Source: Acetobacteraceae bacterium (GTDB lineage: Bacteria > Pseudomonadota > Alphaproteobacteria > Acetobacterales > Acetobacteraceae). From it: 64,000 nt of DNA. The position numbers were made by a program, and so were the translations under genes. Under the pieces are notes generated by a model, which was not told the origin of the DNA, made no database searches, and saw only the letters and a program-made list of their open reading frames with translations. This document shows positions 1-64,000 of the stretch, in pieces (the first letter of the stretch is position 1; the number at the start of each line of letters is the position of its first letter). Location of the stretch: positions 62,001 to 126,000 of the forward strand of contig CANJJS010000002.1 in assembly GCA_947474705.1 (NCBI GenBank), written 5' to 3'.

Positions 1-926
1 CGGCACTGTCCGACGGCGATCTGAAGGCGGCGATTGTCGCGGACGGGGTCGATGTCTTGATCGATCTGGCCGGGCATACGGCGACTCACCGTCTGGGCGT
101 GTTCGCCAAACGGGCCGCGCCGGTGCAGGCGACGTTTTTGGGGTATCCACATTCGACCGGGCTTTCGGAAATGGACTGGCTGATCGGCGATGCCGTCGTC
201 AGCCCGTCCGAACACGCGTCATTGTTCGTGGAAGGCATCGCGCAAATGCCTGACAGTGTCTTTTGTTGGGCGCCGGCGGAGACCTGGCCGCTGCCCCCGG
301 TCCGCCCGCCCGGCGCGCCGGTTACGTTCGGATCGTTTAACAACGCGATGAAGCTTTCTCCTGTCACGATTGCGTTGTGGTCGGAGGTTTTGGACGCCAC
401 GCCGGGCTCGCGGATGCTGTTAAAGGCGCCGTCGTTGCGCGATCCGGCGGTTCAGGCGCGCTTCGCGGCGTTGTTCCGGGAACGCGGTATTTCCCGGGAG
501 CGGCTGGAATTCCGGGGGCCCAGCGGGCTCGACGAGATGATGCGCGAATATGGCGATATCGACATCGCGCTCGACCCGGTGCCGTATAATGGCGGCACGA
601 CGACATTGCAGGCGTTGTGGATGGGCGTGCCGGTGGTGAGCCTGGAAGGCGGGAATTTCGTGTCCCGCATGGGGGCGAGTTTTCTGCGGACGCTGGGCCG
701 GGCGGATTTCGTGGCGTCGAACGCGGCGGAATATGTCCGGATCGCCACGGGGCTGGCGGGGGACAAGGCGGGGTTACGGACGGGGCGGGCGGCGTTTCGG
801 GCGCGGATGGCGGCGTCGCCCTTGTGCGGGATCGAGGCGTATACGGAGGCGTTTGGCGCGTTGTCGCGGCGGATGTGGGAGGTGTATCGCATGGGCGGGC
901 GGGAACGTCTGATTCGTGCCACCTGA
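1..926 (+). CDS. SPINDLY/OGT-type protein glycosyltransferase (GT41), C-terminal part
   Basis: This is the catalytic C-terminal part of a GT41 O-GlcNAc-transferase-like enzyme, a cytoplasmic family that transfers a nucleotide-activated sugar to protein Ser/Thr. The frame is open to the left edge (first full codon at position 3), so the N-terminal part, normally TPR repeats, lies outside the window. Family marks seen are DVLIDLAGHT near the edge, VQATFLGYPHSTG, VTFGSFNNAMKLSP, the donor-site segment DIALDPVPYNGGTTT followed by ALWMGVPVVSLEG, and a C-terminal helix ending in MWEVY. In alphaproteobacteria such enzymes often modify flagellin or surface proteins, but no partner is visible here. 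The next gene is convergent, and a repeat-rich gap follows. Confidence 0.9.
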   Translation, partial: ALSDGDLKAAIVADGVDVLIDLAGHTATHRLGVFAKRAAPVQATFLGYPHSTGLSEMDWLIGDAVVSPSEHASLFVEGIAQMPDSVFCWAPAETWPLPPVRPPGAPVTFGSFNNAMKLSPVTIALWSEVLDATPGSRMLLKAPSLRDPAVQARFAALFRERGISRERLEFRGPSGLDEMMREYGDIDIALDPVPYNGGTTTLQALWMGVPVVSLEGGNFVSRMGASFLRTLGRADFVASNAAEYVRIATGLAGDKAGLRTGRAAFRARMAASPLCGIEAYTEAFGALSRRMWEVYRMGGRERLIRAT

Positions 927-1000
927 AAAGCCGGCCCATTCGGGGGCCCGTAAGGTGCCAGAAAGATGGGCTTGTGCCGCGCCCTGCCCCCGGGACAGGC

Positions 1001-1204
1001 CCTACGGTGGTCGTACATCCGCGGAATGAAAATCCGCCGTCTGGCACTCACTCTCCTCGTCATGGCCCGGCCTGGTCGGGCCACCGGGAGTGCCTGAAAG
1101 GCGGGATTGTGCCGCTTCCGGTCCCCCGAGCGGGTCGGGGGATGACGAGGAGATGTTGTGCCTGACTTCGAATTTTCATTCCGTGGATGTACGGCCACCG
1201 TAGG
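1001..1204. repeat. MITE-like element with 36-bp terminal inverted repeats
   Basis: The arms 1001-1036 and 1169-1204 are inverted repeats matching at 33 of 36 positions by eye (the left arm starts CCTACGGTGGTCGTACATCC). They enclose about 132 bp with no believable gene. The interior, about 1055-1150, is a dispersed repeat whose reverse complement recurs at 45727-45816: both copies contain CGTCATCCCCCGACCC and CGGGCCATGACGAGGAGAG. The element sits between the convergent ends of the glycosyltransferase and monooxygenase genes. The gap 927-1372 holds nothing else except a G14 run. Non-autonomous transposition (MITE) is an inference from the structure; a REP/BIME-type repeat is the alternative. 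Confidence 0.7.
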
Positions 1205-1211
1205 ATGGCGA

Positions 1212-1225
1212 GGGGGGGGGGGGGG
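1212..1225. repeat. poly-G tract of 14 Gs
   Basis: An uninterrupted run of 14 G lies 8 bp beyond the right arm of the 204-bp inverted-repeat element, in the gap between two convergent genes. Such tracts are slippage-prone. This one is downstream of both neighbours, so a promoter-spacing switch is unlikely. It could also be a sequencing or assembly length artefact. Confidence 0.85.
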
Positions 1226-1372
1226 AGACGGTTCTTCGATGTCGGACGGCTTCGTGGCCGGGGAAATCCGGCGATCGGGCAGCCGATCGCGACTCGTTGT
1301 CCGAGGTGGCTGGTTCTGGCGCGCCATGGGCTGCCGGCCGGGGGAGACCCGGCGACGCCAGGGCGGAGGCTT

Positions 1373-3013
1373 TTATGTCAGCGACAGTTCCCGGTATCCC
1401 GCCGCCGCGACGGTGTCGCAGCGCTGGCGGAATGCCGGGTGGCCGCCGCTGTAACGCATGACTTTGCGGACATGTTTGCCTTCGACGTTGCGGTTGATCC
1501 CGGTCATCCACGAGTCAACCTCTGTGAACAGCAGGCCATCGTTCGTCGCGAGCACGTGATCGGTCCAGGCTTTGGCGGCATCCGGGGTCGCGTCGATGCG
1601 TGTTTTGCCGTGTTCGTTCGCATGGCGGATCAGTCCGGTGACCCAGTCGGAGGTATATTCGACCGCGCGCGGGAAATTGCCTAATCCGGCGTGCGGGCCC
1701 ATCACCATCATGAAGTTGGGGAATCCGTCGACCAAAATGCCCAGGAATGTGGTGGGACCGTCGCGCCATTTGTCTTTGAGGGAGAGGCCGCCGGTGCCGC
1801 GGATGTCGATCCGGTCGAAGGCGCCGGTGATGGCGTCGAAGCCGGTGGCATAGATAATCATATCGAATTCGTATTTCGCGTCCGAGGTCTCGATGCCATC
1901 CGGTCCGATGCGTTCGATCGGGGTTTCGTTGAGATCGACGAGTTTCACGTTTGGCTGGTTGTAAACCTCGAAATACCCGCTTTCGAGCGGCACGCGGCGC
2001 ATGCCGAAGCCGTGATTTTTCGGCACGAGCTTTTCGGCGGTCGCCGGATCCTTGACGCGCTCGCGAATTTTGCGCGCGAGGTAATCCGACATCAGTTTGT
2101 TGGCTTCGCGGTCCATCAGGACGTCGCGGAAATTGCCCATCCAGATGCCGAAGCCCGGTTCGCCGTAGAGTTTTTCCCAGAAGGCTTCGCGTTCGGCCTC
2201 GGAGACCTCGAACACCGATCGGGGGTCGGTGGCGTGGATGAAGCAGCCGACGGTTTCCTGGCAGCGGGCGAAGATGTCGGCGTAGTTTTCGCGGATGTTC
2301 CGCATTTCCTCTGGCGTGACCCTGGAATTGTGCAAAGGGGCGGACCATTGCGCGGTGCGCTGGAACACCGTCAGGCGGGCGGCGGTTTTCGCGACTTCCG
2401 TGATGGTCTGGATGCCGGTCGCGCCGGTGCCGATCACGGCGACGCGTTTGCCTGCGAAGCTGACGGGTTCCTTGGGCCAGTTATGTGTGTGGCACGACTG
2501 GCCCTTGAAGCTTTCGACGCCGGGGATGCGCGGCAGGGTTGGCGCCGAGAGCACGCCGACGGCGGTGACCAGCAGCCGCGCGGTCTGTTGGGTGCCGTCG
2601 CCGAGCGTGACTTTCCAGAGCCGGCCGTCTTCCTGGTAGTGCGCCGAGGTCACGACGGTGTCGAACTGGATATCGCGGCGCAGGTCGAACCGGTCGGCGA
2701 CGTGGTTCAAATAGCGTTCGGTTTCCGGCTGGCTGGCGAAATGTTCTTCCCAGTCCCACTCGTCGAGCAATTCCTTGGAAAAGGAGTAGCCGTAGGTCCA
2801 GCTTTCTGAATCGAAGCGCGCGCCGGGGTAGCGGTTCCAGTACCAGGTGCCGCCGACGCCCGACCCGGCCTCGAACACGCGCACGGTCATGCCGAGTTCG
2901 CGCAGGCGGTAGAGTTGGTAGAGGCCGGAGACACCGGCGCCAATGACGATCGCGTCGAAATCGGGGGTGGTTCGCGCCATTGGCTGGCGCGCGGTTTCGG
3001 TTGCGACGTTCAT
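1373..3013 (-). CDS. Baeyer-Villiger-type flavin monooxygenase (copy 1)
   Basis: The predicted 546-residue FAD- and NADPH-dependent monooxygenase would insert one oxygen from O2 into a ketone to give an ester or lactone. It has an N-terminal FAD Rossmann motif (VIGAGVSGLYQLYRL), GGTWYWNRYPGARFD typical of cyclohexanone/steroid-type enzymes, the BVMO fingerprint FKGQSCHTHNWP (FxGxxxHxxxWP), the NADPH motif VIGTGATGIQ, and ATGFDAITG near the end. The start at 3013 is preceded by AGGGAGA. A longer frame reaches back to 3154, but there it merely reads through 17-bp tandem repeats. It lies 183 bp downstream of a paralogue on the same strand. The substrate is not readable from sequence. Confidence 0.92.
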   Translation of the reverse strand: MNVATETARQPMARTTPDFDAIVIGAGVSGLYQLYRLRELGMTVRVFEAGSGVGGTWYWNRYPGARFDSESWTYGYSFSKELLDEWDWEEHFASQPETERYLNHVADRFDLRRDIQFDTVVTSAHYQEDGRLWKVTLGDGTQQTARLLVTAVGVLSAPTLPRIPGVESFKGQSCHTHNWPKEPVSFAGKRVAVIGTGATGIQTITEVAKTAARLTVFQRTAQWSAPLHNSRVTPEEMRNIRENYADIFARCQETVGCFIHATDPRSVFEVSEAEREAFWEKLYGEPGFGIWMGNFRDVLMDREANKLMSDYLARKIRERVKDPATAEKLVPKNHGFGMRRVPLESGYFEVYNQPNVKLVDLNETPIERIGPDGIETSDAKYEFDMIIYATGFDAITGAFDRIDIRGTGGLSLKDKWRDGPTTFLGILVDGFPNFMMVMGPHAGLGNFPRAVEYTSDWVTGLIRHANEHGKTRIDATPDAAKAWTDHVLATNDGLLFTEVDSWMTGINRNVEGKHVRKVMRYSGGHPAFRQRCDTVAAAGYRELSLT

Positions 3014-3036
3014 TCTGGATTCTCCCTTTGGCGGCT

Positions 3037-3104
3037 TTGCCGGTGTTTTCTCTGGGCCGGTGTTTTCTCTGGGCCGGTGTTTTTTCAGGGCCGGTGTTTT
3101 TTCA
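3037..3104. repeat. four tandem 17-bp repeats in the leader of the monooxygenase
   Basis: Four head-to-tail 17-bp units (GGGCCGGTGTTTTCTCT and a TTTTTCA-ended variant; the first unit begins TT instead of GG) lie at 3037-3053, 3054-3070, 3071-3087 and 3088-3104. They begin 24 bp upstream of the start codon at 3013 on the minus strand. Because 17 is not a multiple of 3 the array is not a coding repeat. It occupies the intergenic region between the two monooxygenase genes, so copy-number changes would alter the leader or promoter spacing of the downstream gene. Confidence 0.85.
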
Positions 3105-3196
3105 GGCGCGAGGGTTGCCGAGTCCCCGCTCGAAGGCAAGGCCGGTCCCGCCAAAATGCATATTTTTGACAGGTCCGGCCAAGGACGCCGCGATGG

Positions 3197-4831
3197 CTAT
3201 TCCGCCGCCATCGCCTGTTCGTCTTCGAAACGGAAACCCTTATAGCCTTCCGCCACGACCTTGTCGCAGATTTCCCGGTATCTGCCGACGCCGGCGATAT
3301 ACGGCATGAACAGCCGCGGCTTGCCCGGAATATTGGCGCCCATGTACCAGGAGTTCGCCTGCGGGAACAAGGTTTTGTAGGCCACTTCCTGCACGTGATC
3401 GACCCATTCGTCCTCGGCCGCGCGTTCCGGCTCGACGATCGCGAGGCCGCGATCGCGCATATGGACGATGGTGTCGGCCACGAGATCCACGTGCTGTTCG
3501 ATGGACATGATCATGTTGCTTTTCACCGAGGGGCTGCCGGGTCCGGTGATCATGAACAGATTGGGAAAATGCTCGGTCATCAGGCCGAGATAGGTGCGTG
3601 GCCCCGCCGCCCACTTGGTCTTCAGTTCCAGGCCCGCGCGTCCGCGGATGTCGACATTGAACAGGGTGCCGGTCATGGCGTCGAAGCCGGTCGCGAAGAC
3701 GATGCCATCGAACTCGAAAGCGCGTCCGTTCACCGTCAGGCCCTTGGCCGTCAACCGCTCGATCGGAGTCTGGCTGATGTCCACGAGTTCGACGTTGCCG
3801 CGGTTGTAAGTCTCGAAATACCCGGTATCGACGCATAACCGTTTGGTGCCGATGGGATGGGTTGTCGGGCAGAGCACTTCCGCTGTCGCCGGGTCTTTCA
3901 CGATCCCCCGGATTTTGTTACGGACGAATTCCGCCATCGTGTCGTTGGCCTCGCGGTTCGTCATGATATCGTTGAACGCGCCCAGGAAGCCGGAGCCGCC
4001 GATCCGCCAGCGCTCCTCGTAGGTGGCCAGCCGCTCTTCCTCGCTGACTTCCAGCGCGGATTTGTTGTTGAGTTCGCGCAGCACGCCATTCGGCATGCGG
4101 CGCATTTCGTCGCGCTTTTCCGCGTAGCCGTCTTTCCACGCGTTCGCGTAATCGGCGGTCATCGGATGGTTGCGCGAGGGGATGGTGAAATTCGCCTGGC
4201 GCTGGAAGACCGTCAGATGCGCGGCTTCCTCGGCGATCACCGGGATCGACTGGATGGCGGAGGAGCCGGTGCCGATGACCGCCACCCGCATACCGGCGAA
4301 GCTGACTTTTTCATGTGGCCAGCGGCCGGTGTGCCAGGTTTTGCCGGTGTAGTCCGCGAGCCCCTCGAAATTCGGGATTTGCGCGGTGGAGATGCAGCCG
4401 CCGGCCATGACGAAATGCCGGGCGCGGATTTTTTCGCCGGTGCTGGTTTCGATTTTCCACAGACGGGCGCTTTCGTCGTAATGCGCGGCGCGCACTTCGG
4501 TCTCGAAATCGATGTGCGGGCGCAGGCCGAAGCGGTCCGTGACATGATCGGCGTAAGCGCGGATGTCGGCGTGACCGGAGAATTTCTCGGGCCAGTTCCA
4601 GTCTTGTTGCAGATCCTCGTCGAAGCCATAGGAATATTGCATGCTTTCCACGTCGCAGCGCGCGCCGGGATAGCGGTTCCAGTACCAGGTCCCGCCCACG
4701 CCGTCGCCGCGTTCGAAACAGCGTGTGGAAAATCCCTGTTTCCGCAAGCGGTGCAGCAGATAGAGACCGGAGAAACCGGCGCCGACGATGACGGCGTCGA
4801 CGGACGATGCTTTGGTGGGGGATGTGGGCAT
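3197..4831 (-). CDS. Baeyer-Villiger-type flavin monooxygenase (copy 2)
   Basis: The predicted 544-residue paralogue of the downstream monooxygenase has the same order of motifs: VIVGAGFSGLYLLHRL for FAD, GGTWYWNRYPGARCDVES, a BVMO-like fingerprint YTGKTWHTGRWP, VIGTGSSAIQ for NADPH, and ATGFDAMTGTLFN. The fingerprint begins with Y where FxGxxxHxxxW has F, a tolerated variant that may shift substrate range. The start at 4831 follows GAGGAAG; the frame is open far upstream but carries no homology there. The side-by-side paralogues suggest duplication followed by divergence and oxidation of related cyclic or long-chain ketones. That is inference. Confidence 0.92.
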   Translation of the reverse strand: MPTSPTKASSVDAVIVGAGFSGLYLLHRLRKQGFSTRCFERGDGVGGTWYWNRYPGARCDVESMQYSYGFDEDLQQDWNWPEKFSGHADIRAYADHVTDRFGLRPHIDFETEVRAAHYDESARLWKIETSTGEKIRARHFVMAGGCISTAQIPNFEGLADYTGKTWHTGRWPHEKVSFAGMRVAVIGTGSSAIQSIPVIAEEAAHLTVFQRQANFTIPSRNHPMTADYANAWKDGYAEKRDEMRRMPNGVLRELNNKSALEVSEEERLATYEERWRIGGSGFLGAFNDIMTNREANDTMAEFVRNKIRGIVKDPATAEVLCPTTHPIGTKRLCVDTGYFETYNRGNVELVDISQTPIERLTAKGLTVNGRAFEFDGIVFATGFDAMTGTLFNVDIRGRAGLELKTKWAAGPRTYLGLMTEHFPNLFMITGPGSPSVKSNMIMSIEQHVDLVADTIVHMRDRGLAIVEPERAAEDEWVDHVQEVAYKTLFPQANSWYMGANIPGKPRLFMPYIAGVGRYREICDKVVAEGYKGFRFEDEQAMAAE

Positions 4832-4971
4832 GGGACGCTTCCTCGATCGTATGGCCCGGACGTGCCGGTGCCGGCCGCTGGTTCGGCCTCTTGGGGGTGT
4901 CGGTTCCCCGCAGGCTGGCCACAGCGGCCGCGTCCGGTCAAGCGGCGAGATCGGCCGCATGGCGCGCGACG

Positions 4972-5694
4972 TTACCCCAGCAACCGCTTCACCGCTTCGT
5001 CCGGGTCGCGCATGAACCGCCGCATGTCCCGCCAGTGCGGCACATCCACCAGATCGCGCCGGGAGATCCCGTCTTCGCCGATCCAAAGTAGGTCCGCGCC
5101 GGGATGGCTCATCAATAGCGGCGAGTGGGTCGCGACGATGGCCTGGGATCGCCCGTCTTTGTGCAGATCGTCCAACAAACACAATAAAGCCATTTGGCGT
5201 TGGGGCGACAGGCCAGTTTCCGGTTCGTCGAGCAAGTAGAGCAGGCTTTCGCTCGCGTCGACGCGCGCGGTCAGCAGCGACAGCACGCCTTCGCCGCGGC
5301 TTTGTTCTTCCGCCAGCCGCCATTCTCCGGTCGCGGGCATGGGCAACCGGCCCGCGCGCGCCATGGTTTCCGCGAAGCGGTCGGCGCGCAGGAACAGGCC
5401 GCGGAGGCGCCGGGTCGCGAAGCGGGCTTCCACCGCGTCCGACAATGCCGTCGCGTCGCGTTCGGCGTCGGTTTCCGCGTAGCTTTCGCCGCCGCCGGGC
5501 CGGATGCCGCAGCGTGCCGCCAGCGCTTCCAGCAGGGTTGTTTTGCCCGATCCGTTCTCGCCGATCAGAAACGTCAATGGCGCGCGCAGATCGACGGACA
5601 CCGGGCCGTGCCGCAGGAACGCCAGCCGTTCCACGCGTTCCCCGCCGCGTGCCGGATCGATCCGGAATCCGCTTAACAACCGTGCCCGCGCCAT
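4972..5694 (-). CDS. AAA/ABC-like predicted ATPase (COG3910 type)
   Basis: The 240-residue single-domain ATPase has Walker A GENGSGKTTLLEALA, an ABC-like signature followed by Walker B (LLDEPETGLSPQRQ), and the C-terminal ATHSPLLMSHPGADLLWI segment characteristic of the small COG3910 predicted ATPases. The ATG at 5694 is chosen because homology begins immediately (residues MARARLLSG) and GGAGTGAGG precedes it; a GTG at 5700 is an alternative. It is divergent from the GlcG-like gene and upstream of the monooxygenases on the same strand with a 140-bp gap. These proteins resemble SMC/RecF-type heads and are sometimes seen in defence loci, but no nuclease or other partner is adjacent. The role is unknown. 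Confidence 0.85.
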   Translation of the reverse strand: MARARLLSGFRIDPARGGERVERLAFLRHGPVSVDLRAPLTFLIGENGSGKTTLLEALAARCGIRPGGGESYAETDAERDATALSDAVEARFATRRLRGLFLRADRFAETMARAGRLPMPATGEWRLAEEQSRGEGVLSLLTARVDASESLLYLLDEPETGLSPQRQMALLCLLDDLHKDGRSQAIVATHSPLLMSHPGADLLWIGEDGISRRDLVDVPHWRDMRRFMRDPDEAVKRLLG

Positions 5695-5798
5695 CCTCAC
5701 TCCGAACGCCGCCCCACTGTGGGACGAAATGTCCCCCATTGCACGCGCGACATGGGCCCCGTTACGGTGCGACCGATCAACGGGAGGAACCAGAACCC

Positions 5799-6341
5799 AT
5801 GCGTAAACTCGCTCTCGCGGCCCTGTGCGGTGCCGCGCTCTTTTCCGGTCAGACCCAGGCGCAGGCGCCGGCGGCGGCTCCGGCCGCGATTCCGGAGGCG
5901 ATGCCGTTCGATATTCCTTATGGCACGCCCATTTCGCTCGACGATGCCCACAAGGCTTTGGCGGCGGCGGTGACCGAGGCCAAGAAGCACAAGTGGAAGA
6001 TGGCCATCGCGGTGGTCGATCCCGCCGGCAATTTGATCGCGCACGCGACGATGGATGGGACGCAGTATGGCTCGATCGCGTTCTCCCAGGCGAAGGCGCG
6101 GACATCGGCGCAGTTCCGGCGTCCGAGCAAGGTGTTCGCGGATGTCATCAATGGCGCGAGTGGCACGCCCTCCCCGGCGACGCTGAGCGTGCTGCTGGGG
6201 TCGCAGGGCGCGGCGTCGGAGGGCGGGTTCCCGATCGTGAAGGACGGCAAGTTGATTGGCGCGATTGGCGCCAGCGGCGGGATCGCGACGCAGGACGGGG
6301 TGACGGCGAAGGCGGGCCTCGCCGCGCTCGGCATCAACTGA
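5799..6341 (+). CDS. secreted GlcG/HbpS-family (DUF336) protein
   Basis: The 180-residue protein has a signal peptide (MRKLALAALCGAALFSGQTQAQA, cleavage probably after AQA), a Pro/Ala linker and a full GlcG/HbpS domain: ISLDDAHKALAAAVTEAKK, IAVVDPAGNLIAHATMDG, SIAFSQAKARTSAQFRRPS, GGFPIVKDGKLIGAIGASGG and an Ala-rich end. The family binds haem or is linked to glycolate and other oxidation pathways; exact roles differ. CGGGAGGA precedes the ATG at 5799. The signal sequence places it in the periplasm. It is divergent from the ATPase gene and convergent with gapR. Confidence 0.9.
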   Translation: MRKLALAALCGAALFSGQTQAQAPAAAPAAIPEAMPFDIPYGTPISLDDAHKALAAAVTEAKKHKWKMAIAVVDPAGNLIAHATMDGTQYGSIAFSQAKARTSAQFRRPSKVFADVINGASGTPSPATLSVLLGSQGAASEGGFPIVKDGKLIGAIGASGGIATQDGVTAKAGLAALGIN

Positions 6342-6369
6342 TGGGCATGGGCCCCTGGTCCGCGGCCGG

Positions 6370-6397
6370 GGCCCCTGAACCCGTTAGAACGGGGGCC
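6370..6397 (+). terminator. GC-rich hairpin between convergent genes
   Basis: CCCGTTAGAACGGG (6380-6393) is a perfect short hairpin, extended outward by GGCC/GGCC. It lies 28 bp after the GlcG-like stop and before the convergent gapR stop. There is no T tract, so its function as a terminator is only suggested by position. Confidence 0.35.
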
Positions 6398-6444
6398 GTC
6401 CGCGGCGGTTCGACAGCCTAAGCAGGCCCCCGCCCGCGCCGCTC

Positions 6445-6711
6445 TCACATCCCAAGCGCGTGCCGGTAAACATCCAGCAGCGTCTCCAGTTCCTCCACCT
6501 CCGCCGCCTCTTGCTTGCGGATCCGGATCAACTGGCGCAGCACTTTCACGTCGAACCCCGCCGACTTCGCTTCCTGGTAGATGTCCTTGATATCGGCGCC
6601 CAGAGCCTTGCGCTCTTCCTCCAGACGCTCGATCCGCTCGACGAGGCTCCGCAACCGTTGCGCGGTCTCGGTGCCGGTCGCGAGTTGTTCGCGTTCGATC
6701 GGTTTCGCCAT
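6445..6711 (-). CDS. gapR: GapR-family (DUF2312) nucleoid-associated protein
   Basis: The 88-residue protein matches the DUF2312/GapR family along its whole length: TAQRLRSLVERIERLEEER, ALGADIKDIYQEAKSAGFD, KVLRQLIRIRKQ and EELETLLDVYRHALGM. In Caulobacter, GapR forms a coiled-coil clamp on overtwisted DNA ahead of polymerases and the replisome and assists topoisomerases. The extended heptad helices here fit that. The ATG at 6711 follows GGAGATG. It is downstream of and close to the DUF1244 gene on the same strand (54-bp gap), an arrangement compatible with cotranscription. Confidence 0.93.
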   Translation of the reverse strand: MAKPIEREQLATGTETAQRLRSLVERIERLEEERKALGADIKDIYQEAKSAGFDVKVLRQLIRIRKQEAAEVEELETLLDVYRHALGM

Positions 6712-6765
6712 CGGACATCTCCAGGCCAGTGAAAGCGGGCGGGGTAGCGGGCGGGCCGCCCCCGG

Positions 6766-7077
6766 TCAATGACCGGGATTGGCTTTCGCGAAGGCGGCCT
6801 TCTGCTCGGCGGTGGCTTCTTTCTGATACTTCGCCTGCCATTCCTTGTACGGCATGCCGTAGACAACTTCCCGCGCGTCGGGATCGGCGATGGCGATGCC
6901 CTTGGCGTCCGCCTCTTCCCGGTACCAGCGGCTGAGGCAGTTCCGGCAGAACCCCGCCAGATTCATCATGTCGATGTTCTGGACGTCGGTCCGATCGCGC
7001 AGATGGGCGACCAGGCGGCGGAAGGCGGCGGCTTCCAGTTCGGTCGTGGTGGCGGAGTCCAGTTCGGGGATGGCCAT
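6766..7077 (-). CDS. DUF1244 family protein
   Basis: The 103-residue cytoplasmic protein of the DUF1244 family is recognised by AAAFRRLVAHLRDRTDVQNID, MMNLAGFCRNCLSRWY, EEADAKGI, DAREVVYGMPYKEWQAKYQ and a charged tail. The two cysteines in FCRNC are conserved in the family; the function is not established. The ATG at 7077 has AGGAGAAAC in front, whereas a longer open frame upstream shows no homology. It is divergent from the glycerate kinase gene (89 bp between starts). Confidence 0.9.
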   Translation of the reverse strand: MAIPELDSATTTELEAAAFRRLVAHLRDRTDVQNIDMMNLAGFCRNCLSRWYREEADAKGIAIADPDAREVVYGMPYKEWQAKYQKEATAEQKAAFAKANPGH

Positions 7078-7166
7078 GGTGTTTCTCCTGGTTGGGCGGG
7101 TAAACAGGGACCCGCGGTCGTGCTTCCCCATATAGTGTCGCCGCGTCCGGATGGAGAGTGCAAGAG

Positions 7167-8444
7167 ATGTCCTGGGATGACGCCCGTGCGCGCGCGGCCC
7201 TGCGCCAGATGTTCGACGCCGCGGTGGCCTCGGCCGATCCGCGCCGGGTGCTGGCGGCGCATTTGCCGCCGAAACCAACGAAAGGGCGCTGCGTCGTGGT
7301 GGGCGGCGGCAAATCGGCGGCTGTCATGGCGGCGGCGCTGGAAGCCGCCTGGCCCGATGTCGCGCTGGAAGGCACCGTCGTCACCCGCTATGGCCACGCC
7401 GTCCCGACAAACCGCATCGAGGTGATCGAGGCCTCGCATCCCGTGCCGGACGCCAACAGCCAGCGCGGCGCGATGCGCCTGCTGGAACGCGTCCATGGGC
7501 TGACCGGAGACGATCTTGTCATCGCGTTGATGTCGGGCGGAGCGTCGGCGTTGCTCGCGGCGCCCGCGCCGGGCCTGACGCTGGACGACAAGCAGGCGAT
7601 CAACCGGGCGCTGCTGGCCAGCGGCGCGAACATCGGGGAGATGAACGCGGTCCGGAAACATCTGTCGGCGATCAAAGGCGGGCGGCTGGCCGCGGCGGCG
7701 GCGCCCGCGCGGGTCGTGACGCTGGCCATCAGCGACGTGCCGGGCGACGACCCCGCCGTCATCGGGTCCGGGCCGACGGTGCCCGATCCCACGACCTTCG
7801 CGGACGCGCGCGCGCTGCTCGCGCGGTACGGCATAACCTCCTCCCCCGCGATCGCCGCGCGGCTGAACCAGGACGCGGATGAAACGCCGAAGTCCGGCGA
7901 TCTGCCGCACAGCGCATTCCACACGATCGCCACCCCTTTGATGGCGCTCCGCGCCGCCGCGGACGCGGCCCGCTCCCTGGGCCTCACTCCCGTCATCCTT
8001 GGCGACGCGCTGGAGGGCGAAGCCAAGGAAATGGGCGCCGTCATGGCCGGCATCGCGCGGTCCCTCCGCGCCCATGGCCACCCCGCCGCCGCGCCCGCCG
8101 TATTGCTCTCCGGCGGCGAAACGACCGTGACACTCGGCGCCAACGCGACGGGACGCGGCGGGCGCAACACCGCGTTCCTGCTCGGCCTGGCGGTCGCGCT
8201 TGGCGGTCTGCCCGGAGTCTGGGCCATCGCGGGCGACACCGACGGGATCGACGGGATGGACGACATCGCCGGCGCGATCCTGACGCCCGACACGCGGGCC
8301 CGCGCGCTCGCCAAAGGCATCGACGCGCGGACCGCGCTGGCGGCGCACGACAGCCACGGCTTCTTCGACGCGATCGGCGACGCGCTGCGCACCGGTCCCA
8401 CCCTGACCAACGTCAACGATTTCCGCGCGATCCTGATCGCCTAG
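7167..8444 (+). CDS. glycerate 2-kinase (GckA/TtuD, MOFRL family)
   Basis: The 425-residue protein would phosphorylate D-glycerate to 2-phosphoglycerate with ATP. The N-terminal domain carries RCVVVGGGKSAAVMAAALE, EASHPVPDANS, VIALMSGGASALLAAPAPG and ISDVPGDDPAVIGSGPTVPD. The C-terminal MOFRL domain shows LLSGGETTVTLG, GRGGRNTAFLLGLAVAL and AGDTDGIDGMDDIAGA. The ATG at 7167 is preferred (GGAGAG 8 bp upstream); a GTG at 7158 is in frame. It is followed after 8 bp by pyruvate kinase, so the two form a short glycerate to phosphoenolpyruvate-side to pyruvate operon, probably fed by glyoxylate/tartronate metabolism. Confidence 0.93.
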   Translation: MSWDDARARAALRQMFDAAVASADPRRVLAAHLPPKPTKGRCVVVGGGKSAAVMAAALEAAWPDVALEGTVVTRYGHAVPTNRIEVIEASHPVPDANSQRGAMRLLERVHGLTGDDLVIALMSGGASALLAAPAPGLTLDDKQAINRALLASGANIGEMNAVRKHLSAIKGGRLAAAAAPARVVTLAISDVPGDDPAVIGSGPTVPDPTTFADARALLARYGITSSPAIAARLNQDADETPKSGDLPHSAFHTIATPLMALRAAADAARSLGLTPVILGDALEGEAKEMGAVMAGIARSLRAHGHPAAAPAVLLSGGETTVTLGANATGRGGRNTAFLLGLAVALGGLPGVWAIAGDTDGIDGMDDIAGAILTPDTRARALAKGIDARTALAAHDSHGFFDAIGDALRTGPTLTNVNDFRAILIA

Positions 8445-8452
8445 GAGCCTCC

Positions 8453-9886
8453 ATGGCCATCCGCCCCAAACTGCGCCGCCGCCGCCGCACGAAAATCATC
8501 GCCACCCTCGGCCCCGCGAGCGGCACGCCCGAGATTCTCGCCCGCCTGTTCCAGGCCGGCGCCGATGTCTTCCGGCTGAATTTTTCCCATGGCACGCACG
8601 AGGACCACGCGAAGCGCTTCGCCATGATCCGCGAGATGGAGGAAAAATTCGACCGGCCCATCGGCATCCTCGCCGATGTGCAGGGTCCGAAACTGCGGGT
8701 GGGACGTTTTTCCGGGGGGCGCGCGCATCTGCAAACGGGCCGGCCCTTCCGTCTGGACCTGTCCGCCGCGCCCGGAGATTCCAACCGGGTTAACCTGCCG
8801 CATCCGGAAATCGTCGAGGCCGCGACGATCGGCGCCACGCTGCTGATCGACGACGGCAAGCTGCGCCTGCGCGTCGTCCATAAGCGCGCCGACGCGCTGG
8901 AAACCGAGATCGTCGTCGGCGGTCCCATCTCCGACAACAAAGGCGTCAATGTCCCCGATGTCGTTTTGCCGATCCCCGCGCTGACCGCGAAAGACCGGCT
9001 CGACCTGGCCTTCGCGCTGGACCACGGCGTCAACTATGTGGGGCTGTCCTTCGTGCAGCGGCCCGAGGATGTCGTGGAAGCAAGGGAACTGATCGACGGG
9101 CGCGCCTGGACCATGGTGAAGCTGGAAAAGCCGCAGGCCCTGGACAATCTGGACGCGATCATGGCGTTGACGGATTGCGTCATGGTTGCTCGCGGCGATC
9201 TGGGCGTCGAACTGCCGCCGGAGGAAGTGCCGCTCGCGCAAAAACGCATCGTCCGGCTGGCCCGCCAACTGGGGAAGCCAGTGGTGGTGGCGACGCAGAT
9301 GCTGGAAAGCATGATCTCCGCGCCCGCGCCGACCCGCGCCGAGGCCTCCGACGTCGCCACCGCCGTGTTCGACGGCGCCGACGCGGTGATGCTGTCGGGG
9401 GAGACCGCCGCCGGTCAGTATCCCTACGAGGCGGTGAACATCATGGATCGCATCGTCGCCCGGGTGGAGCAGGACGCGGGCTGGCGGGCGATGATCGATT
9501 CGTCGCGCGGCGCACCGGAACACTCGGCCGCGGGGGCGATCGCGTCGGCGGCCGGGCATGTCGTGCACACGATCGGAGGGAAAGCGATCGTCGCCTTCAC
9601 CGCGTCCGGCAGTACCGCGCTGCGGGTGGCGCGGGAACGGCCGGACTCGCCGATCATTGGGCTGACGCCGCTTGTCGATACCGCGCGGCGCATGGCCGTT
9701 GTTTGGGGCGTGCACGCGGTCGTGGTGGCGGAAGTACACTCGATGGGCGAAGCGGTGACCCGGGCGGCCCGCGCGGCGCTGAGCGAGGGCTTCGCGGCCC
9801 GTGGCGAGGAAATCGTCGTGACAGCGGGTGTGCCGTTCGGTCAGCCGGGCACGACGAACGCGTTGCGGGTGGCGACGGTGAAATAA
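8453..9886 (+). CDS. pyk: pyruvate kinase
   Basis: The 477-residue enzyme converts phosphoenolpyruvate and ADP to pyruvate and ATP, the last step of lower glycolysis. Its motifs are RRTKIIATLGPASG, FRLNFSHGTHEDHAKR, GILADVQGPKLRVG, MVKLEKPQALDNLD with the catalytic Lys, the metal/phosphate loop MVARGDLGVELPPEEVP, VVVATQMLESMISAPAPTRAE, and the C-terminal domain ending KIVA-like FTASGSTALRVARERP. TAGGAGCCTCC between the upstream stop and this ATG supplies the ribosome site, so it is probably cotranscribed with glycerate kinase. Length is normal for the family. Confidence 0.96.
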   Translation: MAIRPKLRRRRRTKIIATLGPASGTPEILARLFQAGADVFRLNFSHGTHEDHAKRFAMIREMEEKFDRPIGILADVQGPKLRVGRFSGGRAHLQTGRPFRLDLSAAPGDSNRVNLPHPEIVEAATIGATLLIDDGKLRLRVVHKRADALETEIVVGGPISDNKGVNVPDVVLPIPALTAKDRLDLAFALDHGVNYVGLSFVQRPEDVVEARELIDGRAWTMVKLEKPQALDNLDAIMALTDCVMVARGDLGVELPPEEVPLAQKRIVRLARQLGKPVVVATQMLESMISAPAPTRAEASDVATAVFDGADAVMLSGETAAGQYPYEAVNIMDRIVARVEQDAGWRAMIDSSRGAPEHSAAGAIASAAGHVVHTIGGKAIVAFTASGSTALRVARERPDSPIIGLTPLVDTARRMAVVWGVHAVVVAEVHSMGEAVTRAARAALSEGFAARGEEIVVTAGVPFGQPGTTNALRVATVK

Positions 9887-9914
9887 AACACGCCGGCCGC
9901 GACCGTTTCGGGAC

Positions 9915-10018
9915 CTGGAAAGGGCAAGCGCCATTGGGCCGGATCCACGACGAAGCATGCCCTTTCCCGGGATGCCGCGCCGCGTCCGGTGGCCCGTTCG
10001 ACCCGGCCCCGGACGCGA
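9915..10018. other. intergenic region with two hairpins
   Basis: The gap after pyk (9887-10093) holds two inverted repeats: GGAAAGGGCA near 9916-9925 with TGCCCTTTCC near 9958-9967 (long loop), and CGCGTCCGG near 9980 with CCGGACGCG near 10010. Either could help end pyk transcription or that of the convergent DUF6362 gene. No T tract follows. I see no gene here. Confidence 0.4.
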
Positions 10019-10093
10019 CGGCGAGGGTCCGAGAAGTCGTTCGACCGGGGAGGCCTGGTCACGCCGGGCGGCACCGGCGGGTGCGAGAACACA

Positions 10094-10531
10094 TCAGCCG
10101 GGCCGCGCCAATGCCGCCACGATGAACGCGACCCCCTGCGCGTGCCACCGCTGCACCGCTTTATGGTCGGCCCCCAGCACCGTACCCAGCCGACGCCAAG
10201 TGAACAAATGCCGGTCGGTGACAGGGTGCACCAGGCTACGAGCGCCAACCACCCGCCGCAGCACGTACCGGTCCTCGGGGATGTGGGAGAGCCATGCCAG
10301 GGCCTCGTCCATCCGGTCGATCTTGGCGGAGGAGGGCACCGCGGGTTTCACCGGCGCTTTTTCCCATCCATAGGCTTCGAGCGCCGAGCGGACGATATCC
10401 AGCGACGAGGTGCGCAGGCGTGTCGACCAGCCGGTTCCCGGCAGCGCCAGGAGGGTCGCGCCCGCTTCCTCGAGCCGGTAGATCGCGTAATCCGCGTCGA
10501 TTGGCCCGTCGTATTCGCCGCGCGCTCTCAT
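10094..10531 (-). CDS. DUF6362-like protein with C-terminal HTH
   Basis: The 145-residue protein resembles the DUF6362 family seen in alphaproteobacterial genomes and prophages. The N-terminus has YAIYRLEEAGATLLALP and GWSTRLRTSSLDIVRSALEAYGW. The middle has RMDEALAWLSHIPEDRYVLRRVVGAR. The C-terminus, DRHLFTWRRLGTVLGADHKAVQRWHAQGV, looks like a helix-turn-helix (ADHKAVQRW as turn plus recognition helix). Its ATG overlaps the stop of the upstream HTH gene as ATGA, implying translational coupling. The family function is unknown; phage terminase-small-subunit-like or regulator roles have been suggested by context only. It is convergent with pyk. Confidence 0.75.
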   Translation of the reverse strand: MRARGEYDGPIDADYAIYRLEEAGATLLALPGTGWSTRLRTSSLDIVRSALEAYGWEKAPVKPAVPSSAKIDRMDEALAWLSHIPEDRYVLRRVVGARSLVHPVTDRHLFTWRRLGTVLGADHKAVQRWHAQGVAFIVAALARPG

Positions 10532-10818
10532 CGCACGGGCGCCGGGATGGGGTATGGCATGCCTTCGAGCGACGTGCCCGCGATGATGGCCCCCCAGGTG
10601 TCACGATGGCCGGCGGGTAAGGCGGGGCGTTCCGGGTCCTCGGGTGGCGGTTCGTGATCGGGCGGGGGCAGCCGGGCGCCGACCCGGCGGCCGCGTTCGA
10701 TGGCGGTCCAGCGTGTCACGCCGATGGCTTCCGCGATCGCATCCCACGAGGCGCTTTCCGCGCGCATTCGTTTGATCTTCAGGTCCTGGGCTTCGGTCCA
10801 CTCGATCCGTTTGGGCAT
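10528..10818 (-). CDS. small HTH/Myb-like DNA-binding protein
   Basis: The 96-residue protein starts with a SANT/GcrA/AsnC-like module: IEWTEAQDLKIKRMRAESA then SWDAIAEAIGVTRWTAIERG, a clear helix-turn-helix, followed by a Pro-rich linker and a short tail. The ATG at 10818 is chosen because CGAGGGAGG lies just upstream; an in-frame GTG or ATG further up would add unconserved residues. It is translationally coupled (ATGA) to the DUF6362 gene. A shared operator half-site with the divergent XRE gene suggests joint control. A phage-derived regulator is plausible but not proven. Confidence 0.7.
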   Translation of the reverse strand: MPKRIEWTEAQDLKIKRMRAESASWDAIAEAIGVTRWTAIERGRRVGARLPPPDHEPPPEDPERPALPAGHRDTWGAIIAGTSLEGMPYPIPAPVR

Positions 10819-10857
10819 GGCGGCCTCCCTCGTTACGAACAAAACAGGAACAACGCG

Positions 10858-10886
10858 ACGTTAGTTCCGCCACATCGATATGTCAA
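10858..10886 (-). promoter_or_regulatory. predicted promoter and operator half-site for the HTH-DUF6362 operon
   Basis: Read on the minus strand, TTGACA (10886-10881) is followed after 17 bp by TAACGT (10863-10858), a good -35 with a weak -10. The -10 lies inside GAACTAACGTC (10867-10857), the same half-site that flanks the XRE gene start. A TATAAT hexamer slightly upstream is an alternative -10. Repression by the XRE protein is an inference from the shared site. Confidence 0.45.
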
Positions 10887-11074
10887 TTATAATAACACAT
10901 CGTCAGACAGACTATCGTATTCGCCCCGGTTCGCCGGGGCGGCGGCGTTCCGCGACGCGGCGCGCGGGGTCCGGAGGGAGTGGGTGGGTTGTTTGCTCGC
11001 GCGGGTGTTTGGCGATGGGTTCGCATCGCGGCGGCGCTGACGGGCGGGCGCGGGCGCGGAGCGAAAAAAAGCCC

Positions 11075-11108
11075 TGGAAACGTTAGTTCGGTTCAGATAT
11101 ACTAACGT
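11075..11108 (+). promoter_or_regulatory. XRE gene promoter overlapped by an inverted-repeat operator
   Basis: TGGAAA (11075-11080), a 17-bp spacer and TATACT (11098-11103) form a sigma70-like promoter 8-13 bp before the ATG at 11111. Transcription would therefore start at or next to the start codon (leaderless or nearly so). The inverted repeat ACGTTAGT (11080-11087) / ACTAACGT (11101-11108) covers the -35/spacer edge and the -10, as expected for autorepression. The same sequence recurs as a half-site at 10857-10867. Confidence 0.55.
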
Positions 11109-11110
11109 CC

Positions 11111-11473
11111 ATGAGCAACCCGACCGAGATGGGCATCCGTATTCGCGATGTCAGAAGAGAACGCGGCTGGACCCAGGACCAACTGGCGCTGGCTGTTGGC
11201 GTGTCCCGTAGCGCGGTGGCGCAGTGGGAAACCGGGCGCGCCGGACAGGTCACGACCAACCTCACCCGCATCGCGGAAGCCATGGAGGTCGGCGTCGAGT
11301 ACCTGATGTATGGCGACGACAAGCGCGCGCCCGCCGAAGCGCGGATGGGCGACGAGTTGGCGCTGTTACGGCTCTATCGGGAATGTTCCGGCGAGGATCG
11401 GCAGTGGCTGTTACGCACTGCCCGCCGCCTGGCCGCGGTATCGCGGCGCGAAGCGGACGACGCGGAGGGCTGA
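11111..11473 (+). CDS. XRE-family transcriptional repressor
   Basis: The 120-residue protein has an N-terminal HTH_3 domain: GIRIRDVRRERGWTQDQLALAVGVSRSAVAQWETG, then TRIAEAMEVGVEYLMYGDD, the usual cI/Cro-type five-helix fold. The C-terminal part, ELALLRLYRECSGEDRQWLLRTARRLA, is a short helical oligomerisation-like tail. No peptidase domain is present, so control by RecA-type cleavage is unlikely. No Shine-Dalgarno is visible and the -10 abuts the start codon, suggesting leaderless translation. It is divergent from the HTH-DUF6362 pair with which it shares half-sites, resembling a phage immunity region remnant. Confidence 0.88.
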   Translation: MSNPTEMGIRIRDVRRERGWTQDQLALAVGVSRSAVAQWETGRAGQVTTNLTRIAEAMEVGVEYLMYGDDKRAPAEARMGDELALLRLYRECSGEDRQWLLRTARRLAAVSRREADDAEG

Positions 11474-11695
11474 TCCGCCACCGGCACGGGCCGGGAGGCG
11501 TGGGAACGCGGCGATCGCGCCGGCCGTCCGCGAGGATGGCGGTTCGCGGGCGTTGGCGGCGATGACATCGAATTAATCCGCGATTTGCGATTCGTGGACT
11601 CGATTGAGACTCAGAACGTATTATATTAATGGTCTGGAAATACCTCCCGACGCGGGAGGCCGCCGCATGGCGGCCAGGTCAAAGGGATCGTCATC

Positions 11696-12310
11696 ATGTC
11701 GTCTCAGTCGTCGTTTACCCTCCGTGCCGCGGCTTTGGCATCGGCTCTGGCCGTGGGGGCCTGCGCGGTCGCGCCCCCCAGTGGCCCTCGGGTCATGGCG
11801 TTACCTGGCGCCGGTAAGGATTTCGGGACATTTCAAAATGAGGACGCGATGTGCCGGCAGTTCGCTTACGAGCGGAATGGCGGCGCGGCGGGCGCGCAGT
11901 CGGCCACGAACAACGCGGCCGGAACGGCGCTTTTGGGTACCGCGATTGGCGCGGGACTCGGGATGGCGCTTGGCTCGCTCAGCGGGCAGGCCGGGGCGGG
12001 CGCGGCGATCGGTGGCACGATGGGGGCCCTGACGGGCGGGTCGGCGGCGATCGGCGGGGCGCAGCGCGCGGGCGCGGATCTGCAACAGGAGTATGACGCG
12101 AGTTATACGCAGTGCATGTATTCGCATGGGAATTCGGTGCAGAATCCGCCCGGGGGTTACAGGCCGGGCGCCCAGGGGCCAGGGGGATACGGACCTGGGG
12201 GTTATGGACCTGGGGGGTATGGAGCGGTGGCGTATTATGGCGGCCCGGCGGTGATCGTCGGGACCGGGTGGGGATGGGGCCGGCGCCCGTACCATCGCCG
12301 GTGGCATTGA
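11696..12310 (+). CDS. glycine-zipper lipoprotein
   Basis: The 204-residue secreted protein has a signal peptide with lipobox (LASALAVGAC, lipidated Cys in GAC|AV). A short domain with FQNEDAMCRQFAYERNGG follows, then a hydrophobic glycine zipper (TALLGTAIGAGLGMALGSLSG continuing GAGAAIGGTMGALTGG) like those of outer-membrane Rick_17kDa-type proteins, then DLQQEYDASYTQCMYSHGN, and a low-complexity tail with three GPGGY units ending in Trp/Arg/His-rich sequence. It probably sits in the outer membrane inner leaflet. AAAGGGA precedes the ATG. The 222-bp gap upstream is AT-rich near 11570-11640 and likely holds the promoter. Function is unknown. Confidence 0.82.
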   Translation: MSSQSSFTLRAAALASALAVGACAVAPPSGPRVMALPGAGKDFGTFQNEDAMCRQFAYERNGGAAGAQSATNNAAGTALLGTAIGAGLGMALGSLSGQAGAGAAIGGTMGALTGGSAAIGGAQRAGADLQQEYDASYTQCMYSHGNSVQNPPGGYRPGAQGPGGYGPGGYGPGGYGAVAYYGGPAVIVGTGWGWGRRPYHRRWH

Positions 12311-12422
12311 TCGCGCCATTGGCCGCGCGGGGCCGTCCTTCGCGGGAAGGAGAACCTCGCGCGGCCATGCGGCGGGCTTTGTCGTCCCGCTCGCCGTCCG
12401 AGATGGAGCGTGGCGGCCCGGT

Positions 12423-12617
12423 TTAGCCGTTGGTGAGGCTGGTGCCGGTATTTTCGAACTTCGTCGAAAGATCGTTGGCGATAAGATTAAAGCCCACGGC
12501 GAGAGTTCCGACGATCACACCCGCGATCAGCCCATATTCCAGGGCGGTAACGGCGCGCCGGTCGGTTTTCAGATTTAGCCAGTTTTTCACGACTTTGAGC
12601 ACGGTCCCCAACTCCAT
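12423..12617 (-). CDS. Flp/Fap-type pilin, orphan
   Basis: The 64-residue protein is a classic type IVb Flp pilin: a short basic leader (WLNLKTDRRA), then the processing/hydrophobic segment VTALEYGLIAGVIVGTLAVG with the conserved Glu-Tyr, and a short polar tail NLIANDLSTKFENTGTSL. TadV-type prepilin peptidase would cut before the hydrophobic stretch. No tad/cpa secretion genes occur in the window, so assembly would rely on a distant locus. No strong Shine-Dalgarno is visible. It is convergent with the lipoprotein gene and 166 bp downstream of the dehydrogenase. Confidence 0.9.
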   Translation of the reverse strand: MELGTVLKVVKNWLNLKTDRRAVTALEYGLIAGVIVGTLAVGFNLIANDLSTKFENTGTSLTNG

Positions 12618-12745
12618 TCGGTGATGAACAAGGAGGGGAATGCCACGAGTCGGATTTCAGTCCGGCTTCAACATCGGCGGTTCCTGGCGGCGATCCCGCC
12701 GGCGCGCGGTAACGGTTCTGAAAGCTTTGGCCGCGCGGGCGCGCG

Positions 12746-12771
12746 CCGTGGCCGGACAAACCCGGCCACGG
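12746..12771 (-). terminator. hairpin after the D-2-hydroxyacid dehydrogenase gene
   Basis: CCGTGGCCGG (12746-12755) and CCGGCCACGG (12762-12771) form a perfect 10-bp stem with a 6-base loop, starting 13 bp past the dehydrogenase stop on the minus strand. There is no T run. The same arms (CGTGGCCGG/CCGGCCACG) recur at 45651-45677, so it may be a member of a small dispersed hairpin family used at gene ends. Confidence 0.5.
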
Positions 12772-12783
12772 TCTCGTTCGCGT

Positions 12784-13830
12784 TTAGCTGTTGGGGCCGC
12801 GTTCCATGGAAACCGGCTGCCAGCGGCGCAGGTCGGATTTCATCAGAACGGCGGGGTTAACACAGCTCATTGGCCATTTGCCGTTCAGGACCAGTTGCAG
12901 TTCCCGCCCGACATGGCGTTTGCGCGCGGGATCGAAGCGCGAGGACGCCGAGGCCGTGTGCGCGGAGAGCGTGACATTCGGCATGCCGAGGATCGGGTTG
13001 TTGTTGCCCGGCGGCTCGATTTCCAGGACGTCGAGACCGGCATGCGCGATCCAGCCTTCCTGCAACGCCTTGATCAGGCCCGACTCCTGGACCGTCGGTC
13101 CGCGTCCCGTGTTGATGAAAATGGCGGTCTTTTTCATCTGCCGGAAATGCTTCTCCATCAACATGCCCTCGGCCTCCGGAGTCGCCGGGGCGTGCATGGA
13201 GACGAAATCGGACTGCGACAGCACTTCTTCGAGCGTCGAGGGCAGCACCCCGTGCTCGATCATCACGAGTTCCTCGATGTAGGGGTCGTACGCCATGACC
13301 CGCAGGCCGAAGGGTTTGGCGCGTTTCGCCACCGCGCGGGCGACGTGGCCGAAGGCGATCAGGCCGAGCGTCTGGCCCATCAGCCGAGGAATTTGCAGCA
13401 GGGCCGGACGGCCTTCGCGCCAGCGGCCCTCGCGCACCATGCGGTCTTGTTCCAGCGTGCGGCGATGCGCGGCGAGCAGCAGCATCATCGCGTGGTCCGC
13501 GACCTCGTCGATGAACGTATCGGGACAGTTGGTCACGGGGATGCCGCGCTCCGTCGCCGCTTTGACATCGACGCTGTCGACACCGACGGAACCGAGCACG
13601 ATCGCGCGGCATTTGGCCGGCAGCGAGTCGATGATCTTCTTCGAGATCGGAATGCCCTTCGCGTAGATGGCGTCGGCGTCCTGAGCGAATTTAATAAACC
13701 CGTCCTCGTCCGTCGGGCCTTCGACGATTTCGGCGTCGATGCCTTCCAGCGGTTCCATTTCGTAGTCGTATCCACCGCCCGCGACCGTGAAACTCGCCCC
13801 GGCCGGGGTCGCGATTTTGAATTTCGCCAT
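12784..13830 (-). CDS. D-2-hydroxyacid dehydrogenase (NAD-binding) family protein
   Basis: The 348-residue member of the D-isomer 2-hydroxyacid dehydrogenase family shows GSVGVDSVDVKAATERGIPV with the substrate-side region, NCPDTFIDEVADHAMMLLL, the nucleotide-binding fold starting LGLIAFGHVARAVAKRAKPFG, the catalytic Arg in FINTGRGPTVQE, the Glu in HAGLDVLEIEPPG and the His in VTLSAHTASAS. The usual GxGxxG reads GLIAFGHVAR, with Ala in the second glycine position, an unusual feature. The ATG at 13830 is only 12 bp after the upstream stop, with AAGGAG in the gap, so it is the last gene of the catabolic operon. It probably reduces or oxidises a 2-keto/2-hydroxy acid made by the enolase-family enzyme. 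Confidence 0.88.
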   Translation of the reverse strand: MAKFKIATPAGASFTVAGGGYDYEMEPLEGIDAEIVEGPTDEDGFIKFAQDADAIYAKGIPISKKIIDSLPAKCRAIVLGSVGVDSVDVKAATERGIPVTNCPDTFIDEVADHAMMLLLAAHRRTLEQDRMVREGRWREGRPALLQIPRLMGQTLGLIAFGHVARAVAKRAKPFGLRVMAYDPYIEELVMIEHGVLPSTLEEVLSQSDFVSMHAPATPEAEGMLMEKHFRQMKKTAIFINTGRGPTVQESGLIKALQEGWIAHAGLDVLEIEPPGNNNPILGMPNVTLSAHTASASSRFDPARKRHVGRELQLVLNGKWPMSCVNPAVLMKSDLRRWQPVSMERGPNS

Positions 13831-13842
13831 GCGCTTTCTCCT

Positions 13843-15018
13843 TCAGTTTTTCGGCGGACGGGCCCGCACCGCCGCCTCGTTCACATCTATCCCCCACCCG
13901 GGTCCCTTGGGCAGGATAAACTCGCCATTTTCGATCGTTGGCACGACCGTGTAGAACTCGTCGCGCCAGGGCGCGCTGTCGATGTCGATTTCCATGACGC
14001 GGAAATTCGGTGTCAGCGCGCTGAATGTCGCGCTGATCGCGCTGCACAGATGGCCGTAGAAGTTGTGCGGCGCGACATTGACCTCGTAGACATCGGCCAT
14101 GGCGGCGATTTTCAGGGATTCGTTCAGACCGTTCCAGATCACGTCGACGATGGCCACGTCCATGGCGTAATTGTCGAAAAACGGTTTGAATTCGCGTCGG
14201 CCGTGCAAGGTCTCGCAGGACGCGATCGGACAGGGCGCGCCGCGCTTGATCTCGGCCAGAGCGGGCGCGTCGTGGGTGTCGATTTCCAGCCAGGTCAGAT
14301 TGGCTTGCGCCACTGCCTCGGCGACACGTTTAAAACCGTCGGTCTTGAAGTTGAAGTTCAGGTCGAGGTGAATGCCCATCTCCGGGCCGATCGCGTCGCG
14401 AATGGCCATCAATTGCTTCGTCACGCCCATCGTCAGCTTGTTGTCCCAGTTCAGTTCGGGCCAGCCCACGTTGCGCCCGAAACCCGGAACATACGACGAC
14501 AGAGTCCCATCGGCCTCCGGCATGATGTTGGTCTTCAGCGCACGGAACCCAAGCTTTTTCACTTCCTCCGCGTGCCGCGCCAGGCCCTCGAAATCGCGCA
14601 GCGGAGTCACCCCCATCAACGCCGCGCTACGCACCCGGTACGTGCCGAAATGCGACCAATACACCGGAATCCGATCCCGGATCGGCCCACCGAACAAGGC
14701 ATAAACCGGGACCCCATAAGCCTTGCCGGTCACATCCAGCAGAGCATTCTCGATCGCCGCGATCGCCTGCTGATTCAACCCGCCCCGCGATTGCCGCGTC
14801 AGCACGTGCAAATGCTGCGTCACCTGCTCATACATCCGCGGATCGCGCCCGATCAGAACCGGCGATAACCCCCGTATGACATCGGACAAACCAACAGACC
14901 CAAAACTCTCATTAAACTCCGACCAGCCCACAATGCCGTCGTCGGTCGTCACCTTCAAAAAGGAAAACATCCGCCAACCGGCATCCGCCTGAAACGTCTC
15001 CACACCCACGATCTTCAT
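13843..15018 (-). CDS. enolase-superfamily (mandelate racemase/muconate lactonizing) enzyme
   Basis: The 391-residue TIM-barrel enzyme of the MR/MLE family would abstract the proton alpha to a carboxylate, usually dehydrating or racemising a sugar acid. Marks are MKIVGVETFQADAGWRMFSF, the N-terminal capping domain, GGLNQQAIAAIENALLDVTGK, metal ligands on successive strands in IHLDLNFNFKTDGF, LTWLEIDTHD and IASCETLHGRREF, and the acid-base His region APHNFYGHLCSAISA. The ATG at 15018 follows GGGGAGGGAAG. A 230-bp palindromic element lies just upstream, separating it from the MmgE/PrpD gene. The substrate is not assignable, but neighbours (hydratase, hydroxyacid dehydrogenase) point to a carboxylic-acid catabolic route. 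Confidence 0.9.
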   Translation of the reverse strand: MKIVGVETFQADAGWRMFSFLKVTTDDGIVGWSEFNESFGSVGLSDVIRGLSPVLIGRDPRMYEQVTQHLHVLTRQSRGGLNQQAIAAIENALLDVTGKAYGVPVYALFGGPIRDRIPVYWSHFGTYRVRSAALMGVTPLRDFEGLARHAEEVKKLGFRALKTNIMPEADGTLSSYVPGFGRNVGWPELNWDNKLTMGVTKQLMAIRDAIGPEMGIHLDLNFNFKTDGFKRVAEAVAQANLTWLEIDTHDAPALAEIKRGAPCPIASCETLHGRREFKPFFDNYAMDVAIVDVIWNGLNESLKIAAMADVYEVNVAPHNFYGHLCSAISATFSALTPNFRVMEIDIDSAPWRDEFYTVVPTIENGEFILPKGPGWGIDVNEAAVRARPPKN

Positions 15019-15078
15019 CGCGCTTCCCTCCCCGTCCGTTGTGCCACGATCGCATGGGCCTGACGCCCCGGCAAGGCG

Positions 15079-15308
15079 CTGGGGCTTTGCCCCAGACCCC
15101 ACGAGGGGCTTTGCCCCTTCGAACCCCACCAGGGCGGGGGCCCTGGACCCGTTTAATTGGGGGAGATGAAGAAGGGGGGCCATCCATGACGTATCAACGT
15201 CCGTGTAGGCCCCCCTTCTTCATCTCCCCCAAAAGATGGCATCCAAGGCCCAGCCTTGGCGGGGGTCGAGGGGGCAGCGCCCCTCGCGGGGTCCGGGGCG
15301 GAGCCCCG
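15079..15308. repeat. nested palindromic element, copy A
   Basis: The 230-bp non-coding element has two layers. Inner 25-bp perfect inverted repeats (15157-15181 and 15208-15232, starting TTGGGGGAGATGAAGAAGGG) bracket a 26-bp core (15182-15207). Outer GC-rich arms contain short hairpins such as GGGGCTTTGCCCC and GGGGCAGCGCCCC. A second copy lies at 34752-34985. When the outer arms of the two copies are put in the same orientation, the cores run in opposite directions (about 22 of 26 matching inverted, about 13 direct). It is inserted between the stop of MmgE/PrpD (15315) and the start of the enolase-family gene, and any transcript across it would fold into a long stem. Confidence 0.85.
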
Positions 15309-15314
15309 GTGCCT

Positions 15315-16682
15315 CTACCGCGCCGTCAGAGCCATCAGACCACGCACATCGGGCAGCGACTCGAAAGCGCGGATTTGGGAGATCAGTTCGGCGCAGCGGT
15401 TGGAGCCGAGGACGGGGTCGACAAGTCCAGCGAATTTGGTTTCGAGGCGGCGTCCTTGGTCTTCGGTGTCGGTGGAGGGCAGGCCGGCGTCGTATTTGGT
15501 GTTGAGGCGTGTGCCGTCGGTCAGCAGCAGGTCGATTTCGGCGAAGGTGTTGGGGATGCCGGTTTTGAAGTCCAGTTCGACCTTGTCGCGGAGTTTGACC
15601 AGGCCTTGTTCAGTCGCGACTTCCTCCGAATAGGTGGAAAGGCGTCCGGTATCGATGCCGGAGAGTCCCATGGCGGTGGCGAGGCGAAGCGAGAATTTCG
15701 CTTCGAGGCCGGTTTTCGGCGCCGGGATATTGCAGATGCGGTCGCAGGATTCATCCAGCGAGACGCGGATTTTGTCCACGCGATCCGGCGTGACGCCGTG
15801 TTTCTCGCGCAGGGCGCGGGCGGCTTCGATGGAGGAATGCACCATGTAGCAGGCGGCGTGATATTTGAACAAATTGCTCCGCATGTACCAGCCGTTAACG
15901 GGCGTTTCCAGCGCGCGGTCCGGATGGAAGTCTGGGCTGTGGGTGCTGCCAAAACCTTGTCCGCATTCGATGACGTCGTCGCGGCTGGTGAAGCCGCGTT
16001 TGGCCAGTTTGGCGCCCATCAGGCCGTGATAGGCGGCTTTGCCGGCGTGCAGCGGTTTGCACATCGTGCCGAACATCGATTTCAGGCCGGCGGCCTGGGT
16101 GCCGGCGATCCCGAGCGCGGCGACGAATTGTGCCGCATCCAATTTCAGCAGGTGCGCGCAGGCGGCGGCGGCGCCGAAGCTGCCGATGGTCGCGGTCGCG
16201 TGGAAGCCGAGCACGTCGTAATGGCCTGGCGACAGCACGCGCCCGACGCGGCATTGCAGTTCGTAGCCCGCGACGAAAGCAGTCAGCACGTCGGCACCCG
16301 AGGCTCCGGTTTCTTCCGCCAGCGCCAGCAGCGCGGGCAGGATGGCGACGGAAGGATGGCCCGGCATGGCCAGGTTCACGTCGTCGAAGTCCAAAGCGTG
16401 GGCGGCGGCGCCATTGACCAGCGCGGCGGAGGCGGCGGGAAGCCGTTCCGTATGCCCGAACACGGCCGCGCCTTCGTGCCCGCCCTGCTCGACCATTTCC
16501 GCCAGCAGAATTTCGGTCAGTTCGTCCGACGCGCCGGCGATGCCGCAGGCGATGGCGTCGAGGATGCACTGACGCGCCCATGCCCGTGTTTCCTCGGGGA
16601 TGTCGGCGAGAGTGAGGGCACGGGCCTGTTCGGCCAGGCGGCGCGTCAGACCGGCGCCATTGTTGTCGGCGATCGCGTTCAT
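15315..16682 (-). CDS. MmgE/PrpD family protein
   Basis: The 455-residue protein of the family that includes 2-methylcitrate dehydratase (PrpD), aconitate-decarboxylase-like enzymes and MmgE has the helical domain 1 (LARALTLADIP-type start, AIACGIAGASDE, NGAAAHALDFDDVNLAMPGHPSVAILPALLA split by linkers, FVAGYELQCRVGRVLSP, GFHATATIGSFGAAAACAHLL) and domain 2 with GTMCKPLHAGKAAYHGLMGA, KYHAACYMVHSSIEAA and a C-terminal barrel. The family catalyses hydration, dehydration or decarboxylation of citrate-like acids. It starts 20 bp after the enoyl-CoA hydratase stop, so it is in the same operon. The palindromic element begins 7 bp beyond its stop. Confidence 0.9.
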   Translation of the reverse strand: MNAIADNNGAGLTRRLAEQARALTLADIPEETRAWARQCILDAIACGIAGASDELTEILLAEMVEQGGHEGAAVFGHTERLPAASAALVNGAAAHALDFDDVNLAMPGHPSVAILPALLALAEETGASGADVLTAFVAGYELQCRVGRVLSPGHYDVLGFHATATIGSFGAAAACAHLLKLDAAQFVAALGIAGTQAAGLKSMFGTMCKPLHAGKAAYHGLMGAKLAKRGFTSRDDVIECGQGFGSTHSPDFHPDRALETPVNGWYMRSNLFKYHAACYMVHSSIEAARALREKHGVTPDRVDKIRVSLDESCDRICNIPAPKTGLEAKFSLRLATAMGLSGIDTGRLSTYSEEVATEQGLVKLRDKVELDFKTGIPNTFAEIDLLLTDGTRLNTKYDAGLPSTDTEDQGRRLETKFAGLVDPVLGSNRCAELISQIRAFESLPDVRGLMALTAR

Positions 16683-16702
16683 ATCTGTTCCCTCTCGGCG
16701 GT

Positions 16703-17497
16703 TCAGCGGCCTTGGTAGACCGGTTTACGCTTTTCGTTGAAGGCGCGAATGCCTTCGCGGCGGTCCTCTGTCGGAACCATGCGGTTATAGGCTTCGATTT
16801 CGAACATCATGCCGCTGCGCAGGTCCATGTTGAGGCCCATGTTCACGGACTGCTTCAACTGCCGCGTCGAGATCGGCGCGTTATTGGCGATGACCGCCGC
16901 GGTCTCCAGCGCCTCCGTCAGCAAGGACTCCGCCTTGCAGATGCGGTTCACCATGCCCCAGTCGTAGGCGTCCTGGACCGAGAACGGTTTTCCCGTGAGC
17001 ATGATTTCCTTGGCGCGTCGGGCGCCCACGGCGCGCGGCAGGTTTTGAGTCCCGCCCGCGCCCGGCATGATGCCAAGCGTCACCTCGGTCAGGGCGAAGC
17101 GAGCATGTTCGGCCGCGTAGATGAAATCGGCACAGAGCGAAATTTCCAGCCCGCCGGCGAAGGCGGCGCCGTTGACCGCGGCGATCATCGGTACTGGGCA
17201 ATCCAGCATGGCGCGGATAAAGCGTTCGAAGATCAGATGCTGATCCATCCACTGCTCGTCGGTCATGCCGTTGCGCTGCTTCAGGTCGCCGCCGCCGCAG
17301 AACGCCTTCGAGCCCGCGCCGGTGATGACGATGCAGCGCTGCTTGTTCGGCGCCGCGCAGAACCCGTCGAAGGTGGCCAGCAGGTCGAGCCCCATCTGGG
17401 TGTTCATCGCGTTCGACACCTCGGGCCGGTTCAGCGTGACCAGCACCGTATGTTCCTGAGGGTATTCGATTTTCAGTGTTTCGAGAAGAATTGTCAT
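16703..17497 (-). CDS. enoyl-CoA hydratase/isomerase family protein
   Basis: The 264-residue crotonase-fold protein shows VLVTLNRPEVSNAMNTQMG, the oxyanion-hole segment GAGSKAFCGGGDLKQR, AAVNGAAFAGGLEISLCADF, ALTEVTLGIMPGAGGTQNLPR containing the catalytic Glu region, and a C-terminal helix ending FNEKRKPVYQGR. It would add water to a 2-enoyl-CoA or catalyse a related CoA-ester reaction. The ATG at 17497 overlaps the stop of the serine hydrolase gene as ATGA, so translation is coupled. The frame open further upstream to 18175 reads through the hydrolase gene and is not real. Confidence 0.93.
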   Translation of the reverse strand: MTILLETLKIEYPQEHTVLVTLNRPEVSNAMNTQMGLDLLATFDGFCAAPNKQRCIVITGAGSKAFCGGGDLKQRNGMTDEQWMDQHLIFERFIRAMLDCPVPMIAAVNGAAFAGGLEISLCADFIYAAEHARFALTEVTLGIMPGAGGTQNLPRAVGARRAKEIMLTGKPFSVQDAYDWGMVNRICKAESLLTEALETAAVIANNAPISTRQLKQSVNMGLNMDLRSGMMFEIEAYNRMVPTEDRREGIRAFNEKRKPVYQGR

Positions 17498-18606
17498 GCC
17501 ATCGCCTGTACGATCAGTCTCATGAAGGTATCCGCCGACGCCGGGTCGAGCCAGCGCATCACCGCGACCAGTTCGTGCTCCGGATCGACCCAAGTCAGGT
17601 TGCCGCCCGCGCCGGACGCGAAGAAGCTCCTGGCGGGGGCGCTTTTGTAACGGATATTGCCGGTGTTCAACCACCACAGCAGCCCGTAGCTCGGATTCAG
17701 CGCGCAGGGCACCAGCGACTCCCGGACCCAGAGTTCGGGCAGGATGCGCTTGCCGCGCCATTCCCCGCCCCGGGACATCAGCAGTCCGATCCGCGCCTGA
17801 TCCTCGGCATGGATCAGCATCCCGCCGCCCCAGTGGGTTCCGCCCGCGACTGACTCGATCGCGCGGCCCTCCACATCGACCGTGGAGGTCCGGTAGCCAT
17901 GCCAGGACCAATCCGACGACGCCCCGATCGGCCCCATGATCCGCTCGGCGAACACTTCCGGGAGTGGCCGCCGGAACCGCCGCAGCAGCGCGAGGCTCAG
18001 CCGATTCACGCGAACGTCGTTGTATTCCCAGTGTGTACCGGGCGTTTTCAGCGGCCGCGGATCGCCCTTCTTGCCCTTCCCCTCGACCGCCAGGTTGCGG
18101 TTGCGATCGATGACATCGGATTTGCCGAAAAGCGTCCCTTCCCATTCGGACGTATTCTGAAGGAGCATCCGCCATGTAATGGCGCCGTTATGCGCCCCCT
18201 CGAACCCGCCATCGTCCACCGTGCGCCGCACCGGTTCGTCGAGGTCCGCGATCAGCCCGTCCATGACCGCGATCCCCGCGAGCATGCTGAGGTAGCTCTT
18301 CGCCGCGGAAAACGTGAAATCCACCTGGTCGGTGTCGCCCCAACTAATCACCTTCGCCCCGCGGCGCAGCACCAGCCCGTTCGGCTCGCCCCGGGGACGG
18401 ACCGGACCGAGAATTTCGTTGTCCGGCGGCGCCTCGAAGAAACCGGATTCGAGGTGCAGACGCAAATCGCGCGGCCAGGGCGTCTCGTTCTCCGACGCGA
18501 AACGGGCGGCTTCTTCCAGCCACATCCAGTTCATGCCGGCCACATCCGCCGCGGCTTCTGGCCAGGGCGCGCCATGCGGCGGCGGGAAAATGGCGGGCAA
18601 GGTCAT
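17494..18606 (-). CDS. serine hydrolase, class C beta-lactamase-like
   Basis: The 370-residue hydrolase of the beta-lactamase/esterase (PF00144) family has SxxK in FTFSAAKSYLSMLAGIAVMD split around the catalytic Ser, the YxN-type motif EYNDVRVNRLSLALL, and the HWGGGMLIHAEDQARIGLLM region in place of KTG. No signal peptide is obvious, so it is probably a cytoplasmic esterase or amidase rather than a resistance enzyme. The ATG at 18606 follows GGAGAG. It is the first gene of the minus-strand catabolic operon and could hydrolyse an ester or lactone to start the pathway. It is divergent from the Crp/Fnr gene (92 bp). Confidence 0.88.
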   Translation of the reverse strand: MTLPAIFPPPHGAPWPEAAADVAGMNWMWLEEAARFASENETPWPRDLRLHLESGFFEAPPDNEILGPVRPRGEPNGLVLRRGAKVISWGDTDQVDFTFSAAKSYLSMLAGIAVMDGLIADLDEPVRRTVDDGGFEGAHNGAITWRMLLQNTSEWEGTLFGKSDVIDRNRNLAVEGKGKKGDPRPLKTPGTHWEYNDVRVNRLSLALLRRFRRPLPEVFAERIMGPIGASSDWSWHGYRTSTVDVEGRAIESVAGGTHWGGGMLIHAEDQARIGLLMSRGGEWRGKRILPELWVRESLVPCALNPSYGLLWWLNTGNIRYKSAPARSFFASGAGGNLTWVDPEHELVAVMRWLDPASADTFMRLIVQAMA

Positions 18607-18698
18607 GCGTCTCTCCGGCGGCGTGTCCGGCCAGACTAGACCGGCCAACGGATCGGCGCATAGTGCATGCCCGAAACCTGTTCGGGGCAAAACAAAAC

Positions 18699-19403
18699 AT
18701 GAAGTCCATGGACCAGGAAGCACGCCGCCGCGTGCTGCTTTCCAGCCCGCTGTTCGACGCCCTGCCGCGCGAGGCGCTGGACGACATCCTGGCGCGCGCG
18801 GGCGACAAATTCGTTCGCCGCGGCCAGACCATTTTTCTCAAGGGCGACGAAGGCTCCTACATGGTCGCCGTCCTCAGCGGGCGCATGCGGATCAGCGCGA
18901 CCTCCCCCGAGGGGCGCGAAATCACCCTGAACATGATCGATGCCGGCGAGGTCTTCGGCGAAATGGCCCTGCTGGACGGCAAAACCCGCAGCGCGGATGC
19001 CACCGCGCTGGAAGACAGCCAGTTGCTGCTGGTTGAGCGGCGCGATTTCCTGCCGCATCTGATGTCCAACCTGACCCTGGCCTTGCGCCTGATCGACGTG
19101 CTCTGCGCGCGTCTGCGCGACACCTCGGAAACGCTCGGCAATTTCGCCATGCTGGACCTTCCTGGGCGTCTTTCGCGCCGGTTGCTGACACTGGCGGCGG
19201 AATATGGCCATTTCGTCGATGGCCAGATCCGGCTGAACATCCGGTTGTCGCACACCGACCTCGGGCGTTTCGTCGGCAGTTCCCGCGAATCCGTGAACAA
19301 ACAAATGCGCGCTTGGGAAGAAGACGGCATCGTCGCGCGTGCCGACAGCCGGATCGCACTGTGCAAACCGGATGCGCTGCGCCGGATCGCGGGCCAGGAT
19401 TAG
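18699..19403 (+). CDS. Crp/Fnr-family transcriptional regulator
   Basis: The 234-residue regulator has an N-terminal cyclic-nucleotide-binding jelly roll (VRRGQTIFLKGDEGSYMVAV, SGRMRISATSPEGREITLNM, DAGEVFGEMALLDGKTRSADA), a dimerisation helix, and a C-terminal HTH_Crp domain (IRLSHTDLGRFVGSSRESVNKQMRAW in two parts). FGEMALLDGKTRSA resembles the cAMP-binding cassette, and no N-terminal Fe-S cysteines are seen, so cAMP or another nucleotide is likelier than oxygen sensing. A GTG at 18663 would add 12 residues; the ATG at 18699 is preferred though its ribosome site is weak. It is divergent from the hydrolase operon and 210 bp before the importer genes, either of which it may control. Confidence 0.9.
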   Translation: MKSMDQEARRRVLLSSPLFDALPREALDDILARAGDKFVRRGQTIFLKGDEGSYMVAVLSGRMRISATSPEGREITLNMIDAGEVFGEMALLDGKTRSADATALEDSQLLLVERRDFLPHLMSNLTLALRLIDVLCARLRDTSETLGNFAMLDLPGRLSRRLLTLAAEYGHFVDGQIRLNIRLSHTDLGRFVGSSRESVNKQMRAWEEDGIVARADSRIALCKPDALRRIAGQD

Positions 19404-19613
19404 GCGACACCGGAGAAGCCGCCGTCTGAACCAAAAGCTTAGGGTCCGTTCGACACGGCCGATCGCTTCGATCGTCGCCGAACAAGCCCTTGGCGGCGCA
19501 AAGCGCCACGGGACGGACGAAAGCGAGACCGTCTCGAAACGGACATCGTTCGCGAGCGTGACAACCGCGCGCGCCAGGCGTTAACAACGCGCGCCAGCCC
19601 CGATCGGAGAGAC

Positions 19614-21338
19614 ATGCGGACCGCGAACACCCCCGCTCTGGCCACCGCGCGCCGCCTGCCCAACATCTGGGATGTGGTCGCGCTGGTCTGCGTGTTCGCC
19701 ACGCTGATTACGATCTCCCACATCGCCCGCGGCACGCTGGTGCCGATCGACGCGCCGGGGGCGACGGACATCGGCCTCGATCCATGGCGGCTACCGGAAT
19801 ACGCGGCGCGAACGACATTGCGCATGTTCGCGGCCTTGGCTTTGGCGCTGCTGTTCACCTTCACCTATGGCACCGCCGCCGCCAAAAGCCGCCGGGCCGG
19901 AACCATCCTGGTGCCGCTGCTGGATATCCTCCAGTCCGTGCCCATTCTGGGATTTCTGACCTTCACCGTCGTGTTCTTCATGAACCTGTTCCCGGGCCAG
20001 GTGCTCGGCCTGGAACTGGCGGCGATCTTCGCCATCTTCACCAGCCAGGCCTGGAACATGGCGTTCAGCATGTACCAGTCGCTGCGCACCGTGCCCGCCG
20101 ACCTCGCGGAAGCCTCGGTCAGTTTCCACCTCAGCGCCTGGCAGAAATTCTGGCGGCTGGAGGTGCCCTTCGCGATCCCGGGCCTGGTGTGGAACACCAT
20201 GATGTCCATGTCCGGCGGCTGGTTCTTCGTGGTGGCGTCGGAAGCGATTTCCGTGGGCGACAACACCTGGAAACTGCCGGGCATAGGTTCCTATATCGCG
20301 GTCGCGCAGGCGCAGCGCGATTTCGCGGCGATCGGCTATGCCATCGTCGCGATGCTGGTCGTCATCCTCGCCTACGACCAGTTGCTGTTCCGCCCTCTCG
20401 TCGCCTGGTCGGCGAAATTCCGCTTCGAAACCACCGCGGGCGCGACCGCCGCCGATCCCTGGATGCTGCGACTGATCCGCCGCACCCGCCTGCTCAGCGC
20501 GCTGGGCGACATCGCCGGACAGAGCCTCTCCGCCATCGGCGGCATGCGCATGTCCTTCAGACGCGGCACGCGCCGCCGCGCCACCGAAGGCTCCCGCCTC
20601 ACGGGCGCCATCTGGACCTTTTGCATCGCCGCCTTCTTCGCCTGGGGGGCCTGGCGCGCCTTCACCTTCGCCTCCGCCGAACTGACCTGGCGCGATCTCG
20701 GCGACGCCGTCCTGCTGGGCCTGATCACCATGGTCCGCGTCGTGGTTCTGATGATCCTCGCCAGCCTGGTCTGGGTGCCCATCGGAGTCTGGCTCGGCCT
20801 GCGTCCCGCATGGGCGCGCCGGGCGCAACCGGTGGCGCAGTTCCTGGCGGCCTTCCCGGCCAATTTGTTCTTCCCGGTCTTCGTCGTCGCGATCGTCCAT
20901 TTCCACCTGAACCAGGAAATCTGGCTGACGCCGCTCATGATCCTGGGAACGCAGTGGTACATCCTGTTCAACGTCGTCGCGGGCGCCGCCGCCTTTCCCG
21001 GCGACCTGCGCGAGGCCGCCGCGAATTTTCGCATCGGCGGCCTGTTGTGGTGGCGTAAAGTCATGATCCCCGGGATCTTTTCATACTATATCACCGGCGC
21101 CATCACCGCGTCCGGCGGCTGCTGGAACGCCGCGATCGTGGCCGAGGTCGTGTCCTGGGGCGATACGAAACTCGTGGCCCATGGTCTGGGCGCCTATATC
21201 GCCACCGCCACCGAAAAGGGCGACATGGCCCGCGTCGTTCTGGGCGTCGCCGTCATGTCCGCCTTCGTGCTGTCGTTCAACCGCCTCGTCTGGCACCCGC
21301 TTTACGCCTTCGCGCGCCGCAGACTCACCCTGGGATAG
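19614..21338 (+). CDS. fused double ABC permease (NitT/TauT type)
   Basis: The 574-residue membrane protein contains two complete binding-protein-dependent permease domains in one chain: residues about 20-270 and about 330-570. Each has the cytoplasmic EAA-like loop (PADLAEASVSFHLSAWQKFWRL shortened; and GDLREAAANFRIGGLLWWRK). The first half has the segment GWFFVVASEAISVGDNTWKLPG and the second GGCWNAAIVAEVVSWGDTKL, typical of nitrate/sulfonate/taurine-class importers. CGGAGAGAC precedes the ATG. The ATPase gene follows after 9 bp. No substrate-binding protein is adjacent, so substrate is unknown. In such fused systems the two halves replace a permease homodimer. Confidence 0.9.
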   Translation: MRTANTPALATARRLPNIWDVVALVCVFATLITISHIARGTLVPIDAPGATDIGLDPWRLPEYAARTTLRMFAALALALLFTFTYGTAAAKSRRAGTILVPLLDILQSVPILGFLTFTVVFFMNLFPGQVLGLELAAIFAIFTSQAWNMAFSMYQSLRTVPADLAEASVSFHLSAWQKFWRLEVPFAIPGLVWNTMMSMSGGWFFVVASEAISVGDNTWKLPGIGSYIAVAQAQRDFAAIGYAIVAMLVVILAYDQLLFRPLVAWSAKFRFETTAGATAADPWMLRLIRRTRLLSALGDIAGQSLSAIGGMRMSFRRGTRRRATEGSRLTGAIWTFCIAAFFAWGAWRAFTFASAELTWRDLGDAVLLGLITMVRVVVLMILASLVWVPIGVWLGLRPAWARRAQPVAQFLAAFPANLFFPVFVVAIVHFHLNQEIWLTPLMILGTQWYILFNVVAGAAAFPGDLREAAANFRIGGLLWWRKVMIPGIFSYYITGAITASGGCWNAAIVAEVVSWGDTKLVAHGLGAYIATATEKGDMARVVLGVAVMSAFVLSFNRLVWHPLYAFARRRLTLG

Positions 21339-21347
21339 ACGATCGTC

Positions 21348-22640
21348 ATGGATGCACCCTTGCTCGAAGTGCTCGCCTGCCGGCAGAGCTACCATAAAGA
21401 AGCCAGCGCCGATCTGGTGGTGCTGGACGACGTCAATCTGACGCTGCGAGAGGGCGAGATCGTCGCGCTGCTGGGACGTTCCGGCTCCGGGAAATCGACC
21501 CTTTTGCGGATTGTCGCGGGCTTGCTGAAACCCACGGCGGGGACGGTGTCCTGGCGCGGCGGCGCGGTCTCCGGCCCGACCGAGGGCATAGCGATGGTGT
21601 TCCAAAGTTTTGCCCTGTTCCCCTGGCTGACCGTGCAGGAAAACGTCGAACTCGGCCTGGAAGCACGCGGCGTGCCCCGCGCCGAGCGCGAAAAACGCGC
21701 CGAGGACGCGTTGGACCTGATCGGTCTGGGCGGGTTCTCGTCAGCCTATCCGAAAGAACTCTCCGGCGGCATGCGCCAGCGTGTCGGGCTGGCGCGCGCT
21801 TTGGTCGTTTATCCGGATTTGTTGCTGATGGACGAACCGTTCAGCGCGCTGGACGTGCTGACCGCGGAAACCCTGCGCACCGATTTGGTGGAATTGTGGG
21901 CGGAAGGAAAACTCCCCGTCAAATCCGTGCTGATGGTGACACATAATATCGAGGAAGCGGTTCTCATGTGCGACCGCATACTCGTCTTCTCCTCCAATCC
22001 TGGGCGGGTCGCCAGCGAACTGATTGTCCCCTTCCCTCACCCGCGCAACCGTCTCGACCCGGCGTTCCGGGAAATGGTCGATGGCATCTACGCCCTTATG
22101 ACACGCCGCGCCGTGCCCGAACCGAAAGCCGCCGCCGTCCAGGCCCACCCCTTGGCGATGCCATTGGAACGAGTCGGCATCAACCTGATGGCCGGCCTGA
22201 TGGAGGCCGTCGCCGCCCCGCCCTATGACGGCCGCGCCGACCTGCCCGCCTTGGCCGCGACCCTTCATTACGAGGTCGACGACCTGCTGCCCCTTGGCGA
22301 AACGCTGCAATTGTTCCGCTTCGCCATCCTGGAGGAAGGCGATATTTTGCTAACCGAAAAAGGCCGCGCCTTCACCCAGGCCGATGTCGATGGCCGCCGG
22401 GTGCTGTTCGCGGAAGCGCTGCGCGCGCATGTGCCGCTGGCGGGCATGATCCGGCAGGTGCTGGACGAGCGATGGAACCACCGGGCCTCCGCGGTGCGGT
22501 TCCGGGACGAGCTGGAAGACCACATGTCGCCGGATTACGCGGCCGATACACTTCGCGCCGTGATCGGATGGGGGCGTTACGCGGAATTGTTCAGTTACGA
22601 CGAGGAGGCGGAGCAGTTCAATTTGGAGGATCTGGAGTGA
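21348..22640 (+). CDS. ABC transporter ATPase with C-terminal AAA-associated domain
   Basis: The 430-residue protein has an N-terminal ABC ATPase (residues about 5-240) with Walker A GRSGSGKSTLLRI, Q-loop VFQSFALFPWLTV, signature LSGGMRQRVGLARAL, Walker B LLLMDEPFSALD and switch His in MVTHNIEEAV. The C-terminal 150 residues match the AAA-associated domain found in some NitT/TauT-type importers (PLGETLQLFRFAILEEGDI, GRAFTQADVDGRR, FRDELEDHMSPDYAADTLR). It follows the double permease by 9 bp, so the two form an operon energising uptake of an unidentified small anion or organic compound. The 3' end overlaps the remnant toxin frame on the other strand. Confidence 0.92.
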   Translation: MDAPLLEVLACRQSYHKEASADLVVLDDVNLTLREGEIVALLGRSGSGKSTLLRIVAGLLKPTAGTVSWRGGAVSGPTEGIAMVFQSFALFPWLTVQENVELGLEARGVPRAEREKRAEDALDLIGLGGFSSAYPKELSGGMRQRVGLARALVVYPDLLLMDEPFSALDVLTAETLRTDLVELWAEGKLPVKSVLMVTHNIEEAVLMCDRILVFSSNPGRVASELIVPFPHPRNRLDPAFREMVDGIYALMTRRAVPEPKAAAVQAHPLAMPLERVGINLMAGLMEAVAAPPYDGRADLPALAATLHYEVDDLLPLGETLQLFRFAILEEGDILLTEKGRAFTQADVDGRRVLFAEALRAHVPLAGMIRQVLDERWNHRASAVRFRDELEDHMSPDYAADTLRAVIGWGRYAELFSYDEEAEQFNLEDLE

Positions 22641-22830
22641 AGCTGGCGGGAACCAGGCATCCTCGGGCCAGCACCCAAACCAGTTCGCCTAACATAGCAG
22701 TCCCCAGCGTGACCGTCTCCGCCGCCGCCAGTTCCGCCTTGGCCCGCGGACTCCGATCGGGATCGTCCCCGGCGAAGGCCCGCGCCACTATATTCGTATC
22801 GGGCGCGATCCTCACCCTTCGTTCGCCCAC
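22618..22830 (-). pseudogene. truncated vapC-type toxin remnant
   Basis: On the minus strand, from a GTG at 22830, 70 codons read VGERRVRIAPDTNIVARAFAG, DDPDRSPRAKAELAAAET and MLGELVWVLARGCLVP before homology stops and the frame ends within the 3' end of the ABC ATPase gene. The 5' half of the intact PIN toxin at 23918-24331 matches it at about 83% of bases (22647-22830 against 24148-24331, counted by eye). Just upstream, another frame still reads GWANEG, the last residues of the antitoxin, so the duplicated segment included the gene overlap. It lacks the C-terminal PIN acidic residues and is presumably inactive. Confidence 0.8.
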
Positions 22831-22890
22831 CCACCCTTCCCCAACCTCGCCCCCACCCGCCATAACCGCGCCAACAGCCCGGAGCGCCCC

Positions 22891-23859
22891 ATGAAACCCC
22901 GCCTTGTTCTCGCCTGCCTGATGCCCACCGACGTCAACGAACGGGCGCGCCAGGACTTCGACGCCGTCATCGTCGAGGGCAAGAACGACATGACCGGCGA
23001 CCAGGTCGTGGAGGCCGCGACGAAACACCGGGCCGCCGGCATCATGTTCACCAACACCCTCCCCTTGAACGCGGCCACGATCGCCCGCCTGCCAGACACG
23101 GTGAAAGTGGGCGCGACAAGCTCCGTCGGCTTCGACCACATCGACGTCGCCGCCGCCAAGGCCCGCGGCATTCACGTCGCCAACACGCCGGGCGTTCTGA
23201 CGGAATGCACCGCCGACCACGCCTTCATGATGTTGCTCGCCGCTGCCCGGCGCGGCTTCGAATACGACCGGATCATGCGTCAGGGCTGGCGTTACCGCAT
23301 CGGCCAGGGCGATCTCCTTGGCGTCCGCGTCACCGGCAAAACCCTGGGCATTCTCGGCATGGGCCGCATCGGCCAGGCCATGGCGCAGCGCGCCCGCGGC
23401 TTCGACATGAAGATCGTCTACCACGCCCGCAACCGCCTCCCGCCCGAGCAAGAAAAAGACGCCACTTACTTCGCCGATTTCCTGGAGATGATGCCGCACT
23501 GCGATTTTCTCTCCATGCACGCCCCCGCCAACGCCGCCACCGACAAGATCGTCAGCGCCAAGGCCATCTCCCTCCTGCCCGACGGCGCCGTCTTCGTGAA
23601 CGTGTCCCGGGGCGGCCTGGCCGACGAGGACGCGCTCTACGACGCGCTGCGCTCCGGCAAACTCTTCGCCGCCGGGCTCGATGTGTTCCGCGAGGAACCG
23701 GATTTCGACACCCGCTTCGCCAACCTCGACAACGTGCTGCTGTCGCCGCATGTCGGCAGCGCCTCCCGCGAGACCCGCAACGCCATGGGGTTCCGGGCGC
23801 TGGACAACATCGCGGCCGTTCTGAGCGGGCAGCCGCCGATCGATCCGCTCTGGCGGTGA
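22891..23859 (+). CDS. D-2-hydroxyacid dehydrogenase (glyoxylate/hydroxypyruvate reductase-like)
   Basis: The 322-residue NAD(P)-dependent oxidoreductase shows VKVGATSSVGFDHIDVAAAK, VANTPGVLTECTADHAFMML, GKTLGILGMGRIGQAMAQRA with an intact GxGxxG, the catalytic Arg in FVNVSRGGLADEDAL, the Glu in AGLDVFREEPDF and the His in NVLLSPHVGSASRETR. This is the 2-hydroxyacid dehydrogenase/GhrB group, acting on glyoxylate, hydroxypyruvate or gluconate-type 2-keto acids. It is flanked on both sides by copies of the vapC 5' region, 1501 bp apart in direct orientation. It is only distantly related to the other family member at 12784-13830. Confidence 0.92.
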   Translation: MKPRLVLACLMPTDVNERARQDFDAVIVEGKNDMTGDQVVEAATKHRAAGIMFTNTLPLNAATIARLPDTVKVGATSSVGFDHIDVAAAKARGIHVANTPGVLTECTADHAFMMLLAAARRGFEYDRIMRQGWRYRIGQGDLLGVRVTGKTLGILGMGRIGQAMAQRARGFDMKIVYHARNRLPPEQEKDATYFADFLEMMPHCDFLSMHAPANAATDKIVSAKAISLLPDGAVFVNVSRGGLADEDALYDALRSGKLFAAGLDVFREEPDFDTRFANLDNVLLSPHVGSASRETRNAMGFRALDNIAAVLSGQPPIDPLWR

Positions 23860-23917
23860 TGGCGCGGACCAGCGATGGCGAAAAGACCTGAGCAGCCCCC
23901 TTTTCAGGCGCGCGGTC

Positions 23918-24331
23918 TCACGCGGGCAATCGCGCTTGCTGTCCGGAGGCCCGCGATAACCTGACCGCCGTCCGGTCGAACGACACAAAGACCTCCGCCC
24001 CCAGCGTACGCCCCTCGTGCGCGATCGCCCCATCCGCGAAATCGCCCCCGTTCTCGAGCATCGCCAGCCCAGCCTCCACCGCGAGCCGATCCACCACGAC
24101 ATTCTCCGCCTCGATCGCCCGCCGGATCGCCACCGCGATCTCCCGGGCGGGAACCCGATATCCTCGCGCCAACACCCAAACCAACTCGCACAACATCGTC
24201 GTTCCCAGCGCGATCGTCTCCGCCGCCGCCAGTTCGGCTTTGGCGCGCGCGCTCTGATCGGGATCGTCTCCGGCCATGGCCCGCGCCATCACGTTCGCGT
24301 CCGGCGCGATCCTCACCCTTCGTTCGCCCAT
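23918..24331 (-). CDS. PIN-domain toxin, VapC-like
   Basis: The 137-residue PIN ribonuclease is the toxin of a type II toxin-antitoxin pair. The first acidic residue is in RIAPDANVMARAMAGDDPDQ, the second in TTMLCELVWVLARGY, and the later acidic cluster in ENGGDFADGAIAHEGRTLGAEVFVSFD. That gives the usual four-acid Mg site for RNA cleavage (tRNA or rRNA in studied VapCs). Its start overlaps the antitoxin stop by 19 bp, typical of coupled expression. The C-terminal tail after SFDRTAVRLSR is short. A truncated relative lies at 22618-22830. Confidence 0.88.
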   Translation of the reverse strand: MGERRVRIAPDANVMARAMAGDDPDQSARAKAELAAAETIALGTTMLCELVWVLARGYRVPAREIAVAIRRAIEAENVVVDRLAVEAGLAMLENGGDFADGAIAHEGRTLGAEVFVSFDRTAVRLSRASGQQARLPA

Positions 24332-24564
24332 CCCTCGGACGCGATCCGGTTCATGTCCTCAAGGGACAAAGTGGGGCCATTTTCGCGCTTCAGGAGATCG
24401 AAGACATCGGATATCCGCCCGGTCCGCCGCGCCGCCACGACCTCGATGCGCCCGTCCGGGCGCTTGTCGATGTCGATCTTGTCGCCGGCTTTAACGCCGA
24501 GATGCGCGAGCAGGTCCTTGCGCAAAGTGATCTGGCCTTTGGCGGTGACGGTCAGGGTGGCCAT
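24313..24564 (-). CDS. AbrB/SpoVT-type antitoxin
   Basis: The 83-residue protein has an N-terminal swapped-hairpin AbrB fold: TLTVTAKGQITLRKDLLAHLGVKAGDKIDIDK in outline, followed by RIEVVAARRTGRISDVFDLL and a C-terminal segment LSLEDMNRIASEGWANEG that would wrap the PIN toxin. It should bind its own promoter and neutralise VapC. The ATG at 24564 begins the two-gene unit; the stop overlaps the toxin start. The antitoxin tail GWANEG survives out of frame beside the remnant copy near 22835. Confidence 0.88.
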   Translation of the reverse strand: MATLTVTAKGQITLRKDLLAHLGVKAGDKIDIDKRPDGRIEVVAARRTGRISDVFDLLKRENGPTLSLEDMNRIASEGWANEG

Positions 24565-24745
24565 GCGGCGATCCTCGGATATGGCGGCCCAAATGTAAGG
24601 CGAATTACCCTTACCTTCAAGCCGTCATGCGGCCAAGGCGCGATCTTCCCGCGTCGCGTCCGGACGACACCCCAAAAATTCACGGTCCGTTAAGCTTTTT
24701 CCGTCACGGTCGCCCCGCACCCACCCGCGACCGCCCGAGGAAAAA

Positions 24746-25543
24746 ATGGACCTCCCCGTGACACTGCCGCTCCCGCGCCTGACACCGCCGGCGCCGACCG
24801 TCGTGAAGAACTACTTCCTGCCGGTGTTCTGGGGCGTGTCCAACCCCGACCGGCTGGTCGAGCTGATGCGGGAAATCTCCACTTTGGTGCAACCGGGACA
24901 CCACTTCGCGGACAATTTCTTCACCTGGGGCCGCAACAACTCGATGTTCGACGACGCCGCCTTCGTCGAGGCCTGGTCGAAGAACATCGACGCGCAATCG
25001 GACGAGGCCATTGTCTGGCGCCGTTACATCCTCGCCACCATGGCGTTCCACGCGATCCACCTCGACGGGGATTTCGTCGAATGCGGGTGCTACCGCGGGA
25101 CCGGCATCAAGATCGTGCTCGATTATCTCGGCGGGCCCGCCTTTCCGCGGGAATTCTGGGGCTACGACCTGTTCGAGCACGCGCCGGGCATGGAGCACCA
25201 CCCGATGCAGGACCACGGGCCCGGCCTCGCGGACGAGGTGCGCCGGAAATTCGCCGCCTACCCCCAGGTCCGTATCGTCCAGGGCGAAATCCCCGGCGTT
25301 TTGTCGGACGCGCCGGAGCGTATCGCCTATCTGCACATCGACCTGAACCAGGCCACCGCCGAGATCGCGGCGTTGGAGGTGCTGTTCGACCGTGTCGTGC
25401 CCGGCGGGATCGTGATCCTGGACGATTACGAATGGGCCATGGCCTATCGCCGTCAAAAGCTGCTGGAGGACCCGTGGTTCGAGGCCCGCGGCTACCGTGT
25501 CATGCCGCTGCCCACGGGACAGGGCATGGTGATCAAGCGCTGA
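24746..25543 (+). CDS. TylF/MycF-related class I SAM methyltransferase
   Basis: The 265-residue protein resembles TylF/NovP-type sugar O-methyltransferases: AFHAIHLDGDFVECGCYRGTG forms the SAM-binding motif I, EFWGYDLFEH the next strand, VRIVQGEIPGVL the third, RIAYLHIDLNQATAEIAALE the metal-binding Asp region and PGGIVILDDYEWAMAYRRQ the last motif. The His/Asp residues around LHIDL and the DD of LDDYE would hold Mg in the family. The N-terminal 70 residues (NYFLPVFWGVSNPDRL) are less conserved. The acceptor is unknown; a surface glycan is possible. It is followed by the ComM-type gene after 4 bp. Confidence 0.82.
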   Translation: MDLPVTLPLPRLTPPAPTVVKNYFLPVFWGVSNPDRLVELMREISTLVQPGHHFADNFFTWGRNNSMFDDAAFVEAWSKNIDAQSDEAIVWRRYILATMAFHAIHLDGDFVECGCYRGTGIKIVLDYLGGPAFPREFWGYDLFEHAPGMEHHPMQDHGPGLADEVRRKFAAYPQVRIVQGEIPGVLSDAPERIAYLHIDLNQATAEIAALEVLFDRVVPGGIVILDDYEWAMAYRRQKLLEDPWFEARGYRVMPLPTGQGMVIKR

Positions 25544-25547
25544 CGCC

Positions 25548-27062
25548 ATGACCTCGCGCGCCATGGCGCAGGTCGCCACCTTCACTTTCTCCGGGATCGA
25601 GGCGATCCCGGTGGAAACGCAGGTGCAACTCTCCAGCGGTCTGCCGAATTTTCTGATCGTCGGGCTCGCCGACAAGGCGGTCGCCGAGGCGCGGGAGCGG
25701 GTGCGCGCCGCTTTCCATGCCATGGGGTTGTCGCTGCCGCCGCGCCGCATTCTGATCAATTTGCGGCCCGCCGACCTGCTGAAGGAGGGCAGTCATTTCG
25801 ATTTGCCGCTGGCGTTGGGCGTGCTCGCCGCCATGGATTTGCTGCCCGCGGATCAGCTTGCCGGTTATGCGGCTTTGGGCGAATTATCGCTGGATGGGAC
25901 ACTGAACAAGGTCGCGGGGGTGCTGCCCGCCGCGATCGCGGCCGCGAACCGCGATCTCGGGTTGATTTGTCCGGAAGCGCAGGGGCCGGAGGCGGCATGG
26001 GCGGGGGGGATCGACATTCTGGCGCCGCCGAATTTGCTGGCGTTGATCGCGCATTTCAAAGGCACGCAAATCCTGACCCCGCCCATCGCGGGCGGCGCCG
26101 CGGCTTCGGATCGAGGCCCCGACATGCACGACGTCAAAGGCATGGAAACCGCCCGCCGCGCTGTGGAAATCGCCGCCGCCGGGGGGCACAATCTGCTGTT
26201 GATCGGGCCGCCGGGCTCCGGCAAATCCATGCTCGCCGCGCGTCTGCCCGGTCTGTTGCCCGATCTGGACGCGCGCGAGGCGCTGGAGGTCGGCATGATC
26301 CACAGCGTCGCCGGCCTGCTGGAAAACGGCCGCCTGATGCCGCGTCCGCCGTTTAGAGAACCGCACCACTCGGCAACCCAGGCGGCGTTGACGGGAGGAG
26401 GTCATCGCGCCCGTCCCGGCGAGGTGTCGCTGGCCCATCGCGGCGTCCTTTTTCTGGACGAGTTGCCGGAGTTTCCGCGTCAGAGCCTGGAGGCCCTGCG
26501 CCAGCCGATGGAAACCGGGCGCACCACGGTGTCCCGCGCCAACGCCCACATCGCGTATCCCGCGCGGTTCCAATTGATCGCCGCGATGAACCCCTGCCGC
26601 TGCGGCTATTTGGGCGATGGCGGCCGGGAATGCGGGCGCGCGCCCCGTTGCGGCGAGGATTACCGCAATCGCGTCAGCGGCCCGGTGCTGGACCGCATCG
26701 ACCTGGCCGTGGAAGTGCAACCCGCCACCGCCGCCGAACTCACCCACGCCCCCAGAGGCGAAGCCAGCGCGATCGTCGCGGCGCGGGTCGCCAAGGCGCG
26801 GGCGGCGACCCAGGCTCGTAACGGTACGGAGGGGCCGCGCACCAACGCGGAAACCGATATCGAGACCATTCGTCTTCCACCCGACGCCTCGAAACTCGTC
26901 GAAGACGCCATGGACCGTCTGGGCTTATCGGGCCGAGGCCGCGCCCGGGTTATTCGCGTCGCCCGCACCATCGCCGATCTGGCGGGCGAGAACGTTGTGT
27001 CGCGGGTCCATGTCGCGGAGGCGTTGTCCTACCGGCACCGGTCGAGACTCAGGACAGGATGA
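25548..27062 (+). CDS. comM: YifB/ComM family Mg-chelatase-like AAA ATPase
   Basis: The 504-residue protein has the N-terminal LonC-like domain (SGIEAIPVETQVQLSSGLPN, VGLADKAVAEARERVRAA, LINLRPADLLKEGSHFDLPL), the AAA module with Walker A IGPPGSGKSMLAARLPGLLP, Walker B RGVLFLDELPEFPRQSLEAL, sensor region FQLIAAMNPCRCGYLGDGG and the C-terminal helical domain with RVIRVARTIADLAGE. In Vibrio, ComM is a hexameric helicase that drives branch migration of incoming single-stranded DNA in transformation. The start at 25548 overlaps nothing; ATG 25563 is an alternative. Presence alone does not prove natural competence, as the gene is widespread. Confidence 0.93.
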   Translation: MTSRAMAQVATFTFSGIEAIPVETQVQLSSGLPNFLIVGLADKAVAEARERVRAAFHAMGLSLPPRRILINLRPADLLKEGSHFDLPLALGVLAAMDLLPADQLAGYAALGELSLDGTLNKVAGVLPAAIAAANRDLGLICPEAQGPEAAWAGGIDILAPPNLLALIAHFKGTQILTPPIAGGAAASDRGPDMHDVKGMETARRAVEIAAAGGHNLLLIGPPGSGKSMLAARLPGLLPDLDAREALEVGMIHSVAGLLENGRLMPRPPFREPHHSATQAALTGGGHRARPGEVSLAHRGVLFLDELPEFPRQSLEALRQPMETGRTTVSRANAHIAYPARFQLIAAMNPCRCGYLGDGGRECGRAPRCGEDYRNRVSGPVLDRIDLAVEVQPATAAELTHAPRGEASAIVAARVAKARAATQARNGTEGPRTNAETDIETIRLPPDASKLVEDAMDRLGLSGRGRARVIRVARTIADLAGENVVSRVHVAEALSYRHRSRLRTG

Positions 27063-27261
27063 CTCGCCGAGGGGACTTGAGCGGCCACCGGAAATAACCG
27101 CCAGGCCCGAGGCAGGCGCCCCCGGTAATCCCCAACGCCTGATCCGCGAGGATCGACCATCCATGCCTTCGGTTTTCGTCCAGAAAATCGTGGCTGGTCC
27201 GCCTTCGCGGACCAAGACGTTGGGGGGCGGGCGGGGAGTCAGCGCCAAGCGTGGTTCGGTC

Positions 27262-27834
27262 TTAGTCGGGCGCCGGAAAATCGACACCCTCGTACAACTC
27301 GGCGACCGGAATCTCGATGCCCATTTCCGGCAATGCCAGGACATCCTCCGCCATCAATGTCGTCGCGCTCCATTTCTCGCCGCCGCTCCGCCGTTCCAGC
27401 ACCGTCAGACCGATACTGGCGGATTCGACGAGGACGTAGCGCAGAATGGACGGAACCGCGGCGTATTCGCGCACCTTGATAATCCGGTCCACGCGCCCGG
27501 AGGTGGGGCCGATCACCTCGAACACCGCGACCGGATCGGGCAGCACATACTCGTCGCCCGTGAACGGCTTGCAGGTCACCACGCCGTCCGGATAACGCAC
27601 GGCATCGCCGATGGTCGCGACCCCGGCGTCCGATCCCAGGGGACGGCAGCCAGTTCCCTTCAACCGTTCGCGCAGCGCGACATGAATGTTGAAATGGATG
27701 ACGTTGTGCCGCAGGTTCCCCCCAGTCATCGCGACCGGTCGAAACCCATCGAACTCGAACCGCCCCTCCTGGACTTGCGCCCAGGCGAAGAACTGCTCGC
27801 GGGTCATGAGGGGTTGGCGAAGAGCGACGTTCAT
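27262..27834 (-). CDS. Uma2 family (DUF820) putative endonuclease
   Basis: The 190-residue PD-(D/E)XK-like protein of the Uma2 family shows the N-terminal MTREQFFAWAQVQEGRFEFDG, LRHNVIHFNIHVALRERL, the Asp in DAVRYPDGVVTC, the Glu-x-x region AVFEVIGPTSGRVDRIIKVREY with the conserved Arg/Asp/Lys, and YVLVESASIGLTVLERR. Family members are common in cyanobacteria and sporadic elsewhere; the physiological role is unclear and transposon links are suspected. The ATG at 27834 is chosen because homology starts there. The 199-bp gap after comM holds no gene. Confidence 0.85.
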   Translation of the reverse strand: MNVALRQPLMTREQFFAWAQVQEGRFEFDGFRPVAMTGGNLRHNVIHFNIHVALRERLKGTGCRPLGSDAGVATIGDAVRYPDGVVTCKPFTGDEYVLPDPVAVFEVIGPTSGRVDRIIKVREYAAVPSILRYVLVESASIGLTVLERRSGGEKWSATTLMAEDVLALPEMGIEIPVAELYEGVDFPAPD

Positions 27835-27967
27835 GGTTGCGATCATATACGCCTGGCGGGGCCGTGTCTCCCGATTTCGCCGGGGAAACACCCCCCAGGC
27901 CGCCGCGCGGGCTCTCGCGGTTTGGAAGCACCCGTGGTACTCTTGGCCCATCCAAAGGAGCTCCCAC

Positions 27968-28882
27968 ATGCGCAAGGCTTTATTGCTTCCGATCCTCGGT
28001 CTGTTTATCGGCCTGACAACCCAGACCCACACGGCGGATGCCCCCGGCGGCACGCTCCAAAAAATCAAGGAAACCAAGCTCATTACCCTGGGCGTGCGCG
28101 ACAGCTCCGCGCCATTCTCCTACCTCGACGCCCAGCAGAAACACACCGGCTATGCCATCGAAGTCTGCCTGCGGATCGTCGCCGCGGTGAAAAAAGAACT
28201 CAACCTTCCGGACATCAAGGTCGAGATGACCTCGGTCACCTCGGCGACCCGCATTCCGCTGATGGCGAACGGCACGATCGATCTGGAATGCGGCTCCACC
28301 ACCAATAACGCCGAGCGTCAGAAGCAGGTCACCTTCACCAACACCCACTTCCTCACCGCCTCCGTCTTCGTCGCGAAAAAAAGCGCGAACCTGAAACGGA
28401 TCGACGACCTGAAAGGCAAGACCGTGGTCTCCACGGCCGGATCGACCAACATCGTCCAGCTTGAAAAGGCCAATGCCGAACGCAAACTCGGCATCACCGT
28501 CATTCCGGCGAAAGATCACGCGGAGGGCCTGCTGATGGTCGAAACCGGCCGCGCCGCCGCCTTCGTCATGGACGACGTGATCATCGCGGGCCTCGTCGCC
28601 GGCGCGAAAGATCCAGGCATGTTCGCGCTGGGATCTGAACCCTTCTCCCGCCCCGAGCCCTACGGCATCATGCTCCGCAAGGACGACCCGGCGTTCAAGG
28701 CCATCGCGGATCGCGTCACCGCCGAAGTGTTTAAGAAAGACGGCGAAGCGCTTTACAAGAAATGGTTCCTGTCGCCGATCCCGCCGAAGAACATCAACAT
28801 GAACCTGGCCCTGACGCCGGCGATGAAGAAAGCGCTGGCCAACCCGTCCTCCAACCCCGATCCGGCGAGCTATGCCGACTGA
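27968..28882 (+). CDS. periplasmic amino-acid-binding protein (glutamate/aspartate type)
   Basis: The 304-residue solute-binding protein of the polar amino acid family (SBP_bac_3) has the signal peptide MRKALLLPILGLFIGL with probable cleavage near THTADA. Then come LGVRDSSAPFSYLDAQQKHTGY, IDLECGSTTNNAERQKQVTF, GKTVVSTAGSTNIVQLEKAN, DHAEGLLMVETGRAAAFVMD and a C-terminal helix pair, close to the GltI/DEBP group. AGGAG precedes the ATG. It is the first gene of a four-gene importer unit with two permeases and an ATPase, delivering Glu, Asp or a similar dicarboxylic amino acid to the membrane complex. Confidence 0.93.
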   Translation: MRKALLLPILGLFIGLTTQTHTADAPGGTLQKIKETKLITLGVRDSSAPFSYLDAQQKHTGYAIEVCLRIVAAVKKELNLPDIKVEMTSVTSATRIPLMANGTIDLECGSTTNNAERQKQVTFTNTHFLTASVFVAKKSANLKRIDDLKGKTVVSTAGSTNIVQLEKANAERKLGITVIPAKDHAEGLLMVETGRAAAFVMDDVIIAGLVAGAKDPGMFALGSEPFSRPEPYGIMLRKDDPAFKAIADRVTAEVFKKDGEALYKKWFLSPIPPKNINMNLALTPAMKKALANPSSNPDPASYAD

Positions 28883-28894
28883 TCCTTCGCCGGA

Positions 28895-29623
28895 ATGAAC
28901 TACCACTGGAACTGGGGCATCTTTCTGGAGCCGTCGCCGGAAGGGAACGGCACCTACGGGCAGATGCTCCTGTCCGGGCTTTGGATGACGCTTCAGGTTT
29001 CCGTCCTGGCCTGGACCCTGGCGCTTTGCGCCGGGTCCTGCGTCGGGGTCGTCAGAAGTCTGCCGAGCGCATGGGCGCGGCGACTTTCGGACGTCTGGAT
29101 CGAACCGCTGCGCAACATTCCGTTATTGGTGCAATTGTTTCTCTGGTATTTCGTGCTGCCGGAACTGATCCCGGAAACCTGGGGCGACTGGCTGAAACAA
29201 CTTCCGAACGCGCCGTTTTACAATGCCGTGGTGGGCGTGGGTCTGTTCATGTCGGCCCGCGTCGCCGTTCAGGTCGCCACCGGCCTCGCGGCCCTGCCCC
29301 GCGGGCAAATGGCCGCCGGCCTCGCGCTGGGCCTGACTCCTGGACAGACCTATCGTTACGTCTTGTTGCCCATGGCGTTCCGCGTCGTGCTGCCGCCGCT
29401 GACCAGCGAACTCATTAACACCATCAAGAACACCTCCGTCGCGCTCACCATCGGACTCGCCGAACTCACGGCCCGCGCCCGCGCGGTGCAGGAATTTTCC
29501 TTTCAGGTGTTCGAGGCCTTCGCCGCCGCGACACTCGGTTACCTCGCGATCAACCTGCTGGCGACGCTCGCCATGCGGCTGATCGAACGTCAGGCGCGCC
29601 TGCCCGGCTACGGCAAGGCCTGA
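28895..29623 (+). CDS. amino acid ABC transporter permease (GltJ-like)
   Basis: The 242-residue inner-membrane permease of the HisM/GltJ class has an N-terminal NYHWNWGIFLEPSPEG typical of GltJ, then TM helices (MTLQVSVLAWTLALCAGSCV and later hydrophobic runs) and the ATPase-docking loop AALPRGQMAAGLALGLTPGQ followed by RVVLPPLTSELINTIKNTS. It pairs with the next gene's product as a heterodimer. It starts 12 bp after the binding-protein stop and ends 3 bp before the next permease. Confidence 0.93.
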   Translation: MNYHWNWGIFLEPSPEGNGTYGQMLLSGLWMTLQVSVLAWTLALCAGSCVGVVRSLPSAWARRLSDVWIEPLRNIPLLVQLFLWYFVLPELIPETWGDWLKQLPNAPFYNAVVGVGLFMSARVAVQVATGLAALPRGQMAAGLALGLTPGQTYRYVLLPMAFRVVLPPLTSELINTIKNTSVALTIGLAELTARARAVQEFSFQVFEAFAAATLGYLAINLLATLAMRLIERQARLPGYGKA

Positions 29624-29626
29624 ACG

Positions 29627-30319
29627 ATGTTCTCCAATTTCGACTTTGGCGAGATCTGGCGCGCGCTGCCGTTTCTGTTTCTCGACGGCATGCGGTTCAC
29701 GCTGACGCTGACCTTTCTGGCGACGGCCGGCGGGATCTTGTTGGGCACCGTTCTCGCGCTGCTGCGGCTGTCCGGGGGACGCGCGGTTTCCGCGATCGTC
29801 GCTGGCTATGTCAACCTGATGCGGTCGCTGCCGCTGCTGCTGGTGATATTCTGGTTTTACTTTCTGGTGCCCTATGTCGGGCAATGGGTCATGGGCGCGC
29901 CACGGCCGATTAAAGTCGGCGGCTTCACCTCGGCGCTGCTGACGTTCACGTTGTTCGAGGCGGCGTATTTCTCCGAAATCATCCGGGGCGGCATCCAGTC
30001 GATTCCGAACGGCCAGGCCGCGGCGGCGGCGGCTTTGGGGCTGACGCACGCGCAAACCATGCGTTACGTGATCCTGCCTCAGGTGTTCCGGACCATGCTG
30101 CCGGTGCTTCTGACGCAGACCATCGTGCTGTTTCAGGACACGTCGCTTGTGTATGTCCTGTCGCTGGACGATTTTCTGGGCGTGGCCTCCAAGATCGCCC
30201 AGCGCGACGGACGTCTGGTGGAATTATATCTGTTCGCGGCGCTGGTTTATTTCGCGATCAGTTTCTGCGCCTCCCAGGCCGCGCGCCGGCTGCAATCCCG
30301 CGTCGCCATCGTCCGATGA
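29627..30319 (+). CDS. amino acid ABC transporter permease (GltK-like)
   Basis: The 230-residue partner permease shows IWRALPFLFLDGMRFTLTLT, GYVNLMRSLPLLLVIFWFYF, the EAA-type loop SIPNGQAAAAAALGLTHAQTM and VILPQVFRTMLPVLLTQTIV, then DTSLVYVLSLDDFLGVAS, all typical of GltK. It forms the translocation pore with the GltJ-like subunit. The stop overlaps the ATPase start as ATGA, so translation is coupled. Confidence 0.93.
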   Translation: MFSNFDFGEIWRALPFLFLDGMRFTLTLTFLATAGGILLGTVLALLRLSGGRAVSAIVAGYVNLMRSLPLLLVIFWFYFLVPYVGQWVMGAPRPIKVGGFTSALLTFTLFEAAYFSEIIRGGIQSIPNGQAAAAAALGLTHAQTMRYVILPQVFRTMLPVLLTQTIVLFQDTSLVYVLSLDDFLGVASKIAQRDGRLVELYLFAALVYFAISFCASQAARRLQSRVAIVR

Positions 30320-31071
30320 GCCAAACCATGTCCGATATCGTCATCAGTCTGGATCGCGTGAACAAGTGGTACAATCCCACCTTCCAGGTGCTGAAAGATT
30401 GCTCCCTGGACGTCCGCAAGGGCGAGGTCGTGGTGGTCTGCGGGCCCTCCGGGTCCGGCAAATCGACACTTATTAAATGCGTCAACGCACTGGAACCGTT
30501 TCAGTCCGGCGAGATCGCGGTGGACGGGGTTCGCCTGCGCGAAAAGGGCGTGGACCTGCCGAAACTGCGGGCCCGCGTGGGCATGGTGTTTCAGAATTTC
30601 GAGTTGTTTCCGCATTTGTCGGTGCTCGAGAATCTGGACCTGGCGCAGTTGAAGGTGCTGGGGCGGAGTAAGGACGAGGCGCGGGCGAAGTCGGAAGCGC
30701 TGCTGCGCCGCGTCGATCTGGCGGCGCACGCGGCGAAATACCCGGGCCAGTTATCGGGTGGCCAGCAACAGCGTGTGGCGATTGCGCGGGCGTTGGCCAT
30801 GGACCCGGTCGCGATGTTGTTCGACGAACCGACCAGCGCGCTCGATCCCGAAATGGTATCGGAAGTGCTGGACGCGATGGTGGAACTGGCGCGCGAGGGG
30901 ATGACCATGATGGTTGTCACGCACGAGATGGGATTCGCGCGGAAGGTGGCGCACCGGGTGGTGTTCATGGACCGGGGGGAGATCGTTGTCGACGCGGAAA
31001 AGGAGGAGTTTTTCGCGGCGAACGGCAACGAGCGGGCACGGGTGTTTTTATCGAAGATTTTGGGGCACTGA
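30316..31071 (+). CDS. amino acid ABC transporter ATPase (GltL-like)
   Basis: The 251-residue ATPase energises the preceding importer. Motifs are Walker A GPSGSGKSTLIKC, Q-loop VFQNFELFPHLSVLEN, signature LSGGQQQRVAIARAL, Walker B AMLFDEPTSALDPEMV and switch VTHEMGFARKVA, then VFMDRGEIV. The length equals GltL/GlnQ-type subunits. It completes the operon binding protein - permease - permease - ATPase. A start at residue 5 (MSDIV) is also possible. The downstream gene is convergent. Confidence 0.95.
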   Translation: MSQTMSDIVISLDRVNKWYNPTFQVLKDCSLDVRKGEVVVVCGPSGSGKSTLIKCVNALEPFQSGEIAVDGVRLREKGVDLPKLRARVGMVFQNFELFPHLSVLENLDLAQLKVLGRSKDEARAKSEALLRRVDLAAHAAKYPGQLSGGQQQRVAIARALAMDPVAMLFDEPTSALDPEMVSEVLDAMVELAREGMTMMVVTHEMGFARKVAHRVVFMDRGEIVVDAEKEEFFAANGNERARVFLSKILGH

Positions 31072-31144
31072 CTGGCCCGGCCATGGCGCACCGCCAGGCC
31101 GGAACCAAAGTCGCGATGGGGGTGCCGAGCGTCCGGCCGACCGG

Positions 31145-32686
31145 TTAGCCCTTGACCTCCAACGTCTCGAACGGCGCCTGATAAACAAATCCGGGAATGC
31201 GGCCGAAGCTTGTCTCAACGGCTTTCGGGCCGGCGGCACATAGGAATCCTAACTGCCATAGCGGGACGAACATGTCCTTTTCGTGCATGATTTTCTGAAT
31301 GTCGTGCAAAAGCGCGGTTCGCTTTTCCAGGTCGATTTCGCGCGACTGGCGCGCGAACAAGGCGTCGATTTCGGGATATCCGCCGTAGGAATAGGGCGCG
31401 TCCGAAAGTGCCCACAACGCGATCCGGGTCGCGGCGTTGCCCAAAGCGGCGCTGCCGGCCTGGATGATGCCTTTCTTGAAGCGCTTGTCCTCGAAGCCCT
31501 TGTTGAACGCGACCCGTTCGATGGCGCGCAGTTGCAGCCGGATGCCGGCGGCGGAGAGGTTGTTGACGGACGCTTCGCCCAGATTGGCGTAGGACGAATC
31601 GCACCAGTAAAAACCGGCATCGAAGCCACCGGGATATCCGGCCTCAGCCAAGAGTTTCATGGCCTGTTTGGGGTCGAACACCGGCAGCGGCGACTTCCAG
31701 TAAAACGGCAGATGCTGGGGCACGATGTTGCTGGTGACCCGGGAATAACCGAGGTTCAGCGCCTGGTTGATGGAATTGTAGTCCAACGCCAAAGCCGCCG
31801 CGCGCCGCACCTTCGGGTTGGACCAGGGCGATTTCGGGTCCCATTGCTCCGGGAAACACATCCAATACGTCGCGCCATCCGGGGCCAGTTGCAATTTCAG
31901 ATCGGTGGATCGTTTCACCTCCGCGGCGAGTTCGCCGCGGACCGAATAGGCGAAATCGACTTCCCCGCGTTTCAGCGCGATCAGCCGTGTCGCGTCGTCG
32001 GGCACGACTTTCATGACGATGCGTTTGACTTTCGGCGCGCCGCGCCAATAGGATTCGTTGGCTTCCAGCACCAGTTCGACGCCGGGATCGAAAGAGACGA
32101 ATTTATAAGGGCCCGCGCCGATCGGGGCTTTGCGGAAACCCGCGTCGCCGACTTTCTCGATGTATTTTTTCGGCAGAATCCAGTTGGCGCCGGTGGACGC
32201 CACATAGAACGCCATGAAGTCGGGCCATGCTTCTTTCAGCCGGAAGATAATTCGGGATTTGTCCGGTGTTTCCAATGCGGCGATGTTGTCGCGCAGGAGT
32301 TTCGCGGCATAGCCGTGGTAGCGTTCGAAGGTGAATTTCACGTCCTCGACGGTCACGGGTTCGCCGTTATGGAACGTAGGGCCTTCGCGCAGGACGAATT
32401 CATGGGTCAGCCCGTCCGGCGACATTTTATGGGACGTGGCGAGGCTTGGGGTTTCCAGGCCCTCGGGCATCGCTTTGACCAGGGCGTCGTGCAGGCCGTA
32501 GGTCAGCATATAGGGTGTGACCAGTCCGCCGGTGTCGCTCGGGTCGAACCAGGAGGGCGGCAGGGACACGTGCACGGCGACGGTCATGGTGCCGGATGGG
32601 GCCGCGGCGGCGCTGTCAGTCAGCGCGGCGAACAGGCCGGAGGCCGTGAGCGCGAGGCCGCGGCGGCGGGTAACGGTCGGAATCAT
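31145..32686 (-). CDS. peptide/nickel-type ABC substrate-binding protein (SBP_bac_5)
   Basis: The 513-residue periplasmic binding protein of the oligopeptide family has a twin-arginine-like leader (VTRRRGLALTASGLFAAL, cleavage near AAAA-PSG), then WFDPSDTGGLVTPYMLTYGL, KMSPDGLTHEFVLREGPTFHNG, EDVKFTFERYHG, GAGPYKFVSFDPGVELVLEA and LAEAGYPGGFDAGFYWCDSS. The RRRG suggests Tat export but Sec cannot be excluded. The ATG at 32686 follows GAGAGATCC. No permease or ATPase genes lie beside it, so it is an orphan subunit. It is convergent with the glutamate importer. Confidence 0.9.
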   Translation of the reverse strand: MIPTVTRRRGLALTASGLFAALTDSAAAAPSGTMTVAVHVSLPPSWFDPSDTGGLVTPYMLTYGLHDALVKAMPEGLETPSLATSHKMSPDGLTHEFVLREGPTFHNGEPVTVEDVKFTFERYHGYAAKLLRDNIAALETPDKSRIIFRLKEAWPDFMAFYVASTGANWILPKKYIEKVGDAGFRKAPIGAGPYKFVSFDPGVELVLEANESYWRGAPKVKRIVMKVVPDDATRLIALKRGEVDFAYSVRGELAAEVKRSTDLKLQLAPDGATYWMCFPEQWDPKSPWSNPKVRRAAALALDYNSINQALNLGYSRVTSNIVPQHLPFYWKSPLPVFDPKQAMKLLAEAGYPGGFDAGFYWCDSSYANLGEASVNNLSAAGIRLQLRAIERVAFNKGFEDKRFKKGIIQAGSAALGNAATRIALWALSDAPYSYGGYPEIDALFARQSREIDLEKRTALLHDIQKIMHEKDMFVPLWQLGFLCAAGPKAVETSFGRIPGFVYQAPFETLEVKG

Positions 32687-32813
32687 CGGGATCTCTCGTG
32701 CGATGGCGTTTTCACGGGTACGGTACGACCGCGCGCGGCACACGTCGAGTCAACTCGGAACCGGGCCGGCACGCGAGGCGATCGCCGCCGGCCCGGCGGC
32801 GATCGCGTTGCTG

Positions 32814-34646
32814 TTACTCGGCGGCTTCGGCTTCGATCTTACGTTCGTTGCGCTTGCGCTCGTGCGGGTCGAGGTAGCGTTTGCGCAGGCGGACGGCGGC
32901 GGGGGTCACTTCCACCAGTTCGTCGTCCTCGACGTAGGCGATCGCCTGTTCCAGGCTCATTTTCCGCGGCGGAATCAGAAGCATCGCGTCGTCCTTGCTG
33001 ACGGAGCGGACGTTGGTCAGCTTCTTTTCCTTGATCGGGTTCACTTCCAGATCGTTCTCGCGGGCGGTCTCGCCCAGTATCATGCCCTGGTAGACTTTTT
33101 CGCCGGGGGAGATGAAGAGGGTGCCGCGTTCCTGGATGTACCAGAGCGCGTAATGCACGGCCTCGCCCGGTTCGGTGGAGATCAGCGCGCCTGCGCGGCG
33201 TCCCTCCAGCACGCCTTTCCAGGGACCGTAGCCCGCGAACAGCCGGTTCATGATGCCGGTGCCGCGGGTGTCCGTCAGGAACTCGCCGTGATAGCCGATC
33301 AGTCCGCGGCTGGGGATCAGGAAGGTCATGCGGACCTTGCCGCCGCCGGAGGGGCGCATGTCCTGCATTTCGCCTTTGCGGCGGCTGAGTTTTTCCACCA
33401 CGACGCCGGAATAGGGCTCGTCCACATCGACCAGCACTTCTTCCATCGGCTCTTCCCGTTCGCCCGTTTCCGGGTTGCGCCGGGTCAGCACGCGGGGGCG
33501 GCCGATGGTCAGTTCGAAGCCTTCGCGGCGCATCTGTTCGATCAGAACGCCGAGTTGCAGTTCGCCGCGGCCCGCGACCTCGAAGGCGTCGGTTTCGTTG
33601 GAGACGGAGACCTTGATGGCGACGTTGCCCTCGGCTTCCGACAGAAGGCGTTCGCGAATCTGGCGGGAGGTGACTTTCTTACCTTCGCGGCCGGCCAGGG
33701 GGCCGTCGTTGATGCGGAAAGTCATGGCCAGGGTCGGGGGATCGACGGGGATGGCGTGCAGCGGTTCCGCCAGATCGGGCGCGCCGATCGTGTCGGGGAT
33801 GGTGCCTTCGGACAGGCCCGCGACGGCGACGATATCGCCCGCCTGGCACTCGTCCACCGGCACGCGCTCCAGGCCGCGGAAGCTCAGCAGCTTGGTCAGG
33901 CGTCCGGTTTCGACGACCGTGCCGTCGGCGCGCAGCACCTTGACGGGCATGTTGACCTTGGCCGAGCCCTGTTCGACGCGTCCGGTCAGGATGCGTCCGA
34001 GGAAGGGATCGGATTCGAGGATCGAGGCGACCATGGCGAAGGGCGCGTCCGGCTTGACGGTTGGCGCGGGCACGTGGCTGACGATCATGTCGAACATCGG
34101 CGCCAGATCGACGCGCGGGTCGTCCAACGCGGCGACAGCCCATCCCTGACGGCCGGAGGCGTAGAGCATGGGGAAATCGAGCTGGCTGTCGGTCGCGTCG
34201 AGCGCGGCGAACAGATCGAACACCTCGTTATGCACCTCGTCGGCGCGGGCGTCCTGGCGGTCGATCTTGTTGACCACGACAATCGGATGAATGCCGCGCG
34301 CCAAAGCCTTGCCGACCACGAACTTGGTCTGCGGCAGCACGCCCTCGGCGGCATCGACCAGCACGATGGCGCCATCGACCATGCCCAGAATACGTTCGAC
34401 CTCGCCGCCGAAATCGGCGTGGCCGGGCGTATCGACGATGTTGATGCGGATATCCTTCCAAAGCACGGAGGTGCATTTGGCGAGGATGGTGATCCCGCGC
34501 TCTTTTTCCAGCTCGTTGCGATCCATCGCGCGTTCCGCGACGTGCTGATGGTCCCGGAAGGTTCCGGACTGGCTGAGCAGCTTATCGACGAGGGTGGTCT
34601 TGCCATGATCGACGTGAGCGATGATGGCGACGTTCCGGATTTGCAT
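32814..34646 (-). CDS. typA: translational GTPase TypA/BipA
   Basis: The 610-residue ribosome-associated GTPase is linked to 50S assembly and stress growth. G1 is [18 protein letters not shown], switch I lies in [14 protein letters not shown]3 in [19 protein letters not shown], and G4 in [12 protein letters not shown]. The EF-G-like domains III and V follow with [20 protein letters not shown] and [20 protein letters not shown] split. The BipA-specific C-terminal domain has [20 protein letters not shown] and [19 protein letters not shown]. The ATG at 34646 starts the homology; the longer frame upstream reads into palindromic element B. Normal length for the family. Confidence 0.97.
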
Positions 34647-34751
34647 ACTGACCTTGGATTTGGATGGTGCGGCGCACACATAGGGCGAATGGCCGCGGAA
34701 TAACAGCCCTTTCGGCGTGCCTGGCGGGGCAATCGCGCGAAGGGAGAGAGT

Positions 34752-34985
34752 CCCAGGGCTCCGCCCCGGACCCCGTGGGGGGCGCTGCCCCCTCAACCCC
34801 CGCCAAGGCAGGGCCTTGGATGCCGTCTTGTTTGGGGGAGATGAAGCAGGGGGGCCATCGAGGACGTATCGACGTCCGTGTAGGCCCCCCTGCTTCATCT
34901 CCCCCAATTAAACGGGTCAGGGCCCCCGCCCTGGTGAGGTTCGAAGGGGCAAAGCCCCTCGCGGGGTCCGGGGCGGAGCCCTGGG
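34752..34985. repeat. nested palindromic element, copy B
   Basis: The second copy of the 230-bp element at 15079-15308 lies here. The inner arms 34832-34856 and 34883-34907 (TTGGGGGAGATGAAGCAGGG and its complement) are perfect inverted repeats. They differ from copy A by one base in each arm, and the two changes are compensatory, so pairing is kept. The core is 34857-34882. The GC-rich outer arms run in the opposite orientation to copy A, yet the core runs in the same orientation. It lies between the histidine kinase stop (35006) and the typA start, again between two genes on the same strand. Confidence 0.85.
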
Positions 34986-35005
34986 ACTTTCCGCCTCCGC
35001 CGAAT

Positions 35006-38000
35006 TCAGGCGTCCAGCGCCTCCCGCACAGCGCGCGCGAGGGCCTGGCGGCGGACGGGTTTGGCCAGAAACCGGACCGATGGATCGGCACGGTCCCGGT
35101 CCTCGGCGAAACCGGAGGTCAGGATCACACCGACCGAGGGGAACCGCGCCCCGATCTCCCTCGCCAGGCCGGTGCCGTTCATGTCGCCGGGCATCAGCAC
35201 GTCGGACAGGACCAGATCGATGCCGCCGGCTTCCAGCATGGCCAGGGCTTTGCGCGCGTCGGAGGCTTCCTCGACCCGATAACCCAGAGAGGTCAATTGA
35301 CGGACGAAGGAGGTGCGAAGGAGGTCGTTGTCTTCCACCACCAGCACCGTCTCGCCGCCGGCCCGCGCGGCCACGGGCGCCATGGGCGGAGGGCCGGCGG
35401 GGAGATCGACGATCGAACGCGGCAGATACATACGGAAGGTCGTGCCCAGGCCGGGGTCGCTGTCCACCGCGATCAACCCCTTGGATTGCTTCAGAAAACC
35501 GAACACCATGCTGAGGCCGAGCCCGCTGCCCCGGCCGGTTTCCTTGGTGGTGAAAAACGGCTCGAAGATTCGCCCCTTCACCTCGGCCGTCATGCCCGCG
35601 CCGGTATCGGTCACGGCGATCTCCACATGGTCGCCCGCCTCCAGGCCGGAGATGGCCAGGGGCCCGTCCGCCGCCACGCGCAGATTGCGGGTGGCGAGCG
35701 TCAGGCGGCCGCCATCGGGCATCGCGTCGCGGGCGTTGGTGGCGAGGTTCAGCACGCTCGCTTCCAGTTGCGCCGGATCGATGAAGACGGGCCAGGCGTC
35801 GCGGCTCAGGTCCAGCGCGATTTCGATGTTCTCGCCCAGCACCCGGCGCATCAGCCCGGCCATGCGTTCGATCAGTTCGTTGGGCGAGACGGTCGCGGGG
35901 ACCAGGTTTTGCCGCCGGGCGAAGGCCAGCAACCTTTGCGTCAGGCCCGCGCCGCTGGCGGCGGCGGTCAGGCTGTCGGCGATCAGCACGGCCGCCCGCG
36001 CGTCGTCCTTCGTCAGTGTGGCCAAGGTTTCCAGGTTCATTGTGACAATCGCGAGAAGATTGTTGAAATCGTGCGCGATGCCCCCGGTCAGGCTGCCAAT
36101 CGCCTCCATGCGCTGGGCCTGGCGGAGTTGCTGTTCGACCTGAAGCCGCTCCGTCATTTCCAGCCCAACCGCCACGATCCCGCCGTTGCGCGACCGGTTT
36201 TCCCAGATTTCGAACACCCGCCCATCGGTGCCGTGCCGCAGAAACCGGGTGCCATTGGCCTGGCGGTGGCTGACGATCGTGGCGGCGACGAAGGCCTCCG
36301 CGTCCTGGCCGTCCGGCACCGCCATCAGGCCATGGGCCACCGCGAGGCGCAGCATGTCCTCGTACCGCATGCCCACCGCGATGCGATCGCGGATCGGCGC
36401 CCAATGGTTGAGAAACCGTTCGTTGAACAGTTGGACCCGGTCGTCGCGATCGTACAGCACGATCGCGTTGTCGATACTTTCGATCGCGTCGAGCAGGATC
36501 GCGTGCGCGGCCGCCGCTTCCCGTTCCGCGCGCGCGAGGTCGGTGACATCGTGGATCGTGCCGATCGTCTCCTCGGCCCCGTCCACGCCGTGTTCGATGG
36601 TTTCGACCACCGCCCGGATGCCGCCGTCGGGGCGGACAATACGATATTCTAACAACCGCACCGGCCTCGCCGTCCGGTCCGCGCCTTCCACCTGGGCTCT
36701 GTCGCCGGGGTGAACGAAACGCGCGATATACTCGGATTCCGGGATCGCCAGTTCCTCCGGCGAGACGCCGAAGATCGCGGCGGCGGCGCGGGAATATTCG
36801 ACCGCGCCTCCGGTTCGGACCCAGTGTCCGACCCGCGCCATCTCCTGCGCGCGCGACAGGCGCCGTTCGCTGGCGGCCAGGGCCTGGGTGCGCTCGGCCA
36901 CCACGTGTTCCAGCCGGGCATTGGCCGCGCGCAACGCGTCCTCGGCGTTTTTCAGTTCGCTGATGTCCAGAAAGACGGTCAAATACCCGCCGTCCGGCAA
37001 CACGCGGCGGCGGAGTTCGAAGCGGCGGCCGTCGGGCCGGGTTCGCACAATGGATGCGTTTTGTGGAGAGGCGTAGAAATTCAGCCGTTCCTGGAGGATC
37101 GCCTCCGGATCGCCGGGACCGAACTCGCCGGCCAGGATTTGCGACATGAGGATGTCGCGCATCGGGGTGCCGTAACGCAGCACGACGGGGTCGACGCCGA
37201 TCATATCGAAGATGCGATCGTTCCAGGCGACCAGACGCAACTCGCGATCGACGACCGTGATGCCCTCCCCCATGTTGACGAAGATCGCTTCGAGCAGCAC
37301 GGCCTGGCGGCGGCGTTCGTGTTCGCGGCGCCATCTGAACGCGAGCGCGGCGGCGGAGACCGAACCCGCCAGCGTCAGAGCGCCGCCGGCGAGGTAAAGG
37401 CCGAACGCCTGTTCCCGCGCATGGCGCCGGATCGCGGCGGTGCCGGAAGCGACGGTGACGATCAGCGGCGCGTCGCGCAGGCGGCGGAACGCCAGCATGC
37501 GTTCGGTGTTGTCGACGATGCTGGTGGAAATGGCGATGCCGACCGGGGTGTCTTTCGCCCGGGTCACCACGGGCGTGCCGCGGAGGTCGTCGCCGTAACG
37601 CGTGCCGGAGGCGGTGGCGACCCGGACCCGCGCGATCCCGTCCAGGCCGATCACGGTGACGACTCCATCGGGGCCGAGATCGATCTTCTTATAGAACGCG
37701 CCAAGTTGTTCCGCGTCGACCGAGGCCAGCACCAGACCGCCGAAGCTTCCATCGGGCCGGGTAATGCGCCGGGTCAGAAACACGAGCCACCGGTTCAACA
37801 CGCGTCCCACATTCGGCGGGCTTACATAAAGACGGTCCGGGCCTGGCGGCACGTGGACCTGGAAATGCACGCGATCCGCGACGTTGAGCGTGCCAGGCCC
37901 GATCGTGGCCGGGCCGGAGGGCATATTGTTGACCACGTGGAGAATATCGCCATCGGCGCCAATGAACCCCAGCGACACGATCATGGGGTCCGAACCGGCG

Positions 38001-38290
38001 AGGATCCCAGTCAGGTTTTTGACTTCCGGCGACAATCCGTCGCGCCCGTGCAGGTCGCGAATCGCCAGCAACGCCTGATCGACGGCGGTGAGGGAACGGG
38101 ACAGGCCTTCCTCGAAGGCGAGGCCCAGGTTGGCGAGGTATTGCTCGGCGGCGTGGAATTCCTCGCGTTCGTAGGAGGCGGCGCGGTCGAGAATGGCGGC
38201 CCAGACGCCGGCGAGGACCGCCAGCCCCGCCAGCGCGGCGGCGGCGGGGGCGCGCCAGGATGGCGGAGGCGGCCGGGAGGGCGCGGACAT
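35006..38290 (-). CDS. hybrid sensor histidine kinase/response regulator with Cache and three PAS domains
   Basis: The 1094-residue membrane sensor has TM1 at about 14-34, a periplasmic dCache-like sensor at about 40-295, and TM2 at about 297-318. Three PAS domains follow at about 330-450, 485-590 and 600-715. The HisKA domain carries H740 in GGIAHDFNNLL. The HATPase domain has N-box NLATNARDAM, G1 DTGAGM and G2 GSGLGLSMVFG. The C-terminal receiver has acidic EDND, phospho-acceptor D1030 in LVLSDVLMPGD and K1077. The architecture is of the soluble-plus-Cache hybrid kinases common in Rhodospirillales. No cognate regulator is adjacent; the ligand is unknown. The ATG at 38290 is at the homology start. 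Confidence 0.93.
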   Translation of the reverse strand: MSAPSRPPPPSWRAPAAAALAGLAVLAGVWAAILDRAASYEREEFHAAEQYLANLGLAFEEGLSRSLTAVDQALLAIRDLHGRDGLSPEVKNLTGILAGSDPMIVSLGFIGADGDILHVVNNMPSGPATIGPGTLNVADRVHFQVHVPPGPDRLYVSPPNVGRVLNRWLVFLTRRITRPDGSFGGLVLASVDAEQLGAFYKKIDLGPDGVVTVIGLDGIARVRVATASGTRYGDDLRGTPVVTRAKDTPVGIAISTSIVDNTERMLAFRRLRDAPLIVTVASGTAAIRRHAREQAFGLYLAGGALTLAGSVSAAALAFRWRREHERRRQAVLLEAIFVNMGEGITVVDRELRLVAWNDRIFDMIGVDPVVLRYGTPMRDILMSQILAGEFGPGDPEAILQERLNFYASPQNASIVRTRPDGRRFELRRRVLPDGGYLTVFLDISELKNAEDALRAANARLEHVVAERTQALAASERRLSRAQEMARVGHWVRTGGAVEYSRAAAAIFGVSPEELAIPESEYIARFVHPGDRAQVEGADRTARPVRLLEYRIVRPDGGIRAVVETIEHGVDGAEETIGTIHDVTDLARAEREAAAAHAILLDAIESIDNAIVLYDRDDRVQLFNERFLNHWAPIRDRIAVGMRYEDMLRLAVAHGLMAVPDGQDAEAFVAATIVSHRQANGTRFLRHGTDGRVFEIWENRSRNGGIVAVGLEMTERLQVEQQLRQAQRMEAIGSLTGGIAHDFNNLLAIVTMNLETLATLTKDDARAAVLIADSLTAAASGAGLTQRLLAFARRQNLVPATVSPNELIERMAGLMRRVLGENIEIALDLSRDAWPVFIDPAQLEASVLNLATNARDAMPDGGRLTLATRNLRVAADGPLAISGLEAGDHVEIAVTDTGAGMTAEVKGRIFEPFFTTKETGRGSGLGLSMVFGFLKQSKGLIAVDSDPGLGTTFRMYLPRSIVDLPAGPPPMAPVAARAGGETVLVVEDNDLLRTSFVRQLTSLGYRVEEASDARKALAMLEAGGIDLVLSDVLMPGDMNGTGLAREIGARFPSVGVILTSGFAEDRDRADPSVRFLAKPVRRQALARAVREALDA

Positions 38291-38616
38291 GGGCGCGGAT
38301 GGGGTGGGGCCGGGCGGAGGGGAGCCGGGCGTTATGGCCCGCCCCTTGGCGGCGCGGGGGGGCGCGTCCGGGCCGGTGTTTGGGCGGGCGATGCTGGCAA
38401 TGGGGGGAATTCTGGGCGTCCTCGGGCGGCGGCGGGGGCTGGGCCGCCTGTGCGGGACTCTGACGTTGCGGACCGGGGGGTGTCAACGGGCGGGGGGCGG
38501 GACATCGGCAGGGGCAATCGCCTGAACACGGGCGGCACGAACGAACCCGTGGAAGCGGACTTCCCGACGCGCCCCTCCTTGACGTCCGGGTGGCCCTCCC
38601 CCCACTTCTTCCCACC
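38291..38616. other. GC-rich intergenic region between divergent kinase and lipA genes
   Basis: The 326 bp between two divergent starts are very G-rich on the plus strand for about 200 bp. Nearer lipA the sequence becomes more mixed. TTGACG near 38579 is a possible -35 for lipA, but no good -10 is visible at the right distance. Open frames here have compositional but no protein-like features. I see no RNA gene. Confidence 0.5.
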
Positions 38617-39549
38617 ATGGCAACCCGTATCGTCGTCGATCATCGCCTTCGGCACCCGGAAAAGGCGAACCGCCCGGACAATCCGATCCAGCGCAAGCCC
38701 GCCTGGATTCGCGTGAAGGCGCCCAACCATCCCGTGTACCACCAGACCCGCGCGCTGATGCGCGAGAACCGTCTGACGACGGTGTGCGAGGAAGCCGCCT
38801 GCCCCAATATCGGCGAGTGTTGGTCTCAGAAACACGCGACCATGATGATCATGGGCGATACCTGCACGCGAGCGTGCTCGTTCTGCAATGTCGCCACCGG
38901 CAACCCCGGCCCCTTGGACCCGGACGAGCCCGCGCGCGTCGCGGACGCGGTGGCGAAGCTGGGTTTGCGGCATGTCGTCGTGACCTCGGTCGACCGGGAC
39001 GATCTGGCGGATGGCGGCGCGGGTCATTTCGCCGCCACGATCGCCGCGTTGCGGGCGGCGGCACCGGGCACGACCATCGAGGTTCTGACGCCCGATTTCC
39101 TGCGCAAGCCGGGCGCGATGGAGATCGTCGCGGATGCCGCGCCGGACGTGTTCAATCACAATCTGGAAACGGTGCCCCGGCTGTATCCGTCGATCCGGCC
39201 GGGCGCGCGGTATTATCAGTCGTTACGTCTTCTGGACCGGGTGAAGGACCGCGCGCCGGGCATATTCACCAAATCCGGACTTATGGTCGGACTGGGCGAG
39301 GCGAAGCAGGAGATCGCTCAGGTCATGGACGATCTGCGTGTGGCCGGAGTCGACTTCCTTACAATCGGGCAATATCTGCAACCCACGGTCAAACACGCGC
39401 CCGTCGAGTCCTTTCCGACTCCGGAACAGTTTGGCGAGTACGCCGCGATGGCGCGCGCCAAGGGGTTCCGGCTGGTTTCGGCGAGTCCGCTGACCCGCAG
39501 CTCGTACCACGCGGACGACGATTTCGCGGCCCTGCGCGCCGCCGTCTGA
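38617..39549 (+). CDS. lipA: lipoyl synthase
   Basis: The 310-residue radical-SAM enzyme inserts two sulfurs into octanoyl groups on E2 and GcvH domains. The auxiliary cluster cysteines are in [13 protein letters not shown], the radical SAM cluster in [12 protein letters not shown] (CxxxCxxC), and the conserved C-terminal RSSYHA supplies the Ser ligand. Other marks are [39 protein letters not shown] and [13 protein letters not shown]. The ATG at 38617 is chosen at the homology start; nine residues of longer frame upstream are unconserved. The stop overlaps the start of the Coq10-like gene by one base (TGATG), as in many alphaproteobacteria. Confidence 0.97.
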
Positions 39550-39998
39550 TGCCCACCCACGCCGAGAAGCGGCTGCTGCCATACACCCCCGCGCAGATGT
39601 TCGATCTGGTCGCCGATGTCGCCAAATATCCACAGTTTTTGCCGTGGTGCGTCGGAGCGCGGGTCCGGTCGAAGACGGACAAGGAAATCGTCGCGGATCT
39701 GACCATCGGGTACGGGCCATTTCGGGAATCGTTCACCAGCCGGGTGAATCTGGACCGTCCCGGACGGATCGATGTCCGGTATGAGAAAGGTCCGTTCAAA
39801 TATCTGAACAACCATTGGTTGTTCAACGCCGTGTCTTCCGGGACCGAGGTCGATTTCTTCGTCGATTTCGAATTCCACAGCCGCATCCTTCAGGCCGCCA
39901 TCGGTCTTGTGTTCAACGAGGCGGTAAGGCGGATGGTCGCCGCCTTCCACAAGCGCGCGGTCGCGGTTTACGGCCCGGACCGGCCGTCCGGCGGCTGA
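39549..39998 (+). CDS. Coq10/RatA-type START-domain protein
   Basis: The 149-residue SRPBCC/START-like protein of the Coq10 (ubiquinone-binding) family is also called RatA in E. coli. It shows KRLLPYTPAQMFDLVADVAKYPQFLPWC in outline, VRSKTDKEIVADLTIGYGPF, FTSRVNLDRPGRIDV and FEFHSRILQAAIGLVFNEAV. The family helps ubiquinone function in respiration; a toxin role has been reported only for E. coli RatA. It overlaps lipA by one base. A weak hairpin plus T tract follows 26 bp later. Confidence 0.93.
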   Translation: MPTHAEKRLLPYTPAQMFDLVADVAKYPQFLPWCVGARVRSKTDKEIVADLTIGYGPFRESFTSRVNLDRPGRIDVRYEKGPFKYLNNHWLFNAVSSGTEVDFFVDFEFHSRILQAAIGLVFNEAVRRMVAAFHKRAVAVYGPDRPSGG

Positions 39999-40024
39999 TT
40001 GGCCGCCGTCCCGGTGTTTATTTT

Positions 40025-40045
40025 TCGATCGCAGGGATCGATTTT
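40025..40045 (+). terminator. weak intrinsic terminator after the Coq10-like gene
   Basis: TCGATC (40025-40030), loop GCAGG and GATCGA (40036-40041) are followed by TTTTC. The stem is only 6 bp, so it is a weak candidate. The following 150 bp are unusually AT-rich for this genome (a run of seven Ts near 40077), likely carrying the promoter of the next small gene. Confidence 0.4.
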
Positions 40046-40191
40046 CGTCCATTCAATCCATGCACGATCATGAACTTTTTTTAATGTTTTCCTCCGGAAG
40101 AAATCGCGCGGTTGAACCGTCCCTTGAATGACCAATGCGTCGCCACACGGAATAATCCTCGTGGTATGACTTTGGTCTTCAGGAGTGAAAC

Positions 40192-40470
40192 ATGCGTGGA
40201 ATTCTGTTTGCCGCCGCGGTCGCGACCGCGGCTGGATCGTTGCTGTGCGCCCAGGCCGATGCGGCCCCACGGGGCGCGATGTCTTTGACGCAGACGGCGG
40301 GCACCGGGACGCATCTGGCGCGGGAAGCTGGCGAGGCCCCGCGCGGACGGGACGGCGCCCGCGACCGCAAGGAACGCGGCGCGTCCAACACGGCGCCCGA
40401 ATCCGCCCCGGCGATGTTCGCCCGGGAACGTGGCGAAGCCCCGCGTGGCGAGGGCCGTGGGCATCCCTGA
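40192..40470 (+). CDS. small secreted Arg/Gly/Glu-rich protein
   Basis: The 92-residue protein begins with a signal peptide (MRGILFAAAVATAAGSLLCAQADA, cleavage after ADA). The mature part is short and charged with an internal repeat: LAREAGEAPRGRDGARD and FARERGEAPRGEGRGHP. Two Glu-Ala-Pro-Arg-Gly units and many Arg/Gly suggest a disordered periplasmic protein. CAGGAGTGAAAC gives a good ribosome site. I do not recognise a family. It stands before the outer-membrane protein gene with a long hairpin in between. Confidence 0.7.
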   Translation: MRGILFAAAVATAAGSLLCAQADAAPRGAMSLTQTAGTGTHLAREAGEAPRGRDGARDRKERGASNTAPESAPAMFARERGEAPRGEGRGHP

Positions 40471-40478
40471 GCCCATAA

Positions 40479-40537
40479 AAGCGCAGTGATCGGTGCCTTT
40501 GGACACGCAGCGCGCGTGGCCAAAGGCATCGGCGCTT
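40479..40537 (+). other. long two-tier hairpin between small secreted gene and outer-membrane gene
   Basis: The inner stem TGCCTTTGGACACGC (40494-40508) pairs with 40514-40528 at 14 of 15 positions around a 5-base loop. An outer AAGCGC/GCGCTT (40479-40484, 40532-40537) extends it. It begins 8 bp after one stop and ends 65 bp before the next start. No T tract follows; it may be a processing, attenuation or stability element. Confidence 0.5.
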
Positions 40538-40602
40538 CGCGGACAGAAAGGCGGCCCGAAACGCCCCGCCGCCGCGCCCTTCCAACGCACGAAAGACGAA
40601 TC

Positions 40603-41469
40603 ATGAGATTTCTTCCCGCGGCGGCGGCCTGTCTGCTCGCCGCGCCGTTCGCCGCGATGGCGGGCGATCTGAAAGTGTCGCTGTCGCCGGGCTACACCTC
40701 CGGCGACTATGGCTCGAACGTCCCGACAGAGACGTTCGAGGCGCCGTTGAAGATCCGTTACAAGGAAGGACCGTTCCGGATTTCCGTCCGCATCCCTTAT
40801 TTGGCCGTCAGCGGCCCGCGCACGGCGGTGCCCGATCTGGGCGTGGTCGGCGCGCCGTCCAATGGGCGCCGGCGCGGGGGATCGGTGGACACGAGCGGCC
40901 GGGGCCGGGGCGCCGACGATACCGCCACGGCGGCCACGACGGGCGGCACGGGCGCTGGCGGCACCTCGATGACCTCGGGTTTGGGCGATATTGGCATCTC
41001 CGGGGGCGTGCGCGTGTTGGGTGGCGGGGCCAGCGATTGGTTCACCCTGGAACTCGGCGGCGGCACCAAACTGCCCACGGGCGACAAATCCCGCGGTCTG
41101 GGTGTCGGCCAGGCCGGGCTCTCCGCGCAAATGACGGCCACCATCGATTTCTCGAAGTCGCTGTCGCTGGAGGTCACGGCGGGCCGGTTCTTCCGGACGC
41201 GGCGGGACAACGACCTGCAATTGCGCGATTACATGTTCGGCAACGCGTCGTTGACCTACGATATCTCGCCCAAATTGTCCGTCGGGGCGAACATCGATGT
41301 GCAGGAGCGCGCGGTGACCGGTCAGACCGCCGTTGTCGAAGCGGGCCTGTTCGTGGAGTACGAAATCGCGCCGAACTGGAAAGTTGGCGCGAATATCTTC
41401 AAGGGATTTACGCGGGACAGCGCCGCGTGGGGCATGGGCCTGCTGGTCTCGCGCCGGTTTTCGATCTGA
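40603..41469 (+). CDS. predicted outer-membrane beta-barrel protein
   Basis: The 288-residue protein has a signal peptide (MRFLPAAAACLLAAPFAAMA, cleavage after AMA) and alternating-hydrophobicity strands: LKVSLSPGYTSGDYG, FEAPLKIRYKEGPFRISVRI, WFTLELGGGTKLPTGDKSRG, LSLEVTAGRFFR, ASLTYDISPKLSVGANID, WKVGANIFKGFTRDSAAWG and a terminal VSRRFSI. Ending in an aromatic-x-hydrophobic pattern fits BAM insertion. A Gly/Thr-rich loop at about 105-140 would be surface exposed. It resembles transporter-type barrels annotated as MetA-pathway phenol-degradation proteins. The substrate is unknown. Confidence 0.72.
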   Translation: MRFLPAAAACLLAAPFAAMAGDLKVSLSPGYTSGDYGSNVPTETFEAPLKIRYKEGPFRISVRIPYLAVSGPRTAVPDLGVVGAPSNGRRRGGSVDTSGRGRGADDTATAATTGGTGAGGTSMTSGLGDIGISGGVRVLGGGASDWFTLELGGGTKLPTGDKSRGLGVGQAGLSAQMTATIDFSKSLSLEVTAGRFFRTRRDNDLQLRDYMFGNASLTYDISPKLSVGANIDVQERAVTGQTAVVEAGLFVEYEIAPNWKVGANIFKGFTRDSAAWGMGLLVSRRFSI

Positions 41470-41561
41470 AACAGGGGCCTGGCGGTCTGGACACGCGCCC
41501 GCCACCCTCCACAAACCGGCCGCGGCGGTTTAGGTTCCGCTTCCCCGACCGGAGTTTTCGC

Positions 41562-42641
41562 ATGTCCGCCTCTGTCAGAATGGCCCCCGGCCGCATCGAC
41601 CCGTCTTTGCCGCCGCTGCGCGCGAACCTGTATTCCGACACGCAAACCAAACCGTCGACCGCGATGAAAGAGGCGATGATGGCGGCGGAGGTCGGCGACG
41701 AGCAGCACGGCGACGATCCCGCGATTCAGGAATTGTGCGACCGGATGGCGGCGTTGACCGGCAAGCAGGCGGCGATGTTTTTACCCTCGGGCACCATGTG
41801 CAACCAGATCGCGATTCTGACGCATTGCCGGCCCGGCGACGAAATTCTCGCGCACGAACTTTCGCATATCGTCGCCAACGAGGGCGGCGGTCCCGGCGCG
41901 CTGGCGGGCGCGGTCGTGCTCGGCCTGAAGGGCGCCCGAGGTCAGTTCGACGCGGAGACGATGCGGGCCGCGCTGCGCGAACGCCGCCGCAACAGCCCGC
42001 CGCAGACGCTGGTCGAGGTCGAGCAGACCGCCAACGCGGGCGGTGGAACGGTCTGGCCGCTGGACAAGCTGAACGCGGTGCTGGACGCGGCGCACGCGGA
42101 GGGCATGCGGACCCATATGGATGGCGCGCGGTTGATGAATGCGGTCGTGGCCTCGGGCGTTCCGGCGCATGAGATGGCGGCGCATTGCGACAGCGTGTGG
42201 CTGGATTTCACCAAAGGGCTGGGGGCGCCGTTGGGCGCGGTGCTCTGCGGGTCCGAGGATTTCATCGACCGGGCCTGGCGGTGGAAACAACGTCTCGGCG
42301 GCGCGCTGCGGCAGGGCGGAATTTGCGCGGCGGCCTGCACTTACGCTTTGGACCACAACATCGCGCGTCTGGCGGAGGACCACGAAAACGCCCGTATCCT
42401 GGCGCGCGGCCTGGCCCAGATCCCGGGTCTGGAGGTGGAAGCGCCGGAAACCAATCTGGTGTTCTTCGACACAAGCGGCACTGGCCTGACGGCGGACGAG
42501 CTGGCCGCGCGGGTCAGAACGATGGGCGTTCAGGTCTCGACGGCCGGGAAATACCGGGTGCGCGCCTGCACGCATCTGGATGTCGATCGCGCCGGCATCG
42601 ACCTGGCGATTCAGGCCGTCCGCGAAAAAACACGCGGCTGA
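41562..42641 (+). CDS. ltaE: low-specificity threonine aldolase
   Basis: The 359-residue PLP enzyme cleaves threonine/allo-threonine to glycine and acetaldehyde. Its marks are NLYSDTQTKPSTAMKEAMM, EVGDEQHGDDPAIQEL, GKQAAMFLPSGTMCNQIAI with the phosphate-binding loop, HELSHIVANEGGGPGALAG, MRTHMDGARLMNAVVASG with the Asp that holds the PLP nitrogen, and the Schiff-base Lys in VWLDFTKGLGAPLGAVL. GGAG precedes the ATG at 41562; a longer upstream frame overlaps the barrel gene. No glycine riboswitch-like structure was recognised upstream. Confidence 0.95.
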   Translation: MSASVRMAPGRIDPSLPPLRANLYSDTQTKPSTAMKEAMMAAEVGDEQHGDDPAIQELCDRMAALTGKQAAMFLPSGTMCNQIAILTHCRPGDEILAHELSHIVANEGGGPGALAGAVVLGLKGARGQFDAETMRAALRERRRNSPPQTLVEVEQTANAGGGTVWPLDKLNAVLDAAHAEGMRTHMDGARLMNAVVASGVPAHEMAAHCDSVWLDFTKGLGAPLGAVLCGSEDFIDRAWRWKQRLGGALRQGGICAAACTYALDHNIARLAEDHENARILARGLAQIPGLEVEAPETNLVFFDTSGTGLTADELAARVRTMGVQVSTAGKYRVRACTHLDVDRAGIDLAIQAVREKTRG

Positions 42642-42711
42642 GCCGCCTCGATTCATACTTTTTTAGGGATTCCGCGTCAGGGTCTCCGGGCACACAACCC
42701 GGAGACCCCCC

Positions 42712-43167
42712 ATGCGCCTTCTTCAAGCGTTACTGCTCATCCCGCTCTTCGCCTCGCCCGTCCTGGCCCAGGCCGCGCCGCCCGGACCGGCGCCAGAGCA
42801 TCCCGCGCGGCGGAGCGCGGCCCAGCATTTCGCCGATGCCAACACGACCCATGACGGCCGCCTGACGCTGCAACAGGCCACCGAGGGGTACAAATCGATC
42901 GCCAAATCCTTCGCCCAGATCGACGTGAACCATCGGGGTTACGTGACGATGGACGACATCAAGTCCTGGCGTGCCGCGAAGAAAGCCGCGCGGCAGGCGG
43001 CGCGGCAGGCCGCCGGCGGGACCCGTCCGGCGGCCGGCGCGGACCGCACCGGTGGGCCGCGCGCGATGGCGCCCTGGCCCGACGGAGCCATGCCGGGCAA
43101 TGTCGGCGCCCCGCTCATGGGCGTCGATCTCCCCTATATCTCGCGCGCCGTGGCGCCGGTCTCGTAG
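42712..43167 (+). CDS. secreted EF-hand protein
   Basis: The 151-residue protein has a signal peptide (MRLLQALLLIPLFASPVLAQA) and two EF-hand-like loops: DANTTHDGRLTLQQA and DVNHRGYVTMDDI, the second lacking one acidic ligand (His-Arg in the middle). A Lys/Ala-rich helix and a Gly/Pro-rich tail follow. Calcium binding in the periplasm is inferred. The gene stands alone 70 bp after threonine aldolase and is convergent with the methyltransferase fusion. Confidence 0.8.
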   Translation: MRLLQALLLIPLFASPVLAQAAPPGPAPEHPARRSAAQHFADANTTHDGRLTLQQATEGYKSIAKSFAQIDVNHRGYVTMDDIKSWRAAKKAARQAARQAAGGTRPAAGADRTGGPRAMAPWPDGAMPGNVGAPLMGVDLPYISRAVAPVS

Positions 43168-43198
43168 CGGGCCGCGACACGGTTTCGGCCCGGCGACT

Positions 43199-44497
43199 TT
43201 ACCCCGCCGGCTTTACCCCAACAGCGCGATGCAGCGGGTTGGCCATGAACAACAACCCCTCGTCGCGCGCGGCGGCGGTGGCGGCGCGCCAGATCGCCGT
43301 TTCCTCCTCGTTCAATTGCGACAGCACATGGTCTTCCCGGTATCGCCAGATCGGGCCGTCGGGCCGATCGAAGGTGACCAGAGCGGGGAAGCAGGTCAGC
43401 GTTTCAAAACCGGTGGCCCGCATGCGGCGGTAGAGGCTGGCGTCGGCCACCCCGCGCGGCCCGTTCGATTGCGGCGGGATGGCGACTTTCCGCCGGATCG
43501 GCTCGGGCAGCGCCAGATGCCACCATTGCGGCATGTCAATCGCGCGGACGATGACGCCCGCCCGGCCGCCCGGTTTCAGCACCCGGAACAATTCCCGCAG
43601 TGCGAGATCGGCGTCGCATTCCTCCAGCACCGTCACGGTATAGGCCAGATCGAACGCCGCATCCGGGAATGGCAGGCGTTCCGCGTTGCCCTCGCGGAAG
43701 ACGATCCGGTCCGCGACGCCGTCCTCCACCGCCAGCGCCGCCGCTTCCCGCAACAGGAACGGGTTCACGTCCGTCGCCGCGATCGGGTTCGCCGCCCCGA
43801 ACCGCCGCGCCAGCATCCGGTCCAGCGCGCCGGAGCCGCAGCCGACATCGAGGATCGTTTCGCCGGGCCGCGGCGCCATGACATCGAACAAACCGTTTAT
43901 CATGCCGGCATAGCTGGCGCCCGCCGCCCGGTCCTCCAGCGCCGCGATGCCGCCCAGATGCCGGCCACCCAGCACGATCAGAGTGAAATGCCGGGCGAGT
44001 TCCGGGATCGCGGCTTCCCACTGCGAAGGCGCCAGGAAAAACGGCATCAGCACCAAAGCCGGGCCTTGGCCATGCACCTGGTAGGTTATGCCGGCATGAA
44101 TGCCCGATCCCGCCTTCAGGCCGGGTGTCGTAGACCCGGCGGTCAGGGTCCGGATCGCCGCCACGATCTCCTCGGTTCGATCCGCGACGACATCGGCCCA
44201 GCCGGGCGCGTCGTAGCCGTCGAGGACGAAGCGCGTGGAACCCGGCAGACGCGCCTTGGCGCGCGCGGTGACCTCCGCCGTCATGCCGCGGGCGCCGGAC
44301 ACCATCGCGACGCGGGCGGCCAGACCCACGAACGGCCAGGCATCGAGCCGGGAGGGCACGCACAACAGCAGGCCCGCGATCCGGTTGGGATGCGTGGCCG
44401 CGAGGTCCGCGATATCGCCGGGCATTTGCGTCGCGACATGCGCGGACACGAGGCCCAGATGGTCCCATAGCGCGAGCAAACGCTCGGTTAAGGTCAT
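43199..44497 (-). CDS. split alpha/beta-hydrolase remnant fused to SAM methyltransferase
   Basis: The 432-residue protein has an odd layout. Residues 5-125 match the second half of an alpha/beta hydrolase, from the nucleophile-elbow strand on (LLALWDHLGLVSAHVATQMP, ATHPNRIAGLLLCVP), but GxSxG is replaced by VATQMPG. Residues 138-185 match the first half of such a fold (YQVHGQGPALVLMPFFLAPS, WEAAIPELARHFTLIVLGG). Residues 205-420 are a class I methyltransferase with ETILDVGCGSGALDRML, ATDVNPFLL, REGNAERLPFPDAAFDLAYT and ELFRVLKPGGRAGVIV. The methyltransferase looks active, the hydrolase parts do not. The ATG at 44497 is at the homology start. It is divergent from an esterase gene. Confidence 0.78.
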   Translation of the reverse strand: MTLTERLLALWDHLGLVSAHVATQMPGDIADLAATHPNRIAGLLLCVPSRLDAWPFVGLAARVAMVSGARGMTAEVTARAKARLPGSTRFVLDGYDAPGWADVVADRTEEIVAAIRTLTAGSTTPGLKAGSGIHAGITYQVHGQGPALVLMPFFLAPSQWEAAIPELARHFTLIVLGGRHLGGIAALEDRAAGASYAGMINGLFDVMAPRPGETILDVGCGSGALDRMLARRFGAANPIAATDVNPFLLREAAALAVEDGVADRIVFREGNAERLPFPDAAFDLAYTVTVLEECDADLALRELFRVLKPGGRAGVIVRAIDMPQWWHLALPEPIRRKVAIPPQSNGPRGVADASLYRRMRATGFETLTCFPALVTFDRPDGPIWRYREDHVLSQLNEEETAIWRAATAAARDEGLLFMANPLHRAVGVKPAG

Positions 44498-44556
44498 GTT
44501 GCCGTCCCCCTCTGTTCGCGAGAGGATGCGGGATCGCGGCGCGAAGGAGAAGCGGG

Positions 44557-45642
44557 ATGCCAGACCAGGACGAACTGCAAGAGGCGCTGGCGGCTTTTCT
44601 CCCCGGCCTGTTGGCGGCGCTGGACCATCTGGAACGTCTGACGCGGCTGATGCATCCGCCGCGGCTGGCCGAACTCGCGGGGTCGTTGGGGCCGGACGAC
44701 GCCGTGCTGGCCGCGGGGCTGGCGCGGCTACGGGACGCGCCCTGGCCGGCCGGCATGGCGCCGTTTCGCGGCCAGTTGTCGGAGGCCGGCGATCGTGTGC
44801 TGCGGGCCCATGCCGGATTGCGCGACGCGGCGCGGAGCCCGGAGGGACTCCGAGGCGCCTACCAGGCCACACGGCACCAGTATCGCGCGATTGAGGCGTT
44901 GTATCCGCTCGCGCCGGGCCTGCCATCCGTCAGCCGTTTCTTCACCGAACCCGGTCTGCGCGGCGACGCGGCCACGGCGGCGCGCATCGACTCGGTCAAA
45001 ACCGCCGGGCCGGAGACGGGGGTGTTCCACTTCGACAACGAAACCAACGCGCGCGGCGGTTTTTCCGTTTACGTTCCGGAATGGTTACCGCTGGGCCAGG
45101 CGGCGCCCGTGGTGTTCGCGCTGCATGGCGGGTCCGGTCACGGGCGGGTGTTTTTGTGGAGTTGGCTGCGCGAGGCACGCTCCCGAGGCGTCATTCTGGT
45201 GGCGCCGACCGCGAGCGGTTCCACCTGGTCGCTGATGGAACCGGAGGTGGATTTTTCGTTGCTTTCGCAGATCCTGAGCTATGTCCGGCGGCGCTGGTCC
45301 GTCGATGCGTCGAAAATGCTGCTGTCGGGCATGAGCGACGGCGGCACGTTCACCCTGTTGTCCGGCCTGGATGCGGTTTGTCCATTCACGCATCTGGCGC
45401 CGGTGGCGGCGTCGTTCCATCCGATGCTGACGGCGATGGCGGAGCCGGAACGCATTAAAGACCTGCCGATTTACCTGACACACGGCGCGCTGGACTGGAT
45501 GTTTCCCATCTCCACGGGCCGGACCGCGAACGAGGCGCTGGCGATGGCAGGGGCGAAGGTGACATTCCGCGAAATTCCGGATTTGTCGCATACCTATCCG
45601 CGCGAGGAGAATGGACGGATTTTGGCGTGGCTGATGGCGTGA
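44557..45642 (+). CDS. alpha/beta hydrolase, phospholipase/carboxylesterase-like
   Basis: The 361-residue protein has about 150 N-terminal helical residues of unknown role, then an esterase domain: VYVPEWLPLGQAAPVVFALHGGSGHGRVF in outline with the oxyanion HGG, RRRWSVDASKMLLSGMSDGG with nucleophile Ser in GMSDG, LPIYLTHGALDWMFP carrying the acid, and PDLSHTYPREENGRIL with the catalytic His. It belongs with dienelactone-hydrolase/phospholipase-type enzymes; no signal peptide is seen. GAAGGAG precedes the ATG. It is divergent from the methyltransferase fusion with 59 bp between starts. Confidence 0.85.
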   Translation: MPDQDELQEALAAFLPGLLAALDHLERLTRLMHPPRLAELAGSLGPDDAVLAAGLARLRDAPWPAGMAPFRGQLSEAGDRVLRAHAGLRDAARSPEGLRGAYQATRHQYRAIEALYPLAPGLPSVSRFFTEPGLRGDAATAARIDSVKTAGPETGVFHFDNETNARGGFSVYVPEWLPLGQAAPVVFALHGGSGHGRVFLWSWLREARSRGVILVAPTASGSTWSLMEPEVDFSLLSQILSYVRRRWSVDASKMLLSGMSDGGTFTLLSGLDAVCPFTHLAPVAASFHPMLTAMAEPERIKDLPIYLTHGALDWMFPISTGRTANEALAMAGAKVTFREIPDLSHTYPREENGRILAWLMA

Positions 45643-45650
45643 ACGAAATC

Positions 45651-45677
45651 GCGTGGCCGGGACGAGCCCGGCCACGC
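45651..45677 (+). terminator. hairpin after the esterase gene
   Basis: GCGTGGCCGGG (45651-45661) and CCCGGCCACGC (45667-45677) form a perfect 11-bp stem 8 bp after the esterase stop. There is no T run. The arms match the hairpin at 12746-12771, and a variant occurs in the 1.1-kb element, pointing to a dispersed palindrome family placed at gene ends. Confidence 0.5.
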
Positions 45678-45718
45678 TCCGGCTTATATCAACCGGCTGA
45701 AAGATTGACTCTCCGCCG

Positions 45719-45816
45719 GTTCGTCATCCCCCGACCCGTTCGGGGGACCGGGGACGGCATGAACCCGCTTTTCTGGCACTCCCGGTGGCCCGATCGAGTC
45801 GGGCCATGACGAGGAG
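45719..45816 (-). repeat. second copy of the dispersed repeat seen near 1.1 kb
   Basis: Blocks CGTCATCCCCCGACCC, CGGGGGACCGG, GGCACTCCCGGTGGCCCGA and CGGGCCATGACGAGGAGAG match the reverse complement of 1055-1150, with a more variable centre. The 36-bp terminal arms of the first copy are absent here. Nothing else is visible in the gap 45678-45853. Confidence 0.75.
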
Positions 45817-45853
45817 AGGGCGTGCCATGGGTCGATCTTTCGGGCGGATGATA

Positions 45854-46762
45854 TTAACCTGACTTCAACTCATCCCCAACCAGCTTCTCCACCCACTTCG
45901 CCATTTCCGTATGATCGGACCCCGGCCCGAACATCGTTTCGGCCGAAACGATCATCTCCCGGACCAGGGCGCTGAGAGGCGCCGCTGTCCCGGTCTCGCG
46001 CCCCACCTGCAAGGCAATGGAAAGATCCTTCGCCAGCAGCCCCATCGTGAAGCCCGCGTCGAATTTCCGGGATATCACGAATTGCTTGAATTTCTTCTGG
46101 GTGGAGTTGTTCATGCCCGTCGCGGCATTGAGAACATCGGTCATCACGGCCGGATCGAGTCCAAAACGTTGCCCAATGAGAAGCGCCTCGATCCCAATAA
46201 GAAACCCGCCCGTGCTGACCAGGTTGTTCAGCGCCTTCATTGCCTGGCCCGAGCCGACCGCGCCTGTCTTCAACACCGACGTGCCCATCGCCTTCAGCAC
46301 CGGCATCGCCTTGTCGACGATCGCGGGATCGCCGCCGACCATGATCGCCAGCTCGCCGGTCCGCGCCCGCGGCACGCCGCCCGAGACCGGGCCGTCGATC
46401 ATGTGGGCGCCCAGGGCGGCGACCTGTTCGGCCAGGCGTTGCGTCACCGACGGCACGCCGGAACTCATTTCGACGACGATCGTTCCCGGTTTCAAACCCG
46501 CGAAAATATTGTCGTCGCCGCCACCAAGAACATTCTCGACGATGACGGAGGTCGGCAGCATCGTGACGATGACGTCCGAACCCTCCGCCAGTTGCCGCAG
46601 TGTGTCGGGCGCGGTGCCACCGATTTGTTGCACGAAATTGTTCGCGACCTCGCGCCGGGAATCATTGATCAGCACGTCGAAGCCGGCTTTCACGAGGCAG
46701 GCGGCCATTGGCCAGCCCATGTTGCCCGCGCCGATGAAACCGACCGTGGGTTTATTTGGCAT
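45854..46762 (-). CDS. 3-hydroxyisobutyrate-dehydrogenase-family oxidoreductase
   Basis: The 302-residue beta-hydroxyacid dehydrogenase has NAD-binding GFIGAGNMGWPMAACLVKAGF, DVIVTMLPTSVIVENVL, the substrate signature MIDGPVSGGVPRARTGELAI, the catalytic Lys in GSGQAMKALNNLVSTGGFL, and KDLSIALQVGRETGTAAPL. Substrates in the family are 3-hydroxyisobutyrate, tartronate semialdehyde or related acids. Its start overlaps the stop of the CMD-like gene by 11 bp, so the two form an operon. Confidence 0.92.
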   Translation of the reverse strand: MPNKPTVGFIGAGNMGWPMAACLVKAGFDVLINDSRREVANNFVQQIGGTAPDTLRQLAEGSDVIVTMLPTSVIVENVLGGGDDNIFAGLKPGTIVVEMSSGVPSVTQRLAEQVAALGAHMIDGPVSGGVPRARTGELAIMVGGDPAIVDKAMPVLKAMGTSVLKTGAVGSGQAMKALNNLVSTGGFLIGIEALLIGQRFGLDPAVMTDVLNAATGMNNSTQKKFKQFVISRKFDAGFTMGLLAKDLSIALQVGRETGTAAPLSALVREMIVSAETMFGPGSDHTEMAKWVEKLVGDELKSG

Positions 46763-47162
46763 TGTCGATTTCCTTGAACACTTCGGTGGCGATCTTGAAG
46801 GCTTCCAGCGCGGCGGGGATGCCGCAGTAAGCGCCGACCTGGACCAGGACTTCCTTGATCTCGTCGCGAGTCACGCCGTTGGTGACGGCGGCCTTCAGAT
46901 GCAGGCGCAGCTCGGCCCCACGGTTCAGCGCGGACAGCATGCCCAGATTGATAATGCTGCGCGTTTTCCGGTCCAGGCCGGGCCGGGTCCAGGCCATGCC
47001 CCAGGCGATCTCGGTGGTCATCTGCTGGAACACGGCGTTGAAATCGTCGGCCCGCGCCAAAGAGGCATCGACGTAATCGGGGCCCAACACCTCGCGCCGG
47101 ACTTCCAGGCCCTTCTTGAAAAGTTCGCTTTGGTATTCGGGGCGATCGGGTACATCCACCAT
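46752..47162 (-). CDS. carboxymuconolactone decarboxylase family protein
   Basis: The 136-residue helical protein of the CMD family (PcaC/AhpD-like fold) shows EYQSELFKKGLEVRREVLGPDYVD in parts, the core WGMAWTRPGLDRKTRSIINLGMLSAL, LRLHLKAAVTNGVTRDEIKE and VLVQVGAYCGIPAALEAFKIA. The spacing and lack of CxxC fit the PcaC-like branch rather than AhpD peroxidase. It may decarboxylate a lactone in aromatic acid breakdown, but many homologues have no known activity. It is the first gene of a two-gene unit with the dehydrogenase and is divergent from the MBL-fold gene. Confidence 0.9.
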   Translation of the reverse strand: MVDVPDRPEYQSELFKKGLEVRREVLGPDYVDASLARADDFNAVFQQMTTEIAWGMAWTRPGLDRKTRSIINLGMLSALNRGAELRLHLKAAVTNGVTRDEIKEVLVQVGAYCGIPAALEAFKIATEVFKEIDNAK

Positions 47163-47264
47163 GGCGTGTCTCCTGTTTCCGTGGAATCGGCGGGACCGTA
47201 GAGATTGCGCGAAGGGGCGACAAGCGGTTCACTCCGGCGCTTCGAAACCAAGGGGAGAGACACC

Positions 47265-48059
47265 ATGGCGGCCACATACGAAATCCTGGCGCTGCGCTAT
47301 GCCATTCTGGACGGGGGCCGGTTGCAGTACCAGAACTACCTGACGCCCGACGATCACGCCGCCCCCGATCCGCTGGATTATTTGCTGTTCGCGATCCGGG
47401 GCAACGGGCGCACGATCGTCATGGACACCGGCTTCGACGCGGCCTCCGCCGCCCGCCGGGGCCGCGAATTGCTGCGCACGCCGGCGCAGGCGCTGCTCGA
47501 CGCGGGCATCGACCCGGCCGAGACGAAGGATGTCATCCTGACACACATGCACTGGGATCACGCGGGCGGGATGAATTATTTCCCGAAGGCGACGTTCCAT
47601 CTCCAGGCCGCCGAAATGTCCTTCTGCACGGGTCCCTGCATGTGCGAGCCCCACATGCGCCGCCCCTTCGACGGGGATCATGTGAAGGACGCGGTCGGCG
47701 CGCTCTACAGCGACCGGATGCGCCTTTACGACGGTACGGTGGAGATCGCGCCGGGGATCACCGTCCATCTGATCGGCGGCCACTCCGGCGGCATTCAATC
47801 GATTCGCGTCCCAACGGCGCGCGGGACAGTGGTATTGGCGGGGGACGCCGCCCATATGTGGGGCAACATCCGCAACAAGAACCCCTTCCCGCTGGTCATC
47901 GACATCCCTCGCATGCTGAAGGGCTACGACATCATCAACAGCCTCGCCGACGGGCCGGACCATGTCATACCGGGCCACGATCCGCTGATTCTGAAGCGCT
48001 TTCCGGCGCTGAACGGGAATCCGGAAATCGTGCGCCTCGACCTGCCGCCCATCGCCTGA
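47265..48059 (+). CDS. MBL-fold hydrolase, N-acyl-homoserine lactonase-like
   Basis: The 264-residue metallo-beta-lactamase-fold enzyme has the dinuclear metal motif THMHWDHAGGMNYFP (HxHxDH), later metal residues in LIGGHSGGIQSIRV and VLAGDAAHMW, and GPDHVIPGHDPLIL at the end. The overall order and length match the AttM/AiiB/AhlD lactonase branch, which opens the ring of acyl-homoserine lactones; other lactones are possible. No signal peptide is present. AGGGGAGAG precedes the ATG. The penicillin-acylase gene, whose relatives also hydrolyse AHLs, follows directly, which is suggestive of quorum-quenching but unproven. Confidence 0.88.
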   Translation: MAATYEILALRYAILDGGRLQYQNYLTPDDHAAPDPLDYLLFAIRGNGRTIVMDTGFDAASAARRGRELLRTPAQALLDAGIDPAETKDVILTHMHWDHAGGMNYFPKATFHLQAAEMSFCTGPCMCEPHMRRPFDGDHVKDAVGALYSDRMRLYDGTVEIAPGITVHLIGGHSGGIQSIRVPTARGTVVLAGDAAHMWGNIRNKNPFPLVIDIPRMLKGYDIINSLADGPDHVIPGHDPLILKRFPALNGNPEIVRLDLPPIA

Positions 48060-48143
48060 CGTAAAGGGAACCACCTGGCCCGCCGCCGCTTCGCCCGCAA
48101 TCCGCCCATCCCCTCCGGGCCGCCCAAACGGCGCCGGTGGGGC

Positions 48144-50411
48144 ATGGGACTCGCGTGGAGTTTCGGGGTGGGCCTGCCCGTTCTCGGCTTCGCGGTGTTG
48201 GGCGTGCTCTGGGCCACCGTGCCGCCCGACAGCGGCACGGCGCGCATCCCAGGCCTGTCCGCGCCGGTGGACATTAGCTTCGACACCAACGGCGTCCCCC
48301 GTATCCGCGCCGCCAGCGAACGCGACGCCGCCGCCTCCATCGGCTACGTCCACGCCCGCGACCGTATGTTCCAGATGGAGCTGATGCGCCGCGCCGCCTC
48401 CGGCCGTCTGTCCGAGATCGCCGGGCCCGCCACCCTGCCGATCGACAAACAAATGCGAGTTTTCGGCCTTGGCCGCCTCGCCGAGGGCGACGTCGCGGCG
48501 CAAACACCCGACGCCCGCGCCCTGCTGGACGCCTACGCCGCCGGGGTGAACACCTGGATCGCCGAACGCGGCCGCTTCGCCGCGCTGGAATTCCTGGTGC
48601 TCGGCCAACCAGAGCCCTGGAAACCCTCGGACAGCCTGCTCTGGGGCCGCACCATGGGGCTGTGGCTGTCGTCGAACTATCGCACCGAACTCGCCCGCCA
48701 GGCGTTGCGCGACAAGCTTCCGGCCGAGACTCTGGAGCAGCTTTGGCCCCCGCATCCGGCCCCACTGCGCCCCCAGGCGAGTCTCGGCGGCCCCGATTGG
48801 GCCGCGCATTTGCTCGCCGCGCTCCCCACCTTCCCCGCCCCCTTCACCCTCCCCGCAACCGCCTCCAACGCCTGGGCGGTCGACGGGCGCATGACCGATA
48901 CCGGCGCGCCACTGCTGGCGGGGGACCCGCATCTGGCCTTCGGCTTCCCCGGTCTTTGGTATTTGCTGCGAGTCGAAACACCGGGCCATGTCCTGGCGGG
49001 CGCGACCGGGCCGGGCGTTCCGTTCCTCATCCTCGGGCGCAACGAGAAAATCGCCTGGACCTTCACCACCACGGGCGCCGACACCCAGGACGTCTACCTG
49101 GAACCGCCGGAAGCCATTACCGCGACGCGCGAGGAACGCATCAAGGTCCGCGGCCAGCCCGATACCGTCTTCACCGTCCGCGAAACGCGCCACGGGCCGG
49201 TGATCAGCGATTTGGCGCCCGGCGCCACCCAGATCGCCGCCGTCGCCATGACCAACCTGCTGCCCAGGGATACCGGCGCCTCCGGGATGCTGGCACTGAA
49301 TCGGGCGGGGAGCGTGGAAGAGGCCGGCCGGGCCGCGGCGATCGTCATGTCGCCGGTGCAAAACCTGATGGTCGCCGACCGGGGCAAAATCGCGCTTTAT
49401 TTGACGGGCCGCGTCCCCATCCGCCGTTCCGGCGACGGTTGGGCGCCCGTGCCCGGGGTCGCCACCGATCATGTGGTCCAGGACGGGTCTGGTTTGCGGG
49501 CGGATGGGGACGCGTTCGGCTGGTCGGGCTTCGCCTCGGGCGAGGCGTTGCCCCATATCGTCGCCCCCGGCGGCGGCCGGTTGATCAACGCCAACGAACC
49601 CGTGGCGGGGCCGGATTTTCCGGTTTTCATGGGCCGCGACACGTTCCGCGACTGGCGGGCGCGCCGCATTCGGGCGCTGTTGGACGCGGCGCCGAAATTC
49701 TCCGCGTCCGACTTCGCGGCCATGCAGATCGACACCGTCAGCCCCTTCGCGGTGGCGATGCTGCCCGCCCTGCGCGCGGTGCCCGGCGCAGCCCAGTTTC
49801 TGGGCGACTGGGACGGCGCGATGACCGAAAACGATCCGCGTCCGCTGCTTTTCAATGCCTGGATGGCCGCGTTCGATCGCGCCGTCCGCGCCCGTACCGG
49901 GATCCCCGAGGGCGCGCAGGCGCCGATGTTCGATTTTATCCCCTTCGTCCTGTCGCCCAAGGGCGCCCATTTCTGCGGCGGCGATTGCGGCCCGATCCTG
50001 ACGGCGACGCTGGAGGAAACCCTGACCGCCCTGACCGCCCGCTTCGGTCCGGATTTTTCCACGTGGCGCTGGGGCACCGTTCATCAGGCCGTGTTCGCCC
50101 ACCCCTTCCTGCGCGCCATCCCCGTGATCGGGGACCTCGCGACATCGCGGATCGCCGTGCCGGGCGACGGGACCACGATCTATCGGGCCGATATGAACCA
50201 CGCGCTCGAAGCCGTGCACGGGGCGAGTTACCGCGGCGTTTACGACCTCGCCGATCTGGACCGGAGCCTGTTCGCGATGACGCCAGGCCAGTCCGGCAAT
50301 CCGATCGGCCGGCACGCGCGGGATTTTCTGACGCGCTGGCGCGACGGGGCGATGGTGCTGCTGGGACCGAAACCCGTCGCCGTCGCGGCCACGCTGCGGC
50401 TGGAACCTTAG
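48144..50411 (+). CDS. penicillin acylase family Ntn-hydrolase
   Basis: The predicted 755-residue precursor has an N-terminal membrane/signal helix (SFGVGLPVLGFAVLGVLWA), the alpha-subunit region (FDTNGVPRIRAASERDAAAS, GYVHARDRMFQMELMRRAASG), and the autoproteolytic site at TLPATA|SNAWAV with nucleophile S241, followed by LAGDPHLAFGFPGLWY and the beta subunit (RETRHGPVISD, RTGIPEG, NHALEAVHGASYRGVYDL). It hydrolyses amide side chains of beta-lactams or acyl-homoserine lactones. The start is uncertain: ATG 48144 has a poor ribosome site, while an in-frame CTG at 48075 has AAAGGGA 5 bp upstream and would add a basic leader. It lies downstream of the MBL gene. Confidence 0.9.
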   Translation: MGLAWSFGVGLPVLGFAVLGVLWATVPPDSGTARIPGLSAPVDISFDTNGVPRIRAASERDAAASIGYVHARDRMFQMELMRRAASGRLSEIAGPATLPIDKQMRVFGLGRLAEGDVAAQTPDARALLDAYAAGVNTWIAERGRFAALEFLVLGQPEPWKPSDSLLWGRTMGLWLSSNYRTELARQALRDKLPAETLEQLWPPHPAPLRPQASLGGPDWAAHLLAALPTFPAPFTLPATASNAWAVDGRMTDTGAPLLAGDPHLAFGFPGLWYLLRVETPGHVLAGATGPGVPFLILGRNEKIAWTFTTTGADTQDVYLEPPEAITATREERIKVRGQPDTVFTVRETRHGPVISDLAPGATQIAAVAMTNLLPRDTGASGMLALNRAGSVEEAGRAAAIVMSPVQNLMVADRGKIALYLTGRVPIRRSGDGWAPVPGVATDHVVQDGSGLRADGDAFGWSGFASGEALPHIVAPGGGRLINANEPVAGPDFPVFMGRDTFRDWRARRIRALLDAAPKFSASDFAAMQIDTVSPFAVAMLPALRAVPGAAQFLGDWDGAMTENDPRPLLFNAWMAAFDRAVRARTGIPEGAQAPMFDFIPFVLSPKGAHFCGGDCGPILTATLEETLTALTARFGPDFSTWRWGTVHQAVFAHPFLRAIPVIGDLATSRIAVPGDGTTIYRADMNHALEAVHGASYRGVYDLADLDRSLFAMTPGQSGNPIGRHARDFLTRWRDGAMVLLGPKPVAVAATLRLEP

Positions 50412-50426
50412 GGAGAAACACGATCC

Positions 50427-50888
50427 ATGGTTCGCGACGAAGATTTCATCGCCGGCACGATGAGCCGCCGATGCCTCGCCTGGCTGGTCGATCTCGCGCT
50501 GATCGGCCTGCTGATGGTGCCGATTTTCATGATCCTGACGCTGTTCGGCCTGCTGACCCTCGGGCTGGGCTTCGGCGCGATGGCGATCCTGCCCGCGGTG
50601 CCGTTTTTGTATCATTTCCTCAGCCTGCTGCGGACGGGCTCCGCGACGCCTGGCCAAAGCCTGTTGGGACTGACCGTCCGGCGCGACGCCGATCTCGGCC
50701 CGCCCAACGGCGCGGAGGCGGCGATCTTCACGGCGGTGTTCTATCTCACCATGGCCACGTCCGGGCTGTTGTTGCTGATCGCGCTGTTCACGACACGCCA
50801 CCGGACCCTGCACGATCTGGCCAGCGGCCTTGTCGTCGTGCGCCGCCGCGCCCTGGACGCGTGGGTCGCGGAAGGCATGAAGGGTTAA
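50427..50888 (+). CDS. RDD family membrane protein
   Basis: The 153-residue inner-membrane protein of the RDD family has the motif region MSRRCLAWLVDLALIGLLMV (Arg...Asp), a second helix LTLFGLLTLGLGFGAMAIL, the loop TPGQSLLGLTVRRDADLG with the conserved Asp/Arg, and a third helix AVFYLTMATSGLLLLIALFT followed by RHRTLHDLASGLVVVRR. The role is unclear; some members are ion-transport related. It starts 15 bp after the penicillin acylase stop with GGGAGAAAC before the ATG, so it is probably in the same operon. Confidence 0.9.
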   Translation: MVRDEDFIAGTMSRRCLAWLVDLALIGLLMVPIFMILTLFGLLTLGLGFGAMAILPAVPFLYHFLSLLRTGSATPGQSLLGLTVRRDADLGPPNGAEAAIFTAVFYLTMATSGLLLLIALFTTRHRTLHDLASGLVVVRRRALDAWVAEGMKG

Positions 50889-50988
50889 GGCGGGTTCGGA
50901 GCGGGAACACCGGCGCCGGGGACCCGAAGCCCGGTAATCCCTGTTGACCCGGTGGCCGCGACCCTGGAACATGCGGGAGGATCGTCCA

Positions 50989-51774
50989 ATGAATTTCAAA
51001 ACCCCCGCCCGCCCCCGATTTTTCTACACAACCGCGCCTTTGCCCTGCCCCTATGTGGCGGGGCGGACGGAACGGAAGATCGTGACCGAAATCTCGGCGC
51101 CCGGCACCGAGGCGCTGCACGACCGGCTGTCCCGTGCCGGCTTCCGGCGTAGCCACAACATCGCCTATGCGCCGGTCTGCCCGTCCTGCCAGTCCTGCGT
51201 CCCCATCCGCATCCCCGTCGCCACGTTCCAGCCCGGCGGCACCCTGCGCCGCATCGCCCGCGACAACGCGCGCCTGGAAGGCTTCGTCGTGGCCCCGCGC
51301 GCGACGGCGGAACAATTCCAGTTGTTCCAACGCTACCAGCAGACACGCCATGGCGGCGGCGACATGGCGACCATGAGTTTCTACGACTACCGCGCCATGG
51401 TCGAGGACACGCCGGTCGAAACCTTCCTGGTCGAGTTCCGCGATCCCGACACAAGCCTGATCAGCACCTGCCTGACCGACCGGCTCGGCGATGGGTTGTC
51501 GGCGGTCTACAGTTACTACGCGCCGGGCATGGAAAAACGGTCGCTGGGAACGCACGCCATCCTTTGGCTGATCGACCGCGCGCGCGCCCTGGGGTTGCCC
51601 TACGTCTACCTTGGCTACTGGGTGCCGGAGAGCCAGAAAATGTCCTATAAAGCCCGCTTCCGCCCGTCCGAGGTGCTGGTCGCCGGCACCTGGCGGACGC
51701 TGACGGACGCGGATATCGCGGGCAACGCGGGTCCGGTGACCCGGCAAGTGCTGGTGACGGAGCAGACCGCCTGA
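50989..51774 (+). CDS. bpt: aspartate/glutamate leucyltransferase (Bpt)
   Basis: The 261-residue aminoacyl-tRNA-protein transferase puts leucine on N-terminal Asp or Glu of proteins, marking them for ClpAP via the N-end rule. It has the N-terminal FFYTTAPLPCPYVAGRTERK, the Cys cluster RSHNIAYAPVCPSCQSCVPIRI, the FQRYQQTRHGGGDM region and the C-terminal acyltransferase-like fold with SAVYSYYAPGMEKRSLGTHA and LPYVYLGYWVPESQKMSYKA. GGGAGG precedes the ATG at 50989. The stop TGA is embedded in the CTGA that seems to start the NUDIX gene. Confidence 0.93.
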   Translation: MNFKTPARPRFFYTTAPLPCPYVAGRTERKIVTEISAPGTEALHDRLSRAGFRRSHNIAYAPVCPSCQSCVPIRIPVATFQPGGTLRRIARDNARLEGFVVAPRATAEQFQLFQRYQQTRHGGGDMATMSFYDYRAMVEDTPVETFLVEFRDPDTSLISTCLTDRLGDGLSAVYSYYAPGMEKRSLGTHAILWLIDRARALGLPYVYLGYWVPESQKMSYKARFRPSEVLVAGTWRTLTDADIAGNAGPVTRQVLVTEQTA

Positions 51775-52418
51775 ACGCCCCGCCCTCCCCCGAACCGGAC
51801 TGGCTGATCTGGACGCGCGAACTGCTCGCGATCGCCCAAACCGGCCTCGCCTTCACCAAAGACCCCTACGACGCCCAACGCTACGAGGCCCTGCGACGGC
51901 TTGGCGCGCGCATCCTCGCCGAGCACACCGGCGCCGATCTGGCGCGGCTGGAAACTCTGTTCGCCGCCGAAACCGGCTATGCCACCCCGAAAGTCGGCGT
52001 CCGTGGCGCGGTGTTCGACGGGGACGGCCGTGTCCTCATGGTCCGGGAAACCGTCGACAACCACCGCTGGACGCTGCCCGGCGGCTGGGCCGAGGTCAAC
52101 CAAACCCCCGCCGAATCGGTGGTCCGCGAAGTCTTCGAGGAATCGGGTTACCGCGTGCGCGCGGTGAAACTCGCCGCCGTCTGGGACCGCTCCCGCCAGC
52201 GCCTTCCGCCCGCGCCATACTCCGTCACCCGCCTGTTCTTCGTCTGCGCGCTGGAAGGCGGCGCGCCCGCGACCAGCCTGGAAACCAGCGGCCATGGCTG
52301 GTTTTTCGAAGACCAAATCCCCGAGGATCTTTCCTTGGGCCGCACCGCGCCGCACCATATCTCCAGAATGTTCGCCCATTGGCGCGACCCATCGCTGCCC
52401 ACGGACTTCGACCAATGA
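51771..52418 (+). CDS. NUDIX hydrolase with N-terminal NUDIX_N_2 domain, probable CTG start
   Basis: The predicted 215-residue pyrophosphohydrolase has an N-terminal helical module PDWLIWTRELLAIAQTGLAF, DPYDAQRYEALRRLGARIL matching the domain found before some NUDIX folds. The Nudix domain follows, with GAVFDGDGRVLMVRETVDN and the Nudix box GGWAEVNQTPAESVVREVFEE then SGY. The only ATG/GTG/TTG in this frame is GTG 52011, which would remove the conserved N-terminal domain. CTG 51771, with GGAG 8 bp upstream and overlapping the bpt stop as CTGA, is the likely start. The stop overlaps the next gene as ATGA. Confidence 0.8.
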   Translation: MNAPPSPEPDWLIWTRELLAIAQTGLAFTKDPYDAQRYEALRRLGARILAEHTGADLARLETLFAAETGYATPKVGVRGAVFDGDGRVLMVRETVDNHRWTLPGGWAEVNQTPAESVVREVFEESGYRVRAVKLAAVWDRSRQRLPPAPYSVTRLFFVCALEGGAPATSLETSGHGWFFEDQIPEDLSLGRTAPHHISRMFAHWRDPSLPTDFDQ

Positions 52419-52855
52419 GCAAATTGTTCGAAGCGGCCCGCGCTTTCTGCGAAGTGTCTCGCGTCGCCCGCCTCGCCACCGCCGACGCCAAAGGCGTGCC
52501 GCATCTGGTGCCCGTCTGCTACGCGGTCATCGGCGACTCGCTTTACATCACCATCGACGAGAAGCCGAAGCGCACGGACATTCTTCTGAAGCGTCTCCGC
52601 AATATCCAGGAAAACCCGGAGATCGCCGTCACGGTCGATCGCTGGGACGAGGACTGGCGCCGTCTCGCGTGGGTGATGCTGCGGGGGCGAGCGGACATCC
52701 TGGCGGACGGCGACGAACATGATCGCGCACAGGACCGGCTGCGCGAACGTTACCCGCAATACCGGTCCATGGACATCGCGCCGCTGCCCGTGATCGCGCT
52801 GCGGATCGCGCGCGCGACATCCTGGGGCCGCCTTGGGGACGATCTGTCCCCCTGA
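52415..52855 (+). CDS. PPOX-class flavin/F420-type split-barrel protein
   Basis: The 146-residue split-barrel protein resembles the probable F420-dependent PPOX family (Rv0121-like): FCEVSRVARLATADAKGVPHL, VPVCYAVIGDSLYITIDEK, KRTDILLKRLRNIQENPEIA, DEDWRRLAWVMLRGRADIL and ALRIARATSWG. The bound cofactor (FMN, F420 or haem) cannot be decided from sequence. F420 biosynthesis genes are not in the window. The start overlaps the NUDIX stop as ATGA, so the genes are coupled. Confidence 0.85.
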   Translation: MSKLFEAARAFCEVSRVARLATADAKGVPHLVPVCYAVIGDSLYITIDEKPKRTDILLKRLRNIQENPEIAVTVDRWDEDWRRLAWVMLRGRADILADGDEHDRAQDRLRERYPQYRSMDIAPLPVIALRIARATSWGRLGDDLSP

Positions 52856-52889
52856 TCTCCCCAACACCGCCAAAAAACGGAGGAACCCC

Positions 52890-53645
52890 ATGCGAGGACT
52901 GTCCGGCAAACGCGCCATCGTCACCGGCGGCGGCAGCGGCATCGGCCGCGCCACCGTCCTGCGCCTCGTCGAAGAAGGCTGCGAGGTCGGGATCTTCGAC
53001 ATCGATCAGGCCGGCGCCGATTCGGTCGCGGCCGAAACCGGCGGCAAAGCCCGCGCTTACCGCACCGACATCTCCGACCGCGCCAACGTGGAAGCCTCCG
53101 CCACCGCCTTCGAACGCGACATCGGCCCGCCCGATCTGCTCGCGAACGTCGCGGGCTGGGACCGGATGATGGGGTTTCTGGAAACCGACACGGCGTTCTG
53201 GGACAAGGTGATCGCCATCAACCTCTATGGCCCGCTGCACATGCACCATGTCGTCGTCCGCGGCATGGCCGCGCGCGGGTTCGGCCGGGTCGTCAATGTC
53301 TCGTCCGACGCCGGGCGCGTCGGCTCCTCGGGCGAGGCCGTCTACAGCGCCTGCAAAGGCGGCATCATCGCCTTCACCAAAACCATGGCCCGCGAACTCG
53401 CGCGGCGGAACGTGACTCTGAATGTGCTGTGTCCGGGCCCGACCGATACGCCGCTGTTCGACGCCATCAAGGCGGACAGCGCCGCCGGCGCGAAAATCGG
53501 CGAGGCCCTGGCGCGTGCCGTCCCGCTGCGCCGTATCGGCACGCCGGACGATTATCCCGGCACCATCGCCTTTCTGCTGTCCGACGACGCCGCTTATATC
53601 ACGGGACAGACGCTCTCCGTCTCTGGCGGCCTGACAATGTCCTGA
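52890..53645 (+). CDS. SDR family NAD(P)-dependent oxidoreductase
   Basis: The 251-residue short-chain dehydrogenase has the cofactor motif VTGGGSGIGRATVLRLVEEG, acidic IFDID suggesting NAD preference, NVAGWDRMMGFLETD, NVSSDAGRVGSSGEAVYSACKGG with the catalytic Ser, Tyr and Lys, LNVLCPGPTDTPLFDAI and the C-terminal SDDAAYITGQTLSVSGGLTMS. It resembles 2-hydroxycyclohexanecarboxyl-CoA dehydrogenase (BadH) type. The ATG at 52890 follows GGAGG. The MaoC gene comes 106 bp later on the same strand; both could act on a CoA ester pathway. Confidence 0.93.
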   Translation: MRGLSGKRAIVTGGGSGIGRATVLRLVEEGCEVGIFDIDQAGADSVAAETGGKARAYRTDISDRANVEASATAFERDIGPPDLLANVAGWDRMMGFLETDTAFWDKVIAINLYGPLHMHHVVVRGMAARGFGRVVNVSSDAGRVGSSGEAVYSACKGGIIAFTKTMARELARRNVTLNVLCPGPTDTPLFDAIKADSAAGAKIGEALARAVPLRRIGTPDDYPGTIAFLLSDDAAYITGQTLSVSGGLTMS

Positions 53646-53751
53646 CATCCGCCCTATCCACCGTCCGTCACGCCCCCTCCCCCAAAAATCCGGCATCCCC
53701 CGCCTCGATCGGAACCGGCCCACGGCGTCCCCAAACCAGGAATACCGTCAC

Positions 53752-54234
53752 ATGACCGAAATCAACGGCTACGAAGTCCTCGGCCTCGGCATCTACTTCG
53801 AAGACCTTCCCATCGGCCGCAAATTCCGCACCATCGGCCGCACTCTGACCGAAGCCGACCTCGTCAACTTCATCTCCGTCACCGGCCTGACAGAGGTCCT
53901 GTTCTCCAACACCGAATTCCTCAAGAACGAGAGCGACATCAAAGACCGCGTCGTCCCCGGCGCCATGGTCTACTCCTTCTCCGAGGGCCTGCTCACGCAC
54001 GCCACCATGCAACACACCGGCTTCGCCTTCCTGAACATGGAACTGAACGTCCACGCGCCGACCTTCGCGGGCGACACGATCCATGTGGAATGCGAGGTTG
54101 TCGAAAGCCGCCGCAGCAAAAGCCGCCCCAACCGCGGGCTGGTCCGCACCATGAACCGAGTCGTGAAACAGGACGGCACGCTGGTCCTGACCTACAACCC
54201 GCTGCGCATGGTAAAGGCGCGGAGCACCGGGTGA
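53752..54234 (+). CDS. MaoC-like (R)-specific enoyl-CoA hydratase family protein
   Basis: The 160-residue hot-dog-fold protein shows GIYFEDLPIGRKFRTIGRTL, TEADLVNFISVTGLTEVLFS, DRVVPGAMVYSFSEGLLTH, AFLNMELNVHAPTFAGDTI and EVVESRRSKSRPNRGLVR. The expected Asp/His pair of MaoC hydratases is less clear here (D in TEADL present, no H in the usual FxxxxxxH place), so activity is uncertain. It starts 106 bp after the SDR gene and may share its operon. It acts, if at all, on acyl-CoA in the cytoplasm. Confidence 0.88.
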   Translation: MTEINGYEVLGLGIYFEDLPIGRKFRTIGRTLTEADLVNFISVTGLTEVLFSNTEFLKNESDIKDRVVPGAMVYSFSEGLLTHATMQHTGFAFLNMELNVHAPTFAGDTIHVECEVVESRRSKSRPNRGLVRTMNRVVKQDGTLVLTYNPLRMVKARSTG

Positions 54235-54367
54235 CCCGCCGGCCTGACAAACAACACGCCTCCGTGCCACACGCCGCGTTTGGCACGGCCCCCTGGGCTC
54301 GATTGTCAGGCCGCCACGCCGCGCCCGCGCGCTGCGACCGCGAGATGCCCGCCCGCGGAAAAGGGGC

Positions 54368-54676
54368 TTACCCCTCCCGTATCCTCATGCAATTCGCCAG
54401 CAGACGCGGATTCCCGGCCGCTTTCAGTTCCACATCCGCGAACGCCCAACAGGCCGCCATCGTTTCGAAGGACGGCCGGGCTGGCTGGACGATTTCCTGG
54501 CAATCCCGCGCCACGCCCGGCTCGGCGCACAGCGATGGGAAGTAAACGTAAACCACCCCCGGACCTTCCAGACTCGGCGATGGGCCGTCGCGATGCGTGA
54601 CCAGCACCGTCGCCACCGCCAAAGCGGCGCCAAGGAACAGACAGAACCGCGTGGGAAAGCGCCATTTGACACGCAT
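54368..54676 (-). CDS. small exported or membrane-anchored hypothetical protein
   Basis: The 102-residue protein has a basic N-terminus and one hydrophobic segment (FCLFLGAALAVATVLVTH), then a soluble part with VVYVYFPSLCAEPGVARDC, PARPSFETMAACWAFADVEL and LLANCMRIREG. Four cysteines in the exported part could form two disulfides. I do not recognise a family. It is 13 bp downstream of another hypothetical gene on the same strand. Confidence 0.6.
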   Translation of the reverse strand: MRVKWRFPTRFCLFLGAALAVATVLVTHRDGPSPSLEGPGVVYVYFPSLCAEPGVARDCQEIVQPARPSFETMAACWAFADVELKAAGNPRLLANCMRIREG

Positions 54677-54689
54677 CGCCCCGCCCCCG

Positions 54690-55040
54690 TCAAAGGCCCG
54701 AGGCGGCGAGCACCGCCAACCGCGATCGCATCGCCGACAACGCCTCGTTCAGGGACCCGAACGCGCCGAGTTTGCGATATTCGTCCCACCGGAACATATC
54801 CAGATGCACGCGCCCGCCGGTGCGATGCAGAATAAACGACGGCCCCAACAGATCGCTCGCCGCTTCCGGCATCGCGACAATGCTCGAATCATCCCAGGAT
54901 GTCTGATTGAGTTCGGCGGACCAGGACGGCGCGGCCTCCGATAAAGCGGCCCGGACGGCGTCGAGATCGTCCCAGGTCAGCACCGAGGCGCGCGGAAACG
55001 ACCACTCCGGTTGCGGTTGAATATGGGCGGACTGGGACAC
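54690..55040 (-). CDS. hypothetical protein
   Basis: The 116-residue soluble protein, counted from the GTG at 55040, is preferred because AAGGA sits 7-8 bp upstream; a TTG at 55064 would add eight residues. It has SFPRASVLTWDDLDAVRAAL, SAELNQTSWDDSSIVAMPEA, FILHRTGGRVHLDMFRWDEY and a C-terminal helix with LNEALSAMRSRLAVLA. Charge pattern and length look protein-like, but I recognise no family. It probably forms a two-gene unit with the exported protein downstream. Confidence 0.6.
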   Translation of the reverse strand: MSQSAHIQPQPEWSFPRASVLTWDDLDAVRAALSEAAPSWSAELNQTSWDDSSIVAMPEAASDLLGPSFILHRTGGRVHLDMFRWDEYRKLGAFGSLNEALSAMRSRLAVLAASGL

Positions 55041-55195
55041 GAGTCGATCCTTATCCCTGGCCAAAAACGGCCTTCGGCTGAAATTGTCTTGTAACCACTA
55101 TTGCATGTGGATTTCGCTTCAAAAAGAAAAAACGCGCGAAATGAGAACGGTAGCGGGTTAATTGCACGTCATTCGGCCCGTTCCGGACCGCCCGG

Positions 55196-55314
55196 CCGTG
55201 TCCGCGCGCCGGTCAGTACGTCAATGTCCGCGCGCCAATGTCAGCGCGCCAGTCAGCGGGCCGATGTTCGCGCGCCTCTCAGCGCGCCTATGTTCGCGCG
55301 CCTCTCAGCGCGAC
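55196..55314. repeat. degenerate tandem repeats at the holA 3' end
   Basis: Two near-identical 26-bp units (ATGTTCGCGCGCCTCTCAGC...) lie at 55264-55289 and 55290-55314, preceded by more degenerate units from 55196. The holA stop codon (TCA at 55305-55307 on the plus strand) is inside the last unit, so repeat changes could alter the holA C-terminus. The rest of the gap 55041-55304 shows nothing else. Confidence 0.75.
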
Positions 55315-56330
55315 GGCATCCGTCCCGCGGCCGCGGCACGGCGCGCCACCGCGAGCACCGCGTTGCGGCAAAGGATCTGATCCGGCCAGCCCGTCCGCTT
55401 GCAGCCGCGCTCGGCTTCCGTCATCCCCTGAATCGCCGCCGCCAGCGCGGCCGCGGGCCACAGCCCCAGCGCGCGATTGAACTGCCCCACCTTCCGGTAA
55501 AACACCGGCGGACGCAGCGACCTGGCCGCCTCGGCCGCGCTCGCGCCCGACTCGTCCATCGCCATGCGCGCCCGTTGCAGCCGGTGCAAATGATTGATCG
55601 CCATCCGCAGCACCTGGACCGGCGCCGCGCCCTCGGCGATCGCCAGTTCCAGCGCCCGGTCGGTCATCGCGACATCCCCCGAAGTGGCGGCGAACAACGC
55701 GTCATCCAGCGACAGGCCGGAAAAATCCCCCGCGCAGGCCATCGCGGAATCGAGATCCGCCCGCCCCCCCGGTCCCACATACAAAGCCAGCTTCTCCAGT
55801 TCGGCCCGCGTCGCCGCGCGATCCGCGCCAAGCTGACCCGCGAGCCAGGTCAACGCCTCTGAATCGACACTCACGCCCGCTTGCTTCAACGTCTCCCGGA
55901 TCGTCGTTTCCAGCGCCCGCCCCTCTTCCGGATAACACCCGATCGCGGCGCCGTCCGGCGCGGCCTCGAGTTCCGTCCGCAGCCGCGACCGGCTGGCGAG
56001 ACCCGCGCCTTCCAGGATGACAAAGCCCGGCGCGCCCGACTTAAGAACCGTCCGCACATGCGCCACGGCGGCATCCGTCGCCTCCCGCACCCGCACCACC
56101 CGCCGCCCGCCGGTCATCGGCAACGACGCCGCCTCGTCCGGCAGCCGCGCGATCTCCTCGCGCGCGAGTTCCACCACCAGAAACGGATCGTCGAGCGACC
56201 CCGCGACCGTCCTGACCAGTCCCACCGCCCGGTCCCGGATCATCCCGGCGTCCTCGCCATACAGAAGGACAACCCGGCACGCGCCGGGATCGCGCAGAAA
56301 CCCCTCGACCCGCGCCGCCTCCAGCTTCAT
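55305..56330 (-). CDS. holA: DNA polymerase III subunit delta
   Basis: The 341-residue clamp-loader subunit opens the beta clamp with delta prime and tau/gamma. It has the N-terminal AAA-like fold starting [29 protein letters not shown] in outline, SLPMTGGRRVVRVREA, ALTWLAGQLGADRAATRAEL with the conserved helix, EKLALYVG, and GLSLDDALFAATSGDVAMTD followed by PVQVLRMAINHLHRLQRARM. The ATG at 56330 overlaps the lptE stop as ATGA. Sequence-divergent like all HolA proteins, but gene order supports the call. Confidence 0.93.
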   Translation of the reverse strand: MKLEAARVEGFLRDPGACRVVLLYGEDAGMIRDRAVGLVRTVAGSLDDPFLVVELAREEIARLPDEAASLPMTGGRRVVRVREATDAAVAHVRTVLKSGAPGFVILEGAGLASRSRLRTELEAAPDGAAIGCYPEEGRALETTIRETLKQAGVSVDSEALTWLAGQLGADRAATRAELEKLALYVGPGGRADLDSAMACAGDFSGLSLDDALFAATSGDVAMTDRALELAIAEGAAPVQVLRMAINHLHRLQRARMAMDESGASAAEAARSLRPPVFYRKVGQFNRALGLWPAAALAAAIQGMTEAERGCKRTGWPDQILCRNAVLAVARRAAAAGRMPSR

Positions 56331-56866
56331 CCGGCCACTTGAGGGCGATTTTTGAACCACACGGCCAGCGCCAGAACCACCTTGTCCGCCAGTTGCACCG
56401 CCATCCGGCGTTGCAGGGCCTCGTTCTCGAGGTCCTGAGCGAATAACTGGCCGCTGAAGATGTCGTAACCATCGACGATCCGTTCGGAGCTCTCCGCCAG
56501 TTTGGTCTTCTTCCCGTCCCGCGCGGTCAGCGTCCAGGCCGCGGTGCCCACCAGGCGGATCCGAGTCGCCTGCGTCAGGTTCAGAATGCCCTGCACTTCG
56601 CCCACGATGCCGAAACCGACCAAGAGCTCGTAACGGCGCGGCTGACCCGGTTCCGATCGCAACCGCGCCAGCAACGCCTCCCGCATCATCTGACCGGGAC
56701 GTTCGTACATCGGCAGGACCTCGACCGCCGCCAGTTCCCCGGCCGGACCGGCCCCTCCCCCCGCGAGGGTGCCCGCGGGACCGTAGACCGGGCGAAAGCC
56801 GCAGCCCGACACCAGACCGCCCAACCCCAGAAGCAGCGCGGCCCGCCGGCCCGAGGAAGCGGTCAT
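56327..56866 (-). CDS. lptE: LPS-assembly lipoprotein LptE
   Basis: The 179-residue outer-membrane lipoprotein plugs LptD and helps insert lipopolysaccharide. The signal peptide ends in the lipobox [16 protein letters not shown] (lipidated Cys). The mature part shows [38 protein letters not shown] and [19 protein letters not shown], matching the alphaproteobacterial LptE family. The ATG at 56866 overlaps the leuS stop as ATGA, and the stop overlaps holA the same way. The order leuS-lptE-holA is widely conserved. Confidence 0.93.
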
Positions 56867-59511
56867 CCCGCGATCACGAAGTTGACGATCCGGTTGGGAA
56901 CATGGACGCGCTTGACGATGCGTTTGCCCTCCAACCCGCGCGCGACATTCGCCTCCGCTTCGGCCAGCGCGATCACCGTCGCCGCCGGCGAGTCGGGCGC
57001 CACCGAAACGGTGCCGCGCAGCTTGCCCATGATCTGCACCGCGATGGTGACGGTTTCCGCGATCAACAGGGCCGGATCGGCGTCCGGCCACGGGAGATCG
57101 GCGACCAAATTTAAGCTTCCTGGGTAGAGCAATGCCACGATTTCCTCCGCCACATGCGGCATCATCGGGGCACATAGCCGTGCCAACATTTCGACGGCCT
57201 CACGTCGAGCCCACGCGAGGTTCGGTTCATTCGCCGCTGTCCCGGCGGCACGCTCCGCGTCAGCGATCGCGTTCGCGAGTTCGTAGAGGCGAGCCACCGC
57301 GACATTGAAAGAAAAGTTCTCCAATGCATCGGTGACCGCGGCAATGGCTTTGTGGGTGGCGCGGCGTAAAGCACGGCCGTCTGTTCCGAATTCAGACGGA
57401 CATGGACCATTGGCCCCCACCACCCCTTCCGCCAGGCGGTAAACCCGCTGCGTGAAGCGATAGGCACCGGCCGCGCCCGATTCCGTCCACTCCATGTCCC
57501 GCTCGGGCGGATTATCGGACAGGATGAACCAGCGCGCGGTGTCGGCGCCGTACCGTTGAATGATCTCGCCGGGGTCGATGGTGTTGCGCTTCGACTTGCT
57601 CATCGCCTCGATGCGCCCGACCGTCACGGGAAGGCCGGTGACCTTGTGGACCGCGGTGCCGTCCGGACGTTTGTCGATCTCCTCTGGATACAACCAGGCG
57701 CCGTCCTCGGCGCGGTAGGATTCGTGGTTGACCATGCCCTGGGTGAACAGACCGGCGAAGGGCTCGTCGACGGAAATATGGCCAGTGGCTTTCATCGCCC
57801 GCGTGAAGAAGCGCGAGTAAAGGAGATGCAGGATCGCGTGCTCGATGCCGCCGATATATTGATCGACCGGCATCCAGTGATCGACCGCCGCGCGCGCCAG
57901 AGGCTGTGTCGTGTCGGAGGCGCAGCAATACCGCGCGAAATACCAGGAACTGTCGACAAACGTGTCGAACGTGTCGGTTTCGCGTCGCGCCGCCTTGCCG
58001 CAGGACGGGCAGGCGACATGCTTCCAGGTCGGATGATGGTCGAGCGGATTACCCGGCCGGTCGAACGTGACATCCTCGGGCAGCCGCACCGGCAACTGGT
58101 CCGCGGGCACGGGAACGACGCCGCAGGACTCGCAATGAATGACCGGGATCGGGCAGCCCCAGTAGCGTTGCCGCGACACGCCCCAGTCGCGGAGGCGCCA
58201 GTTGACGACGCCCAGCCCCTGGCTTTTCGCGGCGAGCGCGTCGATCGCGGCGCGTTTGGCGGCATCGACGTCCAGCCCGTTCAGGAAATCCGAGTTATAC
58301 GCGACACCCGGGCCGACATAGGCCTCCTTACCGACGGCGAAGCTCGCCGCATCGGCGTCCGGCGGCAGCACCACGGGAACGACGGACAGGTTGTATTTCC
58401 GCGCGAAGTCCAGGTCGCGCTGGTCGTGCGCGGGGCAGCCGAAGATCGCGCCGGTGCCGTATTCCATCAGCACGAAATTGGCGATCCAGACCGGGAAGGT
58501 CGCGCCCTCGATGAACGGGTGCTTCACCCGCAGTCCGGTGTCGTAACCATGCTTTTCGCCGGTTTCGATCACCGCCTCGCTGGTGCCTTTGGAGCGGCAT
58601 TCCGCGATAAAGGCCGCCGCTTTTTCGTCACGCGCGCCGACCGCCGCGGCCAATGGATGTTCCGGGGCAATGGCCATGAAGGACATGCCGAACAGCGTGT
58701 CGGGGCGGGTCGTGTAAACCTCGACCTTGTCGATCCCCGCTTCCGGCGCCGCCAGGTCGAAATGCAACCGCGCGCCCTCGGACCGCCCGATCCAGTTCGC
58801 CTGCATAAGGCGCACGCGTTCCGGCCAACGGTCCATCGTGTCCAGCGCCGCCAACAACTCCGGCGCATACTTCGTGATCGAGAAGAACCACTGGCTGAGC
58901 TGCTTCTTCTCCACCAGCGCGCCAGAGCGCCAGCCCTTGCCGTCGATCACCTGCTCGTTGGCGAGGACAGTACCGTCCACGGGATCCCAGTTAACCCAGC
59001 TTTCCTTGCGCTCGACCAGGCCCGAGGCGAGGAAATCCAGAAACAGTTTTTGCTGGTGCTGGTAATATTCCGGCTGGCAGGTCGCGAATTCCCGGGTCCA
59101 GTCCAGCGACAAGCCCATGCGCTTCAACTCGCCGCGCATGTTCGCGATATTCTCGTACGTCCATTTCGCGGGATGGACGCCGCGTTCGCGCGCCGCGTTC
59201 TCGGCGGGCAGGCCGAAGGCGTCCCAGCCCATCGGGTGCAACACGTCGAATCCCTTGGCCCGCTTGTAGCGCGCGACCACGTCGCCGAGCGTGTAGTTCC
59301 GCACGTGACCCATATGGATCTTGCCGGAGGGGTAGGGAAACATCTCCAGGACATAGTATTTCGGCTTGCCGGAGGTGGGCACGTCGGCCACCTGGAAGCA
59401 GGCGCGTTCGGACCAGGCGGCCTGCCATTTCGGCTCGGCGGCGCGGAAATCGTAGCGCGGACCGTCGGCCGTGCCCGGAGTGTGTTCGGTGGGGGCGCTG
59501 GTATCGTTCAT
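56863..59511 (-). CDS. leuS: leucyl-tRNA synthetase
   Basis: The 882-residue class I synthetase charges tRNA-Leu. It has the HIGH-type motif [19 protein letters not shown], the CP1 editing domain, zinc-type cysteines in [12 protein letters not shown] and [16 protein letters not shown], the KMSKS-type loop [17 protein letters not shown] (reads MSKSK), [17 protein letters not shown] and the C-terminal anticodon domains. The ATG at 59511 starts the conserved region; a longer frame upstream overlaps the csoR gene antisense and is not used. Normal length. Confidence 0.97.
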
Positions 59512-59573
59512 GAAGCGATGTATCGGGCGGCCAGGCGCGGCTTGCAAGTGGGACAACTCATCCCTGGAGTGCT

Positions 59574-59849
59574 TTACCGCGTCATCTTCCCCACCGCCGC
59601 GATCAGCTCTTCCACTTTCCGCCGCTGTTCTAGCGGATCGCCCGTCGCGAAGGCGTCCGCCACGCAATGCGAGACATGGTCGCGCAACACATGCTCCGAC
59701 ACCCGGTGCAGCGCCGCCCGCACCGCGTCGATCTGGGTCAGCACCTCCACGCAGTACCGGTCCTCTTCGACCATGCGCAGCAGGCCGCCGACCTGGCCCT
59801 CGATCCGGCGGAGACGGCCGAGAACCTCGGACTTCGCGGCGTCACGCAT
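59574..59849 (-). CDS. csoR: CsoR-family copper-sensing repressor
   Basis: The 91-residue all-helical repressor shows [20 protein letters not shown] typical of CsoR/RcnR. The metal residues are Cys33, His58 and Cys62, with spacing 25 and 4, exactly that of the Cu(I)-sensing CsoR of Mycobacterium tuberculosis (Cys36, His61, Cys65). It should leave DNA when copper binds. It is divergent from the copA-type gene, with a palindromic operator between them. The start at 59849 follows the homology. Confidence 0.93.
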
Positions 59850-59861
59850 CGCGGTCTGTCC

Positions 59862-59889
59862 TTGAAACCATACCCATGGGGGGTATATA
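59862..59889 (+). promoter_or_regulatory. copA promoter with CsoR-type operator
   Basis: TTGAAA (59862-59867), a 16-bp spacer and TATATA (59884-59889) form a promoter toward copA. The inverted repeat ATACCC (59870-59875) / GGGTAT (59881-59886) sits exactly between the two hexamers. It resembles CsoR/RcnR-class operators with C/G tracts flanked by AT, so CsoR binding would block RNA polymerase until copper arrives. Confidence 0.7.
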
Positions 59890-59948
59890 GGGGTTGCCAC
59901 GCCCGATGTCACGCGCGCCGCGTCCGGGACGCATCGAGGAATAACCAT

Positions 59949-62447
59949 ATGGCCCATGACCCAGCCGCCCCCTCCGCCCCCGCGGGCGAAACGGCGATCG
60001 ATCCGGTCTGCGGCATGACGGTCGATCCCGCCACCTCCAAACACCGTTTCGATCGCGGCGGAACAACGTTCCATTTCTGTAGCGCGGGCTGCCGGGAGAA
60101 ATTCGCCGCCGCGCCCGAAAAATACCTGAGCGTCGGCGAACCCAAGGCCGCCGAAAGAGAGACCGATCCCGTCTGCGGCATGACGGTCGATCCCAACGCC
60201 GGCAAACCCCGTCTCGAACACGCCGGAAAAACTTTTCATTTTTGCGGCATCCGCTGCCACGACAAATTCGCCGCCAATCCGGAAAAATACCTCGCCGACA
60301 GTCCCGCCCCCGAACCTGAGGCGCCCCCGGGCGCGATCTACACCTGCCCCATGCACCCCGAGGTTCGCCAGATCGGACCCGGAAGCTGCCCCGATTGCGG
60401 CATGGCCCTGGAACCAGCGGCACCCACGGCCGAGGCCCCGGTCAACCACGAACTGATCGACATGACCCGGCGCATGTGGATCGCCGCCGCCCTCGTCGCG
60501 CCCGTCGTCGTCCTCGAAATGGGCGGCCACATTCCCGCGCTCGGCTTGCACCACCTGGTGCCGCCGCGAATATCCGCCTGGATCCAGTTCGCCTTCGCCA
60601 CGCCCGTCGTGCTCTGGGCCGGGTTCCCCTTCTTCCAGCGGGGATGGGCCTCCGTCCTCAACCGCTCCCTCAACATGTTCAGCCTCATCGCGCTCGGTGT
60701 CGGCGCGGCCTACCTCTACAGCCTCGCCGCCGCCTTCGCGCCCGGCGTCTTCCCCGCCGGATTCCGCACCATGCACGGCCTCCCCGCCGTGTATTTCGAG
60801 GCCGCGTCGGTCATTATTGTTCTGGTTCTGTTGGGCCAGGTCCTGGAACTGCGGGCACGCGAGCAAACCGGCGGCGCCATCCGCGCGCTGCTGAACCTCG
60901 CCCCGAAAATCGCCCACCGGATCGGCGCCGACGGGCGGGACGAGGAAATCCCCCTCTCCGAGGTCCGGACCGGCGACAGGATCCGCCTGCGGCCCGGCGA
61001 CGCGATCCCGGTCGATGGCACCGTCCTGGACGGCGCCGGCGCGGTGGACGAATCCATGGTCACCGGCGAATCCATGCCGGTCGAAAAACACCTGGGCGAC
61101 CGGTTGATCGGCGGCACCGTCAACGGCACCGGCGCGATGGTGCTGCGCGCGGACCAAATCGGCGCGGACACCGTGCTGTCTCGCATTGTCGCCATGGTCG
61201 CCAACGCCCAACGCAGCCGCGCGCCCATCCAGCGCCTGGCCGATATCGTCGCCGCCTGGTTCGTGCCCGCCGTCCTCGCCATCGCCCTCGCCGCCTTCGC
61301 CATCTGGGCTGGCTGGGGCCCCGCCCCCGCGCTCGCCTACGGCCTCATCGCCGCCGTTTCCGTCCTGATCGTCGCCTGCCCCTGCGCCCTGGGCCTCGCC
61401 ACCCCCATGAGCATCGGCGCCGGCATCGGCAAAGGCGCGACCATGGGCGTGCTGATCAAATCCGCCGAAGCGCTGGAACGCATGGAAAAAGTCGACACGC
61501 TGATCGTCGACAAAACCGGCACGCTGACCGAGGGCAAGCCCGCCATCGAACGCATCGTCTGCGCGCCAGGTTACTCCGAGGACGAGGTGCTTACCCTCGC
61601 GGCCAGCCTGGAACGCCGCAGCGAACACCCGCTTGGCGCCGCCATCGCCGCCGCCGCCCTGGCCCGCGGTCTGCCGCTGTACGAACCTCAGGACTTCCAC
61701 TCCGTGACCGGCCAGGGCGTGTCCGCCACCGCCGGCCGTCACGCCGTCGCCGTCGGCACCGCCAAACTCCTGGTTGGTCTGGGCGTCTCGCCCGGCGCGC
61801 TCAATTCGACCGCCAACGCGCTCCGCGCCAATGGCGCCACCGCGCTGTTTGTCGCCATCGACGGCCACCCCGCCGCCACGATCGCCATCGCCGACCCGAT
61901 CAAACCGTCGGCGCGAGAGGTGCTGGACCGGCTCCGCGCGGACGGCGTGCGAGTCGCGATGGTCACCGGCGATAACAAGACCACCGCCGAGGCGGTCGCG
62001 CGTAAGCTGGGGATCGAGGAAGTCCATGGCGGCGTCGCGCCCGAGGAAAAATACCGAATCGTTCGCGCCCTGCGTGCCGCGGGACGTGTTGTCGCGATGG
62101 CCGGTGATGGCGTGAACGACGCGCCCGCTTTGGCCGAAGCCGATGTCGGCATCGCCATGGGCACGGGCACCGAGGTCGCCATGCAAAGCGCGGGGATCAC
62201 CCTGGTGCATGGCGATCTCGCGGGGATCGCGCGGGCCCGGACGCTCAGCCGGGCGACCATGCGCAACATCCGGCAGAACCTGGTCTTCGCCTTCGCCTAC
62301 AACGCGATCGGTATTCCGGTGGCGGCCGGTGTGTTGTATCCTGTCTTCGGCGTGCTGCTCAGCCCAATCGTCTCCGCTTTGGCCATGTCGCTGAGTTCGG
62401 TTTCGGTGATCGGCAATTCGCTGCGACTTCGCAACCTCCGGCTATAG
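59949..62447 (+). CDS. copA: Cu(I)-exporting P1B-type ATPase with tandem YHS domains
   Basis: The 832-residue heavy-metal pump begins with two YHS-type domains (residues about 17-60 and 72-115; each [10 protein letters not shown]...FHFC...C), a heavy-metal-binding segment at 130-155 ([22 protein letters not shown]), and then the P-type core: actuator TGES, ion site CPC in [15 protein letters not shown] (residues 477-479), phosphorylation D521 in [24 protein letters not shown] and [18 protein letters not shown]. There is no HMA (GMxCxxC) domain. CPC predicts Cu(I)/Ag(I) efflux. It is under a CsoR-type operator and divergent from csoR. Confidence 0.95.
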
Positions 62448-62518
62448 GCGCCGTCCGGCCGGGCACACCGCCTGCTTTTTCGAGCCTCGCCGCCCGCCGG
62501 CGCGGCCCATGCGAACCG

Positions 62519-63325
62519 ATGGAACCCGTCTCGATGTCCGATTTCAGCGACCCGAACCAAGCCGTCTCGACCAACGTCGCCACACGCACCATCCGGCTCG
62601 ATCCGGGCCTGTTCGCGTTATCCTTAAGCCCCACCGCCGCGGATCCTGGACTGGGTTTGCCCGCGGCCCGCGTCTGCCTTCCCCCCGGCCCCTCCGCCCC
62701 ACACGGCGCGTTGCAGATCGTGCCCGGCCGGGACGATGGGTGGCTAAGCCCAGGAGGGCAGGCGGCGCTGATCAGGGTGGGGGCCGGAGGCGGGCACGCG
62801 ATGGTAACGCTGTACTGGATCGGTGCCGGTCCCGCCCCGGCGATGAAGCTGGAACGCCTGAACACGGAGCCCGGCGCGAGCCCGGCCACGCCCGGCTTTC
62901 CGGCGCCGCCCGCGTCCACGGCGGAGGTCGTCGCGCATATCGAGGGCCTTGGCGACGTGGAAGGCCGGTTCGGCGATTGGATGGGCCAGCGCGGCTCCGG
63001 CCGTTCGATCGAAGGCTTCAGCCTCGCGCCTCGTCTTGGCCTGTCCGGCGCGGACTTCGAGATACGCGCGGTCCTCGGCCGCGATTGGCTGTCGCCCTGG
63101 TTGCCTGGCACGCATTTCTGCGGCAGCCGCGGTCTGGCTCTGCCCCTGCGAGGGTTCTGTCTCCGCCTGCATGCCGCGGCGGCGGCGCGGTTGGATTTCG
63201 CGTGCCTCGCGCGGTTCGTGGACGGATCGGAGGTTGGACCGGTTGGCGGAAACCAGATCTGCGCCGCGCCGTCCTTCGCGCCGCTGGAAGCGTTTCAGGT
63301 GGGGTTACGGCCGCGGATGGGGTGA
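62519..63325 (+). CDS. hypothetical protein with Trp/Gly-rich repeats
   Basis: The 268-residue soluble protein has an N-terminal all-beta-looking region (TIRLDPGLFALSLSPTAAD, GDAMVTLYWIGAG-like HAMVTLYWIGAG) and a C-terminal part with two Trp-containing repeats: VVAHIEGLGDVEGRFGDWMG then RSIEGFSLAPRLG, and VLGRDWLSPWLPGTHFCGSR then LALPLRGFCLRLH. They recall ChW-type hydrophobic-W repeats of cell-surface proteins. No signal peptide is evident. An ATG at 62534 is also possible. I cannot give a function. Confidence 0.6.
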   Translation: MEPVSMSDFSDPNQAVSTNVATRTIRLDPGLFALSLSPTAADPGLGLPAARVCLPPGPSAPHGALQIVPGRDDGWLSPGGQAALIRVGAGGGHAMVTLYWIGAGPAPAMKLERLNTEPGASPATPGFPAPPASTAEVVAHIEGLGDVEGRFGDWMGQRGSGRSIEGFSLAPRLGLSGADFEIRAVLGRDWLSPWLPGTHFCGSRGLALPLRGFCLRLHAAAAARLDFACLARFVDGSEVGPVGGNQICAAPSFAPLEAFQVGLRPRMG

Positions 63326-63376
63326 GTTCGCGACGCGACTGGACGCGGGCGGGGCTTTGCCGCCACTCTCGCGTCC

Positions 63377-63850
63377 ATGACAGACCCACACCACGACAGC
63401 GAGTCCATTCGTCCCGGAGAAATCGCGGTGCCGCTGCCGGACGCGACCGGCGCGGCGGTGTATTTCATCGGCCGGATACGCACGCCCTGGCTCACCCGCC
63501 GCGACTGCCCTCGCCGGGGCGATCCGGTCGATGGGCCGATCTGCGCGATCGAACTCGACCCGCGCTGGGCCCAGGGGCTGGAGGGGATCGAGACGCATCC
63601 GCGTTTGCAGGTGCTGTACTGGATGCACGAAGCCCGGCGCGACCTGGTGCTGCAAACACCGCGCGGCGCCGGACCGATCGGTACCTTCGCATTGCGATCG
63701 CCCGTCCGGCCGAACCCGATCGCTTCGTCGGTCGTGACGCTGGTTGAACGTATCGGAACAACTCTGCGCGTCCGCGGGCTGGATTGCCTCGATGGCACGC
63801 CGCTGATCGATCTGAAGCCGGACCGGACAGGCACGGCGGCCCAGACATGA
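63377..63850 (+). CDS. trmO: TrmO/YaeB-family tRNA methyltransferase
   Basis: The 157-residue beta-barrel SAM enzyme N6-methylates threonylcarbamoyl-adenosine 37 of tRNA-Thr. Visible family marks are YFIGRIRTPWLTRRDCPRRG, ICAIELDPRWAQGLEGIETH, LQVLYWMHEARRDLVLQTP, GTFALRSPVRPNPIASSVV and LVERIGTTLRVRGLDCLDGT followed by LIDLKPD. An ATG at 63377 fits the homology. It is followed immediately by a strong intrinsic terminator. The spacing from the upstream hypothetical gene is 51 bp, so they may be cotranscribed. Confidence 0.92.
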   Translation: MTDPHHDSESIRPGEIAVPLPDATGAAVYFIGRIRTPWLTRRDCPRRGDPVDGPICAIELDPRWAQGLEGIETHPRLQVLYWMHEARRDLVLQTPRGAGPIGTFALRSPVRPNPIASSVVTLVERIGTTLRVRGLDCLDGTPLIDLKPDRTGTAAQT

Positions 63851-63885
63851 AAAATCCCGCCGGCCCAATGGACCGGCGGGATTTT
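63851..63885 (+). terminator. bidirectional intrinsic terminator after trmO
   Basis: AAAATCCCGCCGG (63851-63863) and CCGGCGGGATTTT (63873-63885) form a perfect 13-bp stem with a 9-base loop, flanked by A and T tracts. It can serve trmO and the convergent TPP-enzyme gene. Confidence 0.9.
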
Positions 63886-63905
63886 CCTGACTTAACCCGA
63901 AACGA

Positions 63906-64000
63906 TCAGGTGGAATAGTCGGAGAACGCCGCGCCCGAGAACCGCGCGCGATAATCCGTCCGCACATTGACCAGCGCGACCCGGCCTTTGTCCACTTCCG
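63906..64000 (-). CDS. thiamine-pyrophosphate-dependent enzyme, C-terminal tail
   Basis: Read on the minus strand, the last 31 residues are EVDKGRVALVNVRTDYRA and RFSGAAFSDYST before a TGA (63908-63906). The ALVNVRTD..ARxxxAAFSDYST pattern is the usual C-terminus of acetolactate-synthase-like TPP enzymes (benzoylformate decarboxylase/IlvB type). The rest of the gene lies beyond the right edge, so the exact enzyme cannot be named. Confidence 0.7.
   Translation of the reverse strand, partial: EVDKGRVALVNVRTDYRARFSGAAFSDYST

What the first reader, a model, noticed from the sequence alone, without database searches (positions are those of the whole stretch)
15079..34985. Two copies of a nested palindromic element with the core flipped relative to the arms
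Copy A (15079-15308) and copy B (34752-34985) share GC-rich outer arms, 25-bp inner inverted repeats and a 26-bp core. Aligning the outer arms puts B in reverse orientation to A, but then the cores match far better inverted (about 22 of 26) than direct (about 13 of 26). This looks like inversion of the core at the inner inverted repeats, by a recombinase, by cruciform resolution or by replication. Inner-arm differences between copies (AGAAGG against AGCAGG) are compensated on both arms, so pairing is preserved by selection or gene conversion.
Basis: seen in the sequence. Interest (0 to 1): 0.7.

Follow-up and report, generated by a model that had tools for sequence, protein, structure and literature searches.

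The report
Mobile palindromes with a flipping core
Two odd palindromes in this Acetobacteraceae genome belong to a large family of small transposon-like elements whose central piece can point either way relative to its outer arms, probably because DNA copying sometimes jumps between the two sides of the palindrome.

Summary
Copies A and B belong to a dispersed family; I extracted 60 full copies from this genome. All 60 carry one P and one Q arm. The core points either way: AT end towards P in 32, towards Q in 22, 6 not scored. A second species shows both relations clearly.

The element is a miniature transposon: its youngest copies have CAGGSCAATCGG ends and 10-bp target duplications, and two ISAs1-family insertion sequences in this genome have nearly the same ends.

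The inner stem differs between copies and species but pairs within each copy, so a sequence-specific recombinase is unlikely. Loops of short stems hardly invert (1 of 179). This fits template switching between palindrome arms, reported in yeast for arms over 9 bp (PMC8604942), or exchange of cores between copies through the symmetric stem; I could not separate these. No clear core flip was seen at an orthologous locus: 4 of 4 resolvable cores are unchanged between two sister species.

The parts
15080..15156 (+). Copy A, P arm with three small hairpins
   Evidence: Sequence; P motif shared by all 60 extracted copies
15157..15181 (.). Copy A, left inner stem, 25 bp
   Evidence: Perfectly complementary to 15208-15232
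15182..15207 (+). Copy A core, AT end next to the P arm
15208..15232 (.). Copy A, right inner stem, 25 bp
15233..15308 (-). Copy A, Q arm with three small hairpins
34725..34751 (+). Copy B, degenerate terminal repeat on the Q side (CGGGGCAATCGC..., 2 mismatches to CAGGSCAATCGG)
   Evidence: no recognisable terminal repeat on its P side and no target duplication shown for A or B
34752..34831 (+). Copy B, Q arm
34832..34856 (.). Copy B, left inner stem, 25 bp
34857..34882 (+). Copy B core, AT end next to the Q arm, so inverted relative to the arms as compared with A
34883..34907 (.). Copy B, right inner stem, 25 bp
34908..34985 (-). Copy B, P arm (its CCCTGGACCC motif lacks one base, so the script labelled it '?' and I assigned it by eye)

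Best explanation
A and B are old copies of a miniature inverted-repeat transposable element (about 290-330 bp when both ends are recognisable), related by its ends to ISAs1-family insertion sequences and spread in an Acetobacteraceae genus. From outside inwards: terminal repeats, a P and a Q arm with three small hairpins each, a perfect inner stem of about 25 bp, and a polar 26-27-bp core that holds a hairpin. Shown: anatomy, 10-bp target duplications of young copies, ends shared with ISAs1 elements, both core orientations, compensated stems. Inferred: in replication the growing strand switches template between the arms of the inner stem, or to another copy through that symmetric stem, and returns. 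Copying through the core inverts it; copying one arm onto the other keeps the stem perfect while its sequence drifts. Stems of 5-7 bp hardly do this, so small loops keep their polarity. Also inferred: copies with two equal arms would be long near-perfect palindromes and are lost, which keeps copies P/Q.
For: Orientation 32 to 22 of 54 scored copies; 18 changes on the arm tree, no fewer than shuffled labels (17.3, sd 1.7). G016 first subfamily: relative to L107 the core-arm relation is the same in L116 and L173 and opposed in L174, L175 and L179, with cores 85-100% identical in the better orientation. Identical cores in both orientations; L050/L087 have identical cores, fairly close arms (distance 0.11, 7th percentile) and opposite orientation. 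Short-loop control: 1 of 179 three-base loops inverted. Own stem pairing 22.9 of 24 against 20.0 (sd 0.19) for permuted arms. Outer flanks also pair within copies (12.6 against 6.8, sd 0.34). Cores turned into palindromes (L086 8 of 8 end positions, L035 7 of 8). Mobility: 13 of 20 copies with both ends have 10-bp flanks matching at 8 or more, against 0.26% of cross pairs; four ISAs1 ends match the element ends at 15-17 of 18. Published mechanism: PMC8794818 and PMC8604942 (passages).
Against: No unambiguous core flip at an orthologous locus; 4 of 4 resolvable cores unchanged between G006 and G007. Identical cores sit in distant arms (for example L054/L069, 97th percentile) and arms, stem and core are hardly linked (Mantel r 0.04-0.09), which favours exchange between copies as much as in-place inversion. 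In G006/G007/G009, 84 of 91 pairs could not be decided. The hetero-arm explanation is untested. Neither ISAs1 copy shows a clear target duplication.
Confidence: 0.55

Rival explanations
1. Gene conversion between copies: cores are replaced by cores of other copies and, as the flanking stem is a perfect palindrome, pasted in either orientation. No in-place inversion is needed.
For: Identical cores in copies with distant arms; weak linkage of arms, stem and core; L085 and L089 share core and Q-side stem but have different P-side stems, as if a junction lay inside the stem.
Against: Crossing over between inverted copies in the stem would make P/P and Q/Q copies, and 0 of 60 were found; only two-sided exchange would do. 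L050/L087: same core, fairly close arms, opposite orientation.
Confidence: 0.25
2. Homologous recombination or cruciform processing between the two inner arms of one copy inverts the core.
For: Keeps P/Q arms, gives both orientations; long inverted repeats fold well.
Against: A crossover across a 26-bp core between 25-bp arms is sterically hard (general knowledge); it does not explain why stems drift as paired units or why some cores became palindromes.
Confidence: 0.1
3. A site-specific DNA invertase acts on the inner arms.
For: Two orientations of a segment between inverted repeats.
Against: The inner-arm sequence differs between copies and species. The four genes flanking A and B are an enolase-superfamily enzyme, MmgE/PrpD, BipA and a histidine kinase; recombinases elsewhere in the genome were not searched.
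Confidence: 0.03
4. Assembly error: short-read assembly put the cores in at random.
For: Draft assemblies (205 contigs); the one element with two equal tails, L192, lies at a contig edge.
Against: 4 of 4 resolvable orthologous cores agree between two separately assembled species (chance 1 in 16). Stem, core and stem span about 76 bp, within one ordinary read (read lengths not known here).
Confidence: 0.05

Closest known systems
Bacterial MITEs (Correia/NEMIS, ERIC, RUP, YPAL, QMITE; passages of PMC2229807 and PMC10969869)
   Same: Short, non-coding, intergenic, terminal repeats, target duplications, strongly folding
   Different: G+C-rich, larger (about 290-330 bp), no TA termini, three nested palindrome levels, hetero arms and a core in both orientations; the passages I saw describe no such inversion
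ISAs1-family insertion sequences (NCBIfam NF033564)
   Same: Ends match at 15-17 of 18 positions at four ends of two elements in the same genome
   Different: The element has no transposase and its inside is unrelated palindromic DNA; mobilisation in trans is inferred
Template-switch mutations at inverted repeats (PMC8794818, PMC8604942; passages)
   Same: Arm homogenisation and spacer or loop inversion, the latter in yeast only with arms over 9 bp
   Different: There single events in genes; here a dispersed repeat family with the two orientations at 32 to 22
REP/REPIN elements, GTAG and CGTC families (PMC3733652; passages)
   Same: Repeated palindromes in intergenic DNA; the paper notes that unlike partners (heterodimers) are preferred without obvious explanation, as with P/Q here
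   Different: REPs are 20-40 bp with a GTAG or CGTC tag; no RAYT in element-rich relatives; the paper says CGTC repeats are missing in Acetobacteraceae

Membership tests
MITE | Short repeated element without a transposase gene | tested here: met
   288-330 bp between recognised ends in full copies; no transposase-sized frame fits in that length; 60 copies
MITE | Terminal inverted repeats | tested here: met
   20 of 22 loci tried had both ends; flanks pair within copies more than between copies
MITE | Target site duplication | tested here: met
   10 bp; own pairs 7.35 of 10, cross pairs 3.0; 13 of 20 at 8 or more. Not shown for A or B
MITE | Ends shared with an autonomous element | tested here: met
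   Two ISAs1-family elements, 15-17 of 18; mobilisation not tested
MITE | A+T-rich, often TA at the termini (typical, not strict) | tested here: not met
   Sequence is visibly G+C-rich and ends in CAGG; the fraction was not computed
ISAs1-derived element | Target duplication of 8-10 bp (length recalled) | tested here: met
   10 bp; searches did not supply the published figure
REPIN/RAYT | RAYT (Y1 transposase, PF01797) accompanies the repeats | tested here: not met
   1 copy in G000, 0 in element-rich G004, G013, G016, G018, G023; these assemblies are 64-97% complete
DNA invertase system | Conserved crossover sites | tested here: not met
   Inner arms not conserved
DNA invertase system | Recombinase gene next to the segment | tested here: not met
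   Four genes flanking A and B are not recombinases; the other copies were not tested
Template-switch inversion | Arm homogenisation with loop inversion | tested here: met
Template-switch inversion | Inversion of the same core in place | tested here: inconclusive
   4 of 4 resolvable orthologous cores unchanged, others not orientable
Structured RNA family (Rfam) | Match to a known family | tested here: not met
   0 matches in the window at gathering scores

The most novel reading that the evidence does not exclude
The family is a natural multi-level recorder of replication template switching: each nested palindrome level (whole element, hairpin block, core) inverts independently, copies with two equal arms are lost as long palindromes, and the stems drift as paired units, so many copies across a genus log switch events as a function of stem length.
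Probability: 0.33. Interest if true: 0.7.

Novelty: new variant of a known kind. Interest (0 to 1): 0.5.

Why it matters
Template switching at hairpins is mostly inferred from single events. A dispersed family with a polar core in a symmetric stem, unlike arms as reference and short-loop hairpins as built-in controls gives many replicates of one natural experiment in one genome and its genus. It could show how inversion depends on stem length and how long perfect stems persist without RNA selection. It also warns that compensated changes alone do not prove a functional RNA.

Tried and rejected
A conserved RNA was considered because stems covary. Not favoured: no Rfam match; no strand preference relative to codirectional genes (16 to 19, crude gene calls); mismatched stem cells are not clearly G-U (10 G-U and 5 A-C of 46 in 57 copies, with L022, L027 and L061 dropped; 15 and 11 with all 60). 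REPIN/RAYT not supported. Plasmid search of copy A: no match. An exact arm pattern in the named genomes: 0 (the window's own genome may be left out there). A BipA N-terminus search of viral contigs was of no use. G016/G000 orthologous elements were too diverged to orient cores. Mantel tests gave no strong linkage; the one nominal signal, stem with orientation (r 0.083, p 0.02), is one of nine tests and I do not lean on it. My first by-eye reading of core polarity in G006/G007/G009 (7 to 5) was not borne out by identity scoring: 84 of 91 pairs undecided, 2 same, 5 opposed. In G016's second subfamily the by-eye count was 9 to 3; scoring gave 19 pairs same, 15 opposed, 44 undecided. Paper searches for such repeats in Acetobacteraceae or alphaproteobacteria listed none whose title or abstract start describes this family; the library holds open-licence papers only. 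E. coli palindrome work (PMC3315005, passages) showed no spacer inversion in the passages seen.

Copies dropped or not scored: L026 repeats the second copy on L021; L088 and L092 are degenerate and not among the 60; L022 (core parsed wrongly), L027, L035, L063, L067 and L086 (cores near-palindromic or low score) are among the 60 but not scored. L122, found later, is not among the 60. One search's first look had 180 candidates and scored 40, so the family is larger than my set, which is biased to stems like that of A.

Full report
What is there. With arms aligned in opposed orientation the cores match 23 of 26 on the same strand and 13 of 26 reversed. The window is part of contig C2 of a 5.48-Mb draft genome of 205 contigs. 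Of the 80 best BipA relatives returned among named genomes, the top one is an Acetobacteraceae metagenome-assembled genome at 92%. A ends 6 bp from the end of a MmgE/PrpD frame and B 20 bp from the end of a histidine-kinase frame.

A family. The whole-element search listed 40 places in this genome (40 scored of 180 first-look candidates), and the inner-arm pattern gave 94 hits against 0 for its reversed control. I extracted 60 non-redundant copies: 56 by inner arms within 6 mismatches plus L017, L027, L061 and L064. All 60 have one P arm (ending CCAGGGCGGGGGCCCTGGACCCRTTTAATT, often with an insert) and one Q arm (ending CCAAGGCAGGGCCTTGGATGCCRTCTKTTT): 59 by script, copy B by eye.

Core orientation. 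The core is polar, with an AT end and a TA end. The AT end faces P in 32 copies and Q in 22; 6 of 60 were not scored (the looser cut gives 33, 25 and 2 once copy B is turned by hand). On a tree made from the arms alone, which is poorly resolved (6 of 57 inner branches well supported), orientation changes at least 18 times, no fewer than under shuffled labels (17.3, sd 1.7). Identical cores occur in both orientations, for example L012/L047, L050/L087 and L054/L069.

Internal control. Of 179 three-base loops in the short G+C hairpins of the arms, read from outside inwards, 1 was in inverted form and 3 were of neither form. Third-hairpin loops, where parsed (57 of 60 Q, 31 of 60 P), showed no inverted form. 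Inversion thus goes with the long stem. [quoted passage not shown] A caveat: the small loops may be under other constraints.

Stem pairing. Over 24 stem positions a copy matches itself at 22.9 and other copies at 20.0 (permutation sd 0.19; 28 of 60 perfect; 33 different left stems). L061 has an unrelated stem sequence that pairs (misregistered, which understates it). Outer flanks also pair within copies (12.6 against 6.8, sd 0.34). A few cores have become palindromes (L086, L035). These are marks of copying one arm onto the other, which needs no RNA selection (mechanism in PMC8794818, passages).

Mobility. Young copies begin CAGGSCAATCGG. Of 22 loci tried 20 had both ends; the 10 bp outside match 7.35 of 10 in own pairs and 3.0 in cross pairs, 13 of 20 reach 8, and windows of 8, 9 or 11 bp fall to near background. 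Deletion derivatives without the inner hairpin also have duplications (L120, L121, L123). The end pattern and the DDE_Tnp_1_assoc family led to two ISAs1-family elements: contig C200, with a transposase shortened to 271 aa, and contig C193, with a 381-aa frame scoring E 2e-110 to NF033564. Their four ends match the element ends at 15-17 of 18. In 60 control stretches the best match was 14 or less in 58; the 2 that reach 17 are the overlapping loci L033 and L034, which contain a copy's own end. Neither insertion sequence shows a clear target duplication.

Relatives. Of 40 genomes searched with copy A, 15 had matches, the own genome included; all are among the 24 of the same genus, and 0 of 16 outside it matched. 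Not every match is an element: several loci show no long stem. Where present, the architecture is kept with other stem sequences. In G016's first subfamily, relative to L107, core and arms agree in L116 and L173 and are opposed in L174, L175 and L179; L176 is opposed but below my threshold. In its second subfamily 19 pairs agree, 15 are opposed and 44 are undecided; in G006/G007/G009 84 of 91 pairs are undecided. By eye, three G006/G007 loci (L143, L147, L150) carry first and second hairpins in crossed phase on both sides, others in parallel phase, as if an inner block had inverted; in line with this, L143 matches L147 and L150 clearly in one direction (85 and 87% against 69 and 73%) and parallel-phase copies about equally in both. 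One element, L192, at a contig edge, has two equal tails.

Orthologous loci. Between G006 and G007 (88-94% flank identity) four elements keep arms and core orientation, two of them with a small insert in one species; three others have lost or replaced the inner hairpin in one species. Against G009 (about 74-81%), L208 has swapped arms relative to L151 (85 and 89% crossed, 68 and 71% direct); relative to L156, whose right arm has an insert, only one arm shows it (69 and 85% crossed, 69 and 68% direct). L218 against L148 is weak (77 and 69% crossed, 65 and 68% direct), L217/L147 undecided, and the cores at L208 and L217 cannot be oriented with confidence. Whole-element inversion in place is therefore likely at one locus, with independent insertion the alternative; core inversion in place is inferred, not seen.

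Judgement. The family is a new MITE with nested palindromes, unlike arms and a core in both orientations. In-place template switching and exchange of cores between copies both use the symmetric stem and are not separated here. A sequence-specific recombinase and an assembly artefact are unlikely.

Noticed in passing
22 of 60 G000 P arms, 0 of 60 Q arms; L122, L156, L158 and L217: A separate insert of about 21-24 nt (CCCGCCTTCGCAGGGGCAAGC and variants) sits at different places in the arms in different species, and is absent from the orthologous copy in two cases (L151, L157): a further, smaller mobile-looking repeat.
   Followed up: partly
L125 (G000:C85, about 4000-4320): Recognisable element ends enclose a different inside, an inverted repeat around ATCCACGGAATGAAAAT / ATTTTCATTCCGCGGAT.
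   Followed up: no
L171 and L164 (G006), L170 (G007), L218 (G009); L119, L120, L121, L123, L124, L126 (G000): Copies with arms or ends but without the inner hairpin, at loci where a sister species has it in several cases: frequent loss of the long hairpin.
   Followed up: partly
G000:C193:460-1671: A second transposase-like frame (403 aa) lies beside the ISAs1 element on the same 3.7-kb contig; part of it matched DDE_Tnp_1_assoc.
   Followed up: no
window 1042-1148 and 45721-45827; 22645-22832 and 24146-24333: Other repeats in the window: an inverted pair of 107 nt (86%) and a direct pair of 188 nt (83%).
   Followed up: no
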